The notes beneath the pieces were generated by a model that did not search any database, had not been told where the DNA came from, and saw only the letters and a list, made by a program, of their open reading frames with translations. Below, in pieces: positions 1-64,000 of a stretch of DNA of 64,000 nucleotides (the first letter of the stretch is position 1; every line of letters starts with the position of its first letter). This DNA comes from Heterohyrax brucei (Eukaryota > Chordata > Mammalia > Hyracoidea > Procaviidae): positions 159,210,329 through 159,274,328 of the forward strand of contig CM053143.1 in NCBI GenBank assembly GCA_028571685.1, read 5' to 3'. Position numbers and translations under genes: made by a program.

Positions 1-310
1 GGACAGCTGAGACCTACTTTATGGCTGATGCTGTGGACTATCAATAACATCAGAAAATTACAAAGAGGAGGACAGAGAATTACCAGGAGTACGATCATTC
101 AGTTTTATTGTTCATCTTCAAAAATCAGATATTTAAAAGAGGTACACAGTTGTAGTTGTTTATCAACTGATTTTAGGGAGGAGGTTTTTTAAAATTTATT
201 TTCCCTTCATGATTAAAACAACAAAGAAATGAACAAGTGTCAGTTTTCTCTGACCTATATTTTGTCTGCTCTTCTGGTGGTTTTATGAACAAACACACGT
301 GGCCCTGAAT
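1..310. other. Unrecognised AT-rich DNA
   Basis: I see no gene, RNA or identifiable repeat here. A 62-codon minus-strand open frame runs into the SINE that follows and has no recognisable protein features. Confidence 0.5.
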
Positions 311-496
311 TGGAGTCCCTGAGTGATGCAAATGGTTAACATGCTCTGCTTTTAACCACAAAGTGGGAAATTAAGAGTTCATTCTGAGGCACCTCGGAAA
401 AAAGGTCTGGCTAGCTAATTCTGAAAAATCAGTCATTTGAAACCAGTAGGGAACATAGTTCTACTTAGACACAAGTGGAGTCACCATAAATGGAAA
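311..496 (+). mobile_element. AfroSINE, long older form, diverged
   Basis: The head GGAGTCCCTGAGTGATGCAA is followed by a segment reading GAGGCACCTCGGAA and a tail with GTGGAGTCACCATAAATGG. The middle is longer than in most SINEs of this window, so this is a pre-deletion type. It is strongly diverged, with no clear A tail or target duplication. Confidence 0.6.
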
Positions 497-505
497 GTCC
501 CTCAG

Positions 506-880
506 CCAAACTTGCCTTCCATGAATTAAGTCATTTCCAGCTTGCAATACCTAAAGCAGTTTCCAGATTTTTTTGACTAAAATTTGACCCAAACAGTCAG
601 TACCTAGTAAATGGTTAAGACAATTAAAACTTCAAGTCTAATTTCAAGTTCCATCTTTTGTATACGAAATAGAGCTAAGCCAGGAACTGAGATACAGCAT
701 CTTGAATCTAGGTCCAGTGATGTTTCTACTGGACCACTTCACCACATAAGAAATACAAGTTTTTTACACAGATTTCTTAAACAGTGTGTCATAACAAATT
801 TAATTTTTGAGTGTTTGACATAATTTCTGGGGGTATGATGTGACATATAGTTCCAAAATTTATAACTTCTACCTTCATAA
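506..880. other. Unrecognised DNA
   Basis: No supported feature. A 70-codon plus-strand frame at 611-823 has no recognisable motif and no codon or context support. Confidence 0.4.
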
Positions 881-882
881 CA

Positions 883-967
883 GAAACCCTGGTGGTATAG
901 TGGTTAAGCGCTATGTCTGCTAACCAAAAGGTCCACAGTTCAAACCCATCAGGCACTCCTTTGTAAT
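883..967 (+). mobile_element. AfroSINE head fragment
   Basis: It begins GAAACCCTGGTGGTATAGTG, with box A-like TAGTGGTTAAG and box B-like GTTCAAACCC, and stops after the GGCACTCCTT segment. The 3' half is missing, so this is a 3'-truncated or later-deleted copy. Confidence 0.75.
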
Positions 968-1545
968 CAACAAATTTCACAGTAAAGACAGATATCTCTA
1001 TTATCTTTTAATCAAATAATAATTTTCAATAAAAACTAACTGTAATAATTCTCTTAAAGTTTTTCCAAATACTTAGCAATATCATTAATCACTCATAATC
1101 ATGTTTGTTAACCTGGGCATCTTTAAGAGAGCAGTGGATATGTTGAAACAGAGAGAGAGAATGGCTTCAGGCATGAACATGTTTCATTAATCTAGACCAT
1201 CCCCTTTGGCCGTGGGAGCAGAATCTTCAAAACATCTTTTCTACTGCAATCAACCATTTGTTCTCTGGAAGTGTCACGATCCTCACTTGTTTTGTTTCTC
1301 GTCTTAATTTTCTCAATTAAAAACACGAGAGCACAGATCATACAACAGACAACTGGATTATTTTTGATAAGATGAAAAAAAAATTTCTAGATATTTGGAA
1401 ATATTTTCAGGAAATGATTAAAAGTTCTACATGTGACAAGATTCTTATATATAGGTGAGGATCCAGAGCTATTTGTGGAGTATTATGTAAACCAAGATGA
1501 AAAATATCAGCTACTTACCTGCAATCACACCCCTTCTATGTACCT

Positions 1546-1701
1546 GGAAACCCTGGTGGTGTAGTGGTTAAGTGCTACACCTGCTGACTGAAAGGCTGGC
1601 AATTCAAATGTGCCAAGTGCTACTTGGAAACTCTGTGAGGCAGTTCTACTCTGTCCTATAGTGTTGCTATGAATTGGAATCAACTTGACTGCAATGGTTG
1701 G
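1546..1701 (+). mobile_element. AfroSINE, short form, full length, with target duplication
   Basis: A nearly complete copy: head GGAAACCCTGGTGGTGTAGT, box B region GCAATTCAAATG, body CTTGGAAACTCTG and TTCTACTCTGTCC, then a tail ending CAATGG. Flanking near-repeats TCTATGTACCT (1535-1545) and TCTATGTATCT (1702-1712) form an 11-bp target duplication with one difference. The middle deletion of the short form is present. Confidence 0.92.
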
Positions 1702-1712
1702 TCTATGTATCT

Positions 1713-1729
1713 GCCAGCCAAGTGCCGTC
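1713..1729 (-). mobile_element. Possible ultrashort TTGGC-type SINE tail
   Basis: Seventeen bases read on the minus strand as GACGGCACTTGGCTGGC. This matches the core of the ultrashort insertions at 9359, 28651 and elsewhere. It sits directly beside the right target duplication of the preceding SINE. No separate target duplication is clear, so it may be an independent insertion or a junction product. Confidence 0.4.
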
Positions 1730-3560
1730 TACTCTTTTCCTTATGTTGAAATTTTACTATAGTTATTGATATTTAATAGTCAACACACATATTTTTTTAA
1801 AAAAAATAAAGGATATTGAAACACATAAAGTCTCAACCCTGATTTCATATACTAAAACATATAAAGTCTCAACCCCTTGATTTCAGCTCAGTAATACTAG
1901 TTTTGGACCTCTAACCTCTTGACTAGTGAGAAAATAAACTTCTGTTGTTTTAAATCACAAAGTATACAGTACAGTATTACAGCAGCCATAACAAACTAAT
2001 ATAAAGTACATGTTCATTAAGGGAGCATCTTGATAGTTTTCAGTATATGATGGAAACGGAACTGTCCAGGTAAAATACATCTGCCTTCTTCTGTCTGAAA
2101 TGTCTGTTAAGTACATTATGGTTTTCTTGAGTCACTAGAGTTGAATACATACCTAGTGATTTTGAAGATACAGAAATATCTCACATGTGATCTTGATTGT
2201 GCATGATTATATATTATATTTAAAAAATGAATATTCCCCATGGAAAAATAATTAGATATTGTACTACAATTGGTTTTTTGGACTGAGAATAATGTAAATA
2301 ATTTGGTATTAGCTAAAAGCCACATACTTGTTGTATGGTCTTATAAAAATGCCTTCTCTGTTCTGTATCACCATGAACAACCTGAGAGTAACACCACCCA
2401 ACTCACGGACTAACAGGAGGGTTATGCCCGATAGTCAAGTGAAACTGTGTAAGCGCAGTGTAGCGAGGTTTTATCTGCAACATAGTGGGTTTTCAGTAAG
2501 CACTATGCATCTTTCTTTTCCCCCTACAAACTAACTTAATACATTTCAAAGAGAATTAATCTGGCAGCAGGCCAAAATTGCAAGATTGCTGGTTTGAGAA
2601 GTAAGATTGCTGCAGTATCCATTTTCTTTATAAATGGCTGGGTTTGGATATTTTGGAGGGTGAATCTAATTCATCATCACTGTTAAGATGTCATGTAATA
2701 CTATATAGAAAACTGGCTTTTGTGAGTACAAGGATGTTATAGTTTCCAATAAAATACAAAATATTTACTACATCCAGATGAGAGACTGTGTCTGATTTCA
2801 ATAGCAGGTAAATGAAGACCTGTTCTCACAGCCTTAAATCATTGTCATCTCTACAGAGCCCTGTTATTCATTTCCAGACTAGAAGACCTAGCACTACACG
2901 CTTCTACTGAATGCAATTTTTCTCTGTACGAAATTTTACCATCCAAAACAAATAACAATGGCTCAAAAGGAACAGTCCTGGAACTGTTAAAACTAGAGTA
3001 GAATTTGTTTAATAATTTACTTTAAAAGCTCTGAAGTTCAAGCATTAATCAATTTTCTAAAATTCAATTAATCATACTATAAATATTGTTAAAGCAATCT
3101 TTCCTTAGGGGATAGAATCAAATTATCATAGAAAAGTTGGTTGACAATTGTTTGTTAACTGTACAATGTAGACTCGTGATGAGGATTATTTTTCTGCTCT
3201 AAATGATGTGACTGCCAGTTTTAATGTTGTAAAAGGGAGCAGTGCTGTCAGTGAGCTCCAGACCGAATCTGAGTACGTCCTGTCCAACTGGTGACATAAA
3301 GTTTCGGCTTTTTGTTATAGAGGAGCAATTGTGGATCCAATGTGTAAGCCATCATTAAAACTGACAGCTCTCATTATATGTGGCATACAAACCATTCAAA
3401 ATAAAACCTGAAGACTGAATTGATTGGACAAATAAACTCATGGCAACTTATCAAATGGGATCATATATATATTCCAGAATCATAGATCTACCCCTATTAA
3501 CGTAAATTAATATTTCACGTATGTCCATCATTTACAACTTATACAAGATACTGCAAATTG
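1730..3560. other. Unrecognised AT-rich DNA with a small internal duplication
   Basis: A direct duplication of about 30 bp lies at 1819-1886, each unit containing ATAAAGTCTCAACCC. The stretch 2380-2475 is less AT-rich than its surroundings and keeps several CpGs (CTCACGG, GCCCGAT, TAAGCGC, TAGCGAGG). I cannot assign it to any element. No gene is supported. Confidence 0.45.
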
Positions 3561-3563
3561 AAA

Positions 3564-3730
3564 GGAAAAAAAAACCCACTACTGTCGAGTCAGGTCCAAC
3601 TCATAGTGACCCTAGAGGTCATAGCAGAATGGCCCCATAGGGTTTCCAAGGAGTGCCTGGTGGATTTGAACTGGCAACCTTTTGGTTAGCAGCCGTAACA
3701 CTTAACCACTACACTACCAGAGTTTCTGAT
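3564..3730 (-). mobile_element. AfroSINE, short form, full length
   Basis: On the plus strand it runs from an A-rich tail through GTCGAGTCAGGTCCAACTCA, AGGGTTTCCAAGGAGTGCCT and GTGGATTTGAACTGG to the head ACTACCAGAGTTTC. The 7-bp ATTGAAA at 3557-3563 and again at 3731-3737 is a likely target duplication. Confidence 0.92.
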
Positions 3731-3808
3731 ATTGAAAATGGATCAAATATTTAAATGGAAAAAAAAGGCACTGAAAATGCACTAGAACAAAGCTTTTTGT
3801 TGTATCTG

Positions 3809-3860
3809 AAACTCAAAACATACACATAAACTCAAAACAAAACATAAACTCAAAACATAA
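3809..3860. repeat. Short imperfect tandem repeat
   Basis: Three to four copies of a unit containing AAACTCAAAACATA lie end to end, with small insertions between them. Confidence 0.8.
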
Positions 3861-4121
3861 GGGAAAGATTGATAAAATCACCTACTTACACAAATATACC
3901 TATGAAAAACCTGTGGAAACAATTGTGTCATGGAATTATGATCTACCCAATTATCTCTTGATGGTACTCATTTTATTTTCCATAAAATGAAAGGCCATGT
4001 CATTTAATAATCAATGATCTTTAACTGGGTCATTTCTTCCTATATTCTAGCCCAAGCCTTAGTTTCTGTCAAGCATTTCTAATTGTTAGTACCATAATGT
4101 TAGCCTGTTTATCATTCCACT

Positions 4122-4149
4122 TTGTGTGTGTGTGTGTGTGTGTGTGTGT
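4122..4149. repeat. (TG)n microsatellite
   Basis: A pure run of TG dinucleotides of about 14 units, in unrecognised DNA between a SINE and an LTR. Confidence 0.97.
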
Positions 4150-4468
4150 TGCTAGTTTACTTTGACATTTTTTCCCAAACTTCATCTTATGAGCATGATT
4201 AGAAAAGATAAGTGTATATTTTCTTTTAACCACAATTCTATTATTGTCTGTGTGGCTTTATGATGCTGGGCTTGGGAGATGGCACATTTAATTTTCCAAA
4301 GTCATTTTCCAGATACTTTATTCTTAGTTTCTGTCAAGGGGAGGCAATTGTGGGAAATTGTAAAGAAAGAGGAATGAAAAAAGTATTCTTGTCCACTTTT
4401 CAGACCGTTTGCCTCACTCTTAACAAACCCAATCCACTGTCATTGAGTGATGTCTGATTGACAGCGAC

Positions 4469-4952
4469 TGTCTTTGTCACCCAGTGCTGCTTTAACAGAA
4501 ATACTACTAGTGAATGGCTCTAAAAAGAGAAATTATTTTTGTCACAGTTCAGTAAGCTAAAAACCTAAATTCAAGGTGTCCATTCCAGTGGAAGGCTTTC
4601 TCTACTGGCTCTGGAGGAAGGTCCTTGCCATCAATCTCCTGCTGGGTTGGGAGCCTCTGAGGCTCAGGGACCTGGGTCCTTCGCAGAGGACTGCTCATCT
4701 CCAGATACCGCTTGTTGGTGGAATGAAGTCGCTACACCTCTATGCTAGCTTCTTTCAGTTTATATCTCAAGAGACTGCCTCAAGGCACAAATTAATTTTA
4801 CACCTTGATTCCTGTCCCTCCAATTCAACTTCCACCCACATACACTCATTAACATCACAAAGGCAGGATGTACCAAAGTGAGGAACAATGTGCAATGCTA
4901 AGAAACACGGCCCAACCAAACCACCCCACACATTTTTGGGGGAACATAGTTC
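4469..4952 (-). mobile_element. Solo LTR, MaLR/ERVL-like family 1, antisense
   Basis: It starts TGTCTTTGTCACCCAGTGCT and contains the family blocks GAAGGCTTTCTCTACTGGCT, GGAGGAAGGTCCTTGCCATC and, near the far end, CACATTTTTGGGGGAACA. The same blocks occur at 45481-46070, and in the opposite orientation at 17363-17887. The far end is missing where the next SINE begins. No target duplication is recoverable. Confidence 0.75.
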
Positions 4953-5089
4953 CACTGTTGACAGCAGTCCTATAGGACAGAGTAGAATTGACCCACAGAG
5001 TTTCCAAGCAGCACTTGCCTGTTGGATTTAGACTGCTGACCTTTTGGTTAGCAACCATAGCTCTTAACCACTATACCACCAGGATTTCC
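4953..5089 (-). mobile_element. AfroSINE, short form, tail truncated
   Basis: It reads GTCCTATAGGACAGAGTAGA, CAGAGTTTCCAAGCAGCACT, then CTGCTGACCTTTTGGTTAGC and the head CACCAGGATTTCC on the plus strand. Its 3' tail is missing where it abuts the LTR, suggesting insertion into the LTR end or a shared deletion. Confidence 0.88.
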
Positions 5090-5859
5090 CCAACAACAAA
5101 AGTCAGTTACGATTCAGCGTCCAATGCCTTTTAGCACTCCTAGCACCTACTGTATCATCCCATAGCAGAAACATCAACATCAGCTATATAGCAGTTCTCC
5201 GGGCCAGAGGTCCAATCGCTTACTGTGAAGCAGAAACCTCAGAGGAGCTCTTTTTACTTGCAGAGACTGAAAAGATTTAGCTACCCTAACTTATCTTTTA
5301 TATTTTGGAGCAGCTTCTAGCCCCTTAAATTGTCCAAGCTAAAAGTAGTAGTTTTTCCAAAGCTATGCAATACATGTTTTGTATTTATTTATTTATGTGT
5401 GCAATACTAACCATGATTTCCATTTGTTTTTCATGATCCCAACTGATACTCTGTGTTGTATGAGTAATGGTACCAGGAATGTGAGTCTGGAATTAGTTTT
5501 AAGTATGAGATTCTGGGATTAGTTTTCATGATGAAAGTATTATTTGAAACTGTCAGTCAATAGAATGTAGCAGCATCACAATTACTTATATTAATACGTG
5601 CCATTCCTTTGAGTTAAATTCATACTGAAGGCCAGGCTCCAGGATAAATAGTGGCTTAGGTAAATTGGTGATATCAAAAACTGAGGGACAGAGAATCCAG
5701 AGTTTGAAAGGCTTGCAGAAAGAAAATGGCAAACTTAAGGTCTTAAGTTTTGTGATCAGTCACAGCAAAACATCAGAGAGTTGCTTTAGCATCACTTATA
5801 TCTGGTAAGGTCTGAATAGATAAAAATGAAAGTGAAAATCCTACTTAGCATTTAATTAA
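5090..5859. other. Unrecognised DNA
   Basis: No gene is supported. The first 150 bases (AATGCCTTTTAGCA at about 5125) loosely recall sequence at 25635-25700 inside the provirus, so part may be an ERV-related remnant. The evidence is too thin for a call. Confidence 0.35.
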
Positions 5860-6017
5860 ACAAACAAACAAAAAGCCTACTGCAGTCCAGTTGATTCTGA
5901 CTCTTATTAACTCTGCGTGACTGAGATGCATTAGTCCAAAGTTTTGCCAAGGATCTACTGGTGGATTGGAACTTGGTTGGCAGATAAGCAGTTAACTACC
6001 ATGCTATCAGGAATCCA
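5860..6017 (-). mobile_element. AfroSINE, short form, diverged
   Basis: A CAAACAAACAAAAAGCC tail is followed on the plus strand by GTTGATTCTGACTCTTATTA, GTTTTGCCAAGGATCTACTG and the head TGCTATCAGGAATCC. There are many substitutions relative to the copy at 3564. Confidence 0.8.
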
Positions 6018-6232
6018 GAGCCTAATTTTACAGAATTCAAACTAATTGTGCAAGCTGAATTTCCACATGCCATACTTATTAAGTGAAAATAAAAGATCTG
6101 CATGAATATCAACAGGATCCTGATAGCGGCATTCTGGCATCTGTCTTGTTAGAGCTTGACATCCTTGAATATCCAAATCACCTTGGGATTCTTTTACCAG
6201 TGGAAGCAGCCCCTCTATGTATGAGTTAAACA

Positions 6233-6409
6233 CCAAACCCACCAATGTCAAGCTGATTCTGACTCACACCAACCCTATAAGACAGAGTAGACCTGCCCCA
6301 CAGAGTTTCTGAGGAGTGACTGGGTGGATTCAAACTGCTGACCTTCTGATTAACTGATGTAACAATCAAGCACTACACAACACTTAACCACTATGCCACC
6401 AGGGTTTCC
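6233..6409 (-). mobile_element. AfroSINE with internal insertion in the head
   Basis: The body is regular (CTATAAGACAGAGTAGACCT, CACAGAGTTTCTGAGGAGTG). The tRNA-like head is about 17 bases longer than in other copies because of a local partial duplication around GCACTACACAACACTTAACC. It ends CCACCAGGGTTTCC. Confidence 0.88.
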
Positions 6410-7538
6410 ACCTAGAGGTTGTTGTTGTTAAGGTTAGGATACCGATTTGTGGTCACTGGATAAGTTTATCTGATCAGTTGTTTTTGCAAGAAAATGTCTA
6501 TTCTCCTCAGAACTCAACCAGACCACATTTTACTGTTCAAATCATATAATTATCATGATATTTTCACATGTTTCAAAGAGACAGTAGCCGGATGTGACCT
6601 GGAGGAATAATTTACATTCCAAAATATTTGTTAGATTTATTAATCTATAAATACAGAAAACCTAGAAAACAAAAAAGTCAAGGAAGTCAAAATACGTGAT
6701 TAGAGTAGGTGAAATATTCAAAGAAGATGCAAGAGTTTCTTGATCTAAGAGGTTAACTCAAGAAGCTTGATGGTTCTATTTATTTATTTAGCTGGTTCAC
6801 TGAAACTCAGCCTTGAAAAATGTCAATTATTCAAGGATGCTGAATGTGTTACAGGTTGAGTTATATGCAGGCTAATGCTGACATGGCACTTAAAGCACAA
6901 TATGTTTGTTGAGAATCAGTCTCTGTGAAATAAAGGAGGAGGAAGAAGGATTGGACAGAGAGGGAAGCTGAAATACGATGTTGTCCTTGAAAATCCTCAG
7001 CCAGTTCAATGGTAGGGAGATCAGAAACAAGGATTGCCATTCTGAGTTCTCCAGGACTGGGCAGAAGTAATCCCTCTGACTCAGTTGCAGGATACATGTT
7101 TCCTCTGGACAAGTGTGACTGGGTTGCAAAGCAGCCTACAACTGAGGTAGACCCTGAAGAAGAGTTATGGTTGCCTGATGAGCATACTCACTTTTGTAGG
7201 ACAGCAAGTCCTTTCTTGAAGGGGCGTCGAAATGGCTCACATCTGTTTATTGCACAGGCCAGAATATCCCTGGTGTGATATATAAGAATAAAGACAGTAT
7301 TTTGGGAGATAGGGAAATTGAAGTGAATTCTACATGTGTGACTTGTACATCCCTCATCTATTACATAATGGTCTGGAAAACAGTGTACTAATAACTCATT
7401 TCATTAACTTTTCCAAATACTGTTCCCGTAAGCTCTTCTCCCCGTCTCCTATGTAGTAGTGTGTTCAGAAGATGCTTCTATTTCTGTACCTTTAAAAAAT
7501 GACAATAAAAATTATAGCAAATTACCATATTGTCTTCT
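6410..7538. other. Unrecognised DNA
   Basis: Overlapping 79-89-codon open frames occur on both strands at 6861-7278. None shows a recognisable domain, so they are probably chance frames in a locally less AT-rich stretch. Confidence 0.4.
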
Positions 7539-7550
7539 TTTGCGTGACCG

Positions 7551-7707
7551 AACCAAATTCAGTGCCCTAGTCAATTCCAACTAGTATTGATCCTACAGGA
7601 CAGAGTATAACTGCCCCACAGAGTTTCCAATGAGTGCCTGGTGGATTTGAACTGCTGTCCTTTTAGTTAGCAGCAACAGCATTTAACCTCTGTACTACCA
7701 GGGTTTT
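7551..7707 (-). mobile_element. AfroSINE, short form, with target duplication
   Basis: A complete antisense copy from AACCAAATTCAGTGCCC to the head CTACCAGGGTTTT. TTTGCGTGACCG (7539-7550) and TTTGCATGACCA (7709-7720) form a 12-bp target duplication with two differences. Both look like decay, one of them at a CpG. Confidence 0.93.
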
Positions 7708-7720
7708 GTTTGCATGACCA

Positions 7721-8535
7721 GAGAGATTAGTATTTGTCCAAACACACTTGCCTTTTTATTCTCCCATTCTTTTGTCCATAATGTATTGCTAGGATGTCCT
7801 TTCCTTTCTCGTGTTTGAAAAAATGAGCTCATCACTCTTTAAGTTGTGCTACAAATATTACATTTCTTTAAAGTTTTCCTCAACTGGTTTAGACAGATTA
7901 GTCCACTTATAGACTGTAAATTATTCCACGTTATAGCCTCTAAATATCAAGACACATATTACCACAGTTTGTTTAAACCTTTATCTTCTACTACATGCCT
8001 TTAACATCTTGAGAACTTCAGCTTTCATTTACCATATCCTTTCATTAAGGTTGGCTTGAAAAATAAAGTGTATTAAGGTGAACTAATAATGGTGCAATTA
8101 ACTGAAATGATGAATCCGAGAAGAGAAGTAGACTCAGAAAGAGCTAGGAAAATGATAACATGTTCAGTTTAAGACAGTTAAAATTCTGAAGTAGCTAACA
8201 GAAAGCTTCATACAGAGTAGATATTTGTTTTTCATATGATAAATAATAAATGAGCGAACAGCTGATTCTGAAAAAAAATGAAGTGGAAAGGATCTATAGT
8301 CAATCAAGCTAGAAATTAAATAAATGCACTTTTTAACAAACTAAACACATCATTGGGTGACTGCCCCATCAATACATAACAGAGAATGGGATATTGTAGC
8401 TTCTCCAAAAATCTCAGAATCAACACATAAAGGACAAGTTCCAAAATTATTTTCAACAGCATCCATGAGGTATAATCAATGTTGTATGAACTATACGTGT
8501 TTAATGTACACACAAAACACAGGAATTTGATAACT
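7721..8535. other. Unrecognised AT-rich DNA
   Basis: No repeat or gene recognised. A 108-codon minus frame at 8316-8642 overlaps the poly-T of the neighbouring L1 and is not a plausible gene. Confidence 0.4.
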
Positions 8536-9205
8536 TTTTGTTTGTTTGTTTGTTTTTTATTTAATATGACTGAGTGAAAATGTACATTCCTGTATAAATT
8601 TACATGCCCACCTATATGCAGCTTCCACTGCTCTCCCTGCACGGTGACAGCACACTATTCCTCTCTGCTCCATACATGTCTCATCCTCCCAACAGTCTCC
8701 TTTCACCTCCTCTCCATCCACTCTCCTTCCTCCAGCCAGAGGTCAGCAGGATGATATCCTACAGATGCATAGAACCATAAAGTGCATCCAATATATGGTC
8801 ACTCTGCATCGCCAAGTCCAATCCATTCCTGTCCGAAGAGTGGTCCTTCGTTATGATTTATGGGCAAGGGCAGCATCAGGGCCAGGGGCCATGCTCCCAG
8901 GGGAACCCCGAAACCGCTGGACCATCAATTGAGGTCTTTTAGTGGAGATCTCAGGGTGCACCCCTCTTTATTCTTATGTTGCCAATGAGACTCAACTTAG
9001 TGAGCTCCATCGCGGCTATCACTGGTAGTGGCTGGGCACCATTCGGTTCTTCCGGTCCCAAGTCGATGTAGGCACCCACTCGTGTGGGTCTCTCTATCTT
9101 CTGGGTTGTCTTTCCCCATGTCATTTTGGTCCTCGGTGAGCATCCATTCCTGCTGAGTTGGGACCACTTGCTGCGCCCTCGGATGGCAGCTTGGCAGCTT
9201 TTTAG
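8536..9205 (-). mobile_element. L1 3' UTR, 5'-truncated, antisense
   Basis: A T-rich run with TTTG repeats at the left is the poly-A end of a minus-strand L1. The body is L1 3' UTR: TGACTGAGTGAAAATGTACA, GGGGAACCCCGAAACCGCTGG and GTTGGGACCACTTGCTGCGC. It is closely similar to 33425-34080 but ends at GCAGCTTTTTAGG, where the longer copy continues. It retains several CpGs, so it is relatively young. A weak 6-bp GATAAC at both sides may be the target duplication. Confidence 0.85.
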
Positions 9206-9224
9206 GCATATATAGTAGATAACA

Positions 9225-9850
9225 TCACTATAATAAAGAGGATGAAGACAATCATCACTCCTAGAAGTTTCTTCATGCCTTGTGATAAATCCTCCGCAAC
9301 ACCTCCCTGTCCTACTTCCCCAACCAACCACTGATTAATCCTGTCACTATATATTACTGCCCTAGGATCGCCCTGAGTTGGATCCGACTCGACGGCACTT
9401 GGCTGGCATATATTACTTTCCCTTATCTAGAGACGTATATAAATGAAACCATATAGTATAAATTTTTTTCTTTCTTTTGATCTAGCTTTGCACAATAATT
9501 CATCTTATTTATGTGTCAATGATAAATAGTATTCTACTGTATAGCTATGCCGAAATTGTTTAACCATTTGCCTGTAGATAGACATTTTCAGCAGTGTCTA
9601 GTTCTTGTTCATTATAAATAATGCTGTTATAAATATCGGGTTACTAACCTTCAGTTGATCGTATATTTCCTTGTTCTCTTTGGTAATTACCTAGGAGTGG
9701 AATAGCTGAGCTATACGATAGATGAATGTTAAGTTTTTGAAAAACCTGACCTAATTTTCCAAAGAAGCTTTACCATTTTACATTTCCACTAGCAGTATAT
9801 TACAGTTCTGTTATGAAACTTGTACAAAACTCTTACAATAATCACAGAAA
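9225..9850 (-). mobile_element. Old L1 3' region, antisense
   Basis: Plus-strand order: CCCCAACCAACCACTGATTA, GTATATAAATGAAACCATATAG, then ATAAATAATGCTGTTATAAA, TACCTAGGAGTGGAATAGCTG and TTTTACATTTCCACTAGCAG. This is the usual antisense order of an old mammalian L1 C-terminal/3' region. It is highly diverged with no open frame. An ultrashort insertion lies at 9359-9407. Confidence 0.65.
9359..9407 (+). mobile_element. Ultrashort AfroSINE-tail insertion (49 bp) with perfect target duplication
   Basis: The insert ends GGATCCGACTCGACGGCACT plus TGGCTGGC. It is flanked by a perfect 10-bp duplication ATATATTACT at 9349-9358 and 9408-9417, within old L1 sequence. It corresponds only to the last ~45 bases of an AfroSINE-like element, with CpGs intact. 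The duplication shows that a retroposition event inserted exactly this short piece. Confidence 0.85.
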
Positions 9851-10147
9851 TGAAAAGACCTATTCTCCACCCAGTACAACAGGTTTTTGGCTTTGCTTGT
9901 GGTATTTTTCACTTTTCTGTTAAATTCATACATACGTTGATTCTCCTTAAAGTGTTCAACATCTTGTTATTCCTGATTCACATTTCTTAGCATTCTTGCA
10001 TTTTGTTTATGAACCTTTTATCCATCCTTCTATGTTGGTAGATTTTCTCCCTTTGCGAAGCATCCAAAGCAGCGTGTATGAACTTTACAAAAATTTGCAT
10101 TCAGCTTTGTCAGGCAGTAATGAGGAAATAACCTTGGAATAACCCCC
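9851..10147. other. Unrecognised DNA
   Basis: No gene or clear repeat. It may continue the old L1 on the left, but no conserved block is visible. Confidence 0.35.
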
Positions 10148-10246
10148 CCAAACCAAAACCACTGCCGAATTAATTTTGACTCATATTGACTCTGTAAAGA
10201 AGAGTAGAATTGTCCAGCTTTTAATCATTACACCACCAAGGTTTCC
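10148..10246 (-). mobile_element. AfroSINE with internal deletion
   Basis: The tail side (AAACCAAAACCACTGCCGAA) and TGACTCTGTAAAGAAGAGTA are present. The sequence then jumps from GTCCAGC to the head ATCATTACACCACCAAGGTTT. About 55 bases of the body are missing. Confidence 0.8.
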
Positions 10247-10516
10247 ATCTTTGGAATAAAATCTTCAACTTCCAAACGTTTTAGGGGGCTGATGTGATTT
10301 TTATTTTTTGCGACTGTTTAGTGTAGTCACCCTGGGTCTCTCTGTTTCTAGCCAGAAGACTTATAAGATTTTCTATCAGATCTCCTTTGTTTTCATTCTT
10401 TAGGTCTAGAAAATTTTCTTGGTGACAGTCACAACTGGTCACCGATAAATACTCCTTAACAACAAACAATTTTAAATAACAAGAAAGCAGTAGTAAGAAT
10501 TTTATGACTTCTTTAT

Positions 10517-10630
10517 AAAACCCAAATCCATTATTGTCCAGCCAATTCTGACTTGCATCAACCCTATAGGAGAGAGCTGAACTGTACCACAGAGTTTCCA
10601 AGGAGCATTTGGTGGATTCCCACTGTTGAC
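10517..10630 (-). mobile_element. AfroSINE, head lost
   Basis: ACCCAAATCCATTATTGTCC, AACCCTATAGGAGAGAGCTG and CACAGAGTTTCCAAGGAGCA are clear. The copy ends after GGTGGATTCCCACTGTTGAC. The tRNA-like head is absent, so it is 5'-truncated. Confidence 0.82.
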
Positions 10631-10955
10631 TTCCTTACATCACCTCCCAATTTATTTTATTTGCCAAAAGCCTAAATATTCTGTCCATCTCTTTTAGCCA
10701 ATAATCTGAACAAGCATGAAGACTCATTTCTTTATCTCTCAGTTTAGCTCAATGAAGTTTTTAACCAGAAGATACTCTGTCTTTCTATCTCATTACTGTG
10801 GCAAATTAGCTGTGAATGTGCCTCCCTTTTAGCTCTTTCTATGGGCAGTACAAATTTCTATTGTAGTGTCTCTCATATTGTTCCACTTATGTATTAATAA
10901 TTTTGCTTTTTATTATTATGATGTCAGTTTTAAAAAAATTAATAACAGACATCTT

Positions 10956-10977
10956 ACTCGATGGCACTTGGCTTGGC
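10956..10977 (+). mobile_element. Possible ultrashort TTGGC-tailed insertion
   Basis: ACTCGATGGCACTTGGCTTGG matches the core and tail of the insertions at 9359 and 50813. No target duplication can be seen in the AT-rich flanks, so the boundaries are uncertain. Confidence 0.5.
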
Positions 10978-11040
10978 TATTTTTACTTTAAGGTTTCCAT
11001 GAAACTAAATACTGATGATAAACAGCATGACCCAAACTGC

Positions 11041-11115
11041 AAAAAAAAAAAAAAACTAGTTGCTATCAGTTCCAACTCCTAGCAACCCAATAGCCTGTCA
11101 GAAATTGCTCTACTA
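11041..11115 (-). mobile_element. AfroSINE 3' fragment
   Basis: A run of A residues is followed by GTTGCTATCAGTTCCAACTC and AGCAACCCAATAGCC, then breaks off near TTGCTCTACTAT. Only the 3' third of the element is present. Confidence 0.6.
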
Positions 11116-11811
11116 TAATGTTAATTTGTCTTATTTTGCTAGAAAAGGATAGTTGTCAAATCACTGCCTCCTAATTTAAATCTCAGAAAGTCTCATGACT
11201 GCTGTTGGATGGAAGTAAAGTTATCAGTAGTCAGGCCAGAAGTAACCTGACATCAGCTGATTTCACTAAAGTGGAGAAAGTAGGATTCAAGTTAAGATTA
11301 ACCAGCAGTGGATCTCCTCTATTTCTCTTTCCTTTTTTCTGTTTAGAAGCATCATTGTCCCTGGCTTCTTCTATCCATATGCCTTTCTGGAATCAAAATG
11401 ATCTCCCCACAGAAAGACATTTCAGAAGAAACCTGGTGTTCAAATTTTTGTGAATTTTTGTTATTTTTTAAAATGACAAGTCCTCATGATGCCTGGTCAA
11501 GTATTTCTAGTCTATTTATCTGCATCTTAGGTAGTTAACTTACATATCAGTTTTCAGGTGTTATAGGGATATGATTTCTAGTTTCTTGATTTCAGAATTT
11601 GTAAGAGTTAAGCATTTAAAAGGCAAGATTCAAAAATTTGCAGGTTGGTGAATCAAAGAGGAGATTTATTCAGCACCATTAAGTCATATCTTTATGGATT
11701 TCGAACTAGAATGAACTCACATACAAAAATGAACTTCTTAAGATAATTCTTATTGACAAAGAACCTGACCATGACTTTCTTATCTTCACTTCCTTATCGT
11801 TAACAAAAGAG
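11116..11811. other. Unrecognised DNA
   Basis: No repeat recognised. An 82-codon plus frame at 11205-11453 lacks any recognisable feature. Confidence 0.4.
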
Positions 11812-12313
11812 TGGCTCAAAACAAAGGCAGAAATCCATCAATTCAATGGTCCAATGAAGTTTATTTGAAGACAAAGAGAGTGACATCTAAGCTGAGGGTG
11901 GCTCAGCCTACCACCTGGCTAGTGGGGCAAGTTTTTTTATAATCTTAAAGTTCTGAAGAGGTAGTGTGGGTAAGGGGATTTACGGTTTGATAAAGAAAGA
12001 GAAGAGTGGCAGCAAGAAATTCTGGTTAGAGGACTTATGGTCTGACAAGGAAAAAGTGTTGATTAGAAGGAGGAGAGAGTAAAGTTTGTTTATGTTCAAG
12101 ATTTAATGAGAGAAGAGCTTTGATTAGGAGAATAGGGGTGGCAGACATAAAGTTCTTTACGGTTTTGTGTTTATACCAGGTGGGACATACCAGGCTGTTT
12201 TCCACTAATGGAAAGATCTGATCATTGACTAAGATGACCTCCCTGAATTTTAGGGACAGAGTCTTCTCAGTAACTTCCCCAAATTTGGGGGACAGAGTCC
12301 CCTTACTTATTCA
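11812..12313 (-). mobile_element. Probable solo LTR, antisense
   Basis: The segment begins TGGCTCAAAAC and ends ACTTATTCA, so it is bounded by TG...CA. On the minus strand it holds a TATA-like TTATAAAAAAAC (about 11935-11946) and, about 70 bases downstream, AAATAAACTTC (a poly-A signal), in the order expected for U3-R-U5. No convincing target duplication is seen. The family is not recognised. Confidence 0.55.
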
Positions 12314-13002
12314 AAAATGTTTATGATTTCCACTATTCTATAACTATGAATGACATTCACACTTTTGTTTTCTCATTCGTTTACTTCAAATCTGTCTTCT
12401 AACTTGGTTAAACCTGGTAAGACACGTTTTAACAATTAGTTTAATATTTTATTTTACAATTAAAGATTTTTCACATACTTCATTCTTGTTTTATTCTGAT
12501 CAGTCCCTGTGCATCTAAGGTAAGTGAGAAGAGCTACCTATAATTACAGCTATTCAGGCTCCAATTTATGCAAAAATTGCCAGAGAGAGACACATCCATT
12601 AATCATGAAAATCAACAGGGAGGCTATAAAAGGCAAGAACATGTCTGTGAACAATAAAAATACTGTGTAATGGCCTGGCAGTTGAATCTTTCTGCCTACC
12701 CTCTCAATCAAAACTTACTTGTGAAAGCTAATGCCATCACAGCAGGACAGATGAGAGCCTTTAAATATTAAGAATGGAATTAATACCAGAGAATTCAGAA
12801 ATGAAGAGATAAATTTAAATTTAAATGCTGATTCTGTTCTTGGTCTTGAGCTATCTCATTTAAAGAAAAGTAGCACAAAAGTTAAGGAACATAATACTTC
12901 TTTTTCTTCCTCCGGAACACTCCACAAAGTCACAAATGCATTTGCTCTAAAAGTTCCTCTTTCTTCCTAGAGAGTTAAGTTACATTGTTGTCTTCCATTA
13001 AT
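12314..13002. other. Unrecognised AT-rich DNA
   Basis: No gene or identifiable repeat seen. Confidence 0.4.
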
Positions 13003-13164
13003 CAAAATAACGAAATCCGTTGCCTTCCCGTCAATTCCAACTCATAACAACTCTTTGGGACAGAGTACAACTACCCTATCTGGTTTCCAAAGAACAGATG
13101 GTGGATTCAAACTTCTGACCTTTTATTAGTAGCCTAGCTCTTTATACCACGCCACCAGTGTTTC
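13003..13164 (-). mobile_element. AfroSINE, short form, full length
   Basis: On the plus strand: CCCGTCAATTCCAACTCATA, TTGGGACAGAGTACAACTAC, GGTGGATTCAAACTTCTGAC and the head ACGCCACCAGTGTTTC. No clear target duplication. Confidence 0.88.
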
Positions 13165-13574
13165 TTTAGGGATGGCTGCATCAGATACTTGTAAGTCTAT
13201 TAAGGTTAAGTGAACTTTCAAAGGATAAACAGATATTTTGTCTAGGATTCAACCATGAAAGAGAAAGCCTACTGGTGAAAAGACAAAAAAATATAAAATC
13301 TTTCTCATATTGTTAAGAAATTGACATGAAACTAGCCCTTGATTGATTCAGCTTATGTGCCCTAGTCTATAAGACTGATGGCTGACCCTGTGGATGGTGT
13401 CAATCAGACCCTCTTTGTTTCTGAGTCTGTTTGGGTTCAACCCTTTCAGACAACAGTAGGAGACTGGAAGACATAAAGAAATAAAAGTAGTAATTTTTTT
13501 TTTTTTTCCTGGTTCTTTTTTGCCTCATTTGTGAGGGTTATGGGGGGAAAAAAATTCCTTCAAGAAAACAGCTT

Positions 13575-13723
13575 TGGGAAAGGAGACTGTTGGGAGGATG
13601 AGACATGTATGGAGCAGAGAGGAATAGGGAGAGCAGTGGAAGCTGCATATAGGTAGGCATGTAAATTTATATGGGAATGTACAATTTCACTCAGTCATAT
13701 TAAATAAAAAGGAAAGAAAAGAA
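13575..13723 (+). mobile_element. Extremely 5'-truncated L1 (149 bp) with 13-bp target duplication
   Basis: The insert is the last part of the L1 3' UTR seen antisense at 8536 and 33360: GTTGGGAGGATGAGACATGT, GGAAGCTGCATATAGGTAGG and CTCAGTCATATTAAAT, then an A-rich tail. A perfect AAGAAAACAGCTT flanks it at 13562-13574 and 13724-13736. Confidence 0.93.
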
Positions 13724-13736
13724 AAGAAAACAGCTT

Positions 13737-14125
13737 CTGACAAACTTTTTGAATGATTCCAGCTCTCACTGGGCTCTAATATACTCTCCAATCTCTTCTT
13801 CCTAGTCCACCCATCTCAAAGGTGGTAACCGTTCTGCTTTTGTAAGCCCTTCAGTACCACACTATGTGTCAATCATTCTCTTTGTGTTCCTTTCTCCTAT
13901 GTCCACTTCTGTAGAGTCACATTAAAATCTTCTTCCCTCCATCTGGCTGCAAAACCTCAATCTCTCTTAATTTAACCACTTTCTTCAACCCAGTTTCTCT
14001 TGTATTTTCATTGTCTCTTTGCCTTAATCTTTTATTCTGTATTATCATCAATCATAAATTGTTCATTTACTCATAACTCCATTGCTCCGTGTCTTCACTG
14101 AGCATTGATGAATACACTATTCTTT
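13737..14125. other. Unrecognised DNA, pyrimidine-rich
   Basis: Rich in CT on the plus strand. No gene or repeat is recognised. Confidence 0.4.
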
Positions 14126-14129
14126 GTTT

Positions 14130-14561
14130 TGTAATGGAAAATTTTAGCAGGCTTAACTGTTTCATTGTTTCAAGAAAACAACCCTCTCCCAACTTCATGG
14201 TTTCTTAAGAATGTTGCAGGCCCCCTCCCTTAGATGCTCCTGTTGATAACCAGTTGCTTAACTGCTTGTTGACCGACGTGTTAAACTGTAACTGACTTAC
14301 TGCGCTCCTAGAAGTGTTTACTCAACTTAATAAGTTTCTGGAAAATCCTATTTGCAGTTTTAGCCCCTAAATATCCAACCCCTTCCCTGACTCGGGGCCC
14401 AGCCTCTCTACTCCTGCGTGAGTCAGAAGCTGAGCCCCAGCGTGCTGGTTCTTTCAATAAAGCCTCTTGCTGTTTGCATCAAGCTGTGAACTTCGTGAGT
14501 GATTGGGGTTTGCGTCGTCGCCTGTGACTCGAGGAGGGGTCCCCCCCTCGGGAACCTTTCA
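14130..14561 (+). mobile_element. Young-looking solo LTR, gammaretrovirus-like, with 4-bp target duplication
   Basis: A 432-bp LTR starting TGTAATGGAAAATTTTAGCA and ending GGGAACCTTTCA, flanked on both sides by GTTT (14126-14129 and 14562-14565). A 4-bp duplication is normal for gammaretrovirus-type ERVs. A TATA-like CTAAATAT lies at 14367-14374. The poly-A signal AATAAA lies at 14456-14461, followed by a GT-rich U5 (GGGGTTTGCGTCGTCG). Many intact CpGs remain (GACCGACG, GCGTCGTCGCC, ACTCGAGG), so it inserted late compared with its neighbours. No internal region remains, so it arose by LTR-LTR recombination. Confidence 0.92.
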
Positions 14562-14705
14562 GTTTCAGGACAGCTTGATGTGGTGGGAATATAACACAAC
14601 CATACTAGAAACAGTCCTGTTCACCTTTACGGAATTGCTTGGAGACTAAGTAAGTTAACATAAGTGAAAATGCTTTGAACATTTCAAGGCATATCTGAGC
14701 ATTAA

Positions 14706-14875
14706 AAAAATAAATACATAAATTTCTGTCAAATTAATTCTGACTTGTAGCAGCCCTGTAGGACAGAGAAGAACTGCTCTATCAGATTTTCAAAGAGTAC
14801 TTTGTAGATTCAAATTGCCAACACTTTGATTAGTAGCTGTAGCACTCAGCCACTCACAATGCCACTAGGGTTTCC
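14706..14875 (-). mobile_element. AfroSINE, short form
   Basis: After an A-rich tail come TCAAATTAATTCTGACTTGT, GTAGGACAGAGAAGAACTGC and the head GCCACTAGGGTTTCC. A 6-bp GAGCAT at 14697-14702 and 14880-14885 is a weak target duplication candidate. Confidence 0.85.
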
Positions 14876-14985
14876 TTTGGAGCATGACGTATTATTATTT
14901 TCCTAACTAGAAAATAAAAAGAAAGGAAGGAAGAAAGAAGGAAATGCCTGTTGCTGTTGATTCTATTCCATTTCATGGCAATGGT

Positions 14986-16770
14986 GAGTGAAAAATAATT
15001 TCAGGAGAATAAACTGAAAGTTAGTATTTGTAGTAATCTCTATTATCATCTCTACCAAAATGATCTTACATTTCATGTTTGAGCAGCTTCTCATTGACCT
15101 CTGGAAATTTTTGATAGCTTCCATTAAATTAGTTTTTTTACCAATCAGTATTTATAAAATATATGATTTTGTAAAGAGAGGAAATGTTAAGGCTGTTTGC
15201 CGTTTGTGGTTACAATTGCAATAAAACATGCATTTCCACCTGTTTTGTAGGTAAGGTCACCATTGCACTTTTTAACTTCTATTTTCATACCAGGATTGCA
15301 AGGTAATAAGACAAGTAAATGTCTTCCCTCCCCTCCCCAAATACACAAATCTGCACTATGAAAATGCATTACTTTTGTGTATCTTTGAATGAAATAGGAC
15401 AAGGACTCTGTTTTGTTTGAGTGATATGTATATATATTTATAAGCATAAAGGCATGTCTATACAAATTTCTTTCTATGGAAAGTGACGTCCTCCATATCT
15501 TTTATTCAGTGTACTTGTCCTAAAGAGAGATATTTCTAAAATCCAATTTCAAACGCTTTTTTTTCCTTAGAAGAATGCAGTCAATAATCAAAATGCATAT
15601 CTAAGTGACTCTATAATTCCCATTTCATAAGCCATCTTTATTTTAAACATAGAATGATTCTGTCCTCCTTTTTTAAGGATATATTAAAGTTTTCCCCATC
15701 ACACCTCGCCTACTTTATCTCTCCGTTTCTACATTCAGTGACACATAATCAAGTTGAAAACATCTTTACCACAAGATCTTTAACAAAGAAAGGTAATCTT
15801 CAATAACTTTACATTGAAGTGTTGTACTTTATCATGTCATCAAAAGATGTATTTAAAAGTTAAGTCTTGTTTAAATGAGAATATCATTTTTAAAATTCCA
15901 CTAACATCTTCCGGAATCACGAATAGTAAGGAAACAATTAGTCAAAAATCTACAGAGTCCCTAGAGTTAAAACCAGTGAACACAAAGCTTCAGTCTGGCA
16001 TTAACAAAGCGTAAAGTTACCACTTCATTGAATTTTCAATGATATCTTTTTTCCATCTCAAAAGTTCAATGTCCAACGTCACAACAGAGCCAGTATCTTA
16101 TTTTGTATTCATTATCTGAAAGAAATAGTGATAATTACCTGCATCCACTGAGATGTCTACTAATCATAAGCACCAAGACTAGGATGCTGATGTTAAAATA
16201 TATTGTACTTAAGGTGAGATATTTCTAAAATCCAATTGCAAACATTTGTCTCCCTTAGAAAAATGTTAGTAAGACCTACTATGAATAGAAGTTACTAATT
16301 ACTTGATGGACAATTGTAGCTTAGCGATGACTCATTGTTTAAGAAATGGCATACTATTTCTTAAACTTTTAACTTACTTTTTGAGAAATGTCAAGCTCTC
16401 TCCAAGCTTTTGATATGAAATGATGTGATCAGATAGTCTCAAACTTATATAATCATAATAGCATAAAATTATTTTTCTTCATTTACTTAAATTATCATTT
16501 TGAACAAAATTTCAATGAGACATACAAGGTTACATTCACTTTGTGATTAATGAGTGAAAATAAGATTCAAAGGATATTTGGTATGTACGGTACTTGGCTC
16601 TTGGCAATGCAGAAGAACTTGAGCCAAGTGCTAGATCAATGACTAAAGATAGTAATTCTTGGGAGGACAGAAACAAAACAAAAACACTGTATAAAATAGA
16701 ACCTTCAGCCATCCAGAAATGTTCCCATTCTTTTACAGTGCTCAAAAGCTTATCTAATATTTCCTTTAGC
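14986..16770. other. Unrecognised AT-rich DNA with a small dispersed duplication
   Basis: A ~50-bp segment around GATATTTCTAAAATCCAATT occurs at 15525-15581 and again, diverged, at 16215-16265. A few bases near 14945 recall a SINE tail. No gene is supported. Open frames of 66-92 codons on both strands have no motif. Confidence 0.4.
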
Positions 16771-16930
16771 TCCAGCAACCCTTGTGGCATCATGGTTAAA
16801 TGCTGCTTCTGCTAACCAAAAGGTTGGCAGTTCGAATCTGCCAGGTGCTCTTTCAAAACTCTATGAGGTAATTGTATTCTGGCCTGTAGGGTTGCTATAA
16901 GTCAGAATCAATGGATAGTGATGGTTTTTT
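16771..16930 (+). mobile_element. AfroSINE, short form, full length
   Basis: Head CAGCAACCCTTGTGGCATCA, box B GCAGTTCGAATCTGCC, then CTATGAGGTAATTGTATTC and a tail CAATGGATAGTGATGGTTTT. The CpG inside box B is retained. Confidence 0.9.
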
Positions 16931-17357
16931 CAATCTCATGTTTTTCTACCCATTTTCCTTGTGCTTGATAGTTTGCAACAAATGACAGTGTATACTGTAT
17001 ATTATTTTAGTACAGTTCACACAGAATTTACTTTCTGTAATATCTCCACATTGCTTTTACTAATATTAACTAAAAAGTGAATGATAAAATCCTTTGCAAC
17101 TGATATTTTGATAAATAATTTATTAAAACATAATTTTGTATATGAACACAGATGTTAACATAGTCATAAAGACTGGCATTCTTATAGAAAGATGGTGATG
17201 TAATTAAGGCTGGGTTTATTCCATTCATTCATTAAGCTGTCATTTTTATTTTTATTTTTTACTGTGGCAAATGTAAAGCTAACAATACATTTAAATTTTT
17301 ACCAAGCTTTATGTGTATAGTTGAGTGATATTAATTATGTTTGTCATTTAGTGAACA
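16931..17357. other. Unrecognised AT-rich DNA
   Basis: No feature supported between the SINE and the LTR. Confidence 0.4.
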
Positions 17358-17362
17358 CTTGC

Positions 17363-17887
17363 TGTCATGGATTGAATTGTGTCCCCCCAAAAACAGGTGT
17401 AGCTATGTGGCTGGGCCATGATTCCCAATTATTTTATGATTGTCCTCCATTTTATGATTTTTCTAAACTGTATGTTAAAGGATTAGGGTGGGGCTGTAAA
17501 TCCCTTCACAGGATTACCTCCCTGCTCCACTGTAAAGGGAGTTTCCCTGGAGCATGGCTTGCCTCACCTTTAATTCTTTCATCTTACAAGAGATAAAAGG
17601 ACAGAGAAGCAGGCAGAGAATTGGGAACCTCACACCATCAAGAAAGCAGCACTGGGAGAAGAGGACGACCTTCAGACCTGAGGTTCCTGCTCTAAGATGC
17701 TAGCTAGACAAAAGCTGATGCAATATCTGACTTTTCTCCAGAGCCAACAAGGGGGAATGCCTTCCCCTGGAGCGGACACCTGAATATAGACTTGCAGCCT
17801 ACTGGACTGTGTAAGAATAAACCTTCCTTTGTCAAAGCCATCCACTCTGTGGTATCTCTGTTAGAGCAGCCCTAGCTGACTAGAACA
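17363..17887 (+). mobile_element. Solo LTR, MaLR/ERVL-like family 1, sense, with 5-bp target duplication
   Basis: A complete 525-bp LTR starting TGTCATGGATTGAATTGTGT, a start typical of MaLR-type LTRs, and ending CTGACTAGAACA. CTTGC flanks it at 17358-17362 and 17888-17892. Five bases is the usual duplication for ERVL/MaLR. GAGATAAAAGG near 17590 is TATA-like. The poly-A signal AATAAA lies at 17816-17821. It is the reference copy for the antisense relatives at 4469 and 45481. Confidence 0.93.
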
Positions 17888-17892
17888 CTTGC

Positions 17893-18589
17893 AATGGTCC
17901 AGGATAAGGACAGACACCAGGAATACCTGGATACGCAACACATGTTCAAGCCCTCGGAAGATGTACTTTGCACAGGAAACACTGGCATGCGAGGTGTCCC
18001 ACACTGCCTTGTATGTACCAAGAGTGATATAAACTTAATTTTTATAGTGGCCATGGCATGTTGCCACATCAATAAAGCAATGTTCATAGTATGTTTACAG
18101 AGCACTGTGAAAAAGAAATATCAATATACATATAGCTATACATCAGGCAAGTGCAGAAACAAAAGAACGTGGCTTATAACATGTAAAGCAGGTAGGAATA
18201 TTTGCTCACTTAGACAAAAGCAAAATGAAGTGACTCCCTCTCACTACCCAACACCCCCAAAGAAAGACTTGTTTCTTTAGATTAGCTTTTAGCATAGATT
18301 TGTGAGTATCAACTCTTCATAATTCTGCATTTATTTTTAAATGGTCCTGCATGATTTAAGCTATTCCTCTGTGGCTTCTGGATATTATCTTGAGTTGGTT
18401 ATATCATTATTGTTTTTCTTAGTTAAGTTTCTTTCCAGAAAGTGTTAACAACTGTGGCAAGTAGAGGAAGATGTACATTTGAGAGGAAGAAAAGAAAAGA
18501 AAACAAAACTTCATAGCTATGGTTTTAAGATAGGGTCTTCCTTACCCTTTTATACTGTTCTTTTCTTTTCCAGCTACCTTGGAGCAAGA
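17893..18589. other. Unrecognised DNA with a 128-codon open frame
   Basis: A plus-strand frame of 128 codons (17894-18280) begins at the LTR's 3' target duplication. Its translation has no recognisable domain, signal peptide or repeat. It is most likely chance. Confidence 0.35.
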
Positions 18590-19136
18590 AAGAAAGGCTT
18601 CTAGCATCTGAACCACAATCAACATGGATGGAAACAACAGTTAAGTAATTAAGCAATTCATTGCCTTGGGCATAACTGCTGCAGAAAGACCTCTTTAAAG
18701 TGTTAAAAAGTAATGACGCCTCTTTGAATACCTGACCCAGTGATGGTATTCTCAATTGTCTCATATACAAGGAAAAGCTGTGTAATGAATAAGAAAAACC
18801 AAAGATAAATTCATGCCTTTGAATTGTGATATTAGCAAAGAATATTGGACATAGTATGGACAGACAAAACAATGAACCAGTCTGTCCTGGATGACATGCA
18901 ACCAGCATGTCCTTAGAAGCAAGAATGACAAAACTATGTCTCACATACTTTGGACATATTATCAGGAGATATTAGCTCCTGGAGAAGGATGTCATAGTTG
19001 GAAGAGGGTCAGCAAAAAAAGAGTATGGTCCTCAATGAAATAGAATAAAATGGTGGCTGCAACAATGGGCTCAAGTGTAAGAACTGTCATGAGGATGGTG
19101 CAGGATTGGGCAGTGTTTTGTTGGGTTGTAAAGAGC
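18590..19136 (+). mobile_element. RTE-type LINE, 3' end, sense
   Basis: Order and wording match the RTE 3' end: TTTGAATTGTGATATTAGC, ACATACTTTGGACATATTATC, CTCCTGGAGAAGGATGTCAT, GGTGGCTGCAACAATGGGCT and GGGCAGTGTTTTGTT. The coding frame (C-terminal part of the reverse transcriptase ORF) is destroyed. The LTR that follows begins just where the RTE tail should continue. Confidence 0.8.
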
Positions 19137-19549
19137 TGTTAGTGGGTATGGGACAGGATTTAATGAAGGTCAACCGGGTTGCTAAACTACACTCCATTCT
19201 CTGTCTTATCATTCTTGAAACTGGATCAACAGACTTGCATTCTTTTTCCTGCCTGTGGGGTAGCAGATCAATTATTTCAAGCCTTCGGGGAGGTAATGAT
19301 ATTTTGGGTAATTTACATTGTTTGATAACATATAAAGGGATCTCGTGAGTCCCTGTTCTACCCTATAACAAAGTTTGACACTTTCCAGATGCAAATCCCT
19401 TTGTAATCTACCTATAAAAGCCACTGGAATTGTAACCCAAGTGGAACAGTCTTGGAGATACCATTCTCAGTGTTCCCCAAATTTGCACGCTCATCTGTTA
19501 ATAAAGCCTGCTTGAATCTTTCCTGTCTGTGGGTTTGGCTGCAGTAACA
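19137..19549 (+). mobile_element. Probable solo LTR, sense
   Basis: Bounded by TGTTAGTGGG and GCAGTAACA (TG...CA). CTATAAAAG at 19412-19420 is a good TATA box, and AATAAA at 19500-19505 a poly-A signal, followed by a GT-rich stretch. Spacing fits an ERV LTR. Only three flanking bases (AGC) repeat, so the exact ends are uncertain. Confidence 0.55.
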
Positions 19550-19771
19550 AGCAGAATGAACTTGCTTTGCTTCAGCAACAGAGTCATTGTGAATGGAAAG
19601 AGACTTGGAGATATCTAATAACAATGTGTGTGTATTTATGAATTCAATTTGTATCCTCATAGATCCATATTTAATAGATATAAGACTTTTAAAACTTGAC
19701 ATGCCTATATTCTGTAAATGTGAATGGAGATAATTTAGTTTTTTTCTGAAAATGTTTATGTCTTCATTCAC

Positions 19772-19952
19772 ATTGGAATCCATGGTGGCAGAGCTACCAT
19801 GGTTAAGAGCTACAGCTGCTAACAAAAAGGTCAGCAGTTCAAATCCACCAGGTGCCACTTGGAGACACATGAGGAAGCTCTACTCTGTCCTATAGGATTG
19901 CTGTGAGTAAGAATCCATATGATGCCAATGGTTTTGTTTATTTATTTATTTT
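19772..19952 (+). mobile_element. AfroSINE, short form, full length
   Basis: Head GGAATCCATGGTGGCAGAGC, box B CAGTTCAAATCCACC, TCTACTCTGTCCTATAGGAT and GATGCCAATGGTTTTG with a TTTA-rich tail. Similar CTTCAT motifs lie at both sides. Confidence 0.9.
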
Positions 19953-19975
19953 TGGTTCCTTCATGTGAGAACAGC

Positions 19976-20070
19976 CTGATGTATGTATGTATACATATGT
20001 ATATGTATGTATATATATGTATATGTATGTATATATATGTGCATATGTATGTATATATATGTATATATAT
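19976..20070. repeat. (TATG)/(TA) compound microsatellite
   Basis: About 95 bp of interrupted TATG, TATA and TACA units. It produces a spurious tyrosine/isoleucine/methionine-rich open frame. Confidence 0.95.
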
Positions 20071-20093
20071 CCCAAAGCCAAGTGCTGTCGAGG
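20071..20093 (-). mobile_element. Ultrashort TTGGC-type SINE tail at microsatellite edge
   Basis: On the minus strand it reads CTCGACAGCACTTGGCTTTG, the core of the ultrashort insertions. The flanks are TA-rich, so a target duplication cannot be recognised. Confidence 0.55.
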
Positions 20094-20100
20094 ATGTATA

Positions 20101-20410
20101 AGATATAAAAATTTAACTCAAACATACAAACAGCAACTATTGTTTTTATTTTAGCCAGGATTGAGCAATATTGCTGTTATTTCACTCACTTGTTCATGTG
20201 CAATAAAAACACAAAGAGTAGAAATCATTCTGTTGGTTTCAGAAAATAGTGGAACAGAGAATAACCATGACGTTCTTTCTTTTTCCAGTAAATTCTATAA
20301 AGCTAAACTGTGGGTACAATAATACAGAATCGTAAATAACTTTCTCATGTCCATTATTTTTATTTCATAAAAACAATGTAGTTCTAATCTGCAAATTATT
20401 ATTCTGAGTG
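20101..20410. other. Unrecognised DNA
   Basis: No repeat or gene seen between the microsatellite and the RTE copy. Confidence 0.4.
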
Positions 20411-20413
20411 AAA

Positions 20414-21182
20414 CTGTTGTTGTGAGGTGCAATCACAGTAACTCCGTGAACAACAGAATGAAACACTATCTGGTTTTGCATCATGGCCATTGTTGCTTTT
20501 ATGCTTAAGCCCACTGTTGTAGGCACTGTGCCAGTAAATCTTTTGGAGGATCTTCATCTTTTTTACTGACTTTCTGCTTTACCAAGCATGATATCCTTCT
20601 CCACGGACTGATCTCTCCTGAAACATGTCCAAAGTATGCAAGACACAGTCTTGCCATCTTTGCTTCCAAGGAACACTCTGGCTTTACCTCTTTCAGAACA
20701 GACATGTTTGTTCTTTGATAGTCCATGGTGTGTTCAATGTTCTCCAACACCACAATTCAAAGCTGTTGATTCTTCTTCTGTCTTTGTTACTCATTGTCTA
20801 GCTTTCATGTGCATGTGATTCAAGTGAAAATACCATGGCTTGGGTCAGACACACTTAAGTCTTCACACTTTACTTTTCACCACTTTAAAGAGGTTTTGTA
20901 GCACATTTTCCCAAGGCAGTGTGTCTTTTGATTTCTTGACTGCTGTTTCCATCGGTATTGGTTGTGGACCTAGGTAAAAAGAAATCCTTGGCACCTTCAA
21001 TCCTTTCTCTGTCTATCATAGTGTTGTTTACTCATCCGGTTGTAAGGATTTTTGTTTTCTTGACATTAAAGTGCAACACCTACTGAAAGCTTTTATCTTT
21101 GATCTTTATCAGTGTTTCAAATGGTCTTCACTTCCAACAAGCAAGGTTGTGTCATCTATATAATGCAGGTTACTAGGGAGAC
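20414..21182 (-). mobile_element. RTE-type LINE, antisense, left part (interrupted by provirus)
   Basis: The plus strand reads the reverse complement of the RTE 3' end and RT C-terminal region: CTTTACCAAGCATGATATCC, ATTTCTTGACTGCTGTTTCC and GCAAGGTTGTGTCATCTATA. On the minus strand a decayed 82-codon frame (20505-20753) keeps YFGHV, as in RTE proteins. The element stops at the provirus border and resumes at 26557. Confidence 0.88.
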
Positions 21183-21489
21183 TGTTATAGGAAATCAACC
21201 AACACCCAAGGAGAGAAGAAGCAGCCATTTATTGAAGCAATCCCAGCAGGCTAGCTGGGGCTTACAGACCTCCAATGACTGGCCCCAGTGGGGAAGTGCA
21301 GAAGGCTTTTATGGCCAAGGCATGGTTAGAGATGGTGTGCGAGACAGGATAAGAAAGTGGGAAGAAAAGGTGTAAGGCAGGGGGTCATGGGCAGAACTGG
21401 GCTGGGGAAGGAAAGGGGGCTGGGAGCAGCTGGGGTGGTGAGGCATGTTACAGTTTGGGGAAGTTTCTTTCTGGGATTTTTCTTTCACA
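21183..21489 (-). mobile_element. 3' LTR of the provirus
   Basis: A 307-bp copy starting TGTTATAGGAAATCAACC and ending TTTCTTTCACA on the plus strand. On the minus strand TTCAATAAATGG gives a poly-A signal near 21228. By eye it differs from the other LTR at roughly one base in seven, so the insertion is old. Confidence 0.9.
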
Positions 21490-21499
21490 TTCCCCCTTT
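21490..21499 (-). promoter_or_regulatory. Polypurine tract
   Basis: On the minus strand AAAGGGGGAA directly precedes the TG of the 3' LTR. In retroviruses this tract primes plus-strand synthesis, and its position here fixes the LTR border. Confidence 0.85.
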
Positions 21500-21706
21500 G
21501 ATAACCCCTCTTTAATGACATAGAGGGAGGGGTATCACACAGACTGTTCCTGGTATAGACACCAGTATCCCTAGAGTCTTAGTATCTGGGAGGTGGTCTG
21601 GTAGACTAGGGTTTGCTTCAGGGTCTGGGATAGGAACCAGAACACGCAAGGTAGGACAAACATTGTATAAAACAACAGTCTACAAACAATTACTAGTAGG
21701 TATAGT

Positions 21707-21740
21707 TGGCTCCGACTCGACGGCACTTGGCTTGGCTGGC
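21707..21740 (+). mobile_element. Ultrashort TTGGC-tailed insertion (34 bp) in the provirus
   Basis: The insert contains CTCCGACTCGACGGCACTT and a tail of TGGCTTGGCTGGC. ATAGT at 21702-21706 and 21741-21745 is a short target duplication. It must be younger than the provirus. CpGs are intact while the provirus itself is badly decayed. Confidence 0.75.
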
Positions 21741-22301
21741 ATAGTCAGCCTAGGTTGGGAGTCTTGAAAATATTTCTTTAAATTTTGTCCTGAAGAAACC
21801 TTCCTGCTATTAGAGGAACTGTGATGTTCTCTTAACTGTGTAGTTTTTCAGGTCCCTGGGCAAGGTGGGTGGACATTATCTGACTCAGTCTTCTGGGCAG
21901 GATCTAAAAAAAAACACTTGAGTCTCCCGGTTAGTTTCAGCATGAGAGATCAGGTAAGGATTTTCAATCAAAATTCTACTATTATTAGCACTTTCATTTC
22001 CCATAGAAGTAATTCTCCTGGTCAGTAGCATGTTTTCACTATAACCCTTGAAAGACTTTATACTCAAAATTTTTATGGGAAAATGGGTGGAGGTCTCTTC
22101 TTCCTTATCTGCTTCACACTGAGTAAGGGCATAGTTCTGCCTATCTGAGTAGAAACTTCTCCTTGACAGTCATTTATAATGGCCAGGATAACAATTAATG
22201 CATATCAGTTAGGGCCCATGAACATTATTTTATTTGGAATTGTAGTCTGAGAGATAATAAGTTGTCCTGGAAACCCAAACTGGAGTTACCTAGTTTTATA
22301 T

Positions 22302-22390
22302 CTTTCTCTCTTTCTATTCTTTCTTTACCTTCACTTCACTTTCTTAGTCTTTCTTCCTTTCTCTCTGCTTTCTTTCACTTTCTTACATGA
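22302..22390. repeat. TTTC-rich pyrimidine tract
   Basis: Irregular TCTTTC/CTTTCT simple sequence of about 90 bases inside the provirus, just downstream of the protease remnant in minus-strand terms. It may mark the point where pol was lost. Confidence 0.8.
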
Positions 22391-22448
22391 CAATGTCTTA
22401 ACAACTGTGACCCCATCAGACACAAAAGCGACTCTTTATTTCAGATTT

Positions 22449-22721
22449 TTAGTTTAAGTCAATAATTACACAGCCCCTGTTGGAGAGTAGAACCATTGAG
22501 TAAATTAAGGTAGAGAAGGTGGCTATTTTGTCTAACACAAACTGAATTTTCTTACCTTCCATGTCGAGGGTAACCCTCAGTTTTCTGATGTGTTCAGGAG
22601 GCAGACAGGCTTTGGGGTTCCCATCAGTGGTCAGTTTTTCAGACTTCTTTTCTGAGTGAGTCCAGGAGGGTTTGTCTATCTGGGCCTTACAGAGGTCTAC
22701 GAACAGGCTACTGTAGAACAT
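22449..22721 (-). pseudogene. Retroviral protease remnant (gag-pol)
   Basis: A 90-codon open stretch. Residues ~48-73 have the retroviral aspartic protease layout: a beta-strand (LRVTLDMEGKKIQFVL) and then an Asp at residue 64 in the motif DKIA, where active enzymes have D-T/S-G-A. The Gly of the triad is replaced, so the enzyme would be dead even if made. It lies just downstream of the nucleocapsid knuckle, as expected. No reverse transcriptase follows. Confidence 0.72.
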
Positions 22722-22723
22722 TC

Positions 22724-22774
22724 AGGACACTCTGCCTTAAAGTGGCCTCATTTTTGACAGTACTTGTAATGACC
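22724..22774 (-). pseudogene. Nucleocapsid zinc-knuckle remnant (gag)
   Basis: The minus-strand reading shows the end of a CCHC box: Cys, four residues (one now a TGA stop), Gly-His, then Phe-Lys-Ala-Glu-Cys-Pro. The first Cys position is Tyr. The spacing C-x4-H-x4-C is intact. It sits immediately upstream of the protease remnant, as in gammaretrovirus-like gag. Confidence 0.7.
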
Positions 22775-23346
22775 AGGGTCCATATTTACTGGCCAGTGAG
22801 TTGTTTTAAATCTTGAACACCAACTGTGTTACCTAAGGTGGCAGCCAATAACTGCCTTTCTTTTTTCTTCCACCCAATCTCTGACTAAACATTTTAAGAG
22901 TCTTCTCTACCAATGGGAGAGTGGGGTTTGAATTTTTTGTCTGAAGTTTTGTAATCTTTGTCTTACATCTGATGTGGACCAGGATAAAAATATATGTGGC
23001 CATAATGGTCTCTTATCACATTTAAAACTGCCACCAGCAGTTTTAAAAAAGCTTGGTGAGTCTGTCGGGGTAAAACCTCAGAATAAAACCACTGCCTCTT
23101 TTTTTTCTAGGTCGTCAGCTGAACTGACCATTTATCTTTCCTTATGTAAATCTCTCAGATCTCCCACTTGGATATCTCAAGTTACAGTCCTCGACAGTCT
23201 AAGCACTTTCTTGAAATATTCTGGTCAAATGTTTTCAGAGAAATCAGTGAAAATTGCAGATAACTAAACTTATCAAGATTTAGATTATCTCAATTCCTCA
23301 TTCCAAGCATTGTCTTTGATGATGTTAAATAAATTTATTAGCAATT

Positions 23347-23467
23347 CAAACCAAACCAAACCAAGTGTGTTGAATCATAGCAACTCTATCAGGCAGAACA
23401 GGACTGTTTTACGAGTTCTAACTGTTGACATCTGGATAGCAGACACGGAACATAACCAGGGTTTTCC
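23347..23467 (-). mobile_element. AfroSINE, diverged, inside the provirus
   Basis: CAAACCAAACCAAACCAAG at the tail side, TCTATCAGGCAGAACAGGAC, GTTCTAACTGTTGACATCTG and the head ACCAGGGTTTTCC. About 35 bases of the body are missing. It inserted after the provirus. Confidence 0.8.
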
Positions 23468-24631
23468 TAGATAGTAATTAAAATAATAATATAAAATTAA
23501 GACTCCTTTTACCTTCTTTCCTCAGAGAGGGACACTTATGAATTTTCATGAAGTTTCACAGCTATCAGGAGTTTGTTACAGGTAGACAAGAAACAATATT
23601 GAAGTTGTTTAAGTTCTTGCTATTAAGTCTTGTGGAATGATTTGTCAACTCACGGAATCTTATTTCAATGAGAGATCAGTGTTTTGCCTTTATGAGAGAT
23701 TATATAAGGAACAAATTAATTGTTTATTTAGAAATCAGAGAAAATTGTTATTTAGCAGTGAACAAGTTAATTTTTCAGATATTTGCTTAGTTTAATTTCC
23801 CTTAAAGTCCAGTGTTGGAATATCAAAAGTTTCCCCACAGCTATGACTTGAGGGTAATTTCTGACCTGCTCTCTGCTTTTTCTGAAGGACAAAAGATCAT
23901 CAGCTTCCCTTTTACTCTTTTGGATTTGTTACTATCTCTTTAAGACAAAGCTATCTCTACTTGAGGGCTGTGAAGTTAGGTGTACTCTAGCCCAGCCAAC
24001 ATGCCTGGATTTATTTGGAATTTGGCTCTTTGTCAACCTTAATTTAGTTCAAGTAAGACTCTTAAAATCAGGTACACTGAAAAAGACAAAGGACACTTTT
24101 TCATCAAAAATATAAACAGCTTGTGCAATGACAAAAATATTTTCAAAATCTCACAAAGGCAAATTAAAAGCACACCACAAACACATTTATCTTATCAAAC
24201 ATACACAGAGGAGGCCTCGTACTTTATAATGCACACAAATCCAGCTTCACCAGTACGTACACAGACTGTTGCTTTAGCTAAAAATGAGCTCATGAGCAGT
24301 TAAATTGCAGAATAAAAGGTAACTTTATGGATCCATTTAATAAATCCCTGGAGTCCAAAACCTTGCCTGGACCATATTATTGCAAGTGGGTATCCACACT
24401 GAGATACAGGTGGGTATCTCACTGCCAATTTACATTTTCTGGGGATTTTTATCAAAAGGGAGGAAGTTTGTCACAGCAGACCTTTATTAGGCCCTTGCAC
24501 CCACCATCATTATTCTAACCCAGTAAGAACCAGGCAGCTTTTTGATTCCTATAGCTTTCCTACTGGCCTTTTCAGTCCTTGTGCAGACAATTACTAGCAA
24601 ATACTAGTATCCTCCAGGGTCAGGGGAGGAT

Positions 24632-24814
24632 TTAGTTCTGCTCAGGGGCCTTCAGGTTAAAGAATGTCCACATTCTACTGCACTCACACAGTCTTTTGTC
24701 TTCCCATGGGGGCTGGTAGGTGGTTTCCATGAGCTTAATGGTGGCCTGGAGCCTCTCCAAATAGGAGGTCTTCTGTTTCCAATTGAGCAAATCTACAGTT
24801 GTAAGCCAAGCCAA
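24632..24814 (-). pseudogene. Gag capsid remnant
   Basis: A 60-codon frame containing DLLNWKQK, YLERLQATIKLMETTYQP and W-E-D spacing, which resembles the capsid region of gammaretrovirus-like gag upstream of the major homology area. It is supported mainly by its position between the primer binding site and the nucleocapsid knuckle. The start codon is not meaningful, and the frame is broken on both sides. Confidence 0.55.
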
Positions 24815-24830
24815 GTGCCATCAAGTCAGA
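24805..24830 (-). mobile_element. Ultrashort TTGGC-tailed insertion (26 bp) with perfect 11-bp target duplication
   Basis: The insert on the minus strand is TCTGACTTGATGGCACTTGG plus CTTGGC. TACAGTTGTAA flanks it perfectly at 24794-24804 and 24831-24841. At 26 bp it is among the shortest retroposed insertions one could recognise. It is slightly diverged (CpGs turned to TG/CA). Confidence 0.85.
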
Positions 24831-25324
24831 TACAGTTGTAAAGAGTTGGTAATAATTATGTGGGCTGGACCTCGGGTCTCTCTAGAGACATTTGTAATAA
24901 CTCCAGAGAACTTCTGGTCAGAGGTCTGTGCGATGTTTCTGTGTTGGGTGGACCTTGCTCTGACTCCAGGGGCACAGAGTAGACTGAAGGCAGGGTGGTT
25001 TCAGGTACCGTGGGACCTGTCGGTTCTGGGGCCATGGGTTGGTGAGAAATATGGAGGGGGCTTTTCTTCTGGGGGTCCTTGAAGCACTGGTGAATGCTGA
25101 TCTTGCTTATTGGTGCAGAACCACACTGGAGGTGGAAGAGCTAACCACTGGCCTGGGTGTCCAGGGGTACCAGTGACCACTTTTCACACAGCCATGACCC
25201 TCTTGACATCTAGCGAGCCCTCAGGGGGCCAATCTAACTCCGTAATTGCCATTGTATCCCTTCTTGAAATTTTTCACCATGCAGTCTAATATAGAGGGCT
25301 TAAATTCTGACCCTCCCATTGTAA

Positions 25325-25480
25325 TCTACAAGCTTGTAGCTTGAGACCTGCCTCACTAACACAACTGCTGCCCAATCTCACAGAGGCAGGATTCACAACA
25401 CATGAGAGGAATAATGGCACCATATTCGGACTCAAAGCCAAGTCACACACAATTCAGTCCATGAAATCCCATCCTTTGAC
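25325..25480 (-). mobile_element. LTR family 1 fragment, antisense, inside the provirus
   Basis: AGCTTGAGACCTGCCTCACT, AGGCAGGATTCACAACACAT and CACACAATTCAGTCCATGAA match the order of the 3'-side blocks in the antisense copies of LTR family 1 (4469, 45481). Ends are vague. It may be a nested insertion, or alternatively a resemblance within the ERV leader. Confidence 0.4.
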
Positions 25481-26223
25481 ACTCCAACAATAACATAGCA
25501 ACAGTTTTTGAACACAAAGGACTTTGTCACTCAAGCGCTCAGCTTGCAGCCTCTCTCATGAAAGTTTAAGGCACTGTCTTGGTTGAAGGTATCCCTGTAT
25601 TAACCCTGGGTAGGAGGTACAGAGCACTCACACCGTTATGCCTTTTAGCAGCACCACGGAATCACAGTTATGAGCCCACTCAAGCTCCGCAGCTATTGCT
25701 TTGAAGTATCACAGAGAGATACACAGACATAAGGAACAGAGGCCTTGCTTTCCACATTACAGAGTATCAGTGAGACAGAATTCACCCCAGTGGGCTCTCT
25801 TCTTAAGTGGGACAGACGTTCCTCTTACCAGACAGACAGTGCCAAGACAGACAGGAGCTCCAACCTGGTGAGAACTTGAGTTCTCTTCATGCAAACAGAA
25901 TGTCACAGCAGACATCTTTCCAACAAGGATGTCCCTATTCTGGGATCCAGCTGGATCCAGGAGATGATCAGTCTCATCTTCTACCCATAGGAGTAGGCCT
26001 GACTGGGTTCAGGGTCCCGGGACCTTACCTGACACTGTTTTCTGACTGGGTTTTTGGTCTGGTTCATTGTTTCTGCTGGGTTCTGTTGTTCCTGTGCTTG
26101 GGAGTGCCTAGGTTCAGGGAGGGGGAAGGACCTCATCAAAAAGGAATGGGTGGTGCCATCCTGTCAGCCCCAACGCAACCAGGCCAGGGAGGGCAGGAGG
26201 CTCAAGAGCCCAGTATGATTGGT

Positions 26224-26241
26224 TTCCTGGTCAGGGAATCA
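26224..26241 (-). promoter_or_regulatory. Primer binding site, tRNA-Glu type
   Basis: Two bases from the 5' LTR the minus strand reads TGATTCCCTGACCAGGAA. A site for tRNA-Glu would read TGGTTCCCTGACCGGG, so only two of sixteen bases differ, both G-to-A. This sets the element's orientation and identifies its primer. Confidence 0.85.
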
Positions 26242-26243
26242 AA

Positions 26244-26556
26244 TGTTATAGGAAATCAACTGACACCCAAGGAGCAAAGAAGCAGCTGTCTATTGAAGCA
26301 ATACTAGCTAGCCAGTCGGGGCTTACAGACTTCCAACGACGGGCCCTGATAGGGAAGTGGAGCAGGCTTTTATGGCTGAGCCAGGGTGGGGCATGGTTAG
26401 AGATGGTGTGCAAGACAGGATAAGCAAATGGGAAGGAAAGGTGCAAGGCAGGGTTTGTGGGCAGAACTGGGCAGGGGAATGAGAGGGGGCCGGGTGCAAC
26501 CAGGGTGGAGGTGCATGTTACAGTTAAGGAAGTTTCTTTCAGGGGTTTTTTCTTCA
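26244..26556 (-). mobile_element. 5' LTR of the provirus
   Basis: 313 bp, from TGTTATAGGAAATCAACTGA to GTTTTTTCTTCA on the plus strand. It is co-linear with 21183-21489 but about 15 bases longer in the middle (GAGCCAGGGTGGGG). The minus strand should carry the promoter, but I see no clean TATA box. Confidence 0.9.
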
Positions 26557-27270
26557 TAAGAATTCCTGCAGTCTTGCTGCATCATTCTTCTTCTTTTACA
26601 CAGTTTCTCAGAGTATTTGCTCAGCTTGTAGATTGAAAAGATATGATGACATTAAACCATGCAGTATCCCTTTGTTCTGTTCACATGACTGCTTCTTGAC
26701 TTTTGTACAGATGCCTCACGGACATAGTAAAGTGTTCTGGAATTCCATTCTCCACAATGTTAGCCATAATTTGCTGTGATCCACACATTCAAATGCCTTT
26801 GCATAGTCAATTAAATACAAGTAAATATATTTATGGTATTCTCTGCTTTCAGCGAAGATCCGTCTGACATCAGAAATTATATGCCTGGTTCCATGTCCTC
26901 ATTTGAATCCAGCTTGAATTCCTGGCAGTTCCCTGTCAACATACTGCTACAGTAGCTTTTGAATGATCTTGAGAAAAATTTTATTTGCATGTGATACTAG
27001 TGATATTGTTACCCATTTGGTTAGATCACCTTTCTTGGAAATGCATGTAAATACAGATCTCTTCCAGCTGGTCGACCAGGTAGCTATCATACAGATTTCT
27101 TGGCATAAATGTGTAACCCTTCCAGCATTGAATCCGTTTTTGGAAATATCTCAGTTGACAGTCCATCACTTCCTGGAGTCTTGCTTCTTGTCGCAGTCTT
27201 AATGGAGCTACAACTTCTTCCTTCAGTAACATTGGTTCCTGAAAATATGCTACCTCGTGAAATGAGAGAA
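26557..27270 (-). mobile_element. RTE-type LINE, antisense, right part
   Basis: It continues the copy interrupted at 21182: TTCTTCTTCTTTTACACAGT, TGCAGTATCCCTTTGTTCTG, GTGATCCACACATTCAAATG, GGAACTGCCAGGAATTCAAG (minus strand) and CCAGGTAGCTATCATACAGA. It covers the reverse transcriptase region, with many stops. It ends where an old L1 begins. Confidence 0.88.
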
Positions 27271-28290
27271 ATTAGTGAGTTGCTAAATGACAAATATTGT
27301 ACGACACTATTATTTTAAGGACTCAAAAATAGGCTTAAACACAGAAGAAAATAGTCATTGATGGTTAAGGGGTGGGGAGGAAAAGACAGAGGGGTATTCG
27401 TTAATAAGATCATGTATAAGAATTAAGTCAGGTGAAAGGGGAGATGATATACAATAGAGGAGAGAACAACACAACTGGGCTAAACTAAAAGCAAACAAGT
27501 TTGCTAAATATAACTCAAGACTTTGAAGGATAAAGTAGTGAAGGCACGGGGGTCTGTGAACTGTGTCTTCATGGGGACATGTAGGTCAATTGGCCTCACG
27601 ATTTTTTTTTAAGTTCTACAGCCCACTTTGTTGACTGACATTTGGGTTTTAAAAGCTAGCAAGTGGCCATATAAGAAGCATAAATTGGAGCAGATGAGAA
27701 TGAAGACCATCAAAGACAAGGAAAATATGAGCCCAAGAGACAGAAAGGGCCACGTAACACAGAGATTACATCAGCATAAGACCAGGAGAACTAGATGGTG
27801 TCCAGCCATCAGCAATGAATGCCCTGACAAGGAACACAATGGATAGTATATAACACAGCAGGAAAAAAATGGGGTGCAGAACTTAAGCTCTATTAAACCA
27901 GACTTTATGGTCTGACAGACTGGAGGGTCCCTAGAAGTTACAGTCCTAGACTTTCTGTTAGCCCAGAACTAAAACTATTCCCAAAGCCAACTCTTCACAT
28001 AAAAATTGGACTGTACTATAAGATGTAAAGTGATACTGAAGAGTGTGCCTCTTGGCTTAAGGAGATATATGAAACTAATTGGGCAGCTCCCGTCTGTAGG
28101 TGAAGTTGAGAGTACAGAGCAGGACAAGAGCTGTTTAAGGGACACAGAAATCACGGGGTGGAAAGCAGGAGTGAGCTGATGGGGGCAGGGAAGACGAGAA
28201 TAGGTAAAGTTACACAGCAGCATGTATATTTTTGTATAACAGAGTCACTGGATTGTAGACTTTTACTTAAACAATGAAATATTTTTTAAA
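27271..28290 (+). mobile_element. Old L1 3' UTR, sense
   Basis: Blocks shared with 60170-61370: GACAAATATTGTACGA, GGTTTTAAAAGCTAGCAAGT, CCAAGAGACAGAAAGGGCCA, AACTATTCCCAAAGCCAACT and a tail TGTATAACAGAGTCACTGG. 5'-truncated. It interrupts or abuts the RTE copy on its left. Confidence 0.8.
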
Positions 28291-28529
28291 AGTTAATCCT
28301 ATTAAAATTGCACCAATTAAAATGGATGTTTTTTCTAAGTAGAATAGTATTATACTGCTCGACGTAAATTGGCTGAACAGAATGACACAATTTAATACTT
28401 TTCCTTCTTTCTCCAAAAGACTCTCAGTGTATTATATACTTTTCAATCAGTAAAAATAACAATGTTTTTCTTGTTTAGTACAAAAAAATGGTAAATTCTG
28501 ATTATGTTCCAAAGTTTTGTAAATTTTCT

Positions 28530-28720
28530 CTGCACATCTGTTATTCCATCTCATCATTGCAATAATTTGGTAAAGTTAATGCAACTATTATTGACATTTT
28601 AAAGTTACAAACCCCACCTAAGTATTTTTGTTCTCCCTCTCTATCAATTTCGGATCCGACTCGACGGCACTTGGCTGGCTCTATCAATTTAAGTTACCCA
28701 CTTAGTTTAATTCCCTGCTC
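28530..28720 (+). mobile_element. Possible MIR fragment
   Basis: CATCTCATCATTGCAATAAT and CTATTATTGACATTTTAAAG follow the order of a MIR 3' half (the classic ATCTCATTTAAT...ATTATTATCCCCATTTTACA region). Weakly conserved, and split by an ultrashort insertion. Confidence 0.4.
28651..28678 (+). mobile_element. Ultrashort TTGGC-tailed insertion (28 bp) with perfect 12-bp target duplication
   Basis: The insert is CGGATCCGACTCGACGGCAC plus TTGGCTGG. CTCTATCAATTT flanks it perfectly at 28639-28650 and 28679-28690. All CpGs are intact. Nothing of the SINE body or head is present. Confidence 0.92.
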
Positions 28721-29303
28721 ATTGAGATAATGGAGAAATCAAACTAAATCCAAATATAGAGAGTTTAGATAATTTTAAAAATTAGAAAATGAGTTTATTG
28801 TTAAAATCAAGATAGCTGATTCCATGCATTGCAAAAGTCTTGCTAACATTTGTATCTAAATCAAAAATTCACATGTAACTGTTAAAGTGAACAGGCTGAA
28901 TTTTCTCCATCTGTCCCTTCCAACTGATTTGTAGCACAGCTATTTCTCTGTCCATGGATGGTATTTCAGATACTTCTTTCTAAGCATACAGATGATCTCA
29001 TTTTCATTAATTAAAGTTCAAACCACACTATTGTAATGATAAAGTACTAAAACTAATTCAAATGTAAATTGTGTTCCATTTACAAATGTGATTCAGTTTC
29101 AGACAGGGAAGCTTGCCGTTAGGGAGTTGGGCATAGTTGATTTCTTTCTTTCACTTGCTCTTCTAATCATTCTTCATTCACTATTAGATTTAGGGACACT
29201 AAAAGCATTTCATCAAAAAAAAAGTTCATAAACAGAAAAGATAATAAACAGAATGTCTTTTGCTCTGTTGTCATCTGTTAGAAATACAATTATTGACCCT
29301 CTA
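28721..29303. other. Unrecognised AT-rich DNA
   Basis: No gene or identifiable repeat. Confidence 0.4.
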
Positions 29304-29474
29304 GAAAACCTTGGTGGTGCAGTGGTTAGGTCCTACATCTGCTAACTAAATAGTGGCTGTTGGAAGCTGCCAGGGGCTTCTTGGAAACTCTATGGGGCAA
29401 TTCTGCTCTGTCCTATAGGATTTCTACAAGTCGGAATTGTAATCAACTCAAGGGCAGTGGGTTTGACTTTTTTT
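29304..29474 (+). mobile_element. AfroSINE, short form
   Basis: AGAAAACCTTGGTGGTGCAG head, GGCTTCTTGGAAACTCTATG, TTCTGCTCTGTCCTATAGGA and a tail CAGTGGGTTTGACTTTTTTT. The tail ends CAGTGGGTTTG, unlike the CACTTGGC of the ultrashort insertions. Confidence 0.92.
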
Positions 29475-29550
29475 AATCTGATTGTATGCTTTCATGTATT
29501 GATTAGAAGCTCTTCCTCCCCCTTGTTCCATCACTTACTAAGTCAGAATT

Positions 29551-29719
29551 AAAAATCCAAAAAACAAAACCATTGCATCCAATTCATTCTGAAACTAACC
29601 ACCCTTTAGTACAGAGTAGAACTTCCTGACAAGGTTTCCAAGGAACTGATGGTAGCTTCAAACTGCTGACTTTTGGATTAGCAGTGGTAGCTGTTAACCA
29701 CTGTGCCACAAGGGCTTCC
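29551..29719 (-). mobile_element. AfroSINE, short form, inverted to its neighbour
   Basis: AAAACAAAACCATTGCATCC, AAGGTTTCCAAGGAACTGAT and the head GTGCCACAAGGGCTTCC. Only ~76 bases separate it from the sense copy at 29304-29474, so the pair forms an inverted repeat. Confidence 0.9.
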
Positions 29720-30089
29720 CATCCGTTGCTAGGAAATCTACAAATGCAATTCTTGAAATGTTAGTGTTAGTGCCTTCAGACGACCTGCTACAGCTCCACC
29801 ACTCAGACCTTGGTTTCTAGTGGTCGCAAAATTGCTAGGTCAGTTTACAGTTCCTTGCATGCCTCTTGTGTATATCCTAAGAAACTTCCAGCTAGTTTTC
29901 TTCTGTATGACCCACTTTTGATGCACAGAATATTAGCATTTTCATGCTGTTGTTACAAATGAAAGCACAGTTAGCATTCAATAACTCTTTAACAATTGTC
30001 TGGTATAGTGCCATCCTGATCTAACAACCATCTAGCCTCTGTCCTTCCTATAGTCTTCAAGTTCCCAAACACAATAGAACACAAGAGGA
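29720..30089. other. Unrecognised DNA
   Basis: No gene or identifiable repeat seen. Confidence 0.4.
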
Positions 30090-30610
30090 CTGCCAATTAA
30101 GTTTGCAAACTCATCCTAGGAAAAATGCTACATACCTCATTGCTGAGTATCACTACAGGCACCTTCAAAGTTCTTCCTTGGGAAGCTATGCACTGACAGC
30201 AGTGCCTAGTCTACTCTTCAAATCAATTTTGGAACTCTTTTGCTGGAATGGCCACCAGAGCTGTCATTGTATTACCCATGATGACCTGAATGTCATCAAA
30301 ATATCTTTCAATATTTCCTTTGTCTTATGGTAAAGAAAAAAATCATTGGGGGCCAGATGAGGAGAATAGGGAGGGTGTTCCAATACGGTTATCTGTTTGC
30401 TGGCTAAAACTCCCTCACAGGGTACTATACAGTGAAGTTCACAAACTTGCCACCATGCCACTGTGTGCGATGGCCATTCTAGAAAGAGTTCCAAGATTGC
30501 TTTGAAGGGTGGACTAGGTGCTGTCTTTGGTGCATAGTTTCCTAAAGGGAGTACTTCAAAGGTGACTGTAGCGATACTGAGCAATGAGGTATGTATCAGT
30601 TAGAACAACT
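30090..30610. mobile_element. Mariner transposon remnant with inverted 3' ends
   Basis: The minus strand at 30264-30466 encodes a decayed mariner transposase C-terminal part: LASKQITVLEHPPYSPHLAP then DFFL, the usual mariner sequence up to its catalytic Asp. It runs on to a 3' end at about 30090 (minus-strand AATGAGGTATGTAGC and AGTTTGCAAACTTAATTGGC). From 30467 to 30608 the same 3'-end sequence appears in plus orientation (TTGCTTTGAAGGGTGGACTA, AATGAGGTATGTATC). The result is two mariner 3' ends facing outward from a shared centre. Confidence 0.8.
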
Positions 30611-30929
30611 AAATTCGTGGATTTAATTTCAGACTCTGTATGGTAAACTCTCTGAGAGCTTGCCTTGAAACCCATGTCCTTTAACTTACTATGAATTGGT
30701 AGTAATAATTGTTGAGTTCCTCCAGAGTTACAGTATCTCCTTGACCTCATCAAATTACTACTGGTGGATAACTATAATCCTTTAACATATTCACAGGCAA
30801 CATGACACCACATTTTAGGATATGAAGTACTTGGTAACTATTGGATTGATTTTAGCATTGGTGCCTCTGCTGAAAGTCAGGTGACGTAACAATGCCACAT
30901 TAACCAGCTCAATATATGGTGATTCTAGC
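30611..30929. other. Unrecognised DNA
   Basis: No gene or identifiable repeat seen. Confidence 0.4.
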
Positions 30930-30971
30930 TCGCCATGAGTCGGATCCGACTCGACGGCACTTGGCTTTTGG
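30930..30971 (+). mobile_element. Ultrashort TTGGC-tailed insertion (42 bp) containing a perfect palindrome
   Basis: It holds the 16-bp perfect palindrome GAGTCGGATCCGACTC (30937-30952), followed by GACGGCACTTGGCTTTTGG. CTAGC at 30925-30929 and 30972-30976 is a possible 5-bp target duplication. CpGs are intact. Confidence 0.75.
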
Positions 30972-30976
30972 CTAGC

Positions 30977-33255
30977 ATGTTTGCATTCTTGCCCCTTTCC
31001 CTCACTCTCAACCAGATTAAAATTCTTTAAGGTTTTTAGTATAAAATTACTCACAAAAACTACAAATTTCTGTGTACTCATAGTATAAATTCATGAAAGC
31101 TTATCATAAAATTTTCTTGCCTCTGTTCTGTCATCTTCTGTGATATAGGTAGTCACAAATTTGTTACATAGCTAGTCAGTTATATAGTCACAAAGTTGAG
31201 TCGTGACATATAAGTAGTCCACCACTACTTACTTCTGGTAATAACCTAATTACAAAGGTTTTATAAACACTGTGAGTTTATTAACTGCACAGTATTTTAT
31301 TGTGCTCTTCAGACGTATATAAAATCCAATTATATATGACCTTGGGTCTTCCAGCTGATTGTGAATACCTTGTGGGTAGGACAGGTCTCCCATTCTTAGT
31401 TCCTTACCGGCAGTTTGGAGCACAGAGGGCAAGCAGTAATTGATTATTTGAGGTCAAGGACCTGATGAGATAGTGGAGTTCTTCCCCTCTTGCCAGCATT
31501 AACAAGAGTGTTTTGAGATTCTAGTAAAATCAAAGATCTATGTAATTAGTCAAGGCTCAATAGCTTTGAAAAATACCTAAAAAGTTTCTCTTGTGGATCT
31601 TGCGGGGAACATGGAGACGCAGTGTCAAATTCAGTGTTAAGTGCATTTTTTTTTTTTTTTTAATTTGACAAATTCTGGTAAAATTTAGATTTTCATAATA
31701 AAGCAAATAGTCTGGAGTCTTTGAAATTTGACCAATGCCCTTGACATGAATAACCAATGTTTCTATTACCTTCTAAGGACTAGACAGCAAGCTCTAAAAC
31801 AGCAGGGTGCTCTCCAGTGTGGCTCCCGTCCCCTACTCCCTGTCCTCTCTCCTGAATAAAACTTGTGGATATAATTCATACATAAAAGAGGCTGTAAAAT
31901 TTGTACCTAATTATCGTGACAACTGTATCAATGATAATTAACATATATAAATTTTTTTGTTGTGATATTCTGGACTGGATTTCTTTTTATCACATCATAT
32001 AGGTTAACTCATTAACACAAGAAAACAAAAACTTAAGCATACTATTATTATTGCCACATAATCAATGAGGAATCTGAGGCATTCAGAGATTTTACATCTT
32101 GCCTAAGGTTAACGTGAAGCTAGGATGTGAATTAAAAAAAAAAGAAAAACAAAAAACAGCTCAAAGTTGATTGTTCCCAACCACCGTTGTGCATTGCTTT
32201 TCTGCAAATGTGCTAAAATAAATTTAGATTATTTAATAAAAAAATTACAACTGTTTATTAGAAGAAGAATGAGATGATAGTTGAATTCTACAAATACAAT
32301 ATTACAAAGTGGCAGTAGCACTTTCATACAGAAGACCAATTTCTTGTTTACGAATGTCTGTATGGACTATTTGAAACTGAGTTTTCATTGTTGAACACCA
32401 ATTGTGTACCTTTGTATGTAATAAAGATATGTTTTCTTGTAAGAAATTGTATACATTTTTAAAGTACAGGCAGAAAACAAAGACAACAGAAATGCTTAAA
32501 GACTGAAAGATGTTCTTAAAAAACTTGACATCTTTTCAGGGAAGATTGCACAGAAATTATCTTCACAGGAAAAATTGTCTTAGGGTCAGTATAATCGACA
32601 GTGAAATATGGTAGTTGATGTTTCTTTCAAATTTCAGCTAATCCCAAGATTATGTTGATGCCCTGAAGAAAAATAGAACTCATTATTTTATAATTAGTCT
32701 ACTCTGCTTTCTTGATACAGCTAAAGAAAAATTCCTTTTATTTCTATGTAAATGAAGTAAGAGCTGTAGAAAAGGCCACAACTGTGGGCACTTTATATTT
32801 CCTTTTAGAGAAACCACCAGAACAGGATCTTGGAGACATTGATTCCCACTTTTTCATGCTTTTGACAGTTTCTTTAAATTTTACATAGTCCAGTCTTCCC
32901 GAATGAACAACAAAAGCAATGAACCATTTCACCCTTTCTTCCTATTTAAGTATTCTAAAATCAACTAGCTATTCAAGATGATGGGAAAACATGAAAGGGT
33001 TTCTTTCTTTCTTTCTTTTTTTAATTTTTGAGGATTACTATGAGTCATGGCCATGTCTATTTATGTGTGATTGATATTTTCTCTCTTTAGTTTCTCATGG
33101 TTCTTCAAAACAGAAGACCTCTTCACTTTAATGAAATATTGTTATTAAGTACATTCTACTATTGGACAGAAATAACTTTGAAAACAATCATTATCGTTAA
33201 TAAATCTCCAAAACTCTATTTTTGGTGTTATCTTTATTCTTAGTAATCTAAAAAA
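30977..33255. other. Mostly unrecognised AT-rich DNA
   Basis: Apart from a MIR at about 32020, no gene or repeat is recognised. A 17-base T run lies at 31647-31663 and a TTTC repeat at 33001-33020. Scattered open frames of 60-88 codons have no motif. Confidence 0.4.
32020..32135 (+). mobile_element. MIR fragment
   Basis: ATTATTATTGCCACATAATC, GAGGAATCTGAGGCATTCAGAG and CTTGCCTAAGGTTAACGTGA-type blocks follow the MIR order (fourth-power match to the GAGGAAACTGAGGC...CTTGCCCAAGGTCA core). Old and diverged. Confidence 0.65.
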
Positions 33256-33359
33256 GTCATTCTTCTGGTCTTACATGGTATATTTAACATTTTTGATCAG
33301 CATCATAATTCAAAGACATCAATTTTTCTTTGGTCTTCCTTATTCATTGTCCAAATTTT
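33256..33359 (-). mobile_element. RTE-type LINE fragment, left of nested L1
   Basis: CATTCTTCTGGTCTTACATG, CATCATAATTCAAAGACATC and GGTCTTCCTTATTCATTGTC match the antisense RTE. The last 17 bases (33343-33359, TTCATTGTCCAAATTTT) are the left copy of the L1 target duplication. Confidence 0.85.
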
Positions 33360-35699
33360 TTTTTAATTTAATTTTATTTATTATTTATTTATTTAATTTT
33401 ATTTTATTTTATATGACTGAGTGAAAATGTACATTCCCATATAAATTTACATGCCCACCTACATGCAACTTCCACTGCTCTCCCTGTCTGGTGACAGTAT
33501 GCTATTCCTCTCTGCGCCATACATGTCTCATCCTCCCAACAGTCTCCTTTCCCCTACTCTCTAACCACTCTCCTACCTTCAGCCAGAGGTCAGCAGGATG
33601 ATATCCTATAGAGGTATAGAACCATAGAGTGCGTCCAATATATGGTCACTCTGCATTGCCAAGCCCAATCCATTCGTGTTCAAAGAGTGGGCCTTCATTA
33701 TGGTTTATGGGCAAGGGCAGCATCAGGGCGAGGGTTCATGCTCCCAGGGGAACCCCGAAACCGCTGGACCATCAGTTGAGGTCTTTTAGTGGAAATCTCA
33801 GGATGCACCCCTTTTCATTGAGACTCAACTTAGTGAGTCTCAACTTAGTGAGACTCAACTTAGTGAGCTCCACTGTGGCTATGACTGGTGGTGGCCAGGC
33901 ACCATCCAGTTCTTCCAGTCCCAAGTCGATGTAGGCACCCACTCATGTGGGTCTCTCTGTCTTCTGGGTTGTCTTTCCCCATGTCATTTTGGTCCTCGGT
34001 GAGCATCCGTTCCTGCTGAGTTGGGACCACTTGCTGCACCCTCGGATGGCAGCTTGGCAGCTTTTAAGAACCCAGACACCACTCACCAATGTGGGGTGCA
34101 GAGAGCACTCTTAGAAAAATGCTAGTTGTGCCAATTGGCCTCAATTTTACCTAAGAGCATGGTCCCCTGCCCCCTGCCCCAGCTACTCTATCCTTGCAAT
34201 ACTGGGTTAAGATGGAAGGAGTATTCAAGTTATGCTGAAGTCCACTTAATATTATTCTTGTTTCTAATGTGTGCTATCACTGATTTCACGCAACCAGATT
34301 TCTAGCAACTATCTAATCTAACCCCTCTGCCCTCCCTCCCTGCTCTCCCTCTCTCCCCTCCCTTGCAGCTGTCAAAGAGTCTTTTGTTCTATACACAAGT
34401 CTGTTTTTGAGATGTTATCGTAGAGGACTCATACAATATTTGTCCTTTTGTCGCTGACTACTTTCACTCAACATGATGTCTTCCAGTTGAAACCAGGTTA
34501 GGAACTGTTTCCTGGAATCACCATTATTCTTAATCATTGCGTAGTGCTCAATTGAGTTTATATACCATAGTTTACCTATCCATTCTTCTGTTATTGGGCA
34601 TCTGGATTGATTCCATCTGTCTTAGACTGGGTTTTCTAGGGAAGCAAAACCAGTAACACGTGTAGGTACAAGGAAAGTGTTATAACATATATATAGATAG
34701 ATAGATACAAATATAGGAAACAGCTCACGTAATCACAGAAGCTGAATGTCCCAAGCTCTGGCACAAGCCTCACGTGGCCACGGAAGCTGAGGTACCCAAG
34801 GTCAGCAAGTCATAGACCAGAGTTCTAGATCACCGGTTGTGTAGGTCAGTGGATCCCAAGCTGGTGGCAAGACGAAGCAACAGAGGCTGACAAAACCAGG
34901 ATCGGCAGGTCAGGGAGCAGGACTCTCAGGTGCCGACTGTAAGGACTGATGAGTCCAACAGCTGCTAGCTTATGTCCTGGATCCAGACACTGGAAGAAGA
35001 GGGCAGGAGCTCCTGGCCACATGAGCGACCAGCAGCCGTAGTGAAAGGTCGTGAGATGAGAGCCAAGGGGCAGGGAGCCACCACAAACCCTGCCTTGCGC
35101 TTAATACAACAGCCAAATATGTAGTAGCCAAGTTGACATAATCCTGACCACCACACCATCTTTTTGCTATCGTGGACTGTGCTGCGATAAACATTCTGGT
35201 GGACATGTCCATTGGTGTAAAAGACCTTGATTCTGTAGGATTTATTCCAAGTAGTGGAATGACTGGGTCAAATGGTATATCAATATCCATTTCTTTAAGG
35301 AAGTGCCAGACTGCTTTCCAAAGAGGCTGGACCATTTTGCAACCCCACCAACAGTGTAGGAGTTTCTCCACAGCCTCTCCACAGTTTCTCCACAGCCTCT
35401 CCAGCATTTGTTGTTTTGTGTTTTTTGGATCATGGCCAACCTTGTTGGGGTGAGATGGTATCTCATTGTCACCTTGATTTGAATTTCTTTAATAACTAAA
35501 GATCGTGAACATGTCCGCATGTGTTTTTTGGCTGCCTGGATCTCCTCTTTAGAGAAGTGTCTGTCCGTCTCCTTTGCCTATCGCTTAATTGGATGATTTA
35601 TCATCTTCTTATTGATATTTTGGAGTATTTTATAGATTATGGAGATCAGGTGTTGGTCTGACATTGAGTTGCCAAATATTTTTTCCCATTCTGTAGGTG
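33360..35699 (-). mobile_element. L1, 5'-truncated, antisense, with 17-bp target duplication
   Basis: T-rich start (the poly-A end), 3' UTR (33425-34470) and the C-terminal part of ORF2. TTCATTGTCCAAATTTT flanks it perfectly at 33343-33359 and 35700-35716, placing it inside an RTE fragment. On the minus strand ORF2 shows IPLLGINP and FIAAQSTIAK and a C-terminal Cys motif expanded by short duplications. A solo LTR splits ORF2 at 34618-35155. The 3' UTR contains a local triplication at 33806-33870 and a C-rich tract at 34321-34375 (G-rich on the L1 strand). Confidence 0.93.
34618..35155 (-). mobile_element. Solo LTR (family 2) in L1, with 5-bp target duplication
   Basis: 538 bp from TGTCTTAGACTGGGTTTTCT to CCTGACCACCACA, flanked by CCATC at 34613-34617 and 35156-35160. 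The duplicated target is L1 ORF2. The 5-bp duplication and TG...CA ends fit an ERVL/MaLR-type LTR. It is related to 52026-52572 (both contain CTAGGGAAGCAAAA and GCTCAC early on). Orientation is inferred from the family and is less certain than the borders. Confidence 0.85.
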
Positions 35700-35725
35700 T
35701 TCATTGTCCAAATTTTATGTGCATA
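35700..35725 (-). mobile_element. RTE fragment, right of nested L1
   Basis: It contains the right copy of the L1 target duplication and a few more RTE bases (ATGTGCATATC). It continues the reading at 33256-33359. A second RTE copy starts directly after it. Confidence 0.75.
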
Positions 35726-37785
35726 TCTCGTTGTTAGGTGCTGTCAAGTCAGATTCCACTCATGACAGCCCCATGTACCACAGAATGGTATTCCTCTTTT
35801 TAACCTGAATGCTGCTTGCATTTCTGCCTGTTTCCTGTTGATATACTGCTGTGGCCACTTTTGAATGACCTTCAGCAATATTTTACTTGCACATGATATT
35901 AATGATATTGTTCAGTAATCTCGTGATCTCTTGGTACTAGCCATAAATATGAATCTCTTCCAGTTGTTTGGCCAGGTAGTCATCATCTAAATTGCTTGGC
36001 ATAGACTAGTAAGTACGTCCAGTACTGCATCCATTTGTTAATACATCTCAGTATTTCATCACTTCCTAGAGCCTTGTTTTTCTACAATGCCTTCAGTACA
36101 GTTGAGATTTCCTCCTTCAGTACAACCAGTTTCTGCTTATATGGTACTTTATGAAATGGTCAACCAGTTCCTTCTGGCACAATGACTGTGTGTATTCCTT
36201 CCATCTTTTTTAGATGTCTCTTGAGCCATATAATCCTTCAGTATTCTAACTTGAGGCTTTGAGTTTTTTCCTCAGTTCTTTCACCTTAATAAATATTGAC
36301 AGCATTCTTCCCTTTGGTTTTCAATCTCCAGGCCTTTGCACATGTTATTACCATAATTAACTTTGTCTGCTAGAGCAATCCTTTAAAATTATCTGTTGAA
36401 CTGTTTTACTTCAGCATTTTTATGTTTCATTTTAGCCACTTGATGTTCAAGGGCAAGCTTCAGAGTCTCTTCTGACATCCGTTGTGGTACTTTCTTTCCT
36501 GTCTTCTTAGTGACCTCTTGTTTTCTTCATGTATGATATCTTTGATGTTATTTCACAGCTTTCTTGGTTTTTGACCATTAATATTCAATTTATCAAATAT
36601 ATTCTTGAAACGGACTTTAAAATCACATGGGATATACTCAAGAAAATACTTTGACTCTCATTCTAATTTTCTTCAGTTTCAACTTAAAATACATGATGGT
36701 CTGATATGTAGCCAGTCCTTTGATTTGTTCTAGCTGATAATATTGAACTTTTTCATCGTATCTTCCCACAGACATAGTCAGCTTGATTTCTGTGTATTCC
36801 TTCTGGCAAGGTCCATGTGTAGAGTTTCCATTTATGTTGGGGAAAAAAGGTATTTGTGGTGAAGAAGGTGCTGGCCTTACAAAATTCTCTTATGTGATCT
36901 TTGGCTTCATTTCTATTAGCAGTGCTATGTTTTCCAAATACCAATCTTTCTTCTTTGTTTCCAAATTTTGCATTGCAATCTTCAGTAACTATCAACGTAT
37001 TGTGATTGTGTATTCAATCAATTTCAGATTGCAGTAGTTGGTAAAGATTTTGAACATCTTCACCTTTAGCTTTAGTAGTTGATGGGCAAATTTGAACAAC
37101 AGTCCTATTAACTGATCTTCCTTGCAGATGTGTGACTATTATGCTGTCTTTGACAGTATTCCTCTTCAGGATACACCTTGAGATGTTCTTTCTGATGGTG
37201 AATGCAATGACATTCCTCTTCAAGTTGTCTCTGTTAACATAGTACACCACTTGATTGTCTTATTCAAAATGGCCAGTTTCAGTCCATTTCAGCTCACTAA
37301 TACCTAAGATAGCAGTATTTATGAGTTGAATATCATGTTTGGCAATTTACGATATTCCTGGATTCATATTTTGTACATTCCATGTCCCAGTTACTAATGG
37401 TGTTTGCAGCTGTTTCTTCTCATTTTGAGTCATGCTGTATCAGCAAATGAAGGTCTTGAAAGCTTGACTCTAGCCACACCATTAAGGTGAACATTACTTT
37501 GAGAAAACAGATCTTCCTCATTCGTCATTTGAGTGCCTTCCAATCTGAGGGACTGGCTCATCTTCTGGTGGTATGTCAAATAACATTCTGATGCTATTCA
37601 TAAGGTTGTCACTGGCTAAATCTTTTTAGAAATAGACTGGTAATTCTTTTTTCTAATCCATCTTAGTTTGGAAGCTCAACTGAAACTTGTCAGTCATGTG
37701 TGACATTGCTGGAATTTGAATACATGTGGCATAGCTTACAGCATTATAGCAACATTCTGTACTCCACAGTATAACAATCTGAAAG
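35726..37785 (-). mobile_element. RTE-type LINE, antisense, 5' complete but internally deleted
   Basis: It begins with the RTE 3' tail (TTGTTAGGTGCTGTCAAGTC), jumps after about 55 bases to the mid RT region (TTCCTGTTGATATACTGCTG), then runs continuously to the RTE 5' end (GGCATAGCTTACAGCATTAT). It covers part of the reverse transcriptase, the linker and the endonuclease. All frames are broken. Confidence 0.9.
36753..37250 (-). pseudogene. RTE endonuclease domain remnant
   Basis: Two minus-strand frames (37014-37250, then 36753-36995) together cover the apurinic-type endonuclease of an RTE LINE. The second shows DCNAKFGN, then NRNE, IREFCKA, a TNTFF block and YTWTLPEGIHRNQADYV. These are the Asn, aromatic and Asp positions of the endonuclease fold. 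In an active LINE this domain nicks target DNA to prime reverse transcription. Here it is broken by a frameshift and stops. Confidence 0.75.
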
Positions 37786-38409
37786 AACAGTCAGGGTTAT
37801 TGGTTTATGCTGCTCTTTATTTATCACTTAGAAGTGGGTAGCTTTAGATATAAATTTGCTTTATACTGGTACAACATCATTAAATTAACACACAAAACCA
37901 TGCTCCTAAAGCAGATTATAGTCACACATATAGGGGTTAAGATTTTAACATCTATTTTGTAGGGAAGGGAAGACCCAGGTCAATTCACAACACTCATAAA
38001 TCCAGATTCATATTTTGAAAAATATGAAAATCTTTAATAGACTTCTAAGATGATACTCTGATTCCTTGGCACAGGTATAATTGCACTGTTTAAAAACAAT
38101 GAGATAGTTGTTGTATACATGCACTGTCCAAAATGTTAACCACTAGTTGCTTGATGTTATTAAGCACTTGAAATATGGCTAAAGCTATAGTAGAAATAGT
38201 TGCCTTAATTAATTAAAATTAAATAGCTGTGTGTGGCTAGTAGCTACATATGGAACTTTGCATCTTAGAAGTAGGCAGTCAGTACATATTGCTTCCTCAG
38301 CATGGAATTTGCAGCAGTGGAAATGAGTGATGGGAATTTGACTAAAACACTGAAATAAATATTTAATCAATTGCTGAGAGTGTAAAAAATATGTAACTAA
38401 CTCTAGGTT
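37786..38409. other. Unrecognised AT-rich DNA
   Basis: No gene or identifiable repeat. Confidence 0.4.
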
Positions 38410-38573
38410 GGAAACCCTAGTGGCATAGCTGGTTAAATGCTACATCTGCTACTCACAAGGTTGGCAGTTCAAATCCACCAGACCCTCCTTGGAAACTCTA
38501 TGGGGCAGTTCTACTCTGTCCTCTAGGATTGCTATGAGTCGAACCCTATTCAATGGTAGTGTTTTTTTTTTTT
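38410..38573 (+). mobile_element. AfroSINE, short form, full length
   Basis: GGAAACCCTAGTGGCATAGC head, GCAGTTCAAATCCACCAG, CTTGGAAACTCTATGGGGCA, GATTGCTATGAGTCGAAC and CAATGGTAGTG with a T-rich tail. Confidence 0.93.
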
Positions 38574-38616
38574 CTTTTTTCTTTTTTCAGCATCATTCTA
38601 TGGCTTTTTTTTTTCT

Positions 38617-38655
38617 TTGCTGTGGAATCTGTTCCAATTCATAATGACCCGATAG
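38617..38655 (-). mobile_element. AfroSINE 3' fragment
   Basis: Antisense tail only: GCTGTGGAATCTGTTCCAAT and TCATAATGACCCGATAG. It directly abuts a sense SINE, giving a tail-to-head junction in opposite orientations. Confidence 0.65.
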
Positions 38656-38657
38656 AC

Positions 38658-38820
38658 CCAGAACTCTTGTGGCACTGTGGTTATGCATGTGGGTGCTACC
38701 GCGAAAGTAGGATGTTCAAATCCACTAGCCTTTCCATTGAAAGCCTATGGGACAGTTCTACTTTGTCTTGTGTTCCTATGACTCTAAAGCCACTCCATGG
38801 CAATGGGTTTGGATAGGGTT
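38658..38820 (+). mobile_element. AfroSINE, short form, diverged
   Basis: CAGAACTCTTGTGGCACTGT head, ATGTTCAAATCCACTAG, GACAGTTCTACTTTGTC and a tail CATGGCAATGGGTTTGG. Two short CA-rich runs follow. Confidence 0.88.
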
Positions 38821-38948
38821 TTAACACACATACACACAAACACACACACGTATTTCTTAAATAAGAAAAAAATGAAAGAGAAAAAATGTGTCTAAGAGTT
38901 GACAAAGTAAATGAGAAAATTGGTTTTGGCAAAAATAAATAAAATAAT

Positions 38949-38990
38949 ACTCCATGAGTCGGATCTTACTCAACAGCACTTGGCTTTGGC
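38949..38990 (+). mobile_element. Ultrashort TTGGC-tailed insertion (42 bp)
   Basis: CCATGAGTCGGATCTTACTC then AACAGCACTTGGCTTTGGC. ATAAT at 38944-38948 and 38991-38995 is a possible 5-bp target duplication. One arm of the palindrome seen at 30937 is mutated. Confidence 0.7.
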
Positions 38991-38995
38991 ATAAT

Positions 38996-41900
38996 TTGGT
39001 TTATGGTAAGAGATACTTCTTACCAGAGTGCTATGAAACATACAATGAAAGGTAAATTTAAAATGAAAGATAGTTATATTGATGTTTATGCATGAAGTCT
39101 AAACCTGAGCAAGGAGATAGTTGAACCTCCAAACTTAGGGTGGGAAGACAAGGGTTTAACCATTTGCACCACTTGACTGAGTAATACCTGGTGAGACATT
39201 CCCAAAAGGAAAGGGATGATCAGAGCATTTGCATGGAGAATGTTGGAGTTAATAAGGAAAAATTATTGTAGAATGTATATATGCACATCACTTTTCTTTC
39301 TTTAAACTCGTGGAAATAAACCCAAATATTGAACATTTGTGTTCATGTTTGCTATTATTCTATTATTTTGCTTTGTGCTCCATAGGTTGGGCTTATTGTT
39401 CTTTTATTGAATTCATGAAAGATATATAAATACAGAAAATTCTATCATGAAACTAGAAGACAACAATGAATCCACACTACTGGTTGTGAATATCGCTACA
39501 ATAGAATTTAGACCAAAACTCAGGAAGAATATTGGAAAGGAAAATATTTACCTCAATAGTGATTAAACTGGGTACTGATCTGTATGAGATGTAGGCCATC
39601 TTCCTGCCATAACAACACAATACCTTGTAGAACACATAGCTATTCTTAACATTAAAGAGAGAGCATAATTTGCTCTATAATTCAAACAATTTCTATTTAT
39701 TTTCATATGGACAGGAGAACAAAGAAAAAGACCTAATCGTAATTCACTTTTTTAAAAATATGATCCCAAATAATCCATGCATCTTTAATTTTAAGCAGGT
39801 AAATGCTGAGATTAAAATACAGTTTTTTTGTAGTTTCACAATGATCTTACCTATTACATGATTGCCTTTTCTATAACGTGGAAAATGTTGGAATAAAATT
39901 CTATTTGACATAAATGAAAATTCTCTTCAGTGCACTCTACTGTCTAGTAGATATTCATGAGTTTATTATCTTCAGGGTAAATTTCATACCCATGTAATGT
40001 TCCTAGTAACATTTTCTGCACTAATTTGGGAGAAAAAAATACATATGTATTTGAGGGCATGCACTGTCTTCTTGCTAGCATAAATAATATAGAATTTAAG
40101 AAAAACTATTTGGCTTAGGAGAAAACTGGGTCATTAGAAATTGCCTATTATACTATAAATATCTGACATGGTTTATTTATTTAAAAGTTCACCTGTCCTA
40201 GATATAAGTGTGCCTTCTCTGACCATTCATCAATGGATACTAAAGCCATGAATTATAATGCATACAGTTTCATTTTTTGTTTGTTGCTGCGAGCAAAACT
40301 ACATTTGCAATTCTGTTTGCTTCTCTTGTTCCAGTTCTTTGGCCTGATGTATTTTATGATGTACGTTTATGATCTTCTTCTATCCAATCTCATTACCTTT
40401 GTTTCCTCAGTCCTTTAATCTGATTAGAATCACTTAGCTGTCTCTATAGAAGTGATCTTTTCTATCTCCTTCCACATTTTTAATCTCTGCCTGCAATCAG
40501 AAATGTTCACTCTACCATGGTCTAACAAACTACAGATCTCACCTACTGATATATGCGATTATTTCTTTTTTTCACACTGTTTCAGATATATTTGTGTAGT
40601 TATCTCTTTAAGCACCTAGGACAATAACTTTATGGACAAAAATCAGCAAACAGCATATTCTCAAAAGGTGAAAATCATGTATATTAGTCTTGCTAATTCA
40701 CCATCATTTCTGCTATACCCACTCACACGACACTGTCTATCTCTGACACCAGCTATTGTGGGATATATCAGATCTTACATGTTAAGAAGACATCATTCTT
40801 GAGTTTGTTTATTCACTGTAATAGCCGACAGAGCTCATAAAAGATTTTATACTTACTTCTCCATGTTTTAATACAATATTTATGAAGCAAGATAATCATA
40901 AGGAGGAGATGAACAGACAAGATCTGGAAAAGTTCACAACACGCCACGTTCATGTCTCAGAGAGGACACACTGTTCTCTCCCTCCCCACAGACGCTTTGC
41001 CAAACGATAAACCCTTTGAGCAATTACATCCTGGGCTTTCAGCAGCTAGTCCTACACCACTGGCCACAGCATGCCTCCTGGTGCTAGCTGATATTGCCAT
41101 CTCACAGCAGCCTCTTCTGATCTGACCAGCCCCTACTCACTAGAACAAGTTCTCAGGTGTGGCCTGAAAGTGCCACACCATAATATCCCAATTGCTCCAA
41201 TGGTTATTTCTCAGGAACCAAGGACGACAGCCACTTTATTTTAGATAAAGATAAATTCTTTATTCTGCAGCACCTATATTATCTTTAAGGGTAGAAACTC
41301 TGCCTTATCCTGTACATAGAGAATAGCACATAGTATGAACCCAATACAATTTTTAAAAGGATAGAATGTAGGTGTATATTTCTGTCATAAAATATGGTGG
41401 ATGTTTTCTTGAAATATGTAATTGCCCATTTTCTGGAGTCATTCAACTAGTATCAATTCTGCTTAAACCCCCAAAAGAATGAAAATCATTCATCACAGCA
41501 TTTGCAACCAAAATAGTCTTATTGATCTTGTGGGATGAGTTGACTTTTTAAGAGTCAGAAATAATCCACAACCTCACCAAATCTATAAGGTAGACAAACA
41601 ATAGCCAGTGCTGTACACTGAGGCAATGAATATATATGTATTCAGCAGCAAAGCTAACTTGCATGAATTCTTACTCACATAGACATCCTCACAATTACAG
41701 AATGTTAGAGCAGATGGCACGCTTTTTACATATGCAGAATTACATCTAACCCACTCAGAAAACTTTCTGAATGCTCAACAATGGTATCGATATGAATATG
41801 AAAAACATTAAAATCAGAAGGAAATAATAAAATGATTCTATATGTCTACCACCATTTTATCTGAGCTATTTTAAGTTTATGATGTCTAGCCTTGTCAGTG

Positions 41901-42734
41901 GTGTGTGTCTTTCCCTAGGCAAGATAATGATTATTAATATTTTAAACTTTTTCTTATCTTCTTCAAACTGAAGAAACTTCAGAATGTAGTATATCTTTTT
42001 TTTCTTTAAAGAAGGTAAAATATTTTAAATGACTGTCTTGCCATCTCCTCCTACACATCGGTACAGTAGTCCTCACTTGTCTTTCATCTCTCGTGCACTT
42101 AGTTTACCACGAATAGACAGATATAACAATCTTCCATTAAGCATAAAGCATCAGTTCTTTAATGAAGTTCCTGCTACTCTCTCGATAATAGCATTTTAGA
42201 AAGTGCTATCCCTGTTCATAATTTTGCTTCTTCCACATGAAGAAAAAATGGCATGGAAGTAAAAATTAACTACAGAATTGTTTTAAGGATGTGTGAAGTC
42301 AGCATCTTCACACCCCTGGAAAAAGAACTCAACTTTATTATGTTTCTTTTTTATAAAGAAGAAGAACAGATAAATTATTATTGTAAATGAGAAGGAATGG
42401 AATCTTTCATACATACTTATTCAATTTTTACGGAGGGTAATTTGACTCAGGAAGTATTGTTTAGCATAATCTCAGTTGTGGAAATGTAACCTGTACTATT
42501 TAACCTCGGAAAATTATACCAGATGTACAAACTTATATATAAAAGTTAATATTGCTATATTTATAAAAAGATTTAGTAGTAATATAGAGGTTACTTTGTT
42601 CAAAAATTTTAGTATCTTACAATATTTTAAGTCAACATTTACTAAAATTATTGAGGTAGGTACTGTTAGGGGTCCTCTTCCTTATTTGGTCTAATGTTCC
42701 TTAGTACCCAAAGTGAGGGTCAGTGAGGAAATGA
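38996..42734. other. Longest largely repeat-free stretch, unrecognised
   Basis: About 3.7 kb in which I find no AfroSINE, L1, RTE or LTR. A weak L2-like 3' end (about 41250-41345: GGGTAGAAACTCTGCC, AGAATAGCACATAGTATGAA) is possible. No open frame with recognisable protein features. Low repeat density compared with the rest of the window is the only notable property. Confidence 0.4.
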
Positions 42735-42895
42735 AAGAGGCCAGGTGACATGGATTAGCACAATGGCTACGACAATGGATTCAGACATAGCAATGACTGT
42801 GAGGATGACACGGGACCAGCCAGTGTTTCCTTCTGTTGTACCTATGGTAGTTGTAGGTCAAACCTGACTCAACTGTAGCTAATACAAATAAGAAC
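42735..42895 (+). mobile_element. RTE-type LINE 3' end, sense
   Basis: GGATTAGCACAATGGCTACG, GACTGTGAGGATGACACGGG, CCAGTGTTTCCTTCTGTTGT and a tail with AACCTGACTCAACTGTA. Only the last ~150 bases, heavily 5'-truncated. Confidence 0.75.
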
Positions 42896-42904
42896 CTTCC
42901 TTAT

Positions 42905-43030
42905 ATGGGGTAATCTGGGCACAGAGAGTATACGATTCACATTTATAAAGCACAAGGCTGGTATTTAAACCCAAACGGGCTGACTCTGAAGTGCCCGTTC
43001 TTATTAATCAATACACTCTTGTGGCCTCTG
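42905..43030 (+). mobile_element. MIR 3' half
   Basis: GGCACAGAGAGTATACGATT, GCTGGTATTTAAACCCAAAC, GCTGACTCTGAAGTGCCCGT and TCAATACACTCTTGTGGCCT match the MIR order (core then AACCCAGG...TCTGACTCCAGAGCCC). Confidence 0.7.
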
Positions 43031-43266
43031 CCTGTATCACCATTCATCTGATTAAACTGCCAACTATTTATACTGCTACAGGTTTTTCCAGTGTTTTTTT
43101 AAGTTCCAAAATAACACAAAGCTGAGCATTCTGGCAACAACATTTGCCTATCCATTGTTATTTTCTGAGATTAAACAGCACAGGTTACATTTCCACATTT
43201 TAGGTTGTGATAAATAATACTCATTTGGTCAAATTATCCTCCAAGAAATGTACATAAACACAAAAT
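43031..43266. other. Unrecognised DNA
   Basis: No feature supported. Confidence 0.4.
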
Positions 43267-43476
43267 ACCCAAACCAAACCCATTGCAGTTGAGTCTATCC
43301 AGAGTCATAGAAGCCCTGTAGGGCAGACAAGAACTGTCCCATGTCATCTCTGAGGCTGTACATCCTTACAAAAGAAGACTTCCACATCTTTATTCCTGTG
43401 GAGCATCTGATGGATTCAAACTGATAATGTTTTGAGTAGAGGCCAAGTGCTTTACCCACTGTGACACTAGACTGCC
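43267..43476 (-). mobile_element. AfroSINE, long form, full length
   Basis: Tail ACCCAAACCAAACCCATTGC, then CTGTAGGGCAGACAAGAACT. Unlike the short copies, it has about 45 extra bases in the middle (GAGGCTGTACATCCTTACAA through CACATCTTTATTCCTGTGGA) before GATGGATTCAAACTG. This is the undeleted older form. Confidence 0.9.
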
Positions 43477-44439
43477 TACATATAATAATGCAAAAAAAGT
43501 TTTGAGGAAAGAGAACTCATGTTCTTTGTGTGTGTCTTAAACCAAAAAGCTTTTAGATTGTTGTCTCTTTCATTCTTTGTTTAAAACCAAGAACATAATG
43601 TGTGAAAAATTTTGATGATAACCAATATTTCACACATTGTGAATAATAATGTATGATTTATAAACTGAGATGATCGATAAAAGTTTAGAGTAGAAGAATT
43701 AAAAAAATTGATTTTTATTTATGATTATTGAGTTACTTTGTATAACACTAGCTCTTTAAATATAAACCAGCAACTAAAAGCTTATTCAGCCCTTGTGGAG
43801 GAAGGCTGTGCAATCTCTGTGTCAGGACTTGCACCAGTAACTTAATGTTGTGAATGATGAATCACCGTGTTATTTAGTTTGATGTACTAACTAAAAACTG
43901 AAGAAACTCTTTTTTTTTTTTTTTTATAAACAGTTGAGTAGGCTGCTAAGACCAATTAATTGAAAGAATGTAAAGCAACAACAAACTTTTCAAGAAGTTA
44001 AAAATATTCTAAATATTAATTGGCATTATGGTTAATAACTGAACTCAGAGATTGAACTTTTATACAGACCACATAATTTCCTCATTCACAGAGTAAATTA
44101 ATAAAGTCAATTCGTATAAAGGTGTGGATAATGATTCAACTGTGGATAATGTGGATAATGAGTCAACTGGTCTCTCCACTATTCTCTGAATATGACTTAT
44201 TACTATAACTTGTAATTTCATTATTCCAATTATGTACGTTTTATAATTATATATACTTTGAGGAGGTATTATTTATGAGAAGAGAAACTTAGCTGTATTT
44301 TCTGAAACTAAAATAGGAGAAAGATCATTGTCATTGAATTCATTCAGCTTGTGGCAACTGAGAGTAGAACAGTCTCCCTTTTCCAGCCCCAGATCTTGAG
44401 ACTTTTGTGCAGAACTGGTGATATGGAAGGAAAATGCCT
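43477..44439. other. Unrecognised AT-rich DNA with a short tandem repeat
   Basis: An 18-base T run at 43910-43927 and a tandem unit GTGGATAATG (about 44124-44160) are the only structures seen. Confidence 0.4.
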
Positions 44440-45480
44440 ATGCTGCAATGAAAGCAAAGCAAAGGCAAAACAAAAACAAAAACAAAAAACAAGTCTCCAG
44501 GAATTGACAGGACATCAACTGAGATGTTTCAACAAACATGCAACACTGAAGTGATCATTTGTCTATGCCAAGAAATTTGGAACACAGCTACCAGGACAAC
44601 CAACCAGAAGAGATCCGTAATTGTGCCCTTTGCAAAGGTGACCCAACCTAGTGCAGCAGTTATCAAACAATATCATTAATACCAAACACAAATAAAATTT
44701 TGCTGAATATCATCCACAAGCAGTTGAAGCAATAAATTGACCAGTAACTGCCAGACGCTCAAGCTGGATTTAGAAGAGGGCGTGGAACAAAGAATACCAT
44801 TGCTGATATTAGGTAGATCTGGCTGAAATTAGGGAACACTGGAAAGATGCTTACCTGTGTTTTATTGACTATATTAAGGCACTGGACTATATGGATCATT
44901 ACAAATTATGAACAACACTGAGAAGACTGGGAATTCTGGAACACTTAAATATGCTTATCAAGAAACTGTGCTAAAGCAAGAGGCAGTCATTAGAATAGCG
45001 CAGGGGAATACTGCCTGTCAGGAATGGTGTGTGCCAGAGTTGTTTCCTTTTCCCACACTTACTAATTCTGCATGTCATACAAATAATATAAGAAGGTCTT
45101 CTATATGAAGAACAGGGCATCAGGAGAGGAGGAAGACTCATTAATAACCTGTGATAAGCAGATTACACAATTTTCCTTGCTGAATATGAAGAGGACTTGA
45201 AGGACTTACTTATCAAGGTGAAAAACAAAAATACAGCTTTCAACATGAATTGTACCTGAACAGAAAGAAAACAATAACTCTCAAAACTGGACAAATAAGC
45301 AACATCATGATACACAAGAAAAAGTTTGAAGTAGTAACTAATTCCATTTTACTCGGATCCACAATGAGCACCCATGGAAACAGCAGTCACAAAATCAAAA
45401 GACACACGGCATTGGGCAAATTTACTGCAAAAGATCTTTTTAAGGTGCTAACGGAAAAAATGTCTCTTTGAGCACAAAGG
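44440..45480 (+). mobile_element. RTE-type LINE, sense, reverse transcriptase region (left of LTR)
   Basis: CAGGAATTGACAGGACATCA, GCCAGACGCTCAAGCTGGAT, TGTTTTATTGACTATATTAAG and ATATGAAGAACAGGGCATCA follow the RTE RT order. The residues FIDYIKAL (an F-x-D-x-x-K-A-F-like RT motif) can be read. There are stops and frameshifts throughout. The element resumes after the LTR at 46071. Confidence 0.88.
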
Positions 45481-46070
45481 TGTTTTCTTAGTCATCTAGT
45501 TCTACTGTAACAGAAATACTGCAAGCAGATAGCTTTAACAAAGAAAAGTTGATTCTCTCACAGTCCAGTAGGCTAGAAGGCCAATTTAGGGTACCAGCTC
45601 CAAGCACAAGTGAAGGCTTTCTCTCTCTGTTTGCTTTAGAGGAAGGTCCTTGTGATGCGTTTCTGGCGACATCTCAGTGTAGAAACCTCGGTCAAAAGGA
45701 TGTGATCTGCTCCCAGCACTGCTTTCTTCGTGGTATGAGGTTTCTCAATTCTCTGCTTGTTCCCCTTTCTTTTTATCTCTTGTAGGATAAAAGGATGAAA
45801 GGTGGTACAAGCCACACTCAGGGTAACGCCATATACATTGAAACAGGAAGGTGGCCTTAGTATGGGTGTTAGAGTCTCACCTTCATCTTTACCATAATCC
45901 AGTCCTGTCCTATTAACCAGAGATAGAGATTAGGATTTGCAACATAGTAAAATCACAGAATGGAGGACAATCATACCATACTTGTAACCATGGCTCAGAC
46001 AAATTGCTACAACCAGGTTTTGGTTTGGGGAGCACTATTGGTTTGGGGAGCACTATTCAACCCATTGACA
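45481..46070 (-). mobile_element. Solo LTR family 1, antisense, inserted in RTE
   Basis: 590 bp from TGTTTTCTTAGTCATCTAGT to ACCCATTGACA. Blocks TCTCACAGTCCAGTAGGCTA, GTGATCTGCTCCCAGCACTG and TTTATCTCTTGTAGGATAAAAGG match the reverse of 17363-17887. GGTTTGGGGAGCACTAT is directly duplicated at 46022-46058, which is unique to this copy. RTE sequence continues without loss on both sides, but no exact target duplication is visible. Confidence 0.88.
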
Positions 46071-46528
46071 GCGTATCTGACCCAAGCCATGGAATTTTCT
46101 TTTACTTATGTAGGTATAAATTGGTCAGTGAACAAAGAGAAACTGATGCTTTTGAATTACGGTATCAGTGAAAAATATCGAATGTACTAGGCATGAGCTG
46201 CCAGAAGAATGTACAAATCCATCTTGGAAATAGTACAGAGATAATGTTCTTTAAAAGCAAGGATAGCAAGATTTCTTTCACACACTTTGGACACATTATC
46301 AGGAGGGACCAGTGCCTGGAGAAGGACATCATCATATTTGGTAGTGCAGACAGTGAAAAAGTATAAGAGCCTTAATAAAATGGTTTGACACAGTGTCAGC
46401 AACAATGGGATCAAGCATAACAACCGTGAGTATGGGGCAGGACTGGGCATTGTTTCGTCCTGTTGTAGGTACACTGGATTGCTGTAAGCTGATTACTGTA
46501 ACTTGACAGTACCTAACAGCAGAAAACT
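46071..46528 (+). mobile_element. RTE-type LINE 3' end, sense (right of LTR)
   Basis: GCGTATCTGACCCAAGCCAT, TTTTGAATTACGGTATCAG, CTTTGGACACATTATCAGGA, GACTGGGCATTGTTTCGTCC and the 3' tail AACTTGACAGTACCTAACAG. It reaches the true 3' end. Confidence 0.9.
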
Positions 46529-47084
46529 AAGACAAGTACTTTTCTAACATCTCAGCGATGATCAATGAAACTTTTTTGCTCTTCTTGTTTGAACCTTCAG
46601 CAAACACATCGTGATGACTCCATATTTCTTGGCTATTGGTATATTTTCCTCCACAGAATTATGTTGATATAAAATACAATATATTTTGATTTTTTTATTA
46701 ACGTGCTGGCTTACACTTAAAACTAAACAAAGATTTCAGAAGGGCAGGGTCATTTCTCCTCTGTTCACTTTGATTTATTTGTAAAACTCTTCATTATTTT
46801 ATTTCCATTGTCTAGCACAGTACCTTGCACATAGTAAGTGTTCATTAAGTGAATTTTGAATGAATAAGTATGATAACATTCAGATTACACCATCTTCTGT
46901 CACTTTGTTATTCTCTGGTGGCTTGCATGTGATTGTGATACTGGAATCTATGTCACTGATATTTCAAATAACAATAGGGTCACCCATGATGGCTTGGTCT
47001 CAGTGGAGCTTCTAGACTTAAAAACATAAGTACAAAGGCCTAACTGCTTCCAAAAATTTACCAAGGAAAATCTTATGGATCACA
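46529..47084. other. Unrecognised DNA containing an L2 fragment
   Basis: No gene. An L2 3' end lies at 46755-46870. Confidence 0.4.
46755..46870 (+). mobile_element. L2 LINE 3' end
   Basis: TTCCATTGTCTAGCACAGTA, CCTTGCACATAGTAAGTGTTC and GAATTTTGAATGAATAAG reproduce the characteristic L2 3' end. Confidence 0.7.
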
Positions 47085-47285
47085 AGAGAACAGTTTCCAA
47101 ATCACTTGTTTTAGACACATCATCAGAAACGAACAATCACTGGAGAAAAATATCATCATATCTAGTGAATCAAAGAGCCATTAAGGGCGAGTGAACTCTG
47201 GTGAGATGGATTGACTCAACAGGCACAACAGCAGATTTGGATATTCTAGAAATTGTGGGGACAGACTTGGGCAATGTTTCCTCAA
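47085..47285 (+). mobile_element. RTE-type LINE 3' fragment, sense
   Basis: TTTAGACACATCATCAGAAA, AATCACTGGAGAAAAATATC, GATGGATTGACTCAACAGGC and GACTTGGGCAATGTTTCCTC. The very tail is absent. Confidence 0.75.
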
Positions 47286-47527
47286 AACTGAAAAAGAACT
47301 ATTGAAATTGTAAGATTTCAAATTATCTACTGAATTAAATCTTGATGATTTGTAGTTTGCTCTGTCTCCATGAACAGAAATTGGACTGCCTCTTGGTTCA
47401 CGCTGAGCAGGTTCACCAGGCAATTGGGGCAATGCCATTTAAATCAAGCCTGATCATTGGGGGTAAGGGGGGGATAAAATGGGAAAAGTAAAATTATATG
47501 AGTTTCAAGATAGCTGTGTCTTTTGGA

Positions 47528-47742
47528 AGGAGCCCTGGTTGCTTAGCGGTTAAGTGCTTGGCTGCTAACCTAAAGGCTGATATTTTGAACATAACTTTGC
47601 ACTCAATGGGGAGAAAATGTTCAGTGTATTTCATAAAGACTATAGCCTTGGAAATACTATGGAGTAATTCTATTCTGTCTGTCTTTTAGGGCCATAATGA
47701 GTCAGAACTGAGTTGATGACTATGGGTTGAATTTTTTGGTTT
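47528..47742 (+). mobile_element. AfroSINE, long form, full length
   Basis: AGGAGCCCTGGTTGCTTAGC head, TGCTAACCTAAAGGCTGAT, the long-form middle TAAAGACTATAGCCTTGG, then TTCTATTCTGTCTGTC and a tail ATGGGTTGAATTTTTTGG. Confidence 0.9.
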
Positions 47743-48124
47743 CATACCTTTTTGATTTGTTTTGAATGAATAAAAGTAGCTGGGACTATAATACAAATAA
47801 TGGAGAAATCTATGGGAAAATGTAATATAAATACTAGAAATAATGATCAGGTATTGTTTATTTAAGGTTTGAATAGTATTATGATTTTTTTTTTTTTCCC
47901 TAGAGAAAGAACTTATTTTTAGCATTGGAAAGTATGTTAAAACTGTAATACTTTGACAAATAGATTAAAAAATTGATACCTAAATGTTTTATGACAAAAG
48001 GTCACTCAGAATGCTTATCATTTTCAGAATGCAATACACCAGGTTAGAAATGTGTCAGTCTAAGACACTATCCAACTTCTTTAAAGGCATAATCAATGTG
48101 GGAACAATTATGGGTTGAATTGTG
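47743..48124. other. Unrecognised AT-rich DNA
   Basis: No feature supported except a 14-base T run near 47885. Confidence 0.4.
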
Positions 48125-49740
48125 TTGTTGTTCTTAAGTGTCATTAAATCTGCTGTAACTCACATGGATCCTCTGTGCAAGAGAATGAAATGTTGCTTGG
48201 ATTGTGCCATCCTCATGATCACTGCTGTGTTTGAGACTGTTGCTGCAGCCCCTGGGTCAATCCATGTGATTGACAGACTTACATTTTTTGGCACACTTTG
48301 CTTGCCCAGGCATGATGTGCTTCTCTAAGGACTAGTCTCTCCTGAAAACATGTCTGAAGTACATGACGGGAAGTCTTGCCATGCTTGCTTATAAACAGGA
48401 CTCTGGCTGCACTTCTGGCAAAACAGATTTACTTGTTTTTTTGGCAGTCAATTGTATAAACACTATTTTTCAATAGTGGCATAATTCAAAGGCATCAATT
48501 TCCCTTCACTCTTCCTTATTCAATACACAGCTTTTACATGCACATATGAAGTGATTGAAAATAACCAACTTGGAATCAAGTTTATCTCAGTTTCCAAGGT
48601 GACATTTTAGCTCTTTACAATATGGAGGTCTTTCTCTTGCTGCTTAATGCAGTACAACAACTGATCTTGACTGCTGCTTCAGTGGACATTGCTTGTGGAA
48701 CTAAGTAAAAGTTTCCTATGACAACTTGTATATATTATTTGTATATCATGATGATGCTTGTTGGTTTAGTGGCAAGTTTTTTTCCCCCTTGTTTTTTAAT
48801 GTTAAGAATGATATGACGAATGAATACAACCCGATGCACACCTTTTCTGGTTTTAAACAAAGCACCATCCCTGAAGTGTAAATTTTTATTTGAACTAGTG
48901 CTTATCGGTAAATGAATAGTTTTCTGCTATTCTCTGCCTTCACTCAAGATCCATCTGGTATCAAACATGTTAGTCACTGTTCCAAGTTATCTTGTGAACC
49001 TGGCTTGAATTTATGGCATTCTCCTGTCAATGTATTGCTGCAACTGTCTTTAAATTACCTTCAACAACAATTTAATTGTATGTAATATTATGATATTGTT
49101 TGATAATTGCTGAATGTCATTTCATCATGTTTCCTCCGAAAGGGTGTGTATATTGATTTCTTTGAACTGGTTGGCTTAGTTACTGCCTTTGAAATTTCTT
49201 GTCATGAATGAATGCGTGCTTCCAGAGTTATCTTTATTTGTTGAAACATCTCAGTTAGTACTCAGTCAGTTCTTACTGTCTTTATTTTATTGCCTGTGTC
49301 TTCAGTGAAACTTGAACATCTTCCTTGACTTCTGTAAGTTCTTGCTTACAGGCTGCTTCTTGAAATGGCTGGATGTTGACCAATTCTGTCTGGTTCAACA
49401 ACTTTGGATATTCCTTCCATCTTCCTTCTATGCTTCCTGGGCTGTTTAATATTTTGCCCACAGAATCCTTCAAAATTGTAACTCAAAGCTTGAACTTCTT
49501 AAGTTCTTTGAGTCTGAGAAATGTTCAGGGAGTTCTTCCTTTTTGTTTTTCTAATTTCAGGTCTTTGCACATTTCCTTATTACATCTTTCTTTGTCTTTA
49601 TGAACCATTCTTTGAAATCTTCTGTTCAGCAACCTTATTTTATCATTTCTTCCATTCACTTTAGCTACTTCATACTAAAGAGCAAGTTTGTAGTCTCTTC
49701 TTACATCCATTTTGGTCTTCCACTTCTTCCCTGTCCTTTT
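48125..49740 (-). mobile_element. RTE-type LINE, antisense, near-complete copy, part 1
   Basis: It starts at the 3' tail (TTGTTGTTCTTAAGTGTCAT) and runs through the RT region: CCAGGCATGATGTGCTTCTC, CACACCTTTTCTGGTTTTAA, TTCTCCTGTCAATGTATTGCTG. It then runs into the linker (GTCTTTGCACATTTCCTTATT). It is interrupted by L1 at 49741. This is the most complete RTE in the window once the three insertions are set aside (about 2.6 kb). Confidence 0.9.
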
Positions 49741-50031
49741 TTTTTTTTTCATTTTAAATTTTTTTTATTAAATAAAAAAATGAAAGTGTACATACTCTGT
49801 GCTTACAATACTGGGTTAAGAGAGAAGGAATACACAAGTTGTGTCGAAGACCCATTAATATTGATCTTCTTACTAATGTGTATTGTCACCAAATTTCTAA
49901 CAACTATCTAATCTAAACCCTCGCCCCTTGCCTTCCCGCCCTCCCACCATCCCCACCCTTGTAGCCATCAAAGAGTCTTTTCTATTATGTATGAGTATAC
50001 TTTTAAGCTTTTATGGCAGGGGTCTCATATA

Positions 50032-50478
50032 TTAATTGTCCTTCTGTCGCTGGCTAGTTTCACTCAACATAATGTCCTCCAGTTGAGACCAAATTGAGAG
50101 CTGTTTCCTGCTATCATTGTTATTCTTTACCAGTGTATAGTACTCCATTGAATATATATACCAAAGTTTACCCATCCATTCTTCTGTTGTTGGACATCTG
50201 GGTTGATTCAAACTTTTAGCTATTGTGGACTGTGCTGCAATGAACATTCGTGTGCATGTAGCAGTTGGTGTGAATGGCCTTGATTTTGTAGGATATATTC
50301 CAAGCAGAGGAATTACTGGGTCCAATGGTATATCTATATCCATCATTTTAAGGTAATACCAAATTGCTTTCCAAAGAGGTTGCACCATTCTGCAATCCCA
50401 CCAACAGTGAAGGAGAGTTCCAAACTCTTTACAGCCTCTCCAACATTTATTGTTTTGCATTTTTTGGATCACGACCAA
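50032..50478 (-). pseudogene. L1 ORF2 C-terminal remnant with Cys motif
   Basis: A 148-codon open stretch. It contains the C-terminal L1 cysteine motif (NKCWRGC, then LLHCWWDC), followed by PLLGIYPTKSR, FIAAQSTIAK and EEWMGKLWYIYSMEYY. It ends near the ORF2 stop. A frameshift separates it from the piece at 50541. Confidence 0.85.
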
Positions 50479-50540
50479 TCTTGTTGGGGTGAGATGTATC
50501 TCACTGTTGTTTTGATTCGAATTTCTTTAAAAATTAATGC

Positions 50541-50834
50541 TCATGAACATGTCTGCATGTGTTTTTTGGCTGCCTGGATCTCCTCTTTAGAGAACTGTCT
50601 GTCCATCTCCTTTGCCCATCGCTTAATTGGATGATTTGTCTTTTTCTTATTGATATTTTGTAGTATCTTATAGATTATGGAGATCAGGTATTGGTCTGAC
50701 ATAGAGTTGCCAAATATTTTTTCCCATTCTGTGGGTGGTCTTTTAATTCTTTTGATGAAGTCTTTGGATGAGTAGAAGTGTTTGATTCTTATTGATTCCC
50801 ATTTATCTATTTGTCGGATCCGACTCGATGGCAC
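50541..50834 (-). pseudogene. L1 ORF2 fragment (post-RT region)
   Basis: A 97-codon frame with DLINNWESIRIKHF-like start and KRWAKEMDRQFSKEEIQAA, the usual L1 ORF2 segment between the reverse transcriptase and the Cys motif. Its upstream end is cut by the ultrashort insertion at 50813, which adds foreign residues. Confidence 0.8.
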
Positions 50835-50848
50835 TTGGCTGACTTGGC
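50813..50848 (+). mobile_element. Ultrashort TTGGC-tailed insertion (36 bp) with 10-bp target duplication
   Basis: GTCGGATCCGACTCGATGGC then ACTTGGCTGACTTGGC. TTATCTATTT occurs at 50803-50812 and 50849-50858, in L1 ORF2. A further ACTTGGCTGGCTGGC (50859-50873) and a third near-copy TATCTATTT (50874-50882) follow. This is either a second insertion at the same target or expansion of the tail with the target. Confidence 0.85.
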
Positions 50849-51121
50849 TTATCTATTTACTTGGCTGGCTGGCTATCTATTTTCTCTTCCGATGAATGTG
50901 TTTTGTTTGTCAGATTTTGCTGTGTATATTGCGTATTAAATGTCCATTGTTGACCCTATCTTATCTTGGATGAGCTTTATCATTTCAGCTTTTATATTCA
51001 GGTCCTCAATTTGAGTTGATTTTTGTAGAAGGTCTGAGATATGGGTCTTGTTTCAATTTTTTGCAGATGCATATCCAATTATGCCAGCACCATTTGTTAA
51101 AGAGACTGTTCTTACCCCAGC

Positions 51122-51721
51122 TCAAATCTTAGGACCTTTGTCAAATATCAGCTGTTTGTAAGAGGATGGTGGCATCTCTGGGGTCTCTACTTTGTTCCAT
51201 TGTTCTATATGTCTCTTTTTGTACCAATACCAGGCTGTTTTGACTACTGTGGCAGTGTAATAGGTTTTAAAGTCAGGTAGTAAGAGGCCTCCCAGCATGC
51301 TTTTCTTTTTCAGTAGTGCTTTACTTATTCGAGGTTTCTTCCCTGTCCAAATAAAGCTGGTAATTTGTTTTTTCATCTCATTAAAAAGTGTCACTGGAAT
51401 TTGTATTGGGATTGCATTATATAAGTAGAGTGCTTTGGGCAAAATAGACATTTTCACAATATTGAGTCCTCCTATCCATGAGCAGGGCAGATTACTACAC
51501 TTATGTAAGTCTCTCCTAGTTTCTTGTAGCAAAGTCTTGTAGTTTTCTCTGTAAAGATTTCTTATTTCTCTAGTTAGATTTATTCCTAGGTATTTTATCT
51601 TCTTGGGAGCAATAGTAAATGGAATTGATTTGGTGATTTCTTCATTAATAATTTCACGGTTGGTATAAAGGAATCCTACTGATTTAGTTATGCATATCTT
51701 GTATCCCGATACTTTGCCCAA
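51122..51721 (-). pseudogene. L1 ORF2 fragment (199 codons, thumb/post-RT)
   Basis: The longest open frame in the window. It contains KYLGINLTREIRNLYRENYK, PCSWIGGLNIVKMSILPKAL, LYLYNAIPI, FIWTGKKPRIS and GGLLLPDFKTYY, all typical of the region just after the L1 reverse transcriptase core. The catalytic F/YADD segment is not included, because the L1 is truncated upstream. Non-functional. Confidence 0.92.
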
Positions 51722-51772
51722 TTCTTCTATTAGCTCTAATAGTTAACTTATGGATTTCTTCCCCGTTCTTTT

Positions 51773-52025
51773 CCAATTACATTTTGCTTCATATTTGATG
51801 TCTTGATGTCAACCCACAGCTGGCTTTGTCTTTGGCCATCAGTGTTCAGTGCATCAGTTTTTTTTTTTCTTGAGATGGTCTGTAAATTCCAACTTTTGCA
51901 TTCTAGTCATAATCAGTATCACTGCATCTTGATTGTATATTCAATCAGTTTCAGAATGCACAAGCTGGTAAAAAATCTTCATAGTTTATATAAGTGTTTG
52001 GTGGGTAAATTTGAGTAATACCCAG
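51773..52025 (-). mobile_element. RTE-type LINE, antisense, part 2
   Basis: It continues after the L1: GGCTTTGTCTTTGGCCATCA, GTGTTCAGTGCATCAG, TCTTGAGATGGTCTGTAAAT and ATTCAATCAGTTTCAGAATG. This is the endonuclease-linker region. About 150 bases have been lost internally compared with 36540-37040. Confidence 0.85.
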
Positions 52026-52572
52026 AGCCTTATCCTGGATTCTCTAGGGAAGCAAAAGCAGTAAAGCACATAAACATATACAGAGAGATTATACCAAGAA
52101 AATGGCTCACACATTTGTGAAGTCTGGAGCTTCCCAAGTCCATGGATCAGTATAGAGACTTCTCCTGATTTGTGTAGCTGCAGGGGCTGGTAAACCCAAC
52201 ATTAGCAGGTCAGAAATCCATGGTCTTACTCATAGGCTGTGAAGATCAACAAATCAACAGTCAAGACCACAAATGTGCTGCTTGCTCAAGTCCCAAGAAC
52301 CACAGGTCAGATGAACAAAAGCCAGCTCCAAGATTCAGTGCAGGTGAAAATCAAAATTCCTGCTTATATTCAGATACAGGCCATACACACAAGGAAACTT
52401 CCTTTCAACTGATTGGCTACTTACAGTAGACCTTATCGTGAGGGTGCTAGCAAATCAGATCTTAATGTCTTGTAGATCCTATCATGAAGATGATAACAAA
52501 TCAAATTTTAACGACTGCCAAAAACACTGAGAATCATAGCCCAGACAAGTAGACAGAAAATCTTATAATTGA
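52026..52572 (-). mobile_element. LTR family 2, antisense, inserted in RTE
   Basis: CCTTATCCTGGATTCTCTAG, GGAAGCAAAAGCAGTAAAGC, GAAAATGGCTCACACATTTG and a far end CAAGTAGACAGAAAATCTTA. Related to 34618-35155. The terminal TG and CA are mutated and no target duplication is clear, but RTE sequence stops and restarts at its borders. Confidence 0.7.
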
Positions 52573-53262
52573 CCATATAATTGTCTTCAAAATGGCCAAC
52601 ACCAATCCATTCCAGCTTACTAATGCCTAGAATATCAATCTTGAAATGTTTCATATAAATTTTGACAACTTCTCATTTTTCTTGATTCTTGTTTCATAGT
52701 TCATATGTTCTAGGCTCTGATTACAAATGAACCTTATTCAGCTGTTCCTTCTCATTTTGAAGTCTGCCACATCAGCAAATAAAGATACTGAAAAATTCAC
52801 TACAGCTACATCACTAAGGTTGACTGTACTGTAAGGATGGAAATCCTGGTGTGCATTGGTTAAGTAGTACAAATGTTCACCAAAAGGTTGGCAATTTGAG
52901 TCCACCAGGTGCTCTCTGGAAATTTTAAGGGGCAATTCTCTTCTGTCCTATAGGGTCACTATGAATACAAATTGACTGGACAGAATTTTTTTTTTCCCTA
53001 CTCTGAAGAAGTAGTTCTTTGGCCATGTTTTAAGAGCCTCCAAACTTATTGGGCTTGTCTCTCAGTACTGTAACAGAAAATGTACTATTGTTATCCAAAT
53101 TATTTTCAAAAGTAGACCACCTGGTTCTTCTTTCATGTCTGTCCTAGTCTAGAAGATGAGCTGAAACTTGTCCGCCGTGAGTGACCTTCTGGTACTTGAA
53201 ATACCAGTGGCATTGCTTTCAGGATCATAGCAGCATGCATGTTAGGCAGTTTGTCACACTGT
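52573..53262 (-). mobile_element. RTE-type LINE, antisense, part 3 (5' end)
   Basis: TTCAAAATGGCCAACACCAA, CCAGCTTACTAATGCCTAGA, CTGTTCCTTCTCATTTTGAA and the 5' end GTGGCATTGCTTTCAGGATC. Split by a SINE at 52838-52995. Confidence 0.88.
52838..52995 (+). mobile_element. AfroSINE, short form, in RTE
   Basis: TGGAAATCCTGGTGTGCATT head, GCAATTTGAGTCCACCAGG, TCTTCTGTCCTATAGGGTC and a T-rich tail. RTE bases TACTGTAAG and TACTCTGAAG at its edges may be the decayed target duplication. Confidence 0.9.
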
Positions 53263-54217
53263 GGAGGGAACTGTATCCTTCCAAAATAAGTTCTCTATCT
53301 GTTGTACCTGTGAATGTGTTCCTGTTTAGAAATAAGTTTTCCTTTTGTTATGTTATTGAGAACATACCAAAATGTACTGGGTCCTAAACCTAATCCTTTC
53401 TGAATAGTGTCTTATAAAGGCACAGAGATGTACATACACAAGTGAAGAGAGATGCCATATAAAGATAATCCACAACAACCAAGGGAATTCAAGAATCTTC
53501 CTGGGCTACAATACTTAAAAAGGTAAGGATTTTCTTTTATAGTCAACACATTGACAGGCTAGTCCTACAGAGTCCCTGGATTCAGATTTCTAGACTCCAA
53601 AACTATGAGTAAATTGATTTCTTTTATTTAAAGGCACACACTTCATGGTGTTTTGTTACGGTAGCAGAGTTAAAGTGTCTCCAAATCATAGCGTCCTTTT
53701 AATTACAAAAGTGGTGAAAAAGATAAAGAATTATTCAGTTTTATTAGAGAACTAGGCAGTAAAATAATGTTGGAATTACAAGTTGAGCTGTGTTCATGTA
53801 ATCGATTAGTATCTTTAAATTCATGTTCTGATGGATGAAGATATTTTTTAAAATGTATTAATTAGGCAAATTGGAGGCAATGATTAGAATGCTAAAAGTT
53901 TGACTTTGAGTTTTTCTCATGACAGTGTGCACTGAATAAATAACGTAAAACCAAAATGATTTTTATATTGTTTTTTACCCCCACCAGCGCTGATGTATCC
54001 ATTTAAACTACAGTAGAATGCACTAAGGTGAATCTGTTCACCTCAAGTTTGTTGTACATAACCAAGTTTTAGTTGTGTGTGGTTGTAGGTATCTATTCAT
54101 TTTTATAGGAAAATTTTGAGACATTACCAAAAATAAAGGAGACTTGTGATACAGATTGTGGAAAAATGTGTGAAGTTGTATACAGGAATTTCTCAATGGG
54201 GAAGAAAACTTCAGCGT
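53263..54217. other. Unrecognised AT-rich DNA
   Basis: No gene or identifiable repeat. Confidence 0.4.
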
Positions 54218-54385
54218 TAACTATTAAAGTTGATGGTTCAAACCTACTCAGAGGTACATCAGGAGAGAGGCCTAATTAATCCTTTCCAAAAAGTCCCAGC
54301 CTTGTAAATCCTAGGAGCAATTCTTCTCTGCACTCATGGGGTTGTCATGAATGCTAATCAACTTGACTGCAACTACCTAAATATT
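54218..54385 (+). mobile_element. AfroSINE, long older form, diverged, head mostly lost
   Basis: GTTCAAACCTACTCAGAGGT, GAGAGAGGCCTAATTAATCC, TTCTTCTCTGCACTCATGGG and CAACTTGACTGCAACTA. It resembles the copy at 311-496 in its extended middle. Confidence 0.65.
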
Positions 54386-57300
54386 TATATGAAAATATAT
54401 ACATATGTGTGTATGTGTTATAAAATATAAGTTTACCTGAACTGATCTGAAACTGTGAATAGATAATAGGTCCTACCCGTCCTAGTTTAACATGGTGATC
54501 TAGCCAAAATTGTAATGGAATGAAGAAAAATTCTTATACCTTTTTTTTTAACTTAAACTGCCCATGTGGAATTTTAGTTACTTCAAGGGTTTGACATATT
54601 TTCTTTGATGATATTTAGTTCATCATTTGTCTATGTTCTCCAGAATTTTATTGCTGTATGTTATCTTTTGGAGTTTACAAAACTTGCAATAAAAAAGGAA
54701 TAAACAGCTTTTATATACTACGGTCTCTGGCACTTTGTGTTCACAATATAGTCATTAAGATATGTACAACCTTACTAGAGTCTTATGTCAGTAATAAACA
54801 CTTGGTTATCACAAAAATGTGAGCAATATGAGTTATCTCTGGCTTCTATTTCATCTGTTGTTTTATGTCAAGTATTCCCTAAGATATAAGGATTTTGTTT
54901 CATGTTATTGTAGTTTGGACAAAGACTTGTACAGTTCCCTGATTATTAAGGTTCAGTGCTTCCCAAAAGATGGTGTTACAGGAATATTTGAAAAAAACCT
55001 TAAGGCTTTGCCCAGAATTTATCCTACTAACATTTAGGAGCTGCCAAAGGGTGTGGGGGATGTATCTTGGAATAGAAAAAAGTGAAAACAAACATTTGCA
55101 TTCAAATGCTTAAGAACTACTTTGAAATTTATACCCAACATCTTTCCTTTTTGAGTCCTAAGAGTGAGTACTAAAGGTTAAAGTAAAATATGTCAGTTAT
55201 GTACTTCCTAATTAAACATTGCAGAATGAGAACGGGTTTTATTTATGCTATATCCAGTTCTGAAAGTTAGGTATTATATAAAATTTAAAGCAGTATTAAT
55301 GTTAATTGAGAAATTCAAGACACATTCTTTATATAAAATACGTTGGAGTAATTAGTAGTTACTCAGACCATACCAGTAATCCCAAAATTAATGAAGAGTT
55401 TAAACGTTATTGCAAATCTCTAAAATGTTCTGGATATTAACTGATATGTCACACTATGATTTTTTCATAGGCTAATATTTTGGTCTATGTTTGGATTCAG
55501 TTCTCGAGGCTGCAGGAGAAATATACATATCATTCCTTTATTTATGGTCCCTTCTTCAAAGGCTTATTAAAAACCATAAGCATATTAAATAAAGTGGAAT
55601 TCTTAACATCTTTTATTTTCTTGAAGCTCAAGCAGAAAATTGACTTTAAGATGAATTCTCACCCACATTCATTGTTATAAAAATTAGCGTTATTGTACTT
55701 GCTTTCCTGGGAATTATGTTAAGTATTTAAAGAAGATAACGCCAGTGAATGAACATACAAAATATGGTAAATAATTGAGGCAGTTATTTGGATGTTAAGG
55801 TAAGAGGAATATGTTAAAGCAGAGAAATAATCTAAGATATGTGAGATAAGAAAAGGCGTGGTTTGGGGATAAATCAAATATTGAACGTCTCCAAGTTACC
55901 CAGCAAAATAAATAATGAGTCTCTACAACAAAATGACTAAATAAAAAAAAAAAAAAAAAAAAAAACGCTTTATGCTGTATTGTACTGTGCAGAGTGAGAA
56001 AATCTGTTACGTAGTACATTTTGGCAAGATTACTAATTGTTGATGCAAATACATAGATAAGGAATATAGTTACTCAAAACACACTTAAATTGTATTTGGA
56101 ATATGTTTATAACAAAACATTTTCTTCGGAAAGAATTCCAATTGTTGTTCATAATTATATGAATAAAATTTAACACTGAAGAACCTTTTACATTGCAGAA
56201 TTCAAGTAGTTCTTGATATTGTTCAACAGATACACATCAATGATAGTAAGGTATTTAAAAATAAGAAAATATGGAACTTAAAGGAAAATCATTCTGAAGC
56301 TTTGGAAACCTATGTCTTGAAATATATTTAATAAATAAGAAAGTCACTAATACTACTCCTCAAATTTATGGGAATTCATCATGTACTTTTTCCATTTGTT
56401 TCTGTCTTTAAACATCTACTAAAAGTGTTGAACAGAACAAATGGGAACTAATAGATAATTTCCTAAGTAGTCATAGCATCGTGAAAGATGACCCTTACCA
56501 TTCTGGGCAGAAAGCCATGAAAAATCCATGGCTTTCTGTTCATTTCCCTACTCATTAATCATAAATGAATCTTTCAAAATATGAATTTGATTAAATCATA
56601 CTCCTTGGGTCTTAAATGTTAATAACTTAAGCCCATTTTCCCCTTGTTTGTTTAACTAAAGTGAATATCAAATACAGTTTATTAAATTTTAATTTTTTGA
56701 CTCCAACTTTTAGTACATAGATAACTATTTAATTTTGTGTTGTCATTACATTTTACTTCCCAATCAAACAAAGGCTGTATGTGTAGTAGGTGTGTGGATC
56801 TTTCCCACTACTCAATCCAATGTGTTCTCCTTTAGTCCTTAGACCCTGTAAGTATATAAACTTCATTAACGTGTTAATCTATGTTTTCAGCATTAATATA
56901 ATTGATCATGTTCTTACAAGTCAAACTTTAGTATACATTATTTTAAGACAATGATTACATTATGCTTAAAATTAATTGCACAGGTATTTATTTTAGTTAA
57001 ACACAAATACACAAATATTTATTACAGTTAAACACAATTTTGAAAACATGTTCTACATTGGGTGAGAGCTCTTTCAAATGTAAGGTGCCAGTTTTATTTC
57101 TTGGCATTGTTTCGAAAATAAGAAAGATACTGGTCAGTATCCAGTTTTACCAGATAATTGTACAACTTCTTCCAAGTTTTTTTTAATAGTCTTCATCTCT
57201 CTTTTAGGCCCCTACTGAAATATAAAAAAACTATCAAAAGTACATTTTCATTAAACTATACTACATTCATATTTCTTATATACATATGAAGCTTCCATAC

Positions 57301-57494
57301 TGTTTAGCAAAGGACAATATCATCATTGAATCATTTGATTCATATTTGTGAATGCATATAATAAAATAAATCTAATTCTGCAGTGTCTATGCAATTCCAA
57401 ATTCAATACCACTGCAGGATTCACAGTGTATCTGACTTTATATGTCAGGCTATACTACTTGAGTGACTTTAAATGTCAGGCTCTATTATTTGTG
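54386..57494. other. Long unrecognised AT-rich stretch
   Basis: About 3.1 kb without an assignable repeat or gene. It contains a 23-base A run at 55943-55965 and, at 57430-57488, two tandem ~30-bp units built on GACTTTATATGTCAGGCTAT. Open frames up to 74 codons carry no motif. Confidence 0.4.
55943..55965. repeat. Poly-A run
   Basis: Twenty-three consecutive A residues preceded by AAATAA. It could be the tail of an unrecognised retroposon on the plus strand, but no body is identifiable upstream. Confidence 0.9.
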
Positions 57495-57652
57495 CGGAGC
57501 TCTGATAGCTCAGTGGCTGAGAGGCCGGCTGCTAACAAAAAGGTCAATGGTTTGAATCCAAGAGCTGCTCCTTGGAAACACTGTGGGCTAGTTGCACTAT
57601 GTCCTAAAGGATCACTTTAAGTCACAATCAACTTGATGACAACAGGTAATGG
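57495..57652 (+). mobile_element. AfroSINE, short form
   Basis: CGGAGCTCTGATAGCTCAGT head, GGCCGGCTGCTAACAAAAAG, GGTTTGAATCCAAGAGCTG, CTTGGAAACACTGTGG and a tail TGATGACAACAGG. The head deviates from other short copies (TCAGTGGCTGAGAGG). Confidence 0.85.
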
Positions 57653-57726
57653 GGATTGTATTATTTGTACATGACGGAATATATGAGTAATGTAATATAT
57701 GTGAAATAAGGCTAATTAATAATCTA

Positions 57727-57931
57727 CAAGCCGTAGTGGTACAATGATTAAGTGCCTGGCTGCTAACCGAAAGATCAGGAGTTGGAACAACCAGCCACTT
57801 TCTGGGAGAAAGATACAGTAGTCTGCTTCTATGAAAATGACTGCCTCGAGGACCCAATGGGACAGTTCTATTCTGTTCTACAGGATCACTATGAGGTGAA
57901 ATCAACTGATGACTGATAACAACAGCAACAA
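57727..57931 (+). mobile_element. AfroSINE, long form
   Basis: AAGCCGTAGTGGTACAATGA head, GGCTGCTAACCGAAAGATC, the long-form middle TGGGAGAAAGATACAGTAGT and CTGCTTCTATGAAAATGACTG, then GGGACAGTTCTATTCTGTTC and a tail AACAACAGCAACA. Confidence 0.9.
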
Positions 57932-58994
57932 ACTAAATATTTTATCAGAAAAGTTACATGTACAACTATTGGTGTCACTAAAAATGCAAAATGGTGGATT
58001 ATAGAAGTGTGAATTTTTGCATCATTTCATGGAGAAAAGTGTCATACAATGAAGTCATATATTCTTCTAACAATAATTGAATTGTCAGTGTGTTTTGCAC
58101 ATTGTTATTGCCTGCCACAATTTCTTGTGTTCAAACATACTCAAATGATGAAAATATTTTATCATTGTCCAGGTCATTTTGTCTTCTAAAGAAATGAAAG
58201 AAAATAATAGTATAATACAGAAAGCTGCTTTGTGCTTATTTGTTTTTGTTCCAAGTTGGAAGATTCGTTCTGCAATCATAAATCACTAAACAAAAGCCAA
58301 ATGTATGCTGAAGAGTATTATTTTCCCAAAGAGAGATGCTATACAAATAAAATAAGAACATTTTGAAGCATTCTCCTGTGAGACCCCACAGAGCATATGT
58401 TGCCTGTTTGTGAGCCAGTGGTTTTACCAATCCTCTAGTGTTTTCTAGTCATCTTTGGCTCATTTTGGATATATAGTTCATAGAAAGATATTGTCAAAAT
58501 TGTATACCTACTTTATTTAAACAAGAAATGTTTGTCATGCATAATTCAGTTGGGCACATTTATTATTTCTCTTATCATCTAGGATTTGAAAATTCATTTT
58601 ATTAACCTTTCTCACTCTTTTTCTCAAACCCTCCAGAGACAGTTGAACCCACAGATTACGAGCTGATAATTCTGCATTGAACACTATTTAATGAAGCAAA
58701 CAGAAGGTCACTGATGATCTGTGAGAAGTCCTGCGGGTTTATGGATGGACAAAGGTTCATTTTACATTTCTCTTGAAGAACAATGACAAATAATGTTAAA
58801 GAAATTTCTTTTTTAAAACTTAACTTGGATACACTAATTTTTAAAAAAGCTTCAAAGTCCAATAATCCATATTGGGCTTTTTCAAGTCCTTCTAATTAGG
58901 TAAGAGTAAACATATCAGCATAACATTATAAAGTTGCTCACTTTTGGCAAGTGACTTTAAAGGAATATTTTTATATTACTGTGTTGGTCTCAGT
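57932..58994. other. Unrecognised DNA
   Basis: No gene or assignable repeat. Confidence 0.4.
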
Positions 58995-59215
58995 TGAGAA
59001 GAGCAATAAAGATAAATAATAATAACTATTAAATGCCTGCTGCATGTCAGATGCATTATACCTATTCTTCACTTAGCTGTCTAAAATGGGCACTTCCATT
59101 ATCTTATCGATGATTACTATTATCGTGGAAAAGATTATTTGCTTTACTCAATGACTATGTGGTAAAGATCAGGTTGCTGTATTAAAAGCCTGTCTTCTTT
59201 CCATTAATCTTCCTA
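58995..59215 (+). mobile_element. MIR, long copy
   Basis: AATAATAACTATTAAATGCC, TGCATGTCAGATGCATTATA, CTTCACTTAGCTG, TTACTATTATCGTGGAAAAG and GTGGTAAAGATCAGGTTGC follow the MIR order over about 200 bases. Confidence 0.7.
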
Positions 59216-59693
59216 TGGATGCTGAGTAGTAGTTTGTGAAAGAGGACACTGGTAAGTCATTTTGATTTCAGTCTTGTTTAATGGGCTGGCTGTCCATGAG
59301 ATGATAAGAATTTGGAAGCATATCAAAATTATCACCTTGCTAATTTCCAATTTCATAGCTATTACATGCAAGATGTAGATAAAGGGAATTCTGTTACAGA
59401 GTTACTTGTGTTTTCCATCTCTAAACTATTTATTTGCTTTATATACGTATGTACATATATATATGCATTTTAACTAACACTCATAAAATATGTCTTCATG
59501 AGTAGATGGTTGTATTATATATCTCTTTGGTCTAGTATTTATGTTCCTATTTTATTCAATATCAATAAGGTATTCATTAACAAGAACTTTCTGTATGATA
59601 TTTAGGAAATTATTAATATATCGTATTAATTAATGTATCATTTTTACTCTTCATATGTATGTTATTAAAGTTGGCATTTTTGAAATACTCTTG
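59216..59693. other. Unrecognised AT-rich DNA
   Basis: No feature supported. Confidence 0.4.
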
Positions 59694-61375
59694 ATCATTA
59701 GCCAATAGACAAATACAAATCAAAACTACAGGGAGACACCATTTCACCCCAACAAGGCTGGCATTCTTTAAAATAATAATAATAATAGTGAATATTGGAG
59801 ACTCTATAGAGAGACTGTGACACTTATACATTGCTGGTAGAATTGTAAAATGGTACAATCACTGTAGAAATTGATTTGGTGCTTTCTTAAAATTCTAGAA
59901 ATAGAAATACCATGCAATCCAGAAAACCCATTTCTTGTAATGTTTCATAGAGAAATAAGAGCTGCCACATGAGTAGATACATGTACATCAATGTTGATCA
60001 CAGCACCACACACAATAGCAAAAAGATGGAATCAGCCTAGGAGTCCATCAAGGGATGAATAGATACACAAATGATGGTATATTCACACACTGGAATACTA
60101 GGCAGTGATAAAGAACAATGATGAATTTGTGATACACCTTATAACACATAGGTACCTGAAGGCACTATGCTGAGTGTAACTAGTCAGTTGCAAAAGGACA
60201 AATATTGTATGAGCACTATAATGAGAATGCAAGAAAAGGGTTAAACACAGAAGAAAACATCCTTTGATGGTTACTAGGATGAAAAAGGAGGGAAAAAGAT
60301 ATTCACTAACCAGATAGTAGAAAAGAATTACTTTAGGGGAAGGGAAGGGTGATAAACAATATAAAAGTCAGTACAACTGGACTAAAAGAAAAGCTAAGAA
60401 GTTTCCTGAATACAACCAAATACTTACAGGGACAGAGTATCAGGGGCTGGGGTCTGGGGACCATGGCTTCAGAGGACATTGAGGTCAATTGGCATAACAA
60501 AGTTTATTAAGAAAATATTCCACATTCCACTTTTTCACTTTTGTGAGTGGCATCTGGGTCTTAAAAGCCAGCAAGCACCGTCTAAGAAGCAACATTTGGT
60601 CCTAACCATCTTAAAGCAAACAAAAAAAAGCAAATCCACTGCCATTTACTCGATTCTGACCCTATACCACAGAGTCAAATGGCTCCACAGAGTCTCCAAG
60701 GATCATGTGGAGGATCTGGACTGCTGACCTTTTGGTTAGCAGTCATAGCACTTAACTACTACGCCACCAGGGTTACTGAACAGACCAAAGACATAAGGAA
60801 ACGATGAGCCCAAGAGACAGACAGAAAAGGCCACACAAACCAGACATTGCATCAGCATGGTACTAAAGATCTAGATGGTGCCCACAGCCACCAAGGACTG
60901 CCTTGACAGGGAACGCAGCAAAGAGTTCCTGTTGTAGCTGCAGACAAGTGGGGTGCAGAACTTGAACTCTAGTAAAAACACTAGACTTGGTGGTTTGGCA
61001 GATTGGAGGTTCCCCAGAAGACTTAGCTCCCAGAGTCTCTGTTACCCCAGAACTAAAACAATTCCCAAAGCCAACTCTTCAGACACAGATTAGACTGGTC
61101 TATAAGATATAAAGTGATATGGTGAAGAGTGCCCTTCTTAGGTTAACTGAAAACGTGAAACTAACTGGTTAGCCCCTGTCCAAAAGTGGGAAGGGAAAGC
61201 AGAGGGGTCCAGGAGCTGACTGAGTGGTCACAGAAGATACAGGATAGAGAGAGTATGGGGAGGGAGAGTAACTAGAGTCACACAACAGTGTGTATACATT
61301 TTTGTATGACAGACTCACCTGAATTGTAAACTTTCACTTAGAGCACAATAGAAAAATTTAAAAAATTAAGAAAAG
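59694..61375 (+). mobile_element. Old L1, 3' 1.7 kb, sense
   Basis: ORF2 C-terminal DNA (AAATCAAAACTACAGGGAGA, CATTGCTGGTAGAATTGTAA, AGATGGAATCAGCCTAGGAG, TGGAATACTAGGCAGTGATA), then a 3' UTR shared with 27271-28290 and a tail TGTATGACAGACTCACCTG. No open frame remains. Split by a SINE at 60614-60774. Confidence 0.88.
60614..60774 (-). mobile_element. AfroSINE, short form, in L1
   Basis: AAACAAAAAAAAGCAAATCC tail, CAAATGGCTCCACAGAGTCT, GACCTTTTGGTTAGCAGTCA and the head TACGCCACCAGGGTT. The head CpG is retained. L1 sequence continues on both sides. Confidence 0.9.
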
Positions 61376-61949
61376 CTAGTATTTTAAACTTTGCTTACAT
61401 AAAAGCATAAAAGAAGTCTGTTGCTAGAACTTAAAGCAAGTTAATGATATATGATATTATTCCACTATGTATATTCTGTAGCAACTTCAAAATGCATTGG
61501 CTCTTGACTATTTACTATCAGAAAACTGATTTGGAGATTATGTTTTCTTTCTTCACCAAGGTGATAATCAATCTGTAGAAAGAATATTTGCACAAAAGTA
61601 GTATAAAATTATGAGGTAATAGGTGATCCTAGCAGAAAGGAAAGATCTACACATGTTCTCCTTGCAACATGTCAGAAGAATAGCAGTCAGTGAAGGACGA
61701 TTTACTTCTAAAAGACCTCATTCAAAAGGCAAATTATTAGCTGTGTTAGCTGAGTATTGAACTAAAAAGAAAATACATGTATAAATTAAAATGAATCATT
61801 TACAGTATATAATACATTAAATATGTATAATATAGTACAATCTTATCTAGTGAAGTCATTTGTACATACAAGACATTTATATTTTGTGTAATACAGAACA
61901 CACAAATGTTTCATTTTAACTCTAAAAACAACACCAGCTACAGCTAGTA
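61376..61949. other. Unrecognised AT-rich DNA
   Basis: No feature supported. Confidence 0.4.
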
Positions 61950-62180
61950 TATCTGAAGAAACAGTAGCAGTCAACATCTATCATACATTTTCTCTATTCT
62001 AAGTGCTGATGTGAAGCACTTTCCATGAATTTCTCAGGGACTCATTTAAAAAAAAAAATGAAGTACATACATATGATTATCATGTGTATTTGCAGATGAG
62101 GAAATCAAGATGCACAGAATTATGTAACCTGCTTATACCCTTACAGCAGAAAGTAAAGGAGTTCATATATAACATCAGGC
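61950..62180 (+). mobile_element. MIR, long copy
   Basis: AAGTGCTGATGTGAAGCACT, TTTCTCAGGGACTCATTT, GATTATCATGTGTATTTGCAG, ATGAGGAAATCAAGATGCAC and TGTAACCTGCTTATACCC match MIR in order, interrupted by an A run. Confidence 0.7.
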
Positions 62181-62569
62181 AAAAGAGAATGATAGATCAG
62201 GATCTGTAGAAGCAGACACAAAAATAGGATCAGATGTATGGAATACTGGACAAAATTCTTGTCAAAAGCAGAGGGAGGCAGAGAAGTTGCGTAGACTCTG
62301 CAGACTGCAGTGCAAGTCTGATACTCGAGAGAAGAGTGGGCAGGAAAGAGGATTGGATAGGAAGAGTTTCATACTGCAGTGAAGTTTTAGGACAGTTTTA
62401 CGCAGGTCTTTGGAAAGTGTTCAAATAAGAACAGCTTGTCAGAGGACTCCATGTCCCAGGAATGAGCATAATATCTCTGTCATGTTCAGTCATCAGTTAA
62501 GAAAAGCCTGGATGATGTGTGGCCTTGTCATAAAAGTAGTGATACATACACAGGTGTGGCATTCAGAAC
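62181..62569. other. Unrecognised DNA
   Basis: No feature supported. Confidence 0.4.
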
Positions 62570-62735
62570 TACAGGTGTGGTAGTTAAGGGCTTTCTAGGT
62601 CTGCTACCTGAAAGGACCGCAGTTCAAATCTGCCAGGCACTCCTTGGAAACTCTATGGGGTAGTTCTACTGTGTCTATAGGGTCGCTGTGAGTTGGAAAT
62701 GGATCAACAGTAATTTGTTGTTGTTCTTATGCACT
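62570..62735 (+). mobile_element. AfroSINE, short form, slight 5' truncation
   Basis: CAGGTGTGGTAGTTAAGGGC, GCAGTTCAAATCTGCCAGGC, CTTGGAAACTCTATGGGGTA, AGGGTCGCTGTGAGTTGG and a tail with TTGTTGTTG. Confidence 0.9.
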
Positions 62736-63088
62736 ATGATATCTAAGTGTCACATTTTTACGAGTGACATAGTCCATCCTTAAACCGTGATGCTAAACCT
62801 CTCCTTTCAGCTTTGGGAACTTCATTTTAAGGGTTTCCATGGGCCTCCACTTGGGAGTAATATAGAAGCATGAGGCTGTGGGCAAAATTCATCTCCATTA
62901 CTGTGGCTATTCTTGGCATCACCACTGGTACCCTGGTCCTTACTCTCTCCCCCCTCCACTGTCTACTCTATTACTATCCCACACTAGCTATCACTTCTAA
63001 ACTGTTTGCATATTATTAGACATTGCAAAGCAAACCTTTATTCTTCACACTTCTGAAGCCTTGACAAACATACTGCTCTAGCTCAATG
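62736..63088. other. Unrecognised DNA
   Basis: No feature supported. Confidence 0.4.
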
Positions 63089-63700
63089 TCACTGTATCGC
63101 TTCAATCGCAGTTAAAATAAGGCAAAAACATATCAACATAAGGAGAAGTTTGTCACCTAAGCGAATACATATTCTTCCCTGTCCCCATTGTATAAAGGCA
63201 GACTTACCTCTCCGTACCACCCAGCATTCATCATCTTTGACGAGAGAGTGATTCTTGCTCTTGACTACTTGACACTGATCACGAAAATTCCAAAGTGTGC
63301 TGATGAAGGCCATACCATGTGATTGACAGGCTCCGTGTCTTCTGGAGAAAGTATAGCCTTTTGTTATACTAAGAAATCTAACCCTTCGGAGGACAGAGTT
63401 ATAGGGGCCCTGGCACACAAGTCTCTCAGTGGCTTATTTGGAGAAGTAGTAGGTGGATCCACTTCTGTTTCCTCTCTTTTGTTCAAGGACCAATGTATTC
63501 TTCGCACTGTGGATACAGCTTATTATGCTTGCTGTGGTGTGTCCACAGTGGGAAGAATCCTGAAGCATGTGACCTAAATGCTTCCACGTATTTTTCCCCA
63601 GCTGACACTTCAGCTGTACCTTTAGAAGCCTGTTCCAATGCCTTGTGAATCCACTGGTTTGTGGATGGTGCAGTATGTTATATAACAAGTGAATCTCAGG
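63089..63700 (-). pseudogene. Probable ERV pol remnant (integrase C-terminal side), antisense
   Basis: Two successive minus-strand frames (63434-63688, 84 codons; then 63089-63418, 109 codons). The first contains HPQTSG and, seven residues on, NRLLK, a pattern seen at the C-terminal side of retroviral integrases. The second is rich in Trp, Gly and basic residues but not assignable. The frames shift once and no catalytic residues are present. ERVL is the most likely source, but this is uncertain. The neighbouring LTR lies in the other orientation and so is probably unrelated. Confidence 0.45.
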
Positions 63701-63734
63701 GTCTGTTGTGAGGGAATATAATGGCGCAATGCAG

Positions 63735-64000
63735 AACTCAATCTAAAAGATTGAGTTGTATCTTCATCTGATCTCTTTTGAGATATAAAAGTGAGAAGCA
63801 AGGAGAGAACTACGGGAACCTCTTACCACCAACAAATAGGCATCAGTAACATAGTGGATCCTTTGGACCCGGGGTCCCTTCACCGAGAATCTCTTCAACC
63901 AGAGGACAGTTGATGACAGAGACCCTCCCCCAGAGCTGACAGAGAGAGTAAGTGTTCCCCTGGAGCTTGTGCCCCCAGTTTGGACTTCTAGCCCCCTAGA
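63735..64000 (+). mobile_element. LTR family 1-like, sense, cut by window end
   Basis: GAGATATAAAAGTGAGAAGC (TATA-like, near 63781), then CTACGGGAACCTCTTACCAC, TTTGGACCCGGGGTCCCTTC, CCAGAGCTGACAGAGAGAG and TTCCCCTGGAGCTTGTGCCC. These correspond to the middle and 3' blocks of 17363-17887. Its 5' part is missing. It keeps several CpGs. Confidence 0.7.

What the first reader, a model, noticed from the sequence alone, without database searches (positions are those of the whole stretch)
1713..50873. A set of ultrashort (about 20-50 bp) retroposed SINE tails with their own TTGGC-repeat ending
At 9359, 21707, 24805, 28651, 30930, 38949 and 50813 (less surely 1713, 10956, 20071), the same core CCGACTCGACGGCACTTGG plus TGGC/TTGGC repeats stands alone, without SINE head or body. 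Four are bracketed by 10-12-bp target duplications, three of them perfect, so each was inserted as a short piece rather than left by deletion. The full-length SINEs here end in CAGTGGGTTTGG or GCAATGG, never CACTTGGC. The short ones are not simply 5'-truncated copies of those. Intact CpGs suggest recent activity.
Basis: partly seen in the sequence, partly recalled or inferred. Interest (0 to 1): 0.9.

Follow-up and report, generated by a model that had tools for sequence, protein, structure and literature searches.

The report
Ultrashort retroposed tails of RTE-type elements
Ten tiny pieces of DNA, each only the last hairpin and repeat tail of a jumping element, stand alone in this stretch, several flanked by the duplicated target that marks a true insertion, so a jumping-gene machine seems to have pasted in only the tip of its template.

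Summary
The 19-base core occurs 7 times with up to 3 mismatches (0 expected). All 10 named places carry GGCACTTGG or AGCACTTGG plus a TGGC/TTGGC-type tail, without a SINE head or body. Four of 10 have perfect 10-12-bp target duplications (control rate 0.004).

The core is half of a 3' hairpin that also ends the old AfroSINE-like SINEs and one decayed RTE-like LINE in the window. The pieces are therefore 5'-truncated copies of a related, younger subfamily with its own tail, cut inside the hairpin (7 of 10) or 2-11 nt before it (3 of 10). Old SINEs with a 3' end are near full length in 21 of 27; pieces with this tail in 0 of 10.

Best explanation: target-primed reverse transcription by an RTE-type enzyme that stopped within about 50 nt. 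Why it stopped is not settled: hairpin strength gives mixed evidence. Longer source copies elsewhere could not be sought, because the genome search did not complete in 11 tries, and only 3 paper searches were answered. I file it as a new variant of a known kind and make no claim that it is unpublished.

The parts
9349..9417 (+). Piece A: 49-bp insert 9359-9407 between perfect 10-bp target copies ATATATTACT (9349-9358, 9408-9417); the longest piece
28640..28690 (+). Piece B: 29-bp insert 28651-28679 between perfect 11-bp target copies TCTATCAATTT
50803..50882 (+). Piece C: 36-bp insert C1 50813-50848 between 10-bp target copies TTATCTATTT, then a 15-bp tail-only unit C2 50859-50873 and a third, 9-bp target copy; lies in an L1 (antisense)
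24794..24841 (-). Piece D: 26-bp insert 24805-24830 between perfect 11-bp target copies TTACAACTGTA (read on the - strand); core CpGs lost
21702..21745 (+). Piece E: 34-bp insert 21707-21740 with an extra TGGCT at its 5' end; only 5-bp match ATAGT
30930..30972 (+). Piece F: 43-bp piece; only 5-bp match CTAGC
38949..38990 (+). Piece G: 42-bp piece, decayed; 5-bp match ATAAT by eye; shares ATCTTACTC with H
10950..10977 (+). Piece H: about 28 bp, 5' limit uncertain, no target duplication at the junction
20071..20092 (-). Piece J: about 22 bp beside a TA-rich repeat array; no convincing target duplication
1713..1734 (-). Piece I: 17-22 bp just past the tail of a SINE; no target duplication
35738..37400 (-). 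Decayed, internally deleted RTE-like LINE whose 3' end (35792-35738) carries the same hairpin followed by ACCTAACAAC
   Evidence: RTE likeness of the protein pieces is recalled
44300..45300 (+). Second decayed RTE-like LINE fragment (reverse-transcriptase part)
   Evidence: likeness recalled

Best explanation
The pieces are extremely 5'-truncated retroposon copies made by target-primed reverse transcription with an RTE-clade LINE enzyme. The template was an RNA ending in the RTE-type 3' hairpin plus a TTGGC-like repeat tail. Copying started in the tail and stopped inside the hairpin or at most 11 nt past it, and the stub was still completed into a normal insertion with a 10-12-bp target duplication. 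Shown: anatomy, ragged 5' ends with a constant tail side, four perfect target duplications, younger age than the SINEs. Inferred: the RTE enzyme, one source subfamily with variants, and early stopping of the enzyme as the cause of shortness.
For: 7 of 10 pieces start inside the 27-nt hairpin, 2 start 2-3 nt and 1 starts 11 nt before it. Four of 10 have perfect 10-12-bp target duplications. The hairpin is shared with 27 old SINE tails and with the one RTE-like LINE end found. 0 of 10 pieces with this tail exceed 49 bp, while 21 of 27 old SINEs with a 3' end are near full length (Fisher 2.3e-5). The four pieces with duplications have 17 T of 28 at -15 to -9, as the published RTE signature would suggest (PMC13295347, section 4 read). 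The main form's hairpin is stronger (-12.5 kcal/mol) than the SINE forms (-9.3 and -10.6).
Against: Over seven sites the T excess is only a trend (22 of 49, P 0.07) and the stretch was chosen after looking. The hairpin variant of G and H is weak (-4.4) and yet just as short; with about 50 nt of flanking sequence the composed short form and the SINE form fold equally well (-17.2 and -17.3). Piece F's own best fold pairs differently, and none of four folds stands out from shuffles (z -1.3 to -1.7). Six of 10 pieces lack a significant target duplication. Ultrashort old copies could not be recognised by the profile, so the 21-of-27 contrast is biased upward. Only one window was available.
Confidence: 0.6

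Rival explanations
1. Ordinary 5' truncation of a normal young RTE LINE or SINE subfamily; longer copies with this tail exist elsewhere and this window holds only short ones by chance.
For: 5' truncation is usual for LINEs, whose defective copies mostly range from 100 to 1,000 bp (PMC3747384, passage). The ragged 5' ends are what truncation gives. Only one 64-kb window was seen.
Against: 0 of 10 pieces exceed 49 bp. If 10 independent copies are all short, the true share of such short copies is at least 74% at 95% confidence (own arithmetic).
Confidence: 0.25
2. The template RNA itself was short: a processed or degraded 3' fragment carrying the hairpin and tail was used by the RTE enzyme.
For: Lengths are narrowly bounded near the hairpin. 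RNA fragments do serve as retroposition templates in the L1 system (PMC5322556, passages).
Against: 5' ends are scattered over the hairpin rather than at one or two cleavage points; the number is small.
Confidence: 0.1
3. The pieces are leftovers of longer elements after deletion, or chance short repeats.
For: Six of 10 lack a significant target duplication.
Against: In A, B, C and D perfect target copies abut the cut 5' end; the core has no chance matches.
Confidence: 0.03
4. L1 rather than an RTE enzyme inserted them.
For: Recognisable L1 sequence is present in the window (likeness recalled).
Against: No A tail in any of the 10 pieces and no TT|AAAA junction at the 7 sites listed (by eye).
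Confidence: 0.02

Closest known systems
AfroSINEs (AFRO_LA, PSINE1) with partner LINE RTE1 (RTE1_LA, RTE1_Pca); pairing seen in a table of PMC3747384
   Same: Same 3' hairpin at the end of the element; a repeat-like tail.
   Different: No SINE head or body; tail of TTGGC type, not the T-rich or TTTGG type of the old SINEs nor the CTAACAAC of the LINE end; length at most 49 bp. The match of the window's SINE to AfroSINE letters is recalled, not tested.
5'-truncated RTE/Bov-B LINE copies
   Same: Truncation from the 5' side with the 3' end kept; target duplications of about 10 bp or more; 3' microsatellite-like repeats that differ between LINE and SINE of one species (PMC13295347, section 17 read).
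   Different: Published surveys work with longer copies; that paper's target-duplication search required the two copies to lie at least 99 bases apart (passage), so inserts of this size were outside it.
Tailless retropseudogenes
   Same: Short RNA-derived inserts with target duplications (PMC5322556, passages).
   Different: Those lack the 3' end and are ascribed to L1; these consist of the 3' end only.

Membership tests
AfroSINE (tRNA-derived SINE) | tRNA-like head and SINE body | tested here: not met
   0 of 10 pieces has model sequence before position 125 of the SINE profile; the pieces could still be truncated copies of a SINE
AfroSINE (tRNA-derived SINE) | LINE-like 3' hairpin | tested here: met
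   Shared hairpin, cut at various points
AfroSINE (tRNA-derived SINE) | Tail as in the SINEs of the window | tested here: not met
   0 of 21 near-full-length SINEs end in CTTGGC; 2 of 21 have CACT at that place
RTE-mobilised retroposon | Target-primed insertion with short target duplication | tested here: met
   4 of 10 perfect 10-12 bp; 6 of 10 not shown
RTE-mobilised retroposon | Thymine stretch about 10 nt upstream and TA at the nick | tested here: inconclusive
   22 T of 49 at seven sites, P 0.07; nicks by eye
Truncated RTE LINE copy | LINE 3' end sequence including the end of the reading frame | tested here: inconclusive
   Hairpin plus ATC and CAC as in the one LINE end found, but TGG stands where that end has TAA and the tail differs
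Truncated RTE LINE copy | A longer source element with the same tail | not tested
   The genome search did not complete (11 tries)
L1-mediated insertion | Poly(A) tail and TT|AAAA target | tested here: not met
   (by eye)

The most novel reading that the evidence does not exclude
A recent and abundant class of retroposition in which the RTE enzyme, on this subfamily's RNA, almost always stops at the 3' recognition hairpin, so that the whole young family consists of inserts under about 50 bp that repeat annotation would mostly miss. If the window were typical of a genome of about 3 Gb there would be of the order of 500,000 copies (rough extrapolation from 10 pieces). The 15-bp tail-only unit at a reused target site (C2) would be the smallest.
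Probability: 0.35. Interest if true: 0.8.

Novelty: new variant of a known kind. Interest (0 to 1): 0.58.

Why it matters
If general, many real retroposon insertions lie below the size that repeat annotation and target-duplication surveys look at. It would show that a cDNA of some 15-50 nt is enough for complete target-primed integration, and it would offer many small, datable presence/absence markers. Because the pieces share one constant 3' side, their 5' ends are a natural read-out of where the enzyme stops.

Tried and rejected
Searching the window's own genome (the same genome search 11 times) did not complete, so no longer source element, genome-wide count or orthologous site could be examined. 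Viral contigs gave 0 matches twice. Genome contigs gave 0 and 10 matches to an 18-base pattern in prokaryote records, about what chance gives (about 15, own arithmetic), so they were not used. Pfam gave no match above its cut-off for the 10 ORFs submitted, of the 131 listed, so the RTE, L1 and mariner likenesses rest on recalled protein motifs. Rfam gave no match. Paper searches were answered three times. Gilbert et al. 2008, Nikaido et al. 2003 and Nishiyama and Ohshima 2018 could not be opened and are known only through citing papers.

Rejected: that the pieces are copies of the SINE subfamilies seen in the window (tail and hairpin bases differ); L1 as the machine (no A tail, no L1 target motif). 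Not upheld: hairpin strength as the sole cause of shortness. Weaker than first thought: the L1 around piece C. With the flanks joined, L1-like pieces come to lie next to each other, but in two different frames (frame 2 before, frame 0 after), so there is a frame shift near the junction and no clean restored frame. Paralogous empty sites inside the window: none spans the junction for A to H; for I five SINE copies do, as expected because it lies just past a SINE tail and no target duplication was assumed; for J one low-complexity match does.

Full report
What was checked. The 19-base core is exact at four places, one mismatch away at one and three away at two; none is expected in shuffles. The remaining three, at 38949, 1713 and 20071, are shorter or more decayed but end in the same way. 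In the 64,000 bases GGCACTTGG occurs 8 times, all in these pieces (simulation mean 0.28), and all 9 (T1-4GGC)2+ arrays lie in them (simulation mean 1.55, maximum 6). AGCACTTGG is less specific: 2 of its 5 occurrences are in pieces.

What surrounds them. An iterated profile search from one SINE of the window gave 33 matches. Three are short pieces of the set (9361, 30930, 38952), one is the end of an RTE-like LINE (35792-35738), and two lack the 3' end. That leaves 27 old SINE tails: 21 start within the first 22 model positions and 6 are truncated. The 27 keep 6 of 98 CpGs in the hairpin region. Of the 21, none has a flanking match of score 10 or more and one has score 9 (random places reach 9 in 1.3% of 300 trials). 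By contrast four of ten short pieces have perfect 10-12-bp duplications (scored differently), and four keep all three core CpGs. Piece D has perfect target copies but no core CpG left, and G and H have lost most of theirs, so activity was spread over time.

Insertion evidence. Duplications abut both ends of pieces A (9359-9407), B (28651-28679), C1 (50813-50848) and D (24805-24830). Random places reach 10 bp in 16 of 4000 trials, so 4 of 10 loci gives P 5e-8. E and F have 5 bp at the junction, G 5 bp by eye, and H, I and J nothing convincing. Piece C lies in an L1-like element on the other strand (likeness recalled). With the flanks joined at one target copy, L1-like sequence on the two sides is brought together, but it lies in frame 2 before and frame 0 after the junction, so this locus supports insertion into an L1 without proving a clean original frame. 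A second L1 in the window is 91% alike over 231 bases of the flank but stops short of the junction. Piece C also holds a 15-bp tail-only unit followed by a third target copy. Tandem Repeats Finder reads the place as two 26-base units with 88% matches and 7% indels, so either a second insertion at the same site or a later duplication fits.

What the core is. It is the 3' arm of a hairpin of about 27 nt that also closes the old SINEs. A decayed RTE-like LINE on the minus strand (37400 to 35738) ends in the same hairpin followed by ACCTAACAAC; the hairpin coincides there with what reads as the last codons of the LINE frame and a TAA (frame 2; comparison with known RTE protein ends is recalled). 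Read without gaps in that frame, the short pieces share ATC and the C of CAC with the LINE end, where the SINE consensus has AAT and CAA. This rests on one decayed LINE copy. The TTGGC repeat has no stop codon in any frame, which argues for a non-coding source rather than an intact LINE (inference).

How short, and where cut. On a common frame in which the hairpin spans positions 12-38, the pieces begin at 1 (A), about 10 (F, G), 19 (C1), 21 (B), about 23 (H), 25 (D), 26 (E, after an extra TGGCT; the program gave 21), about 28 (I) and 30 (J); the tail-only unit C2 begins at 39. So 7 of 10 begin inside the hairpin, two 2-3 nt before it and one 11 nt before it. H, I and J have no target duplication, so their 5' limits were set by eye. 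The tail side is constant. This is what target-primed reverse transcription that starts in the tail and stops early would leave. The extra TGGCT of E could be a jump to the tail of a second template, but it is a single case.

Why so short. The main hairpin form is stronger (-12.5 kcal/mol) than the SINE forms (-9.3 and -10.6), which fits stalling. Against it: the composed G/H variant is weak (-4.4) and yet just as short; composed forms with about 50 nt fold equally well for short and SINE type (-17.2 and -17.3); piece F's own best fold is a different one; and none of the four forms folded with shuffles stands out (z -1.3 to -1.7). Early stopping remains the best reading, but its cause is open.

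Machine. No A tail and no TT|AAAA junction (by eye at 7 sites) speak against L1. Work on RTE elements describes a thymine stretch about ten bases upstream and TA at the nick (PMC13295347, sections 4 and 17 read). Here the four pieces with good duplications have 17 T of 28 at -15 to -9, but over seven sites it is 22 of 49 (random mean 16.0, P 0.07), and the stretch was chosen after looking. The RTE assignment thus rests mainly on the shared hairpin.

Limits. The 21-of-27 against 0-of-10 contrast (Fisher 2.3e-5) overstates the case, because ultrashort old copies cannot be recognised. The robust part is that no copy with this tail longer than 49 bp is in the window. No species was identified; 'afrotherian' rests on a recalled likeness of the SINE to AfroSINEs. 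PMC3747384 (passages) pairs AfroSINEs with RTE1 LINEs. PMC5061548 (section 34 read) reports RTE1_LA copies in the afrotherians searched and not in armadillo and sloth. [quoted passage not shown] PMC8620236 (passages) added only general background on RTE decline.

Verdict. Real, non-random, related 3' ends, with four pieces shown to be inserted as short pieces: confirmed. Ultrashort retroposition by RTE-type machinery as a class of its own: likely, but unproven until a whole genome is counted.

Noticed in passing
50803-50882: Three copies of one target sequence around a 36-bp and a 15-bp tail piece: a second insertion at the same site or a tandem duplication.
   Followed up: partly
21707-21711: Extra TGGCT at the 5' end of piece E, possibly a template jump to a second tail.
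   Followed up: no
35738-35850 (-): In the decayed RTE-like LINE, reverse-transcriptase-like sequence is joined directly to the 3' end, as in an internally deleted copy (likeness recalled).
   Followed up: partly
9059-9205 and 33922-34068: Two copies of an unidentified repeat, 96.6% identical over 147 bases.
   Followed up: no
30267-30599 (-): ORF that resembles a mariner-type transposase by recalled motif; Pfam gave no match.
   Followed up: no
57727-57908 and 62573-62746: Old SINEs with other 3' ends (AACAACAGCAACAA-like; TTGTTGTTG-like), so tail types vary among SINEs of this window.
   Followed up: no
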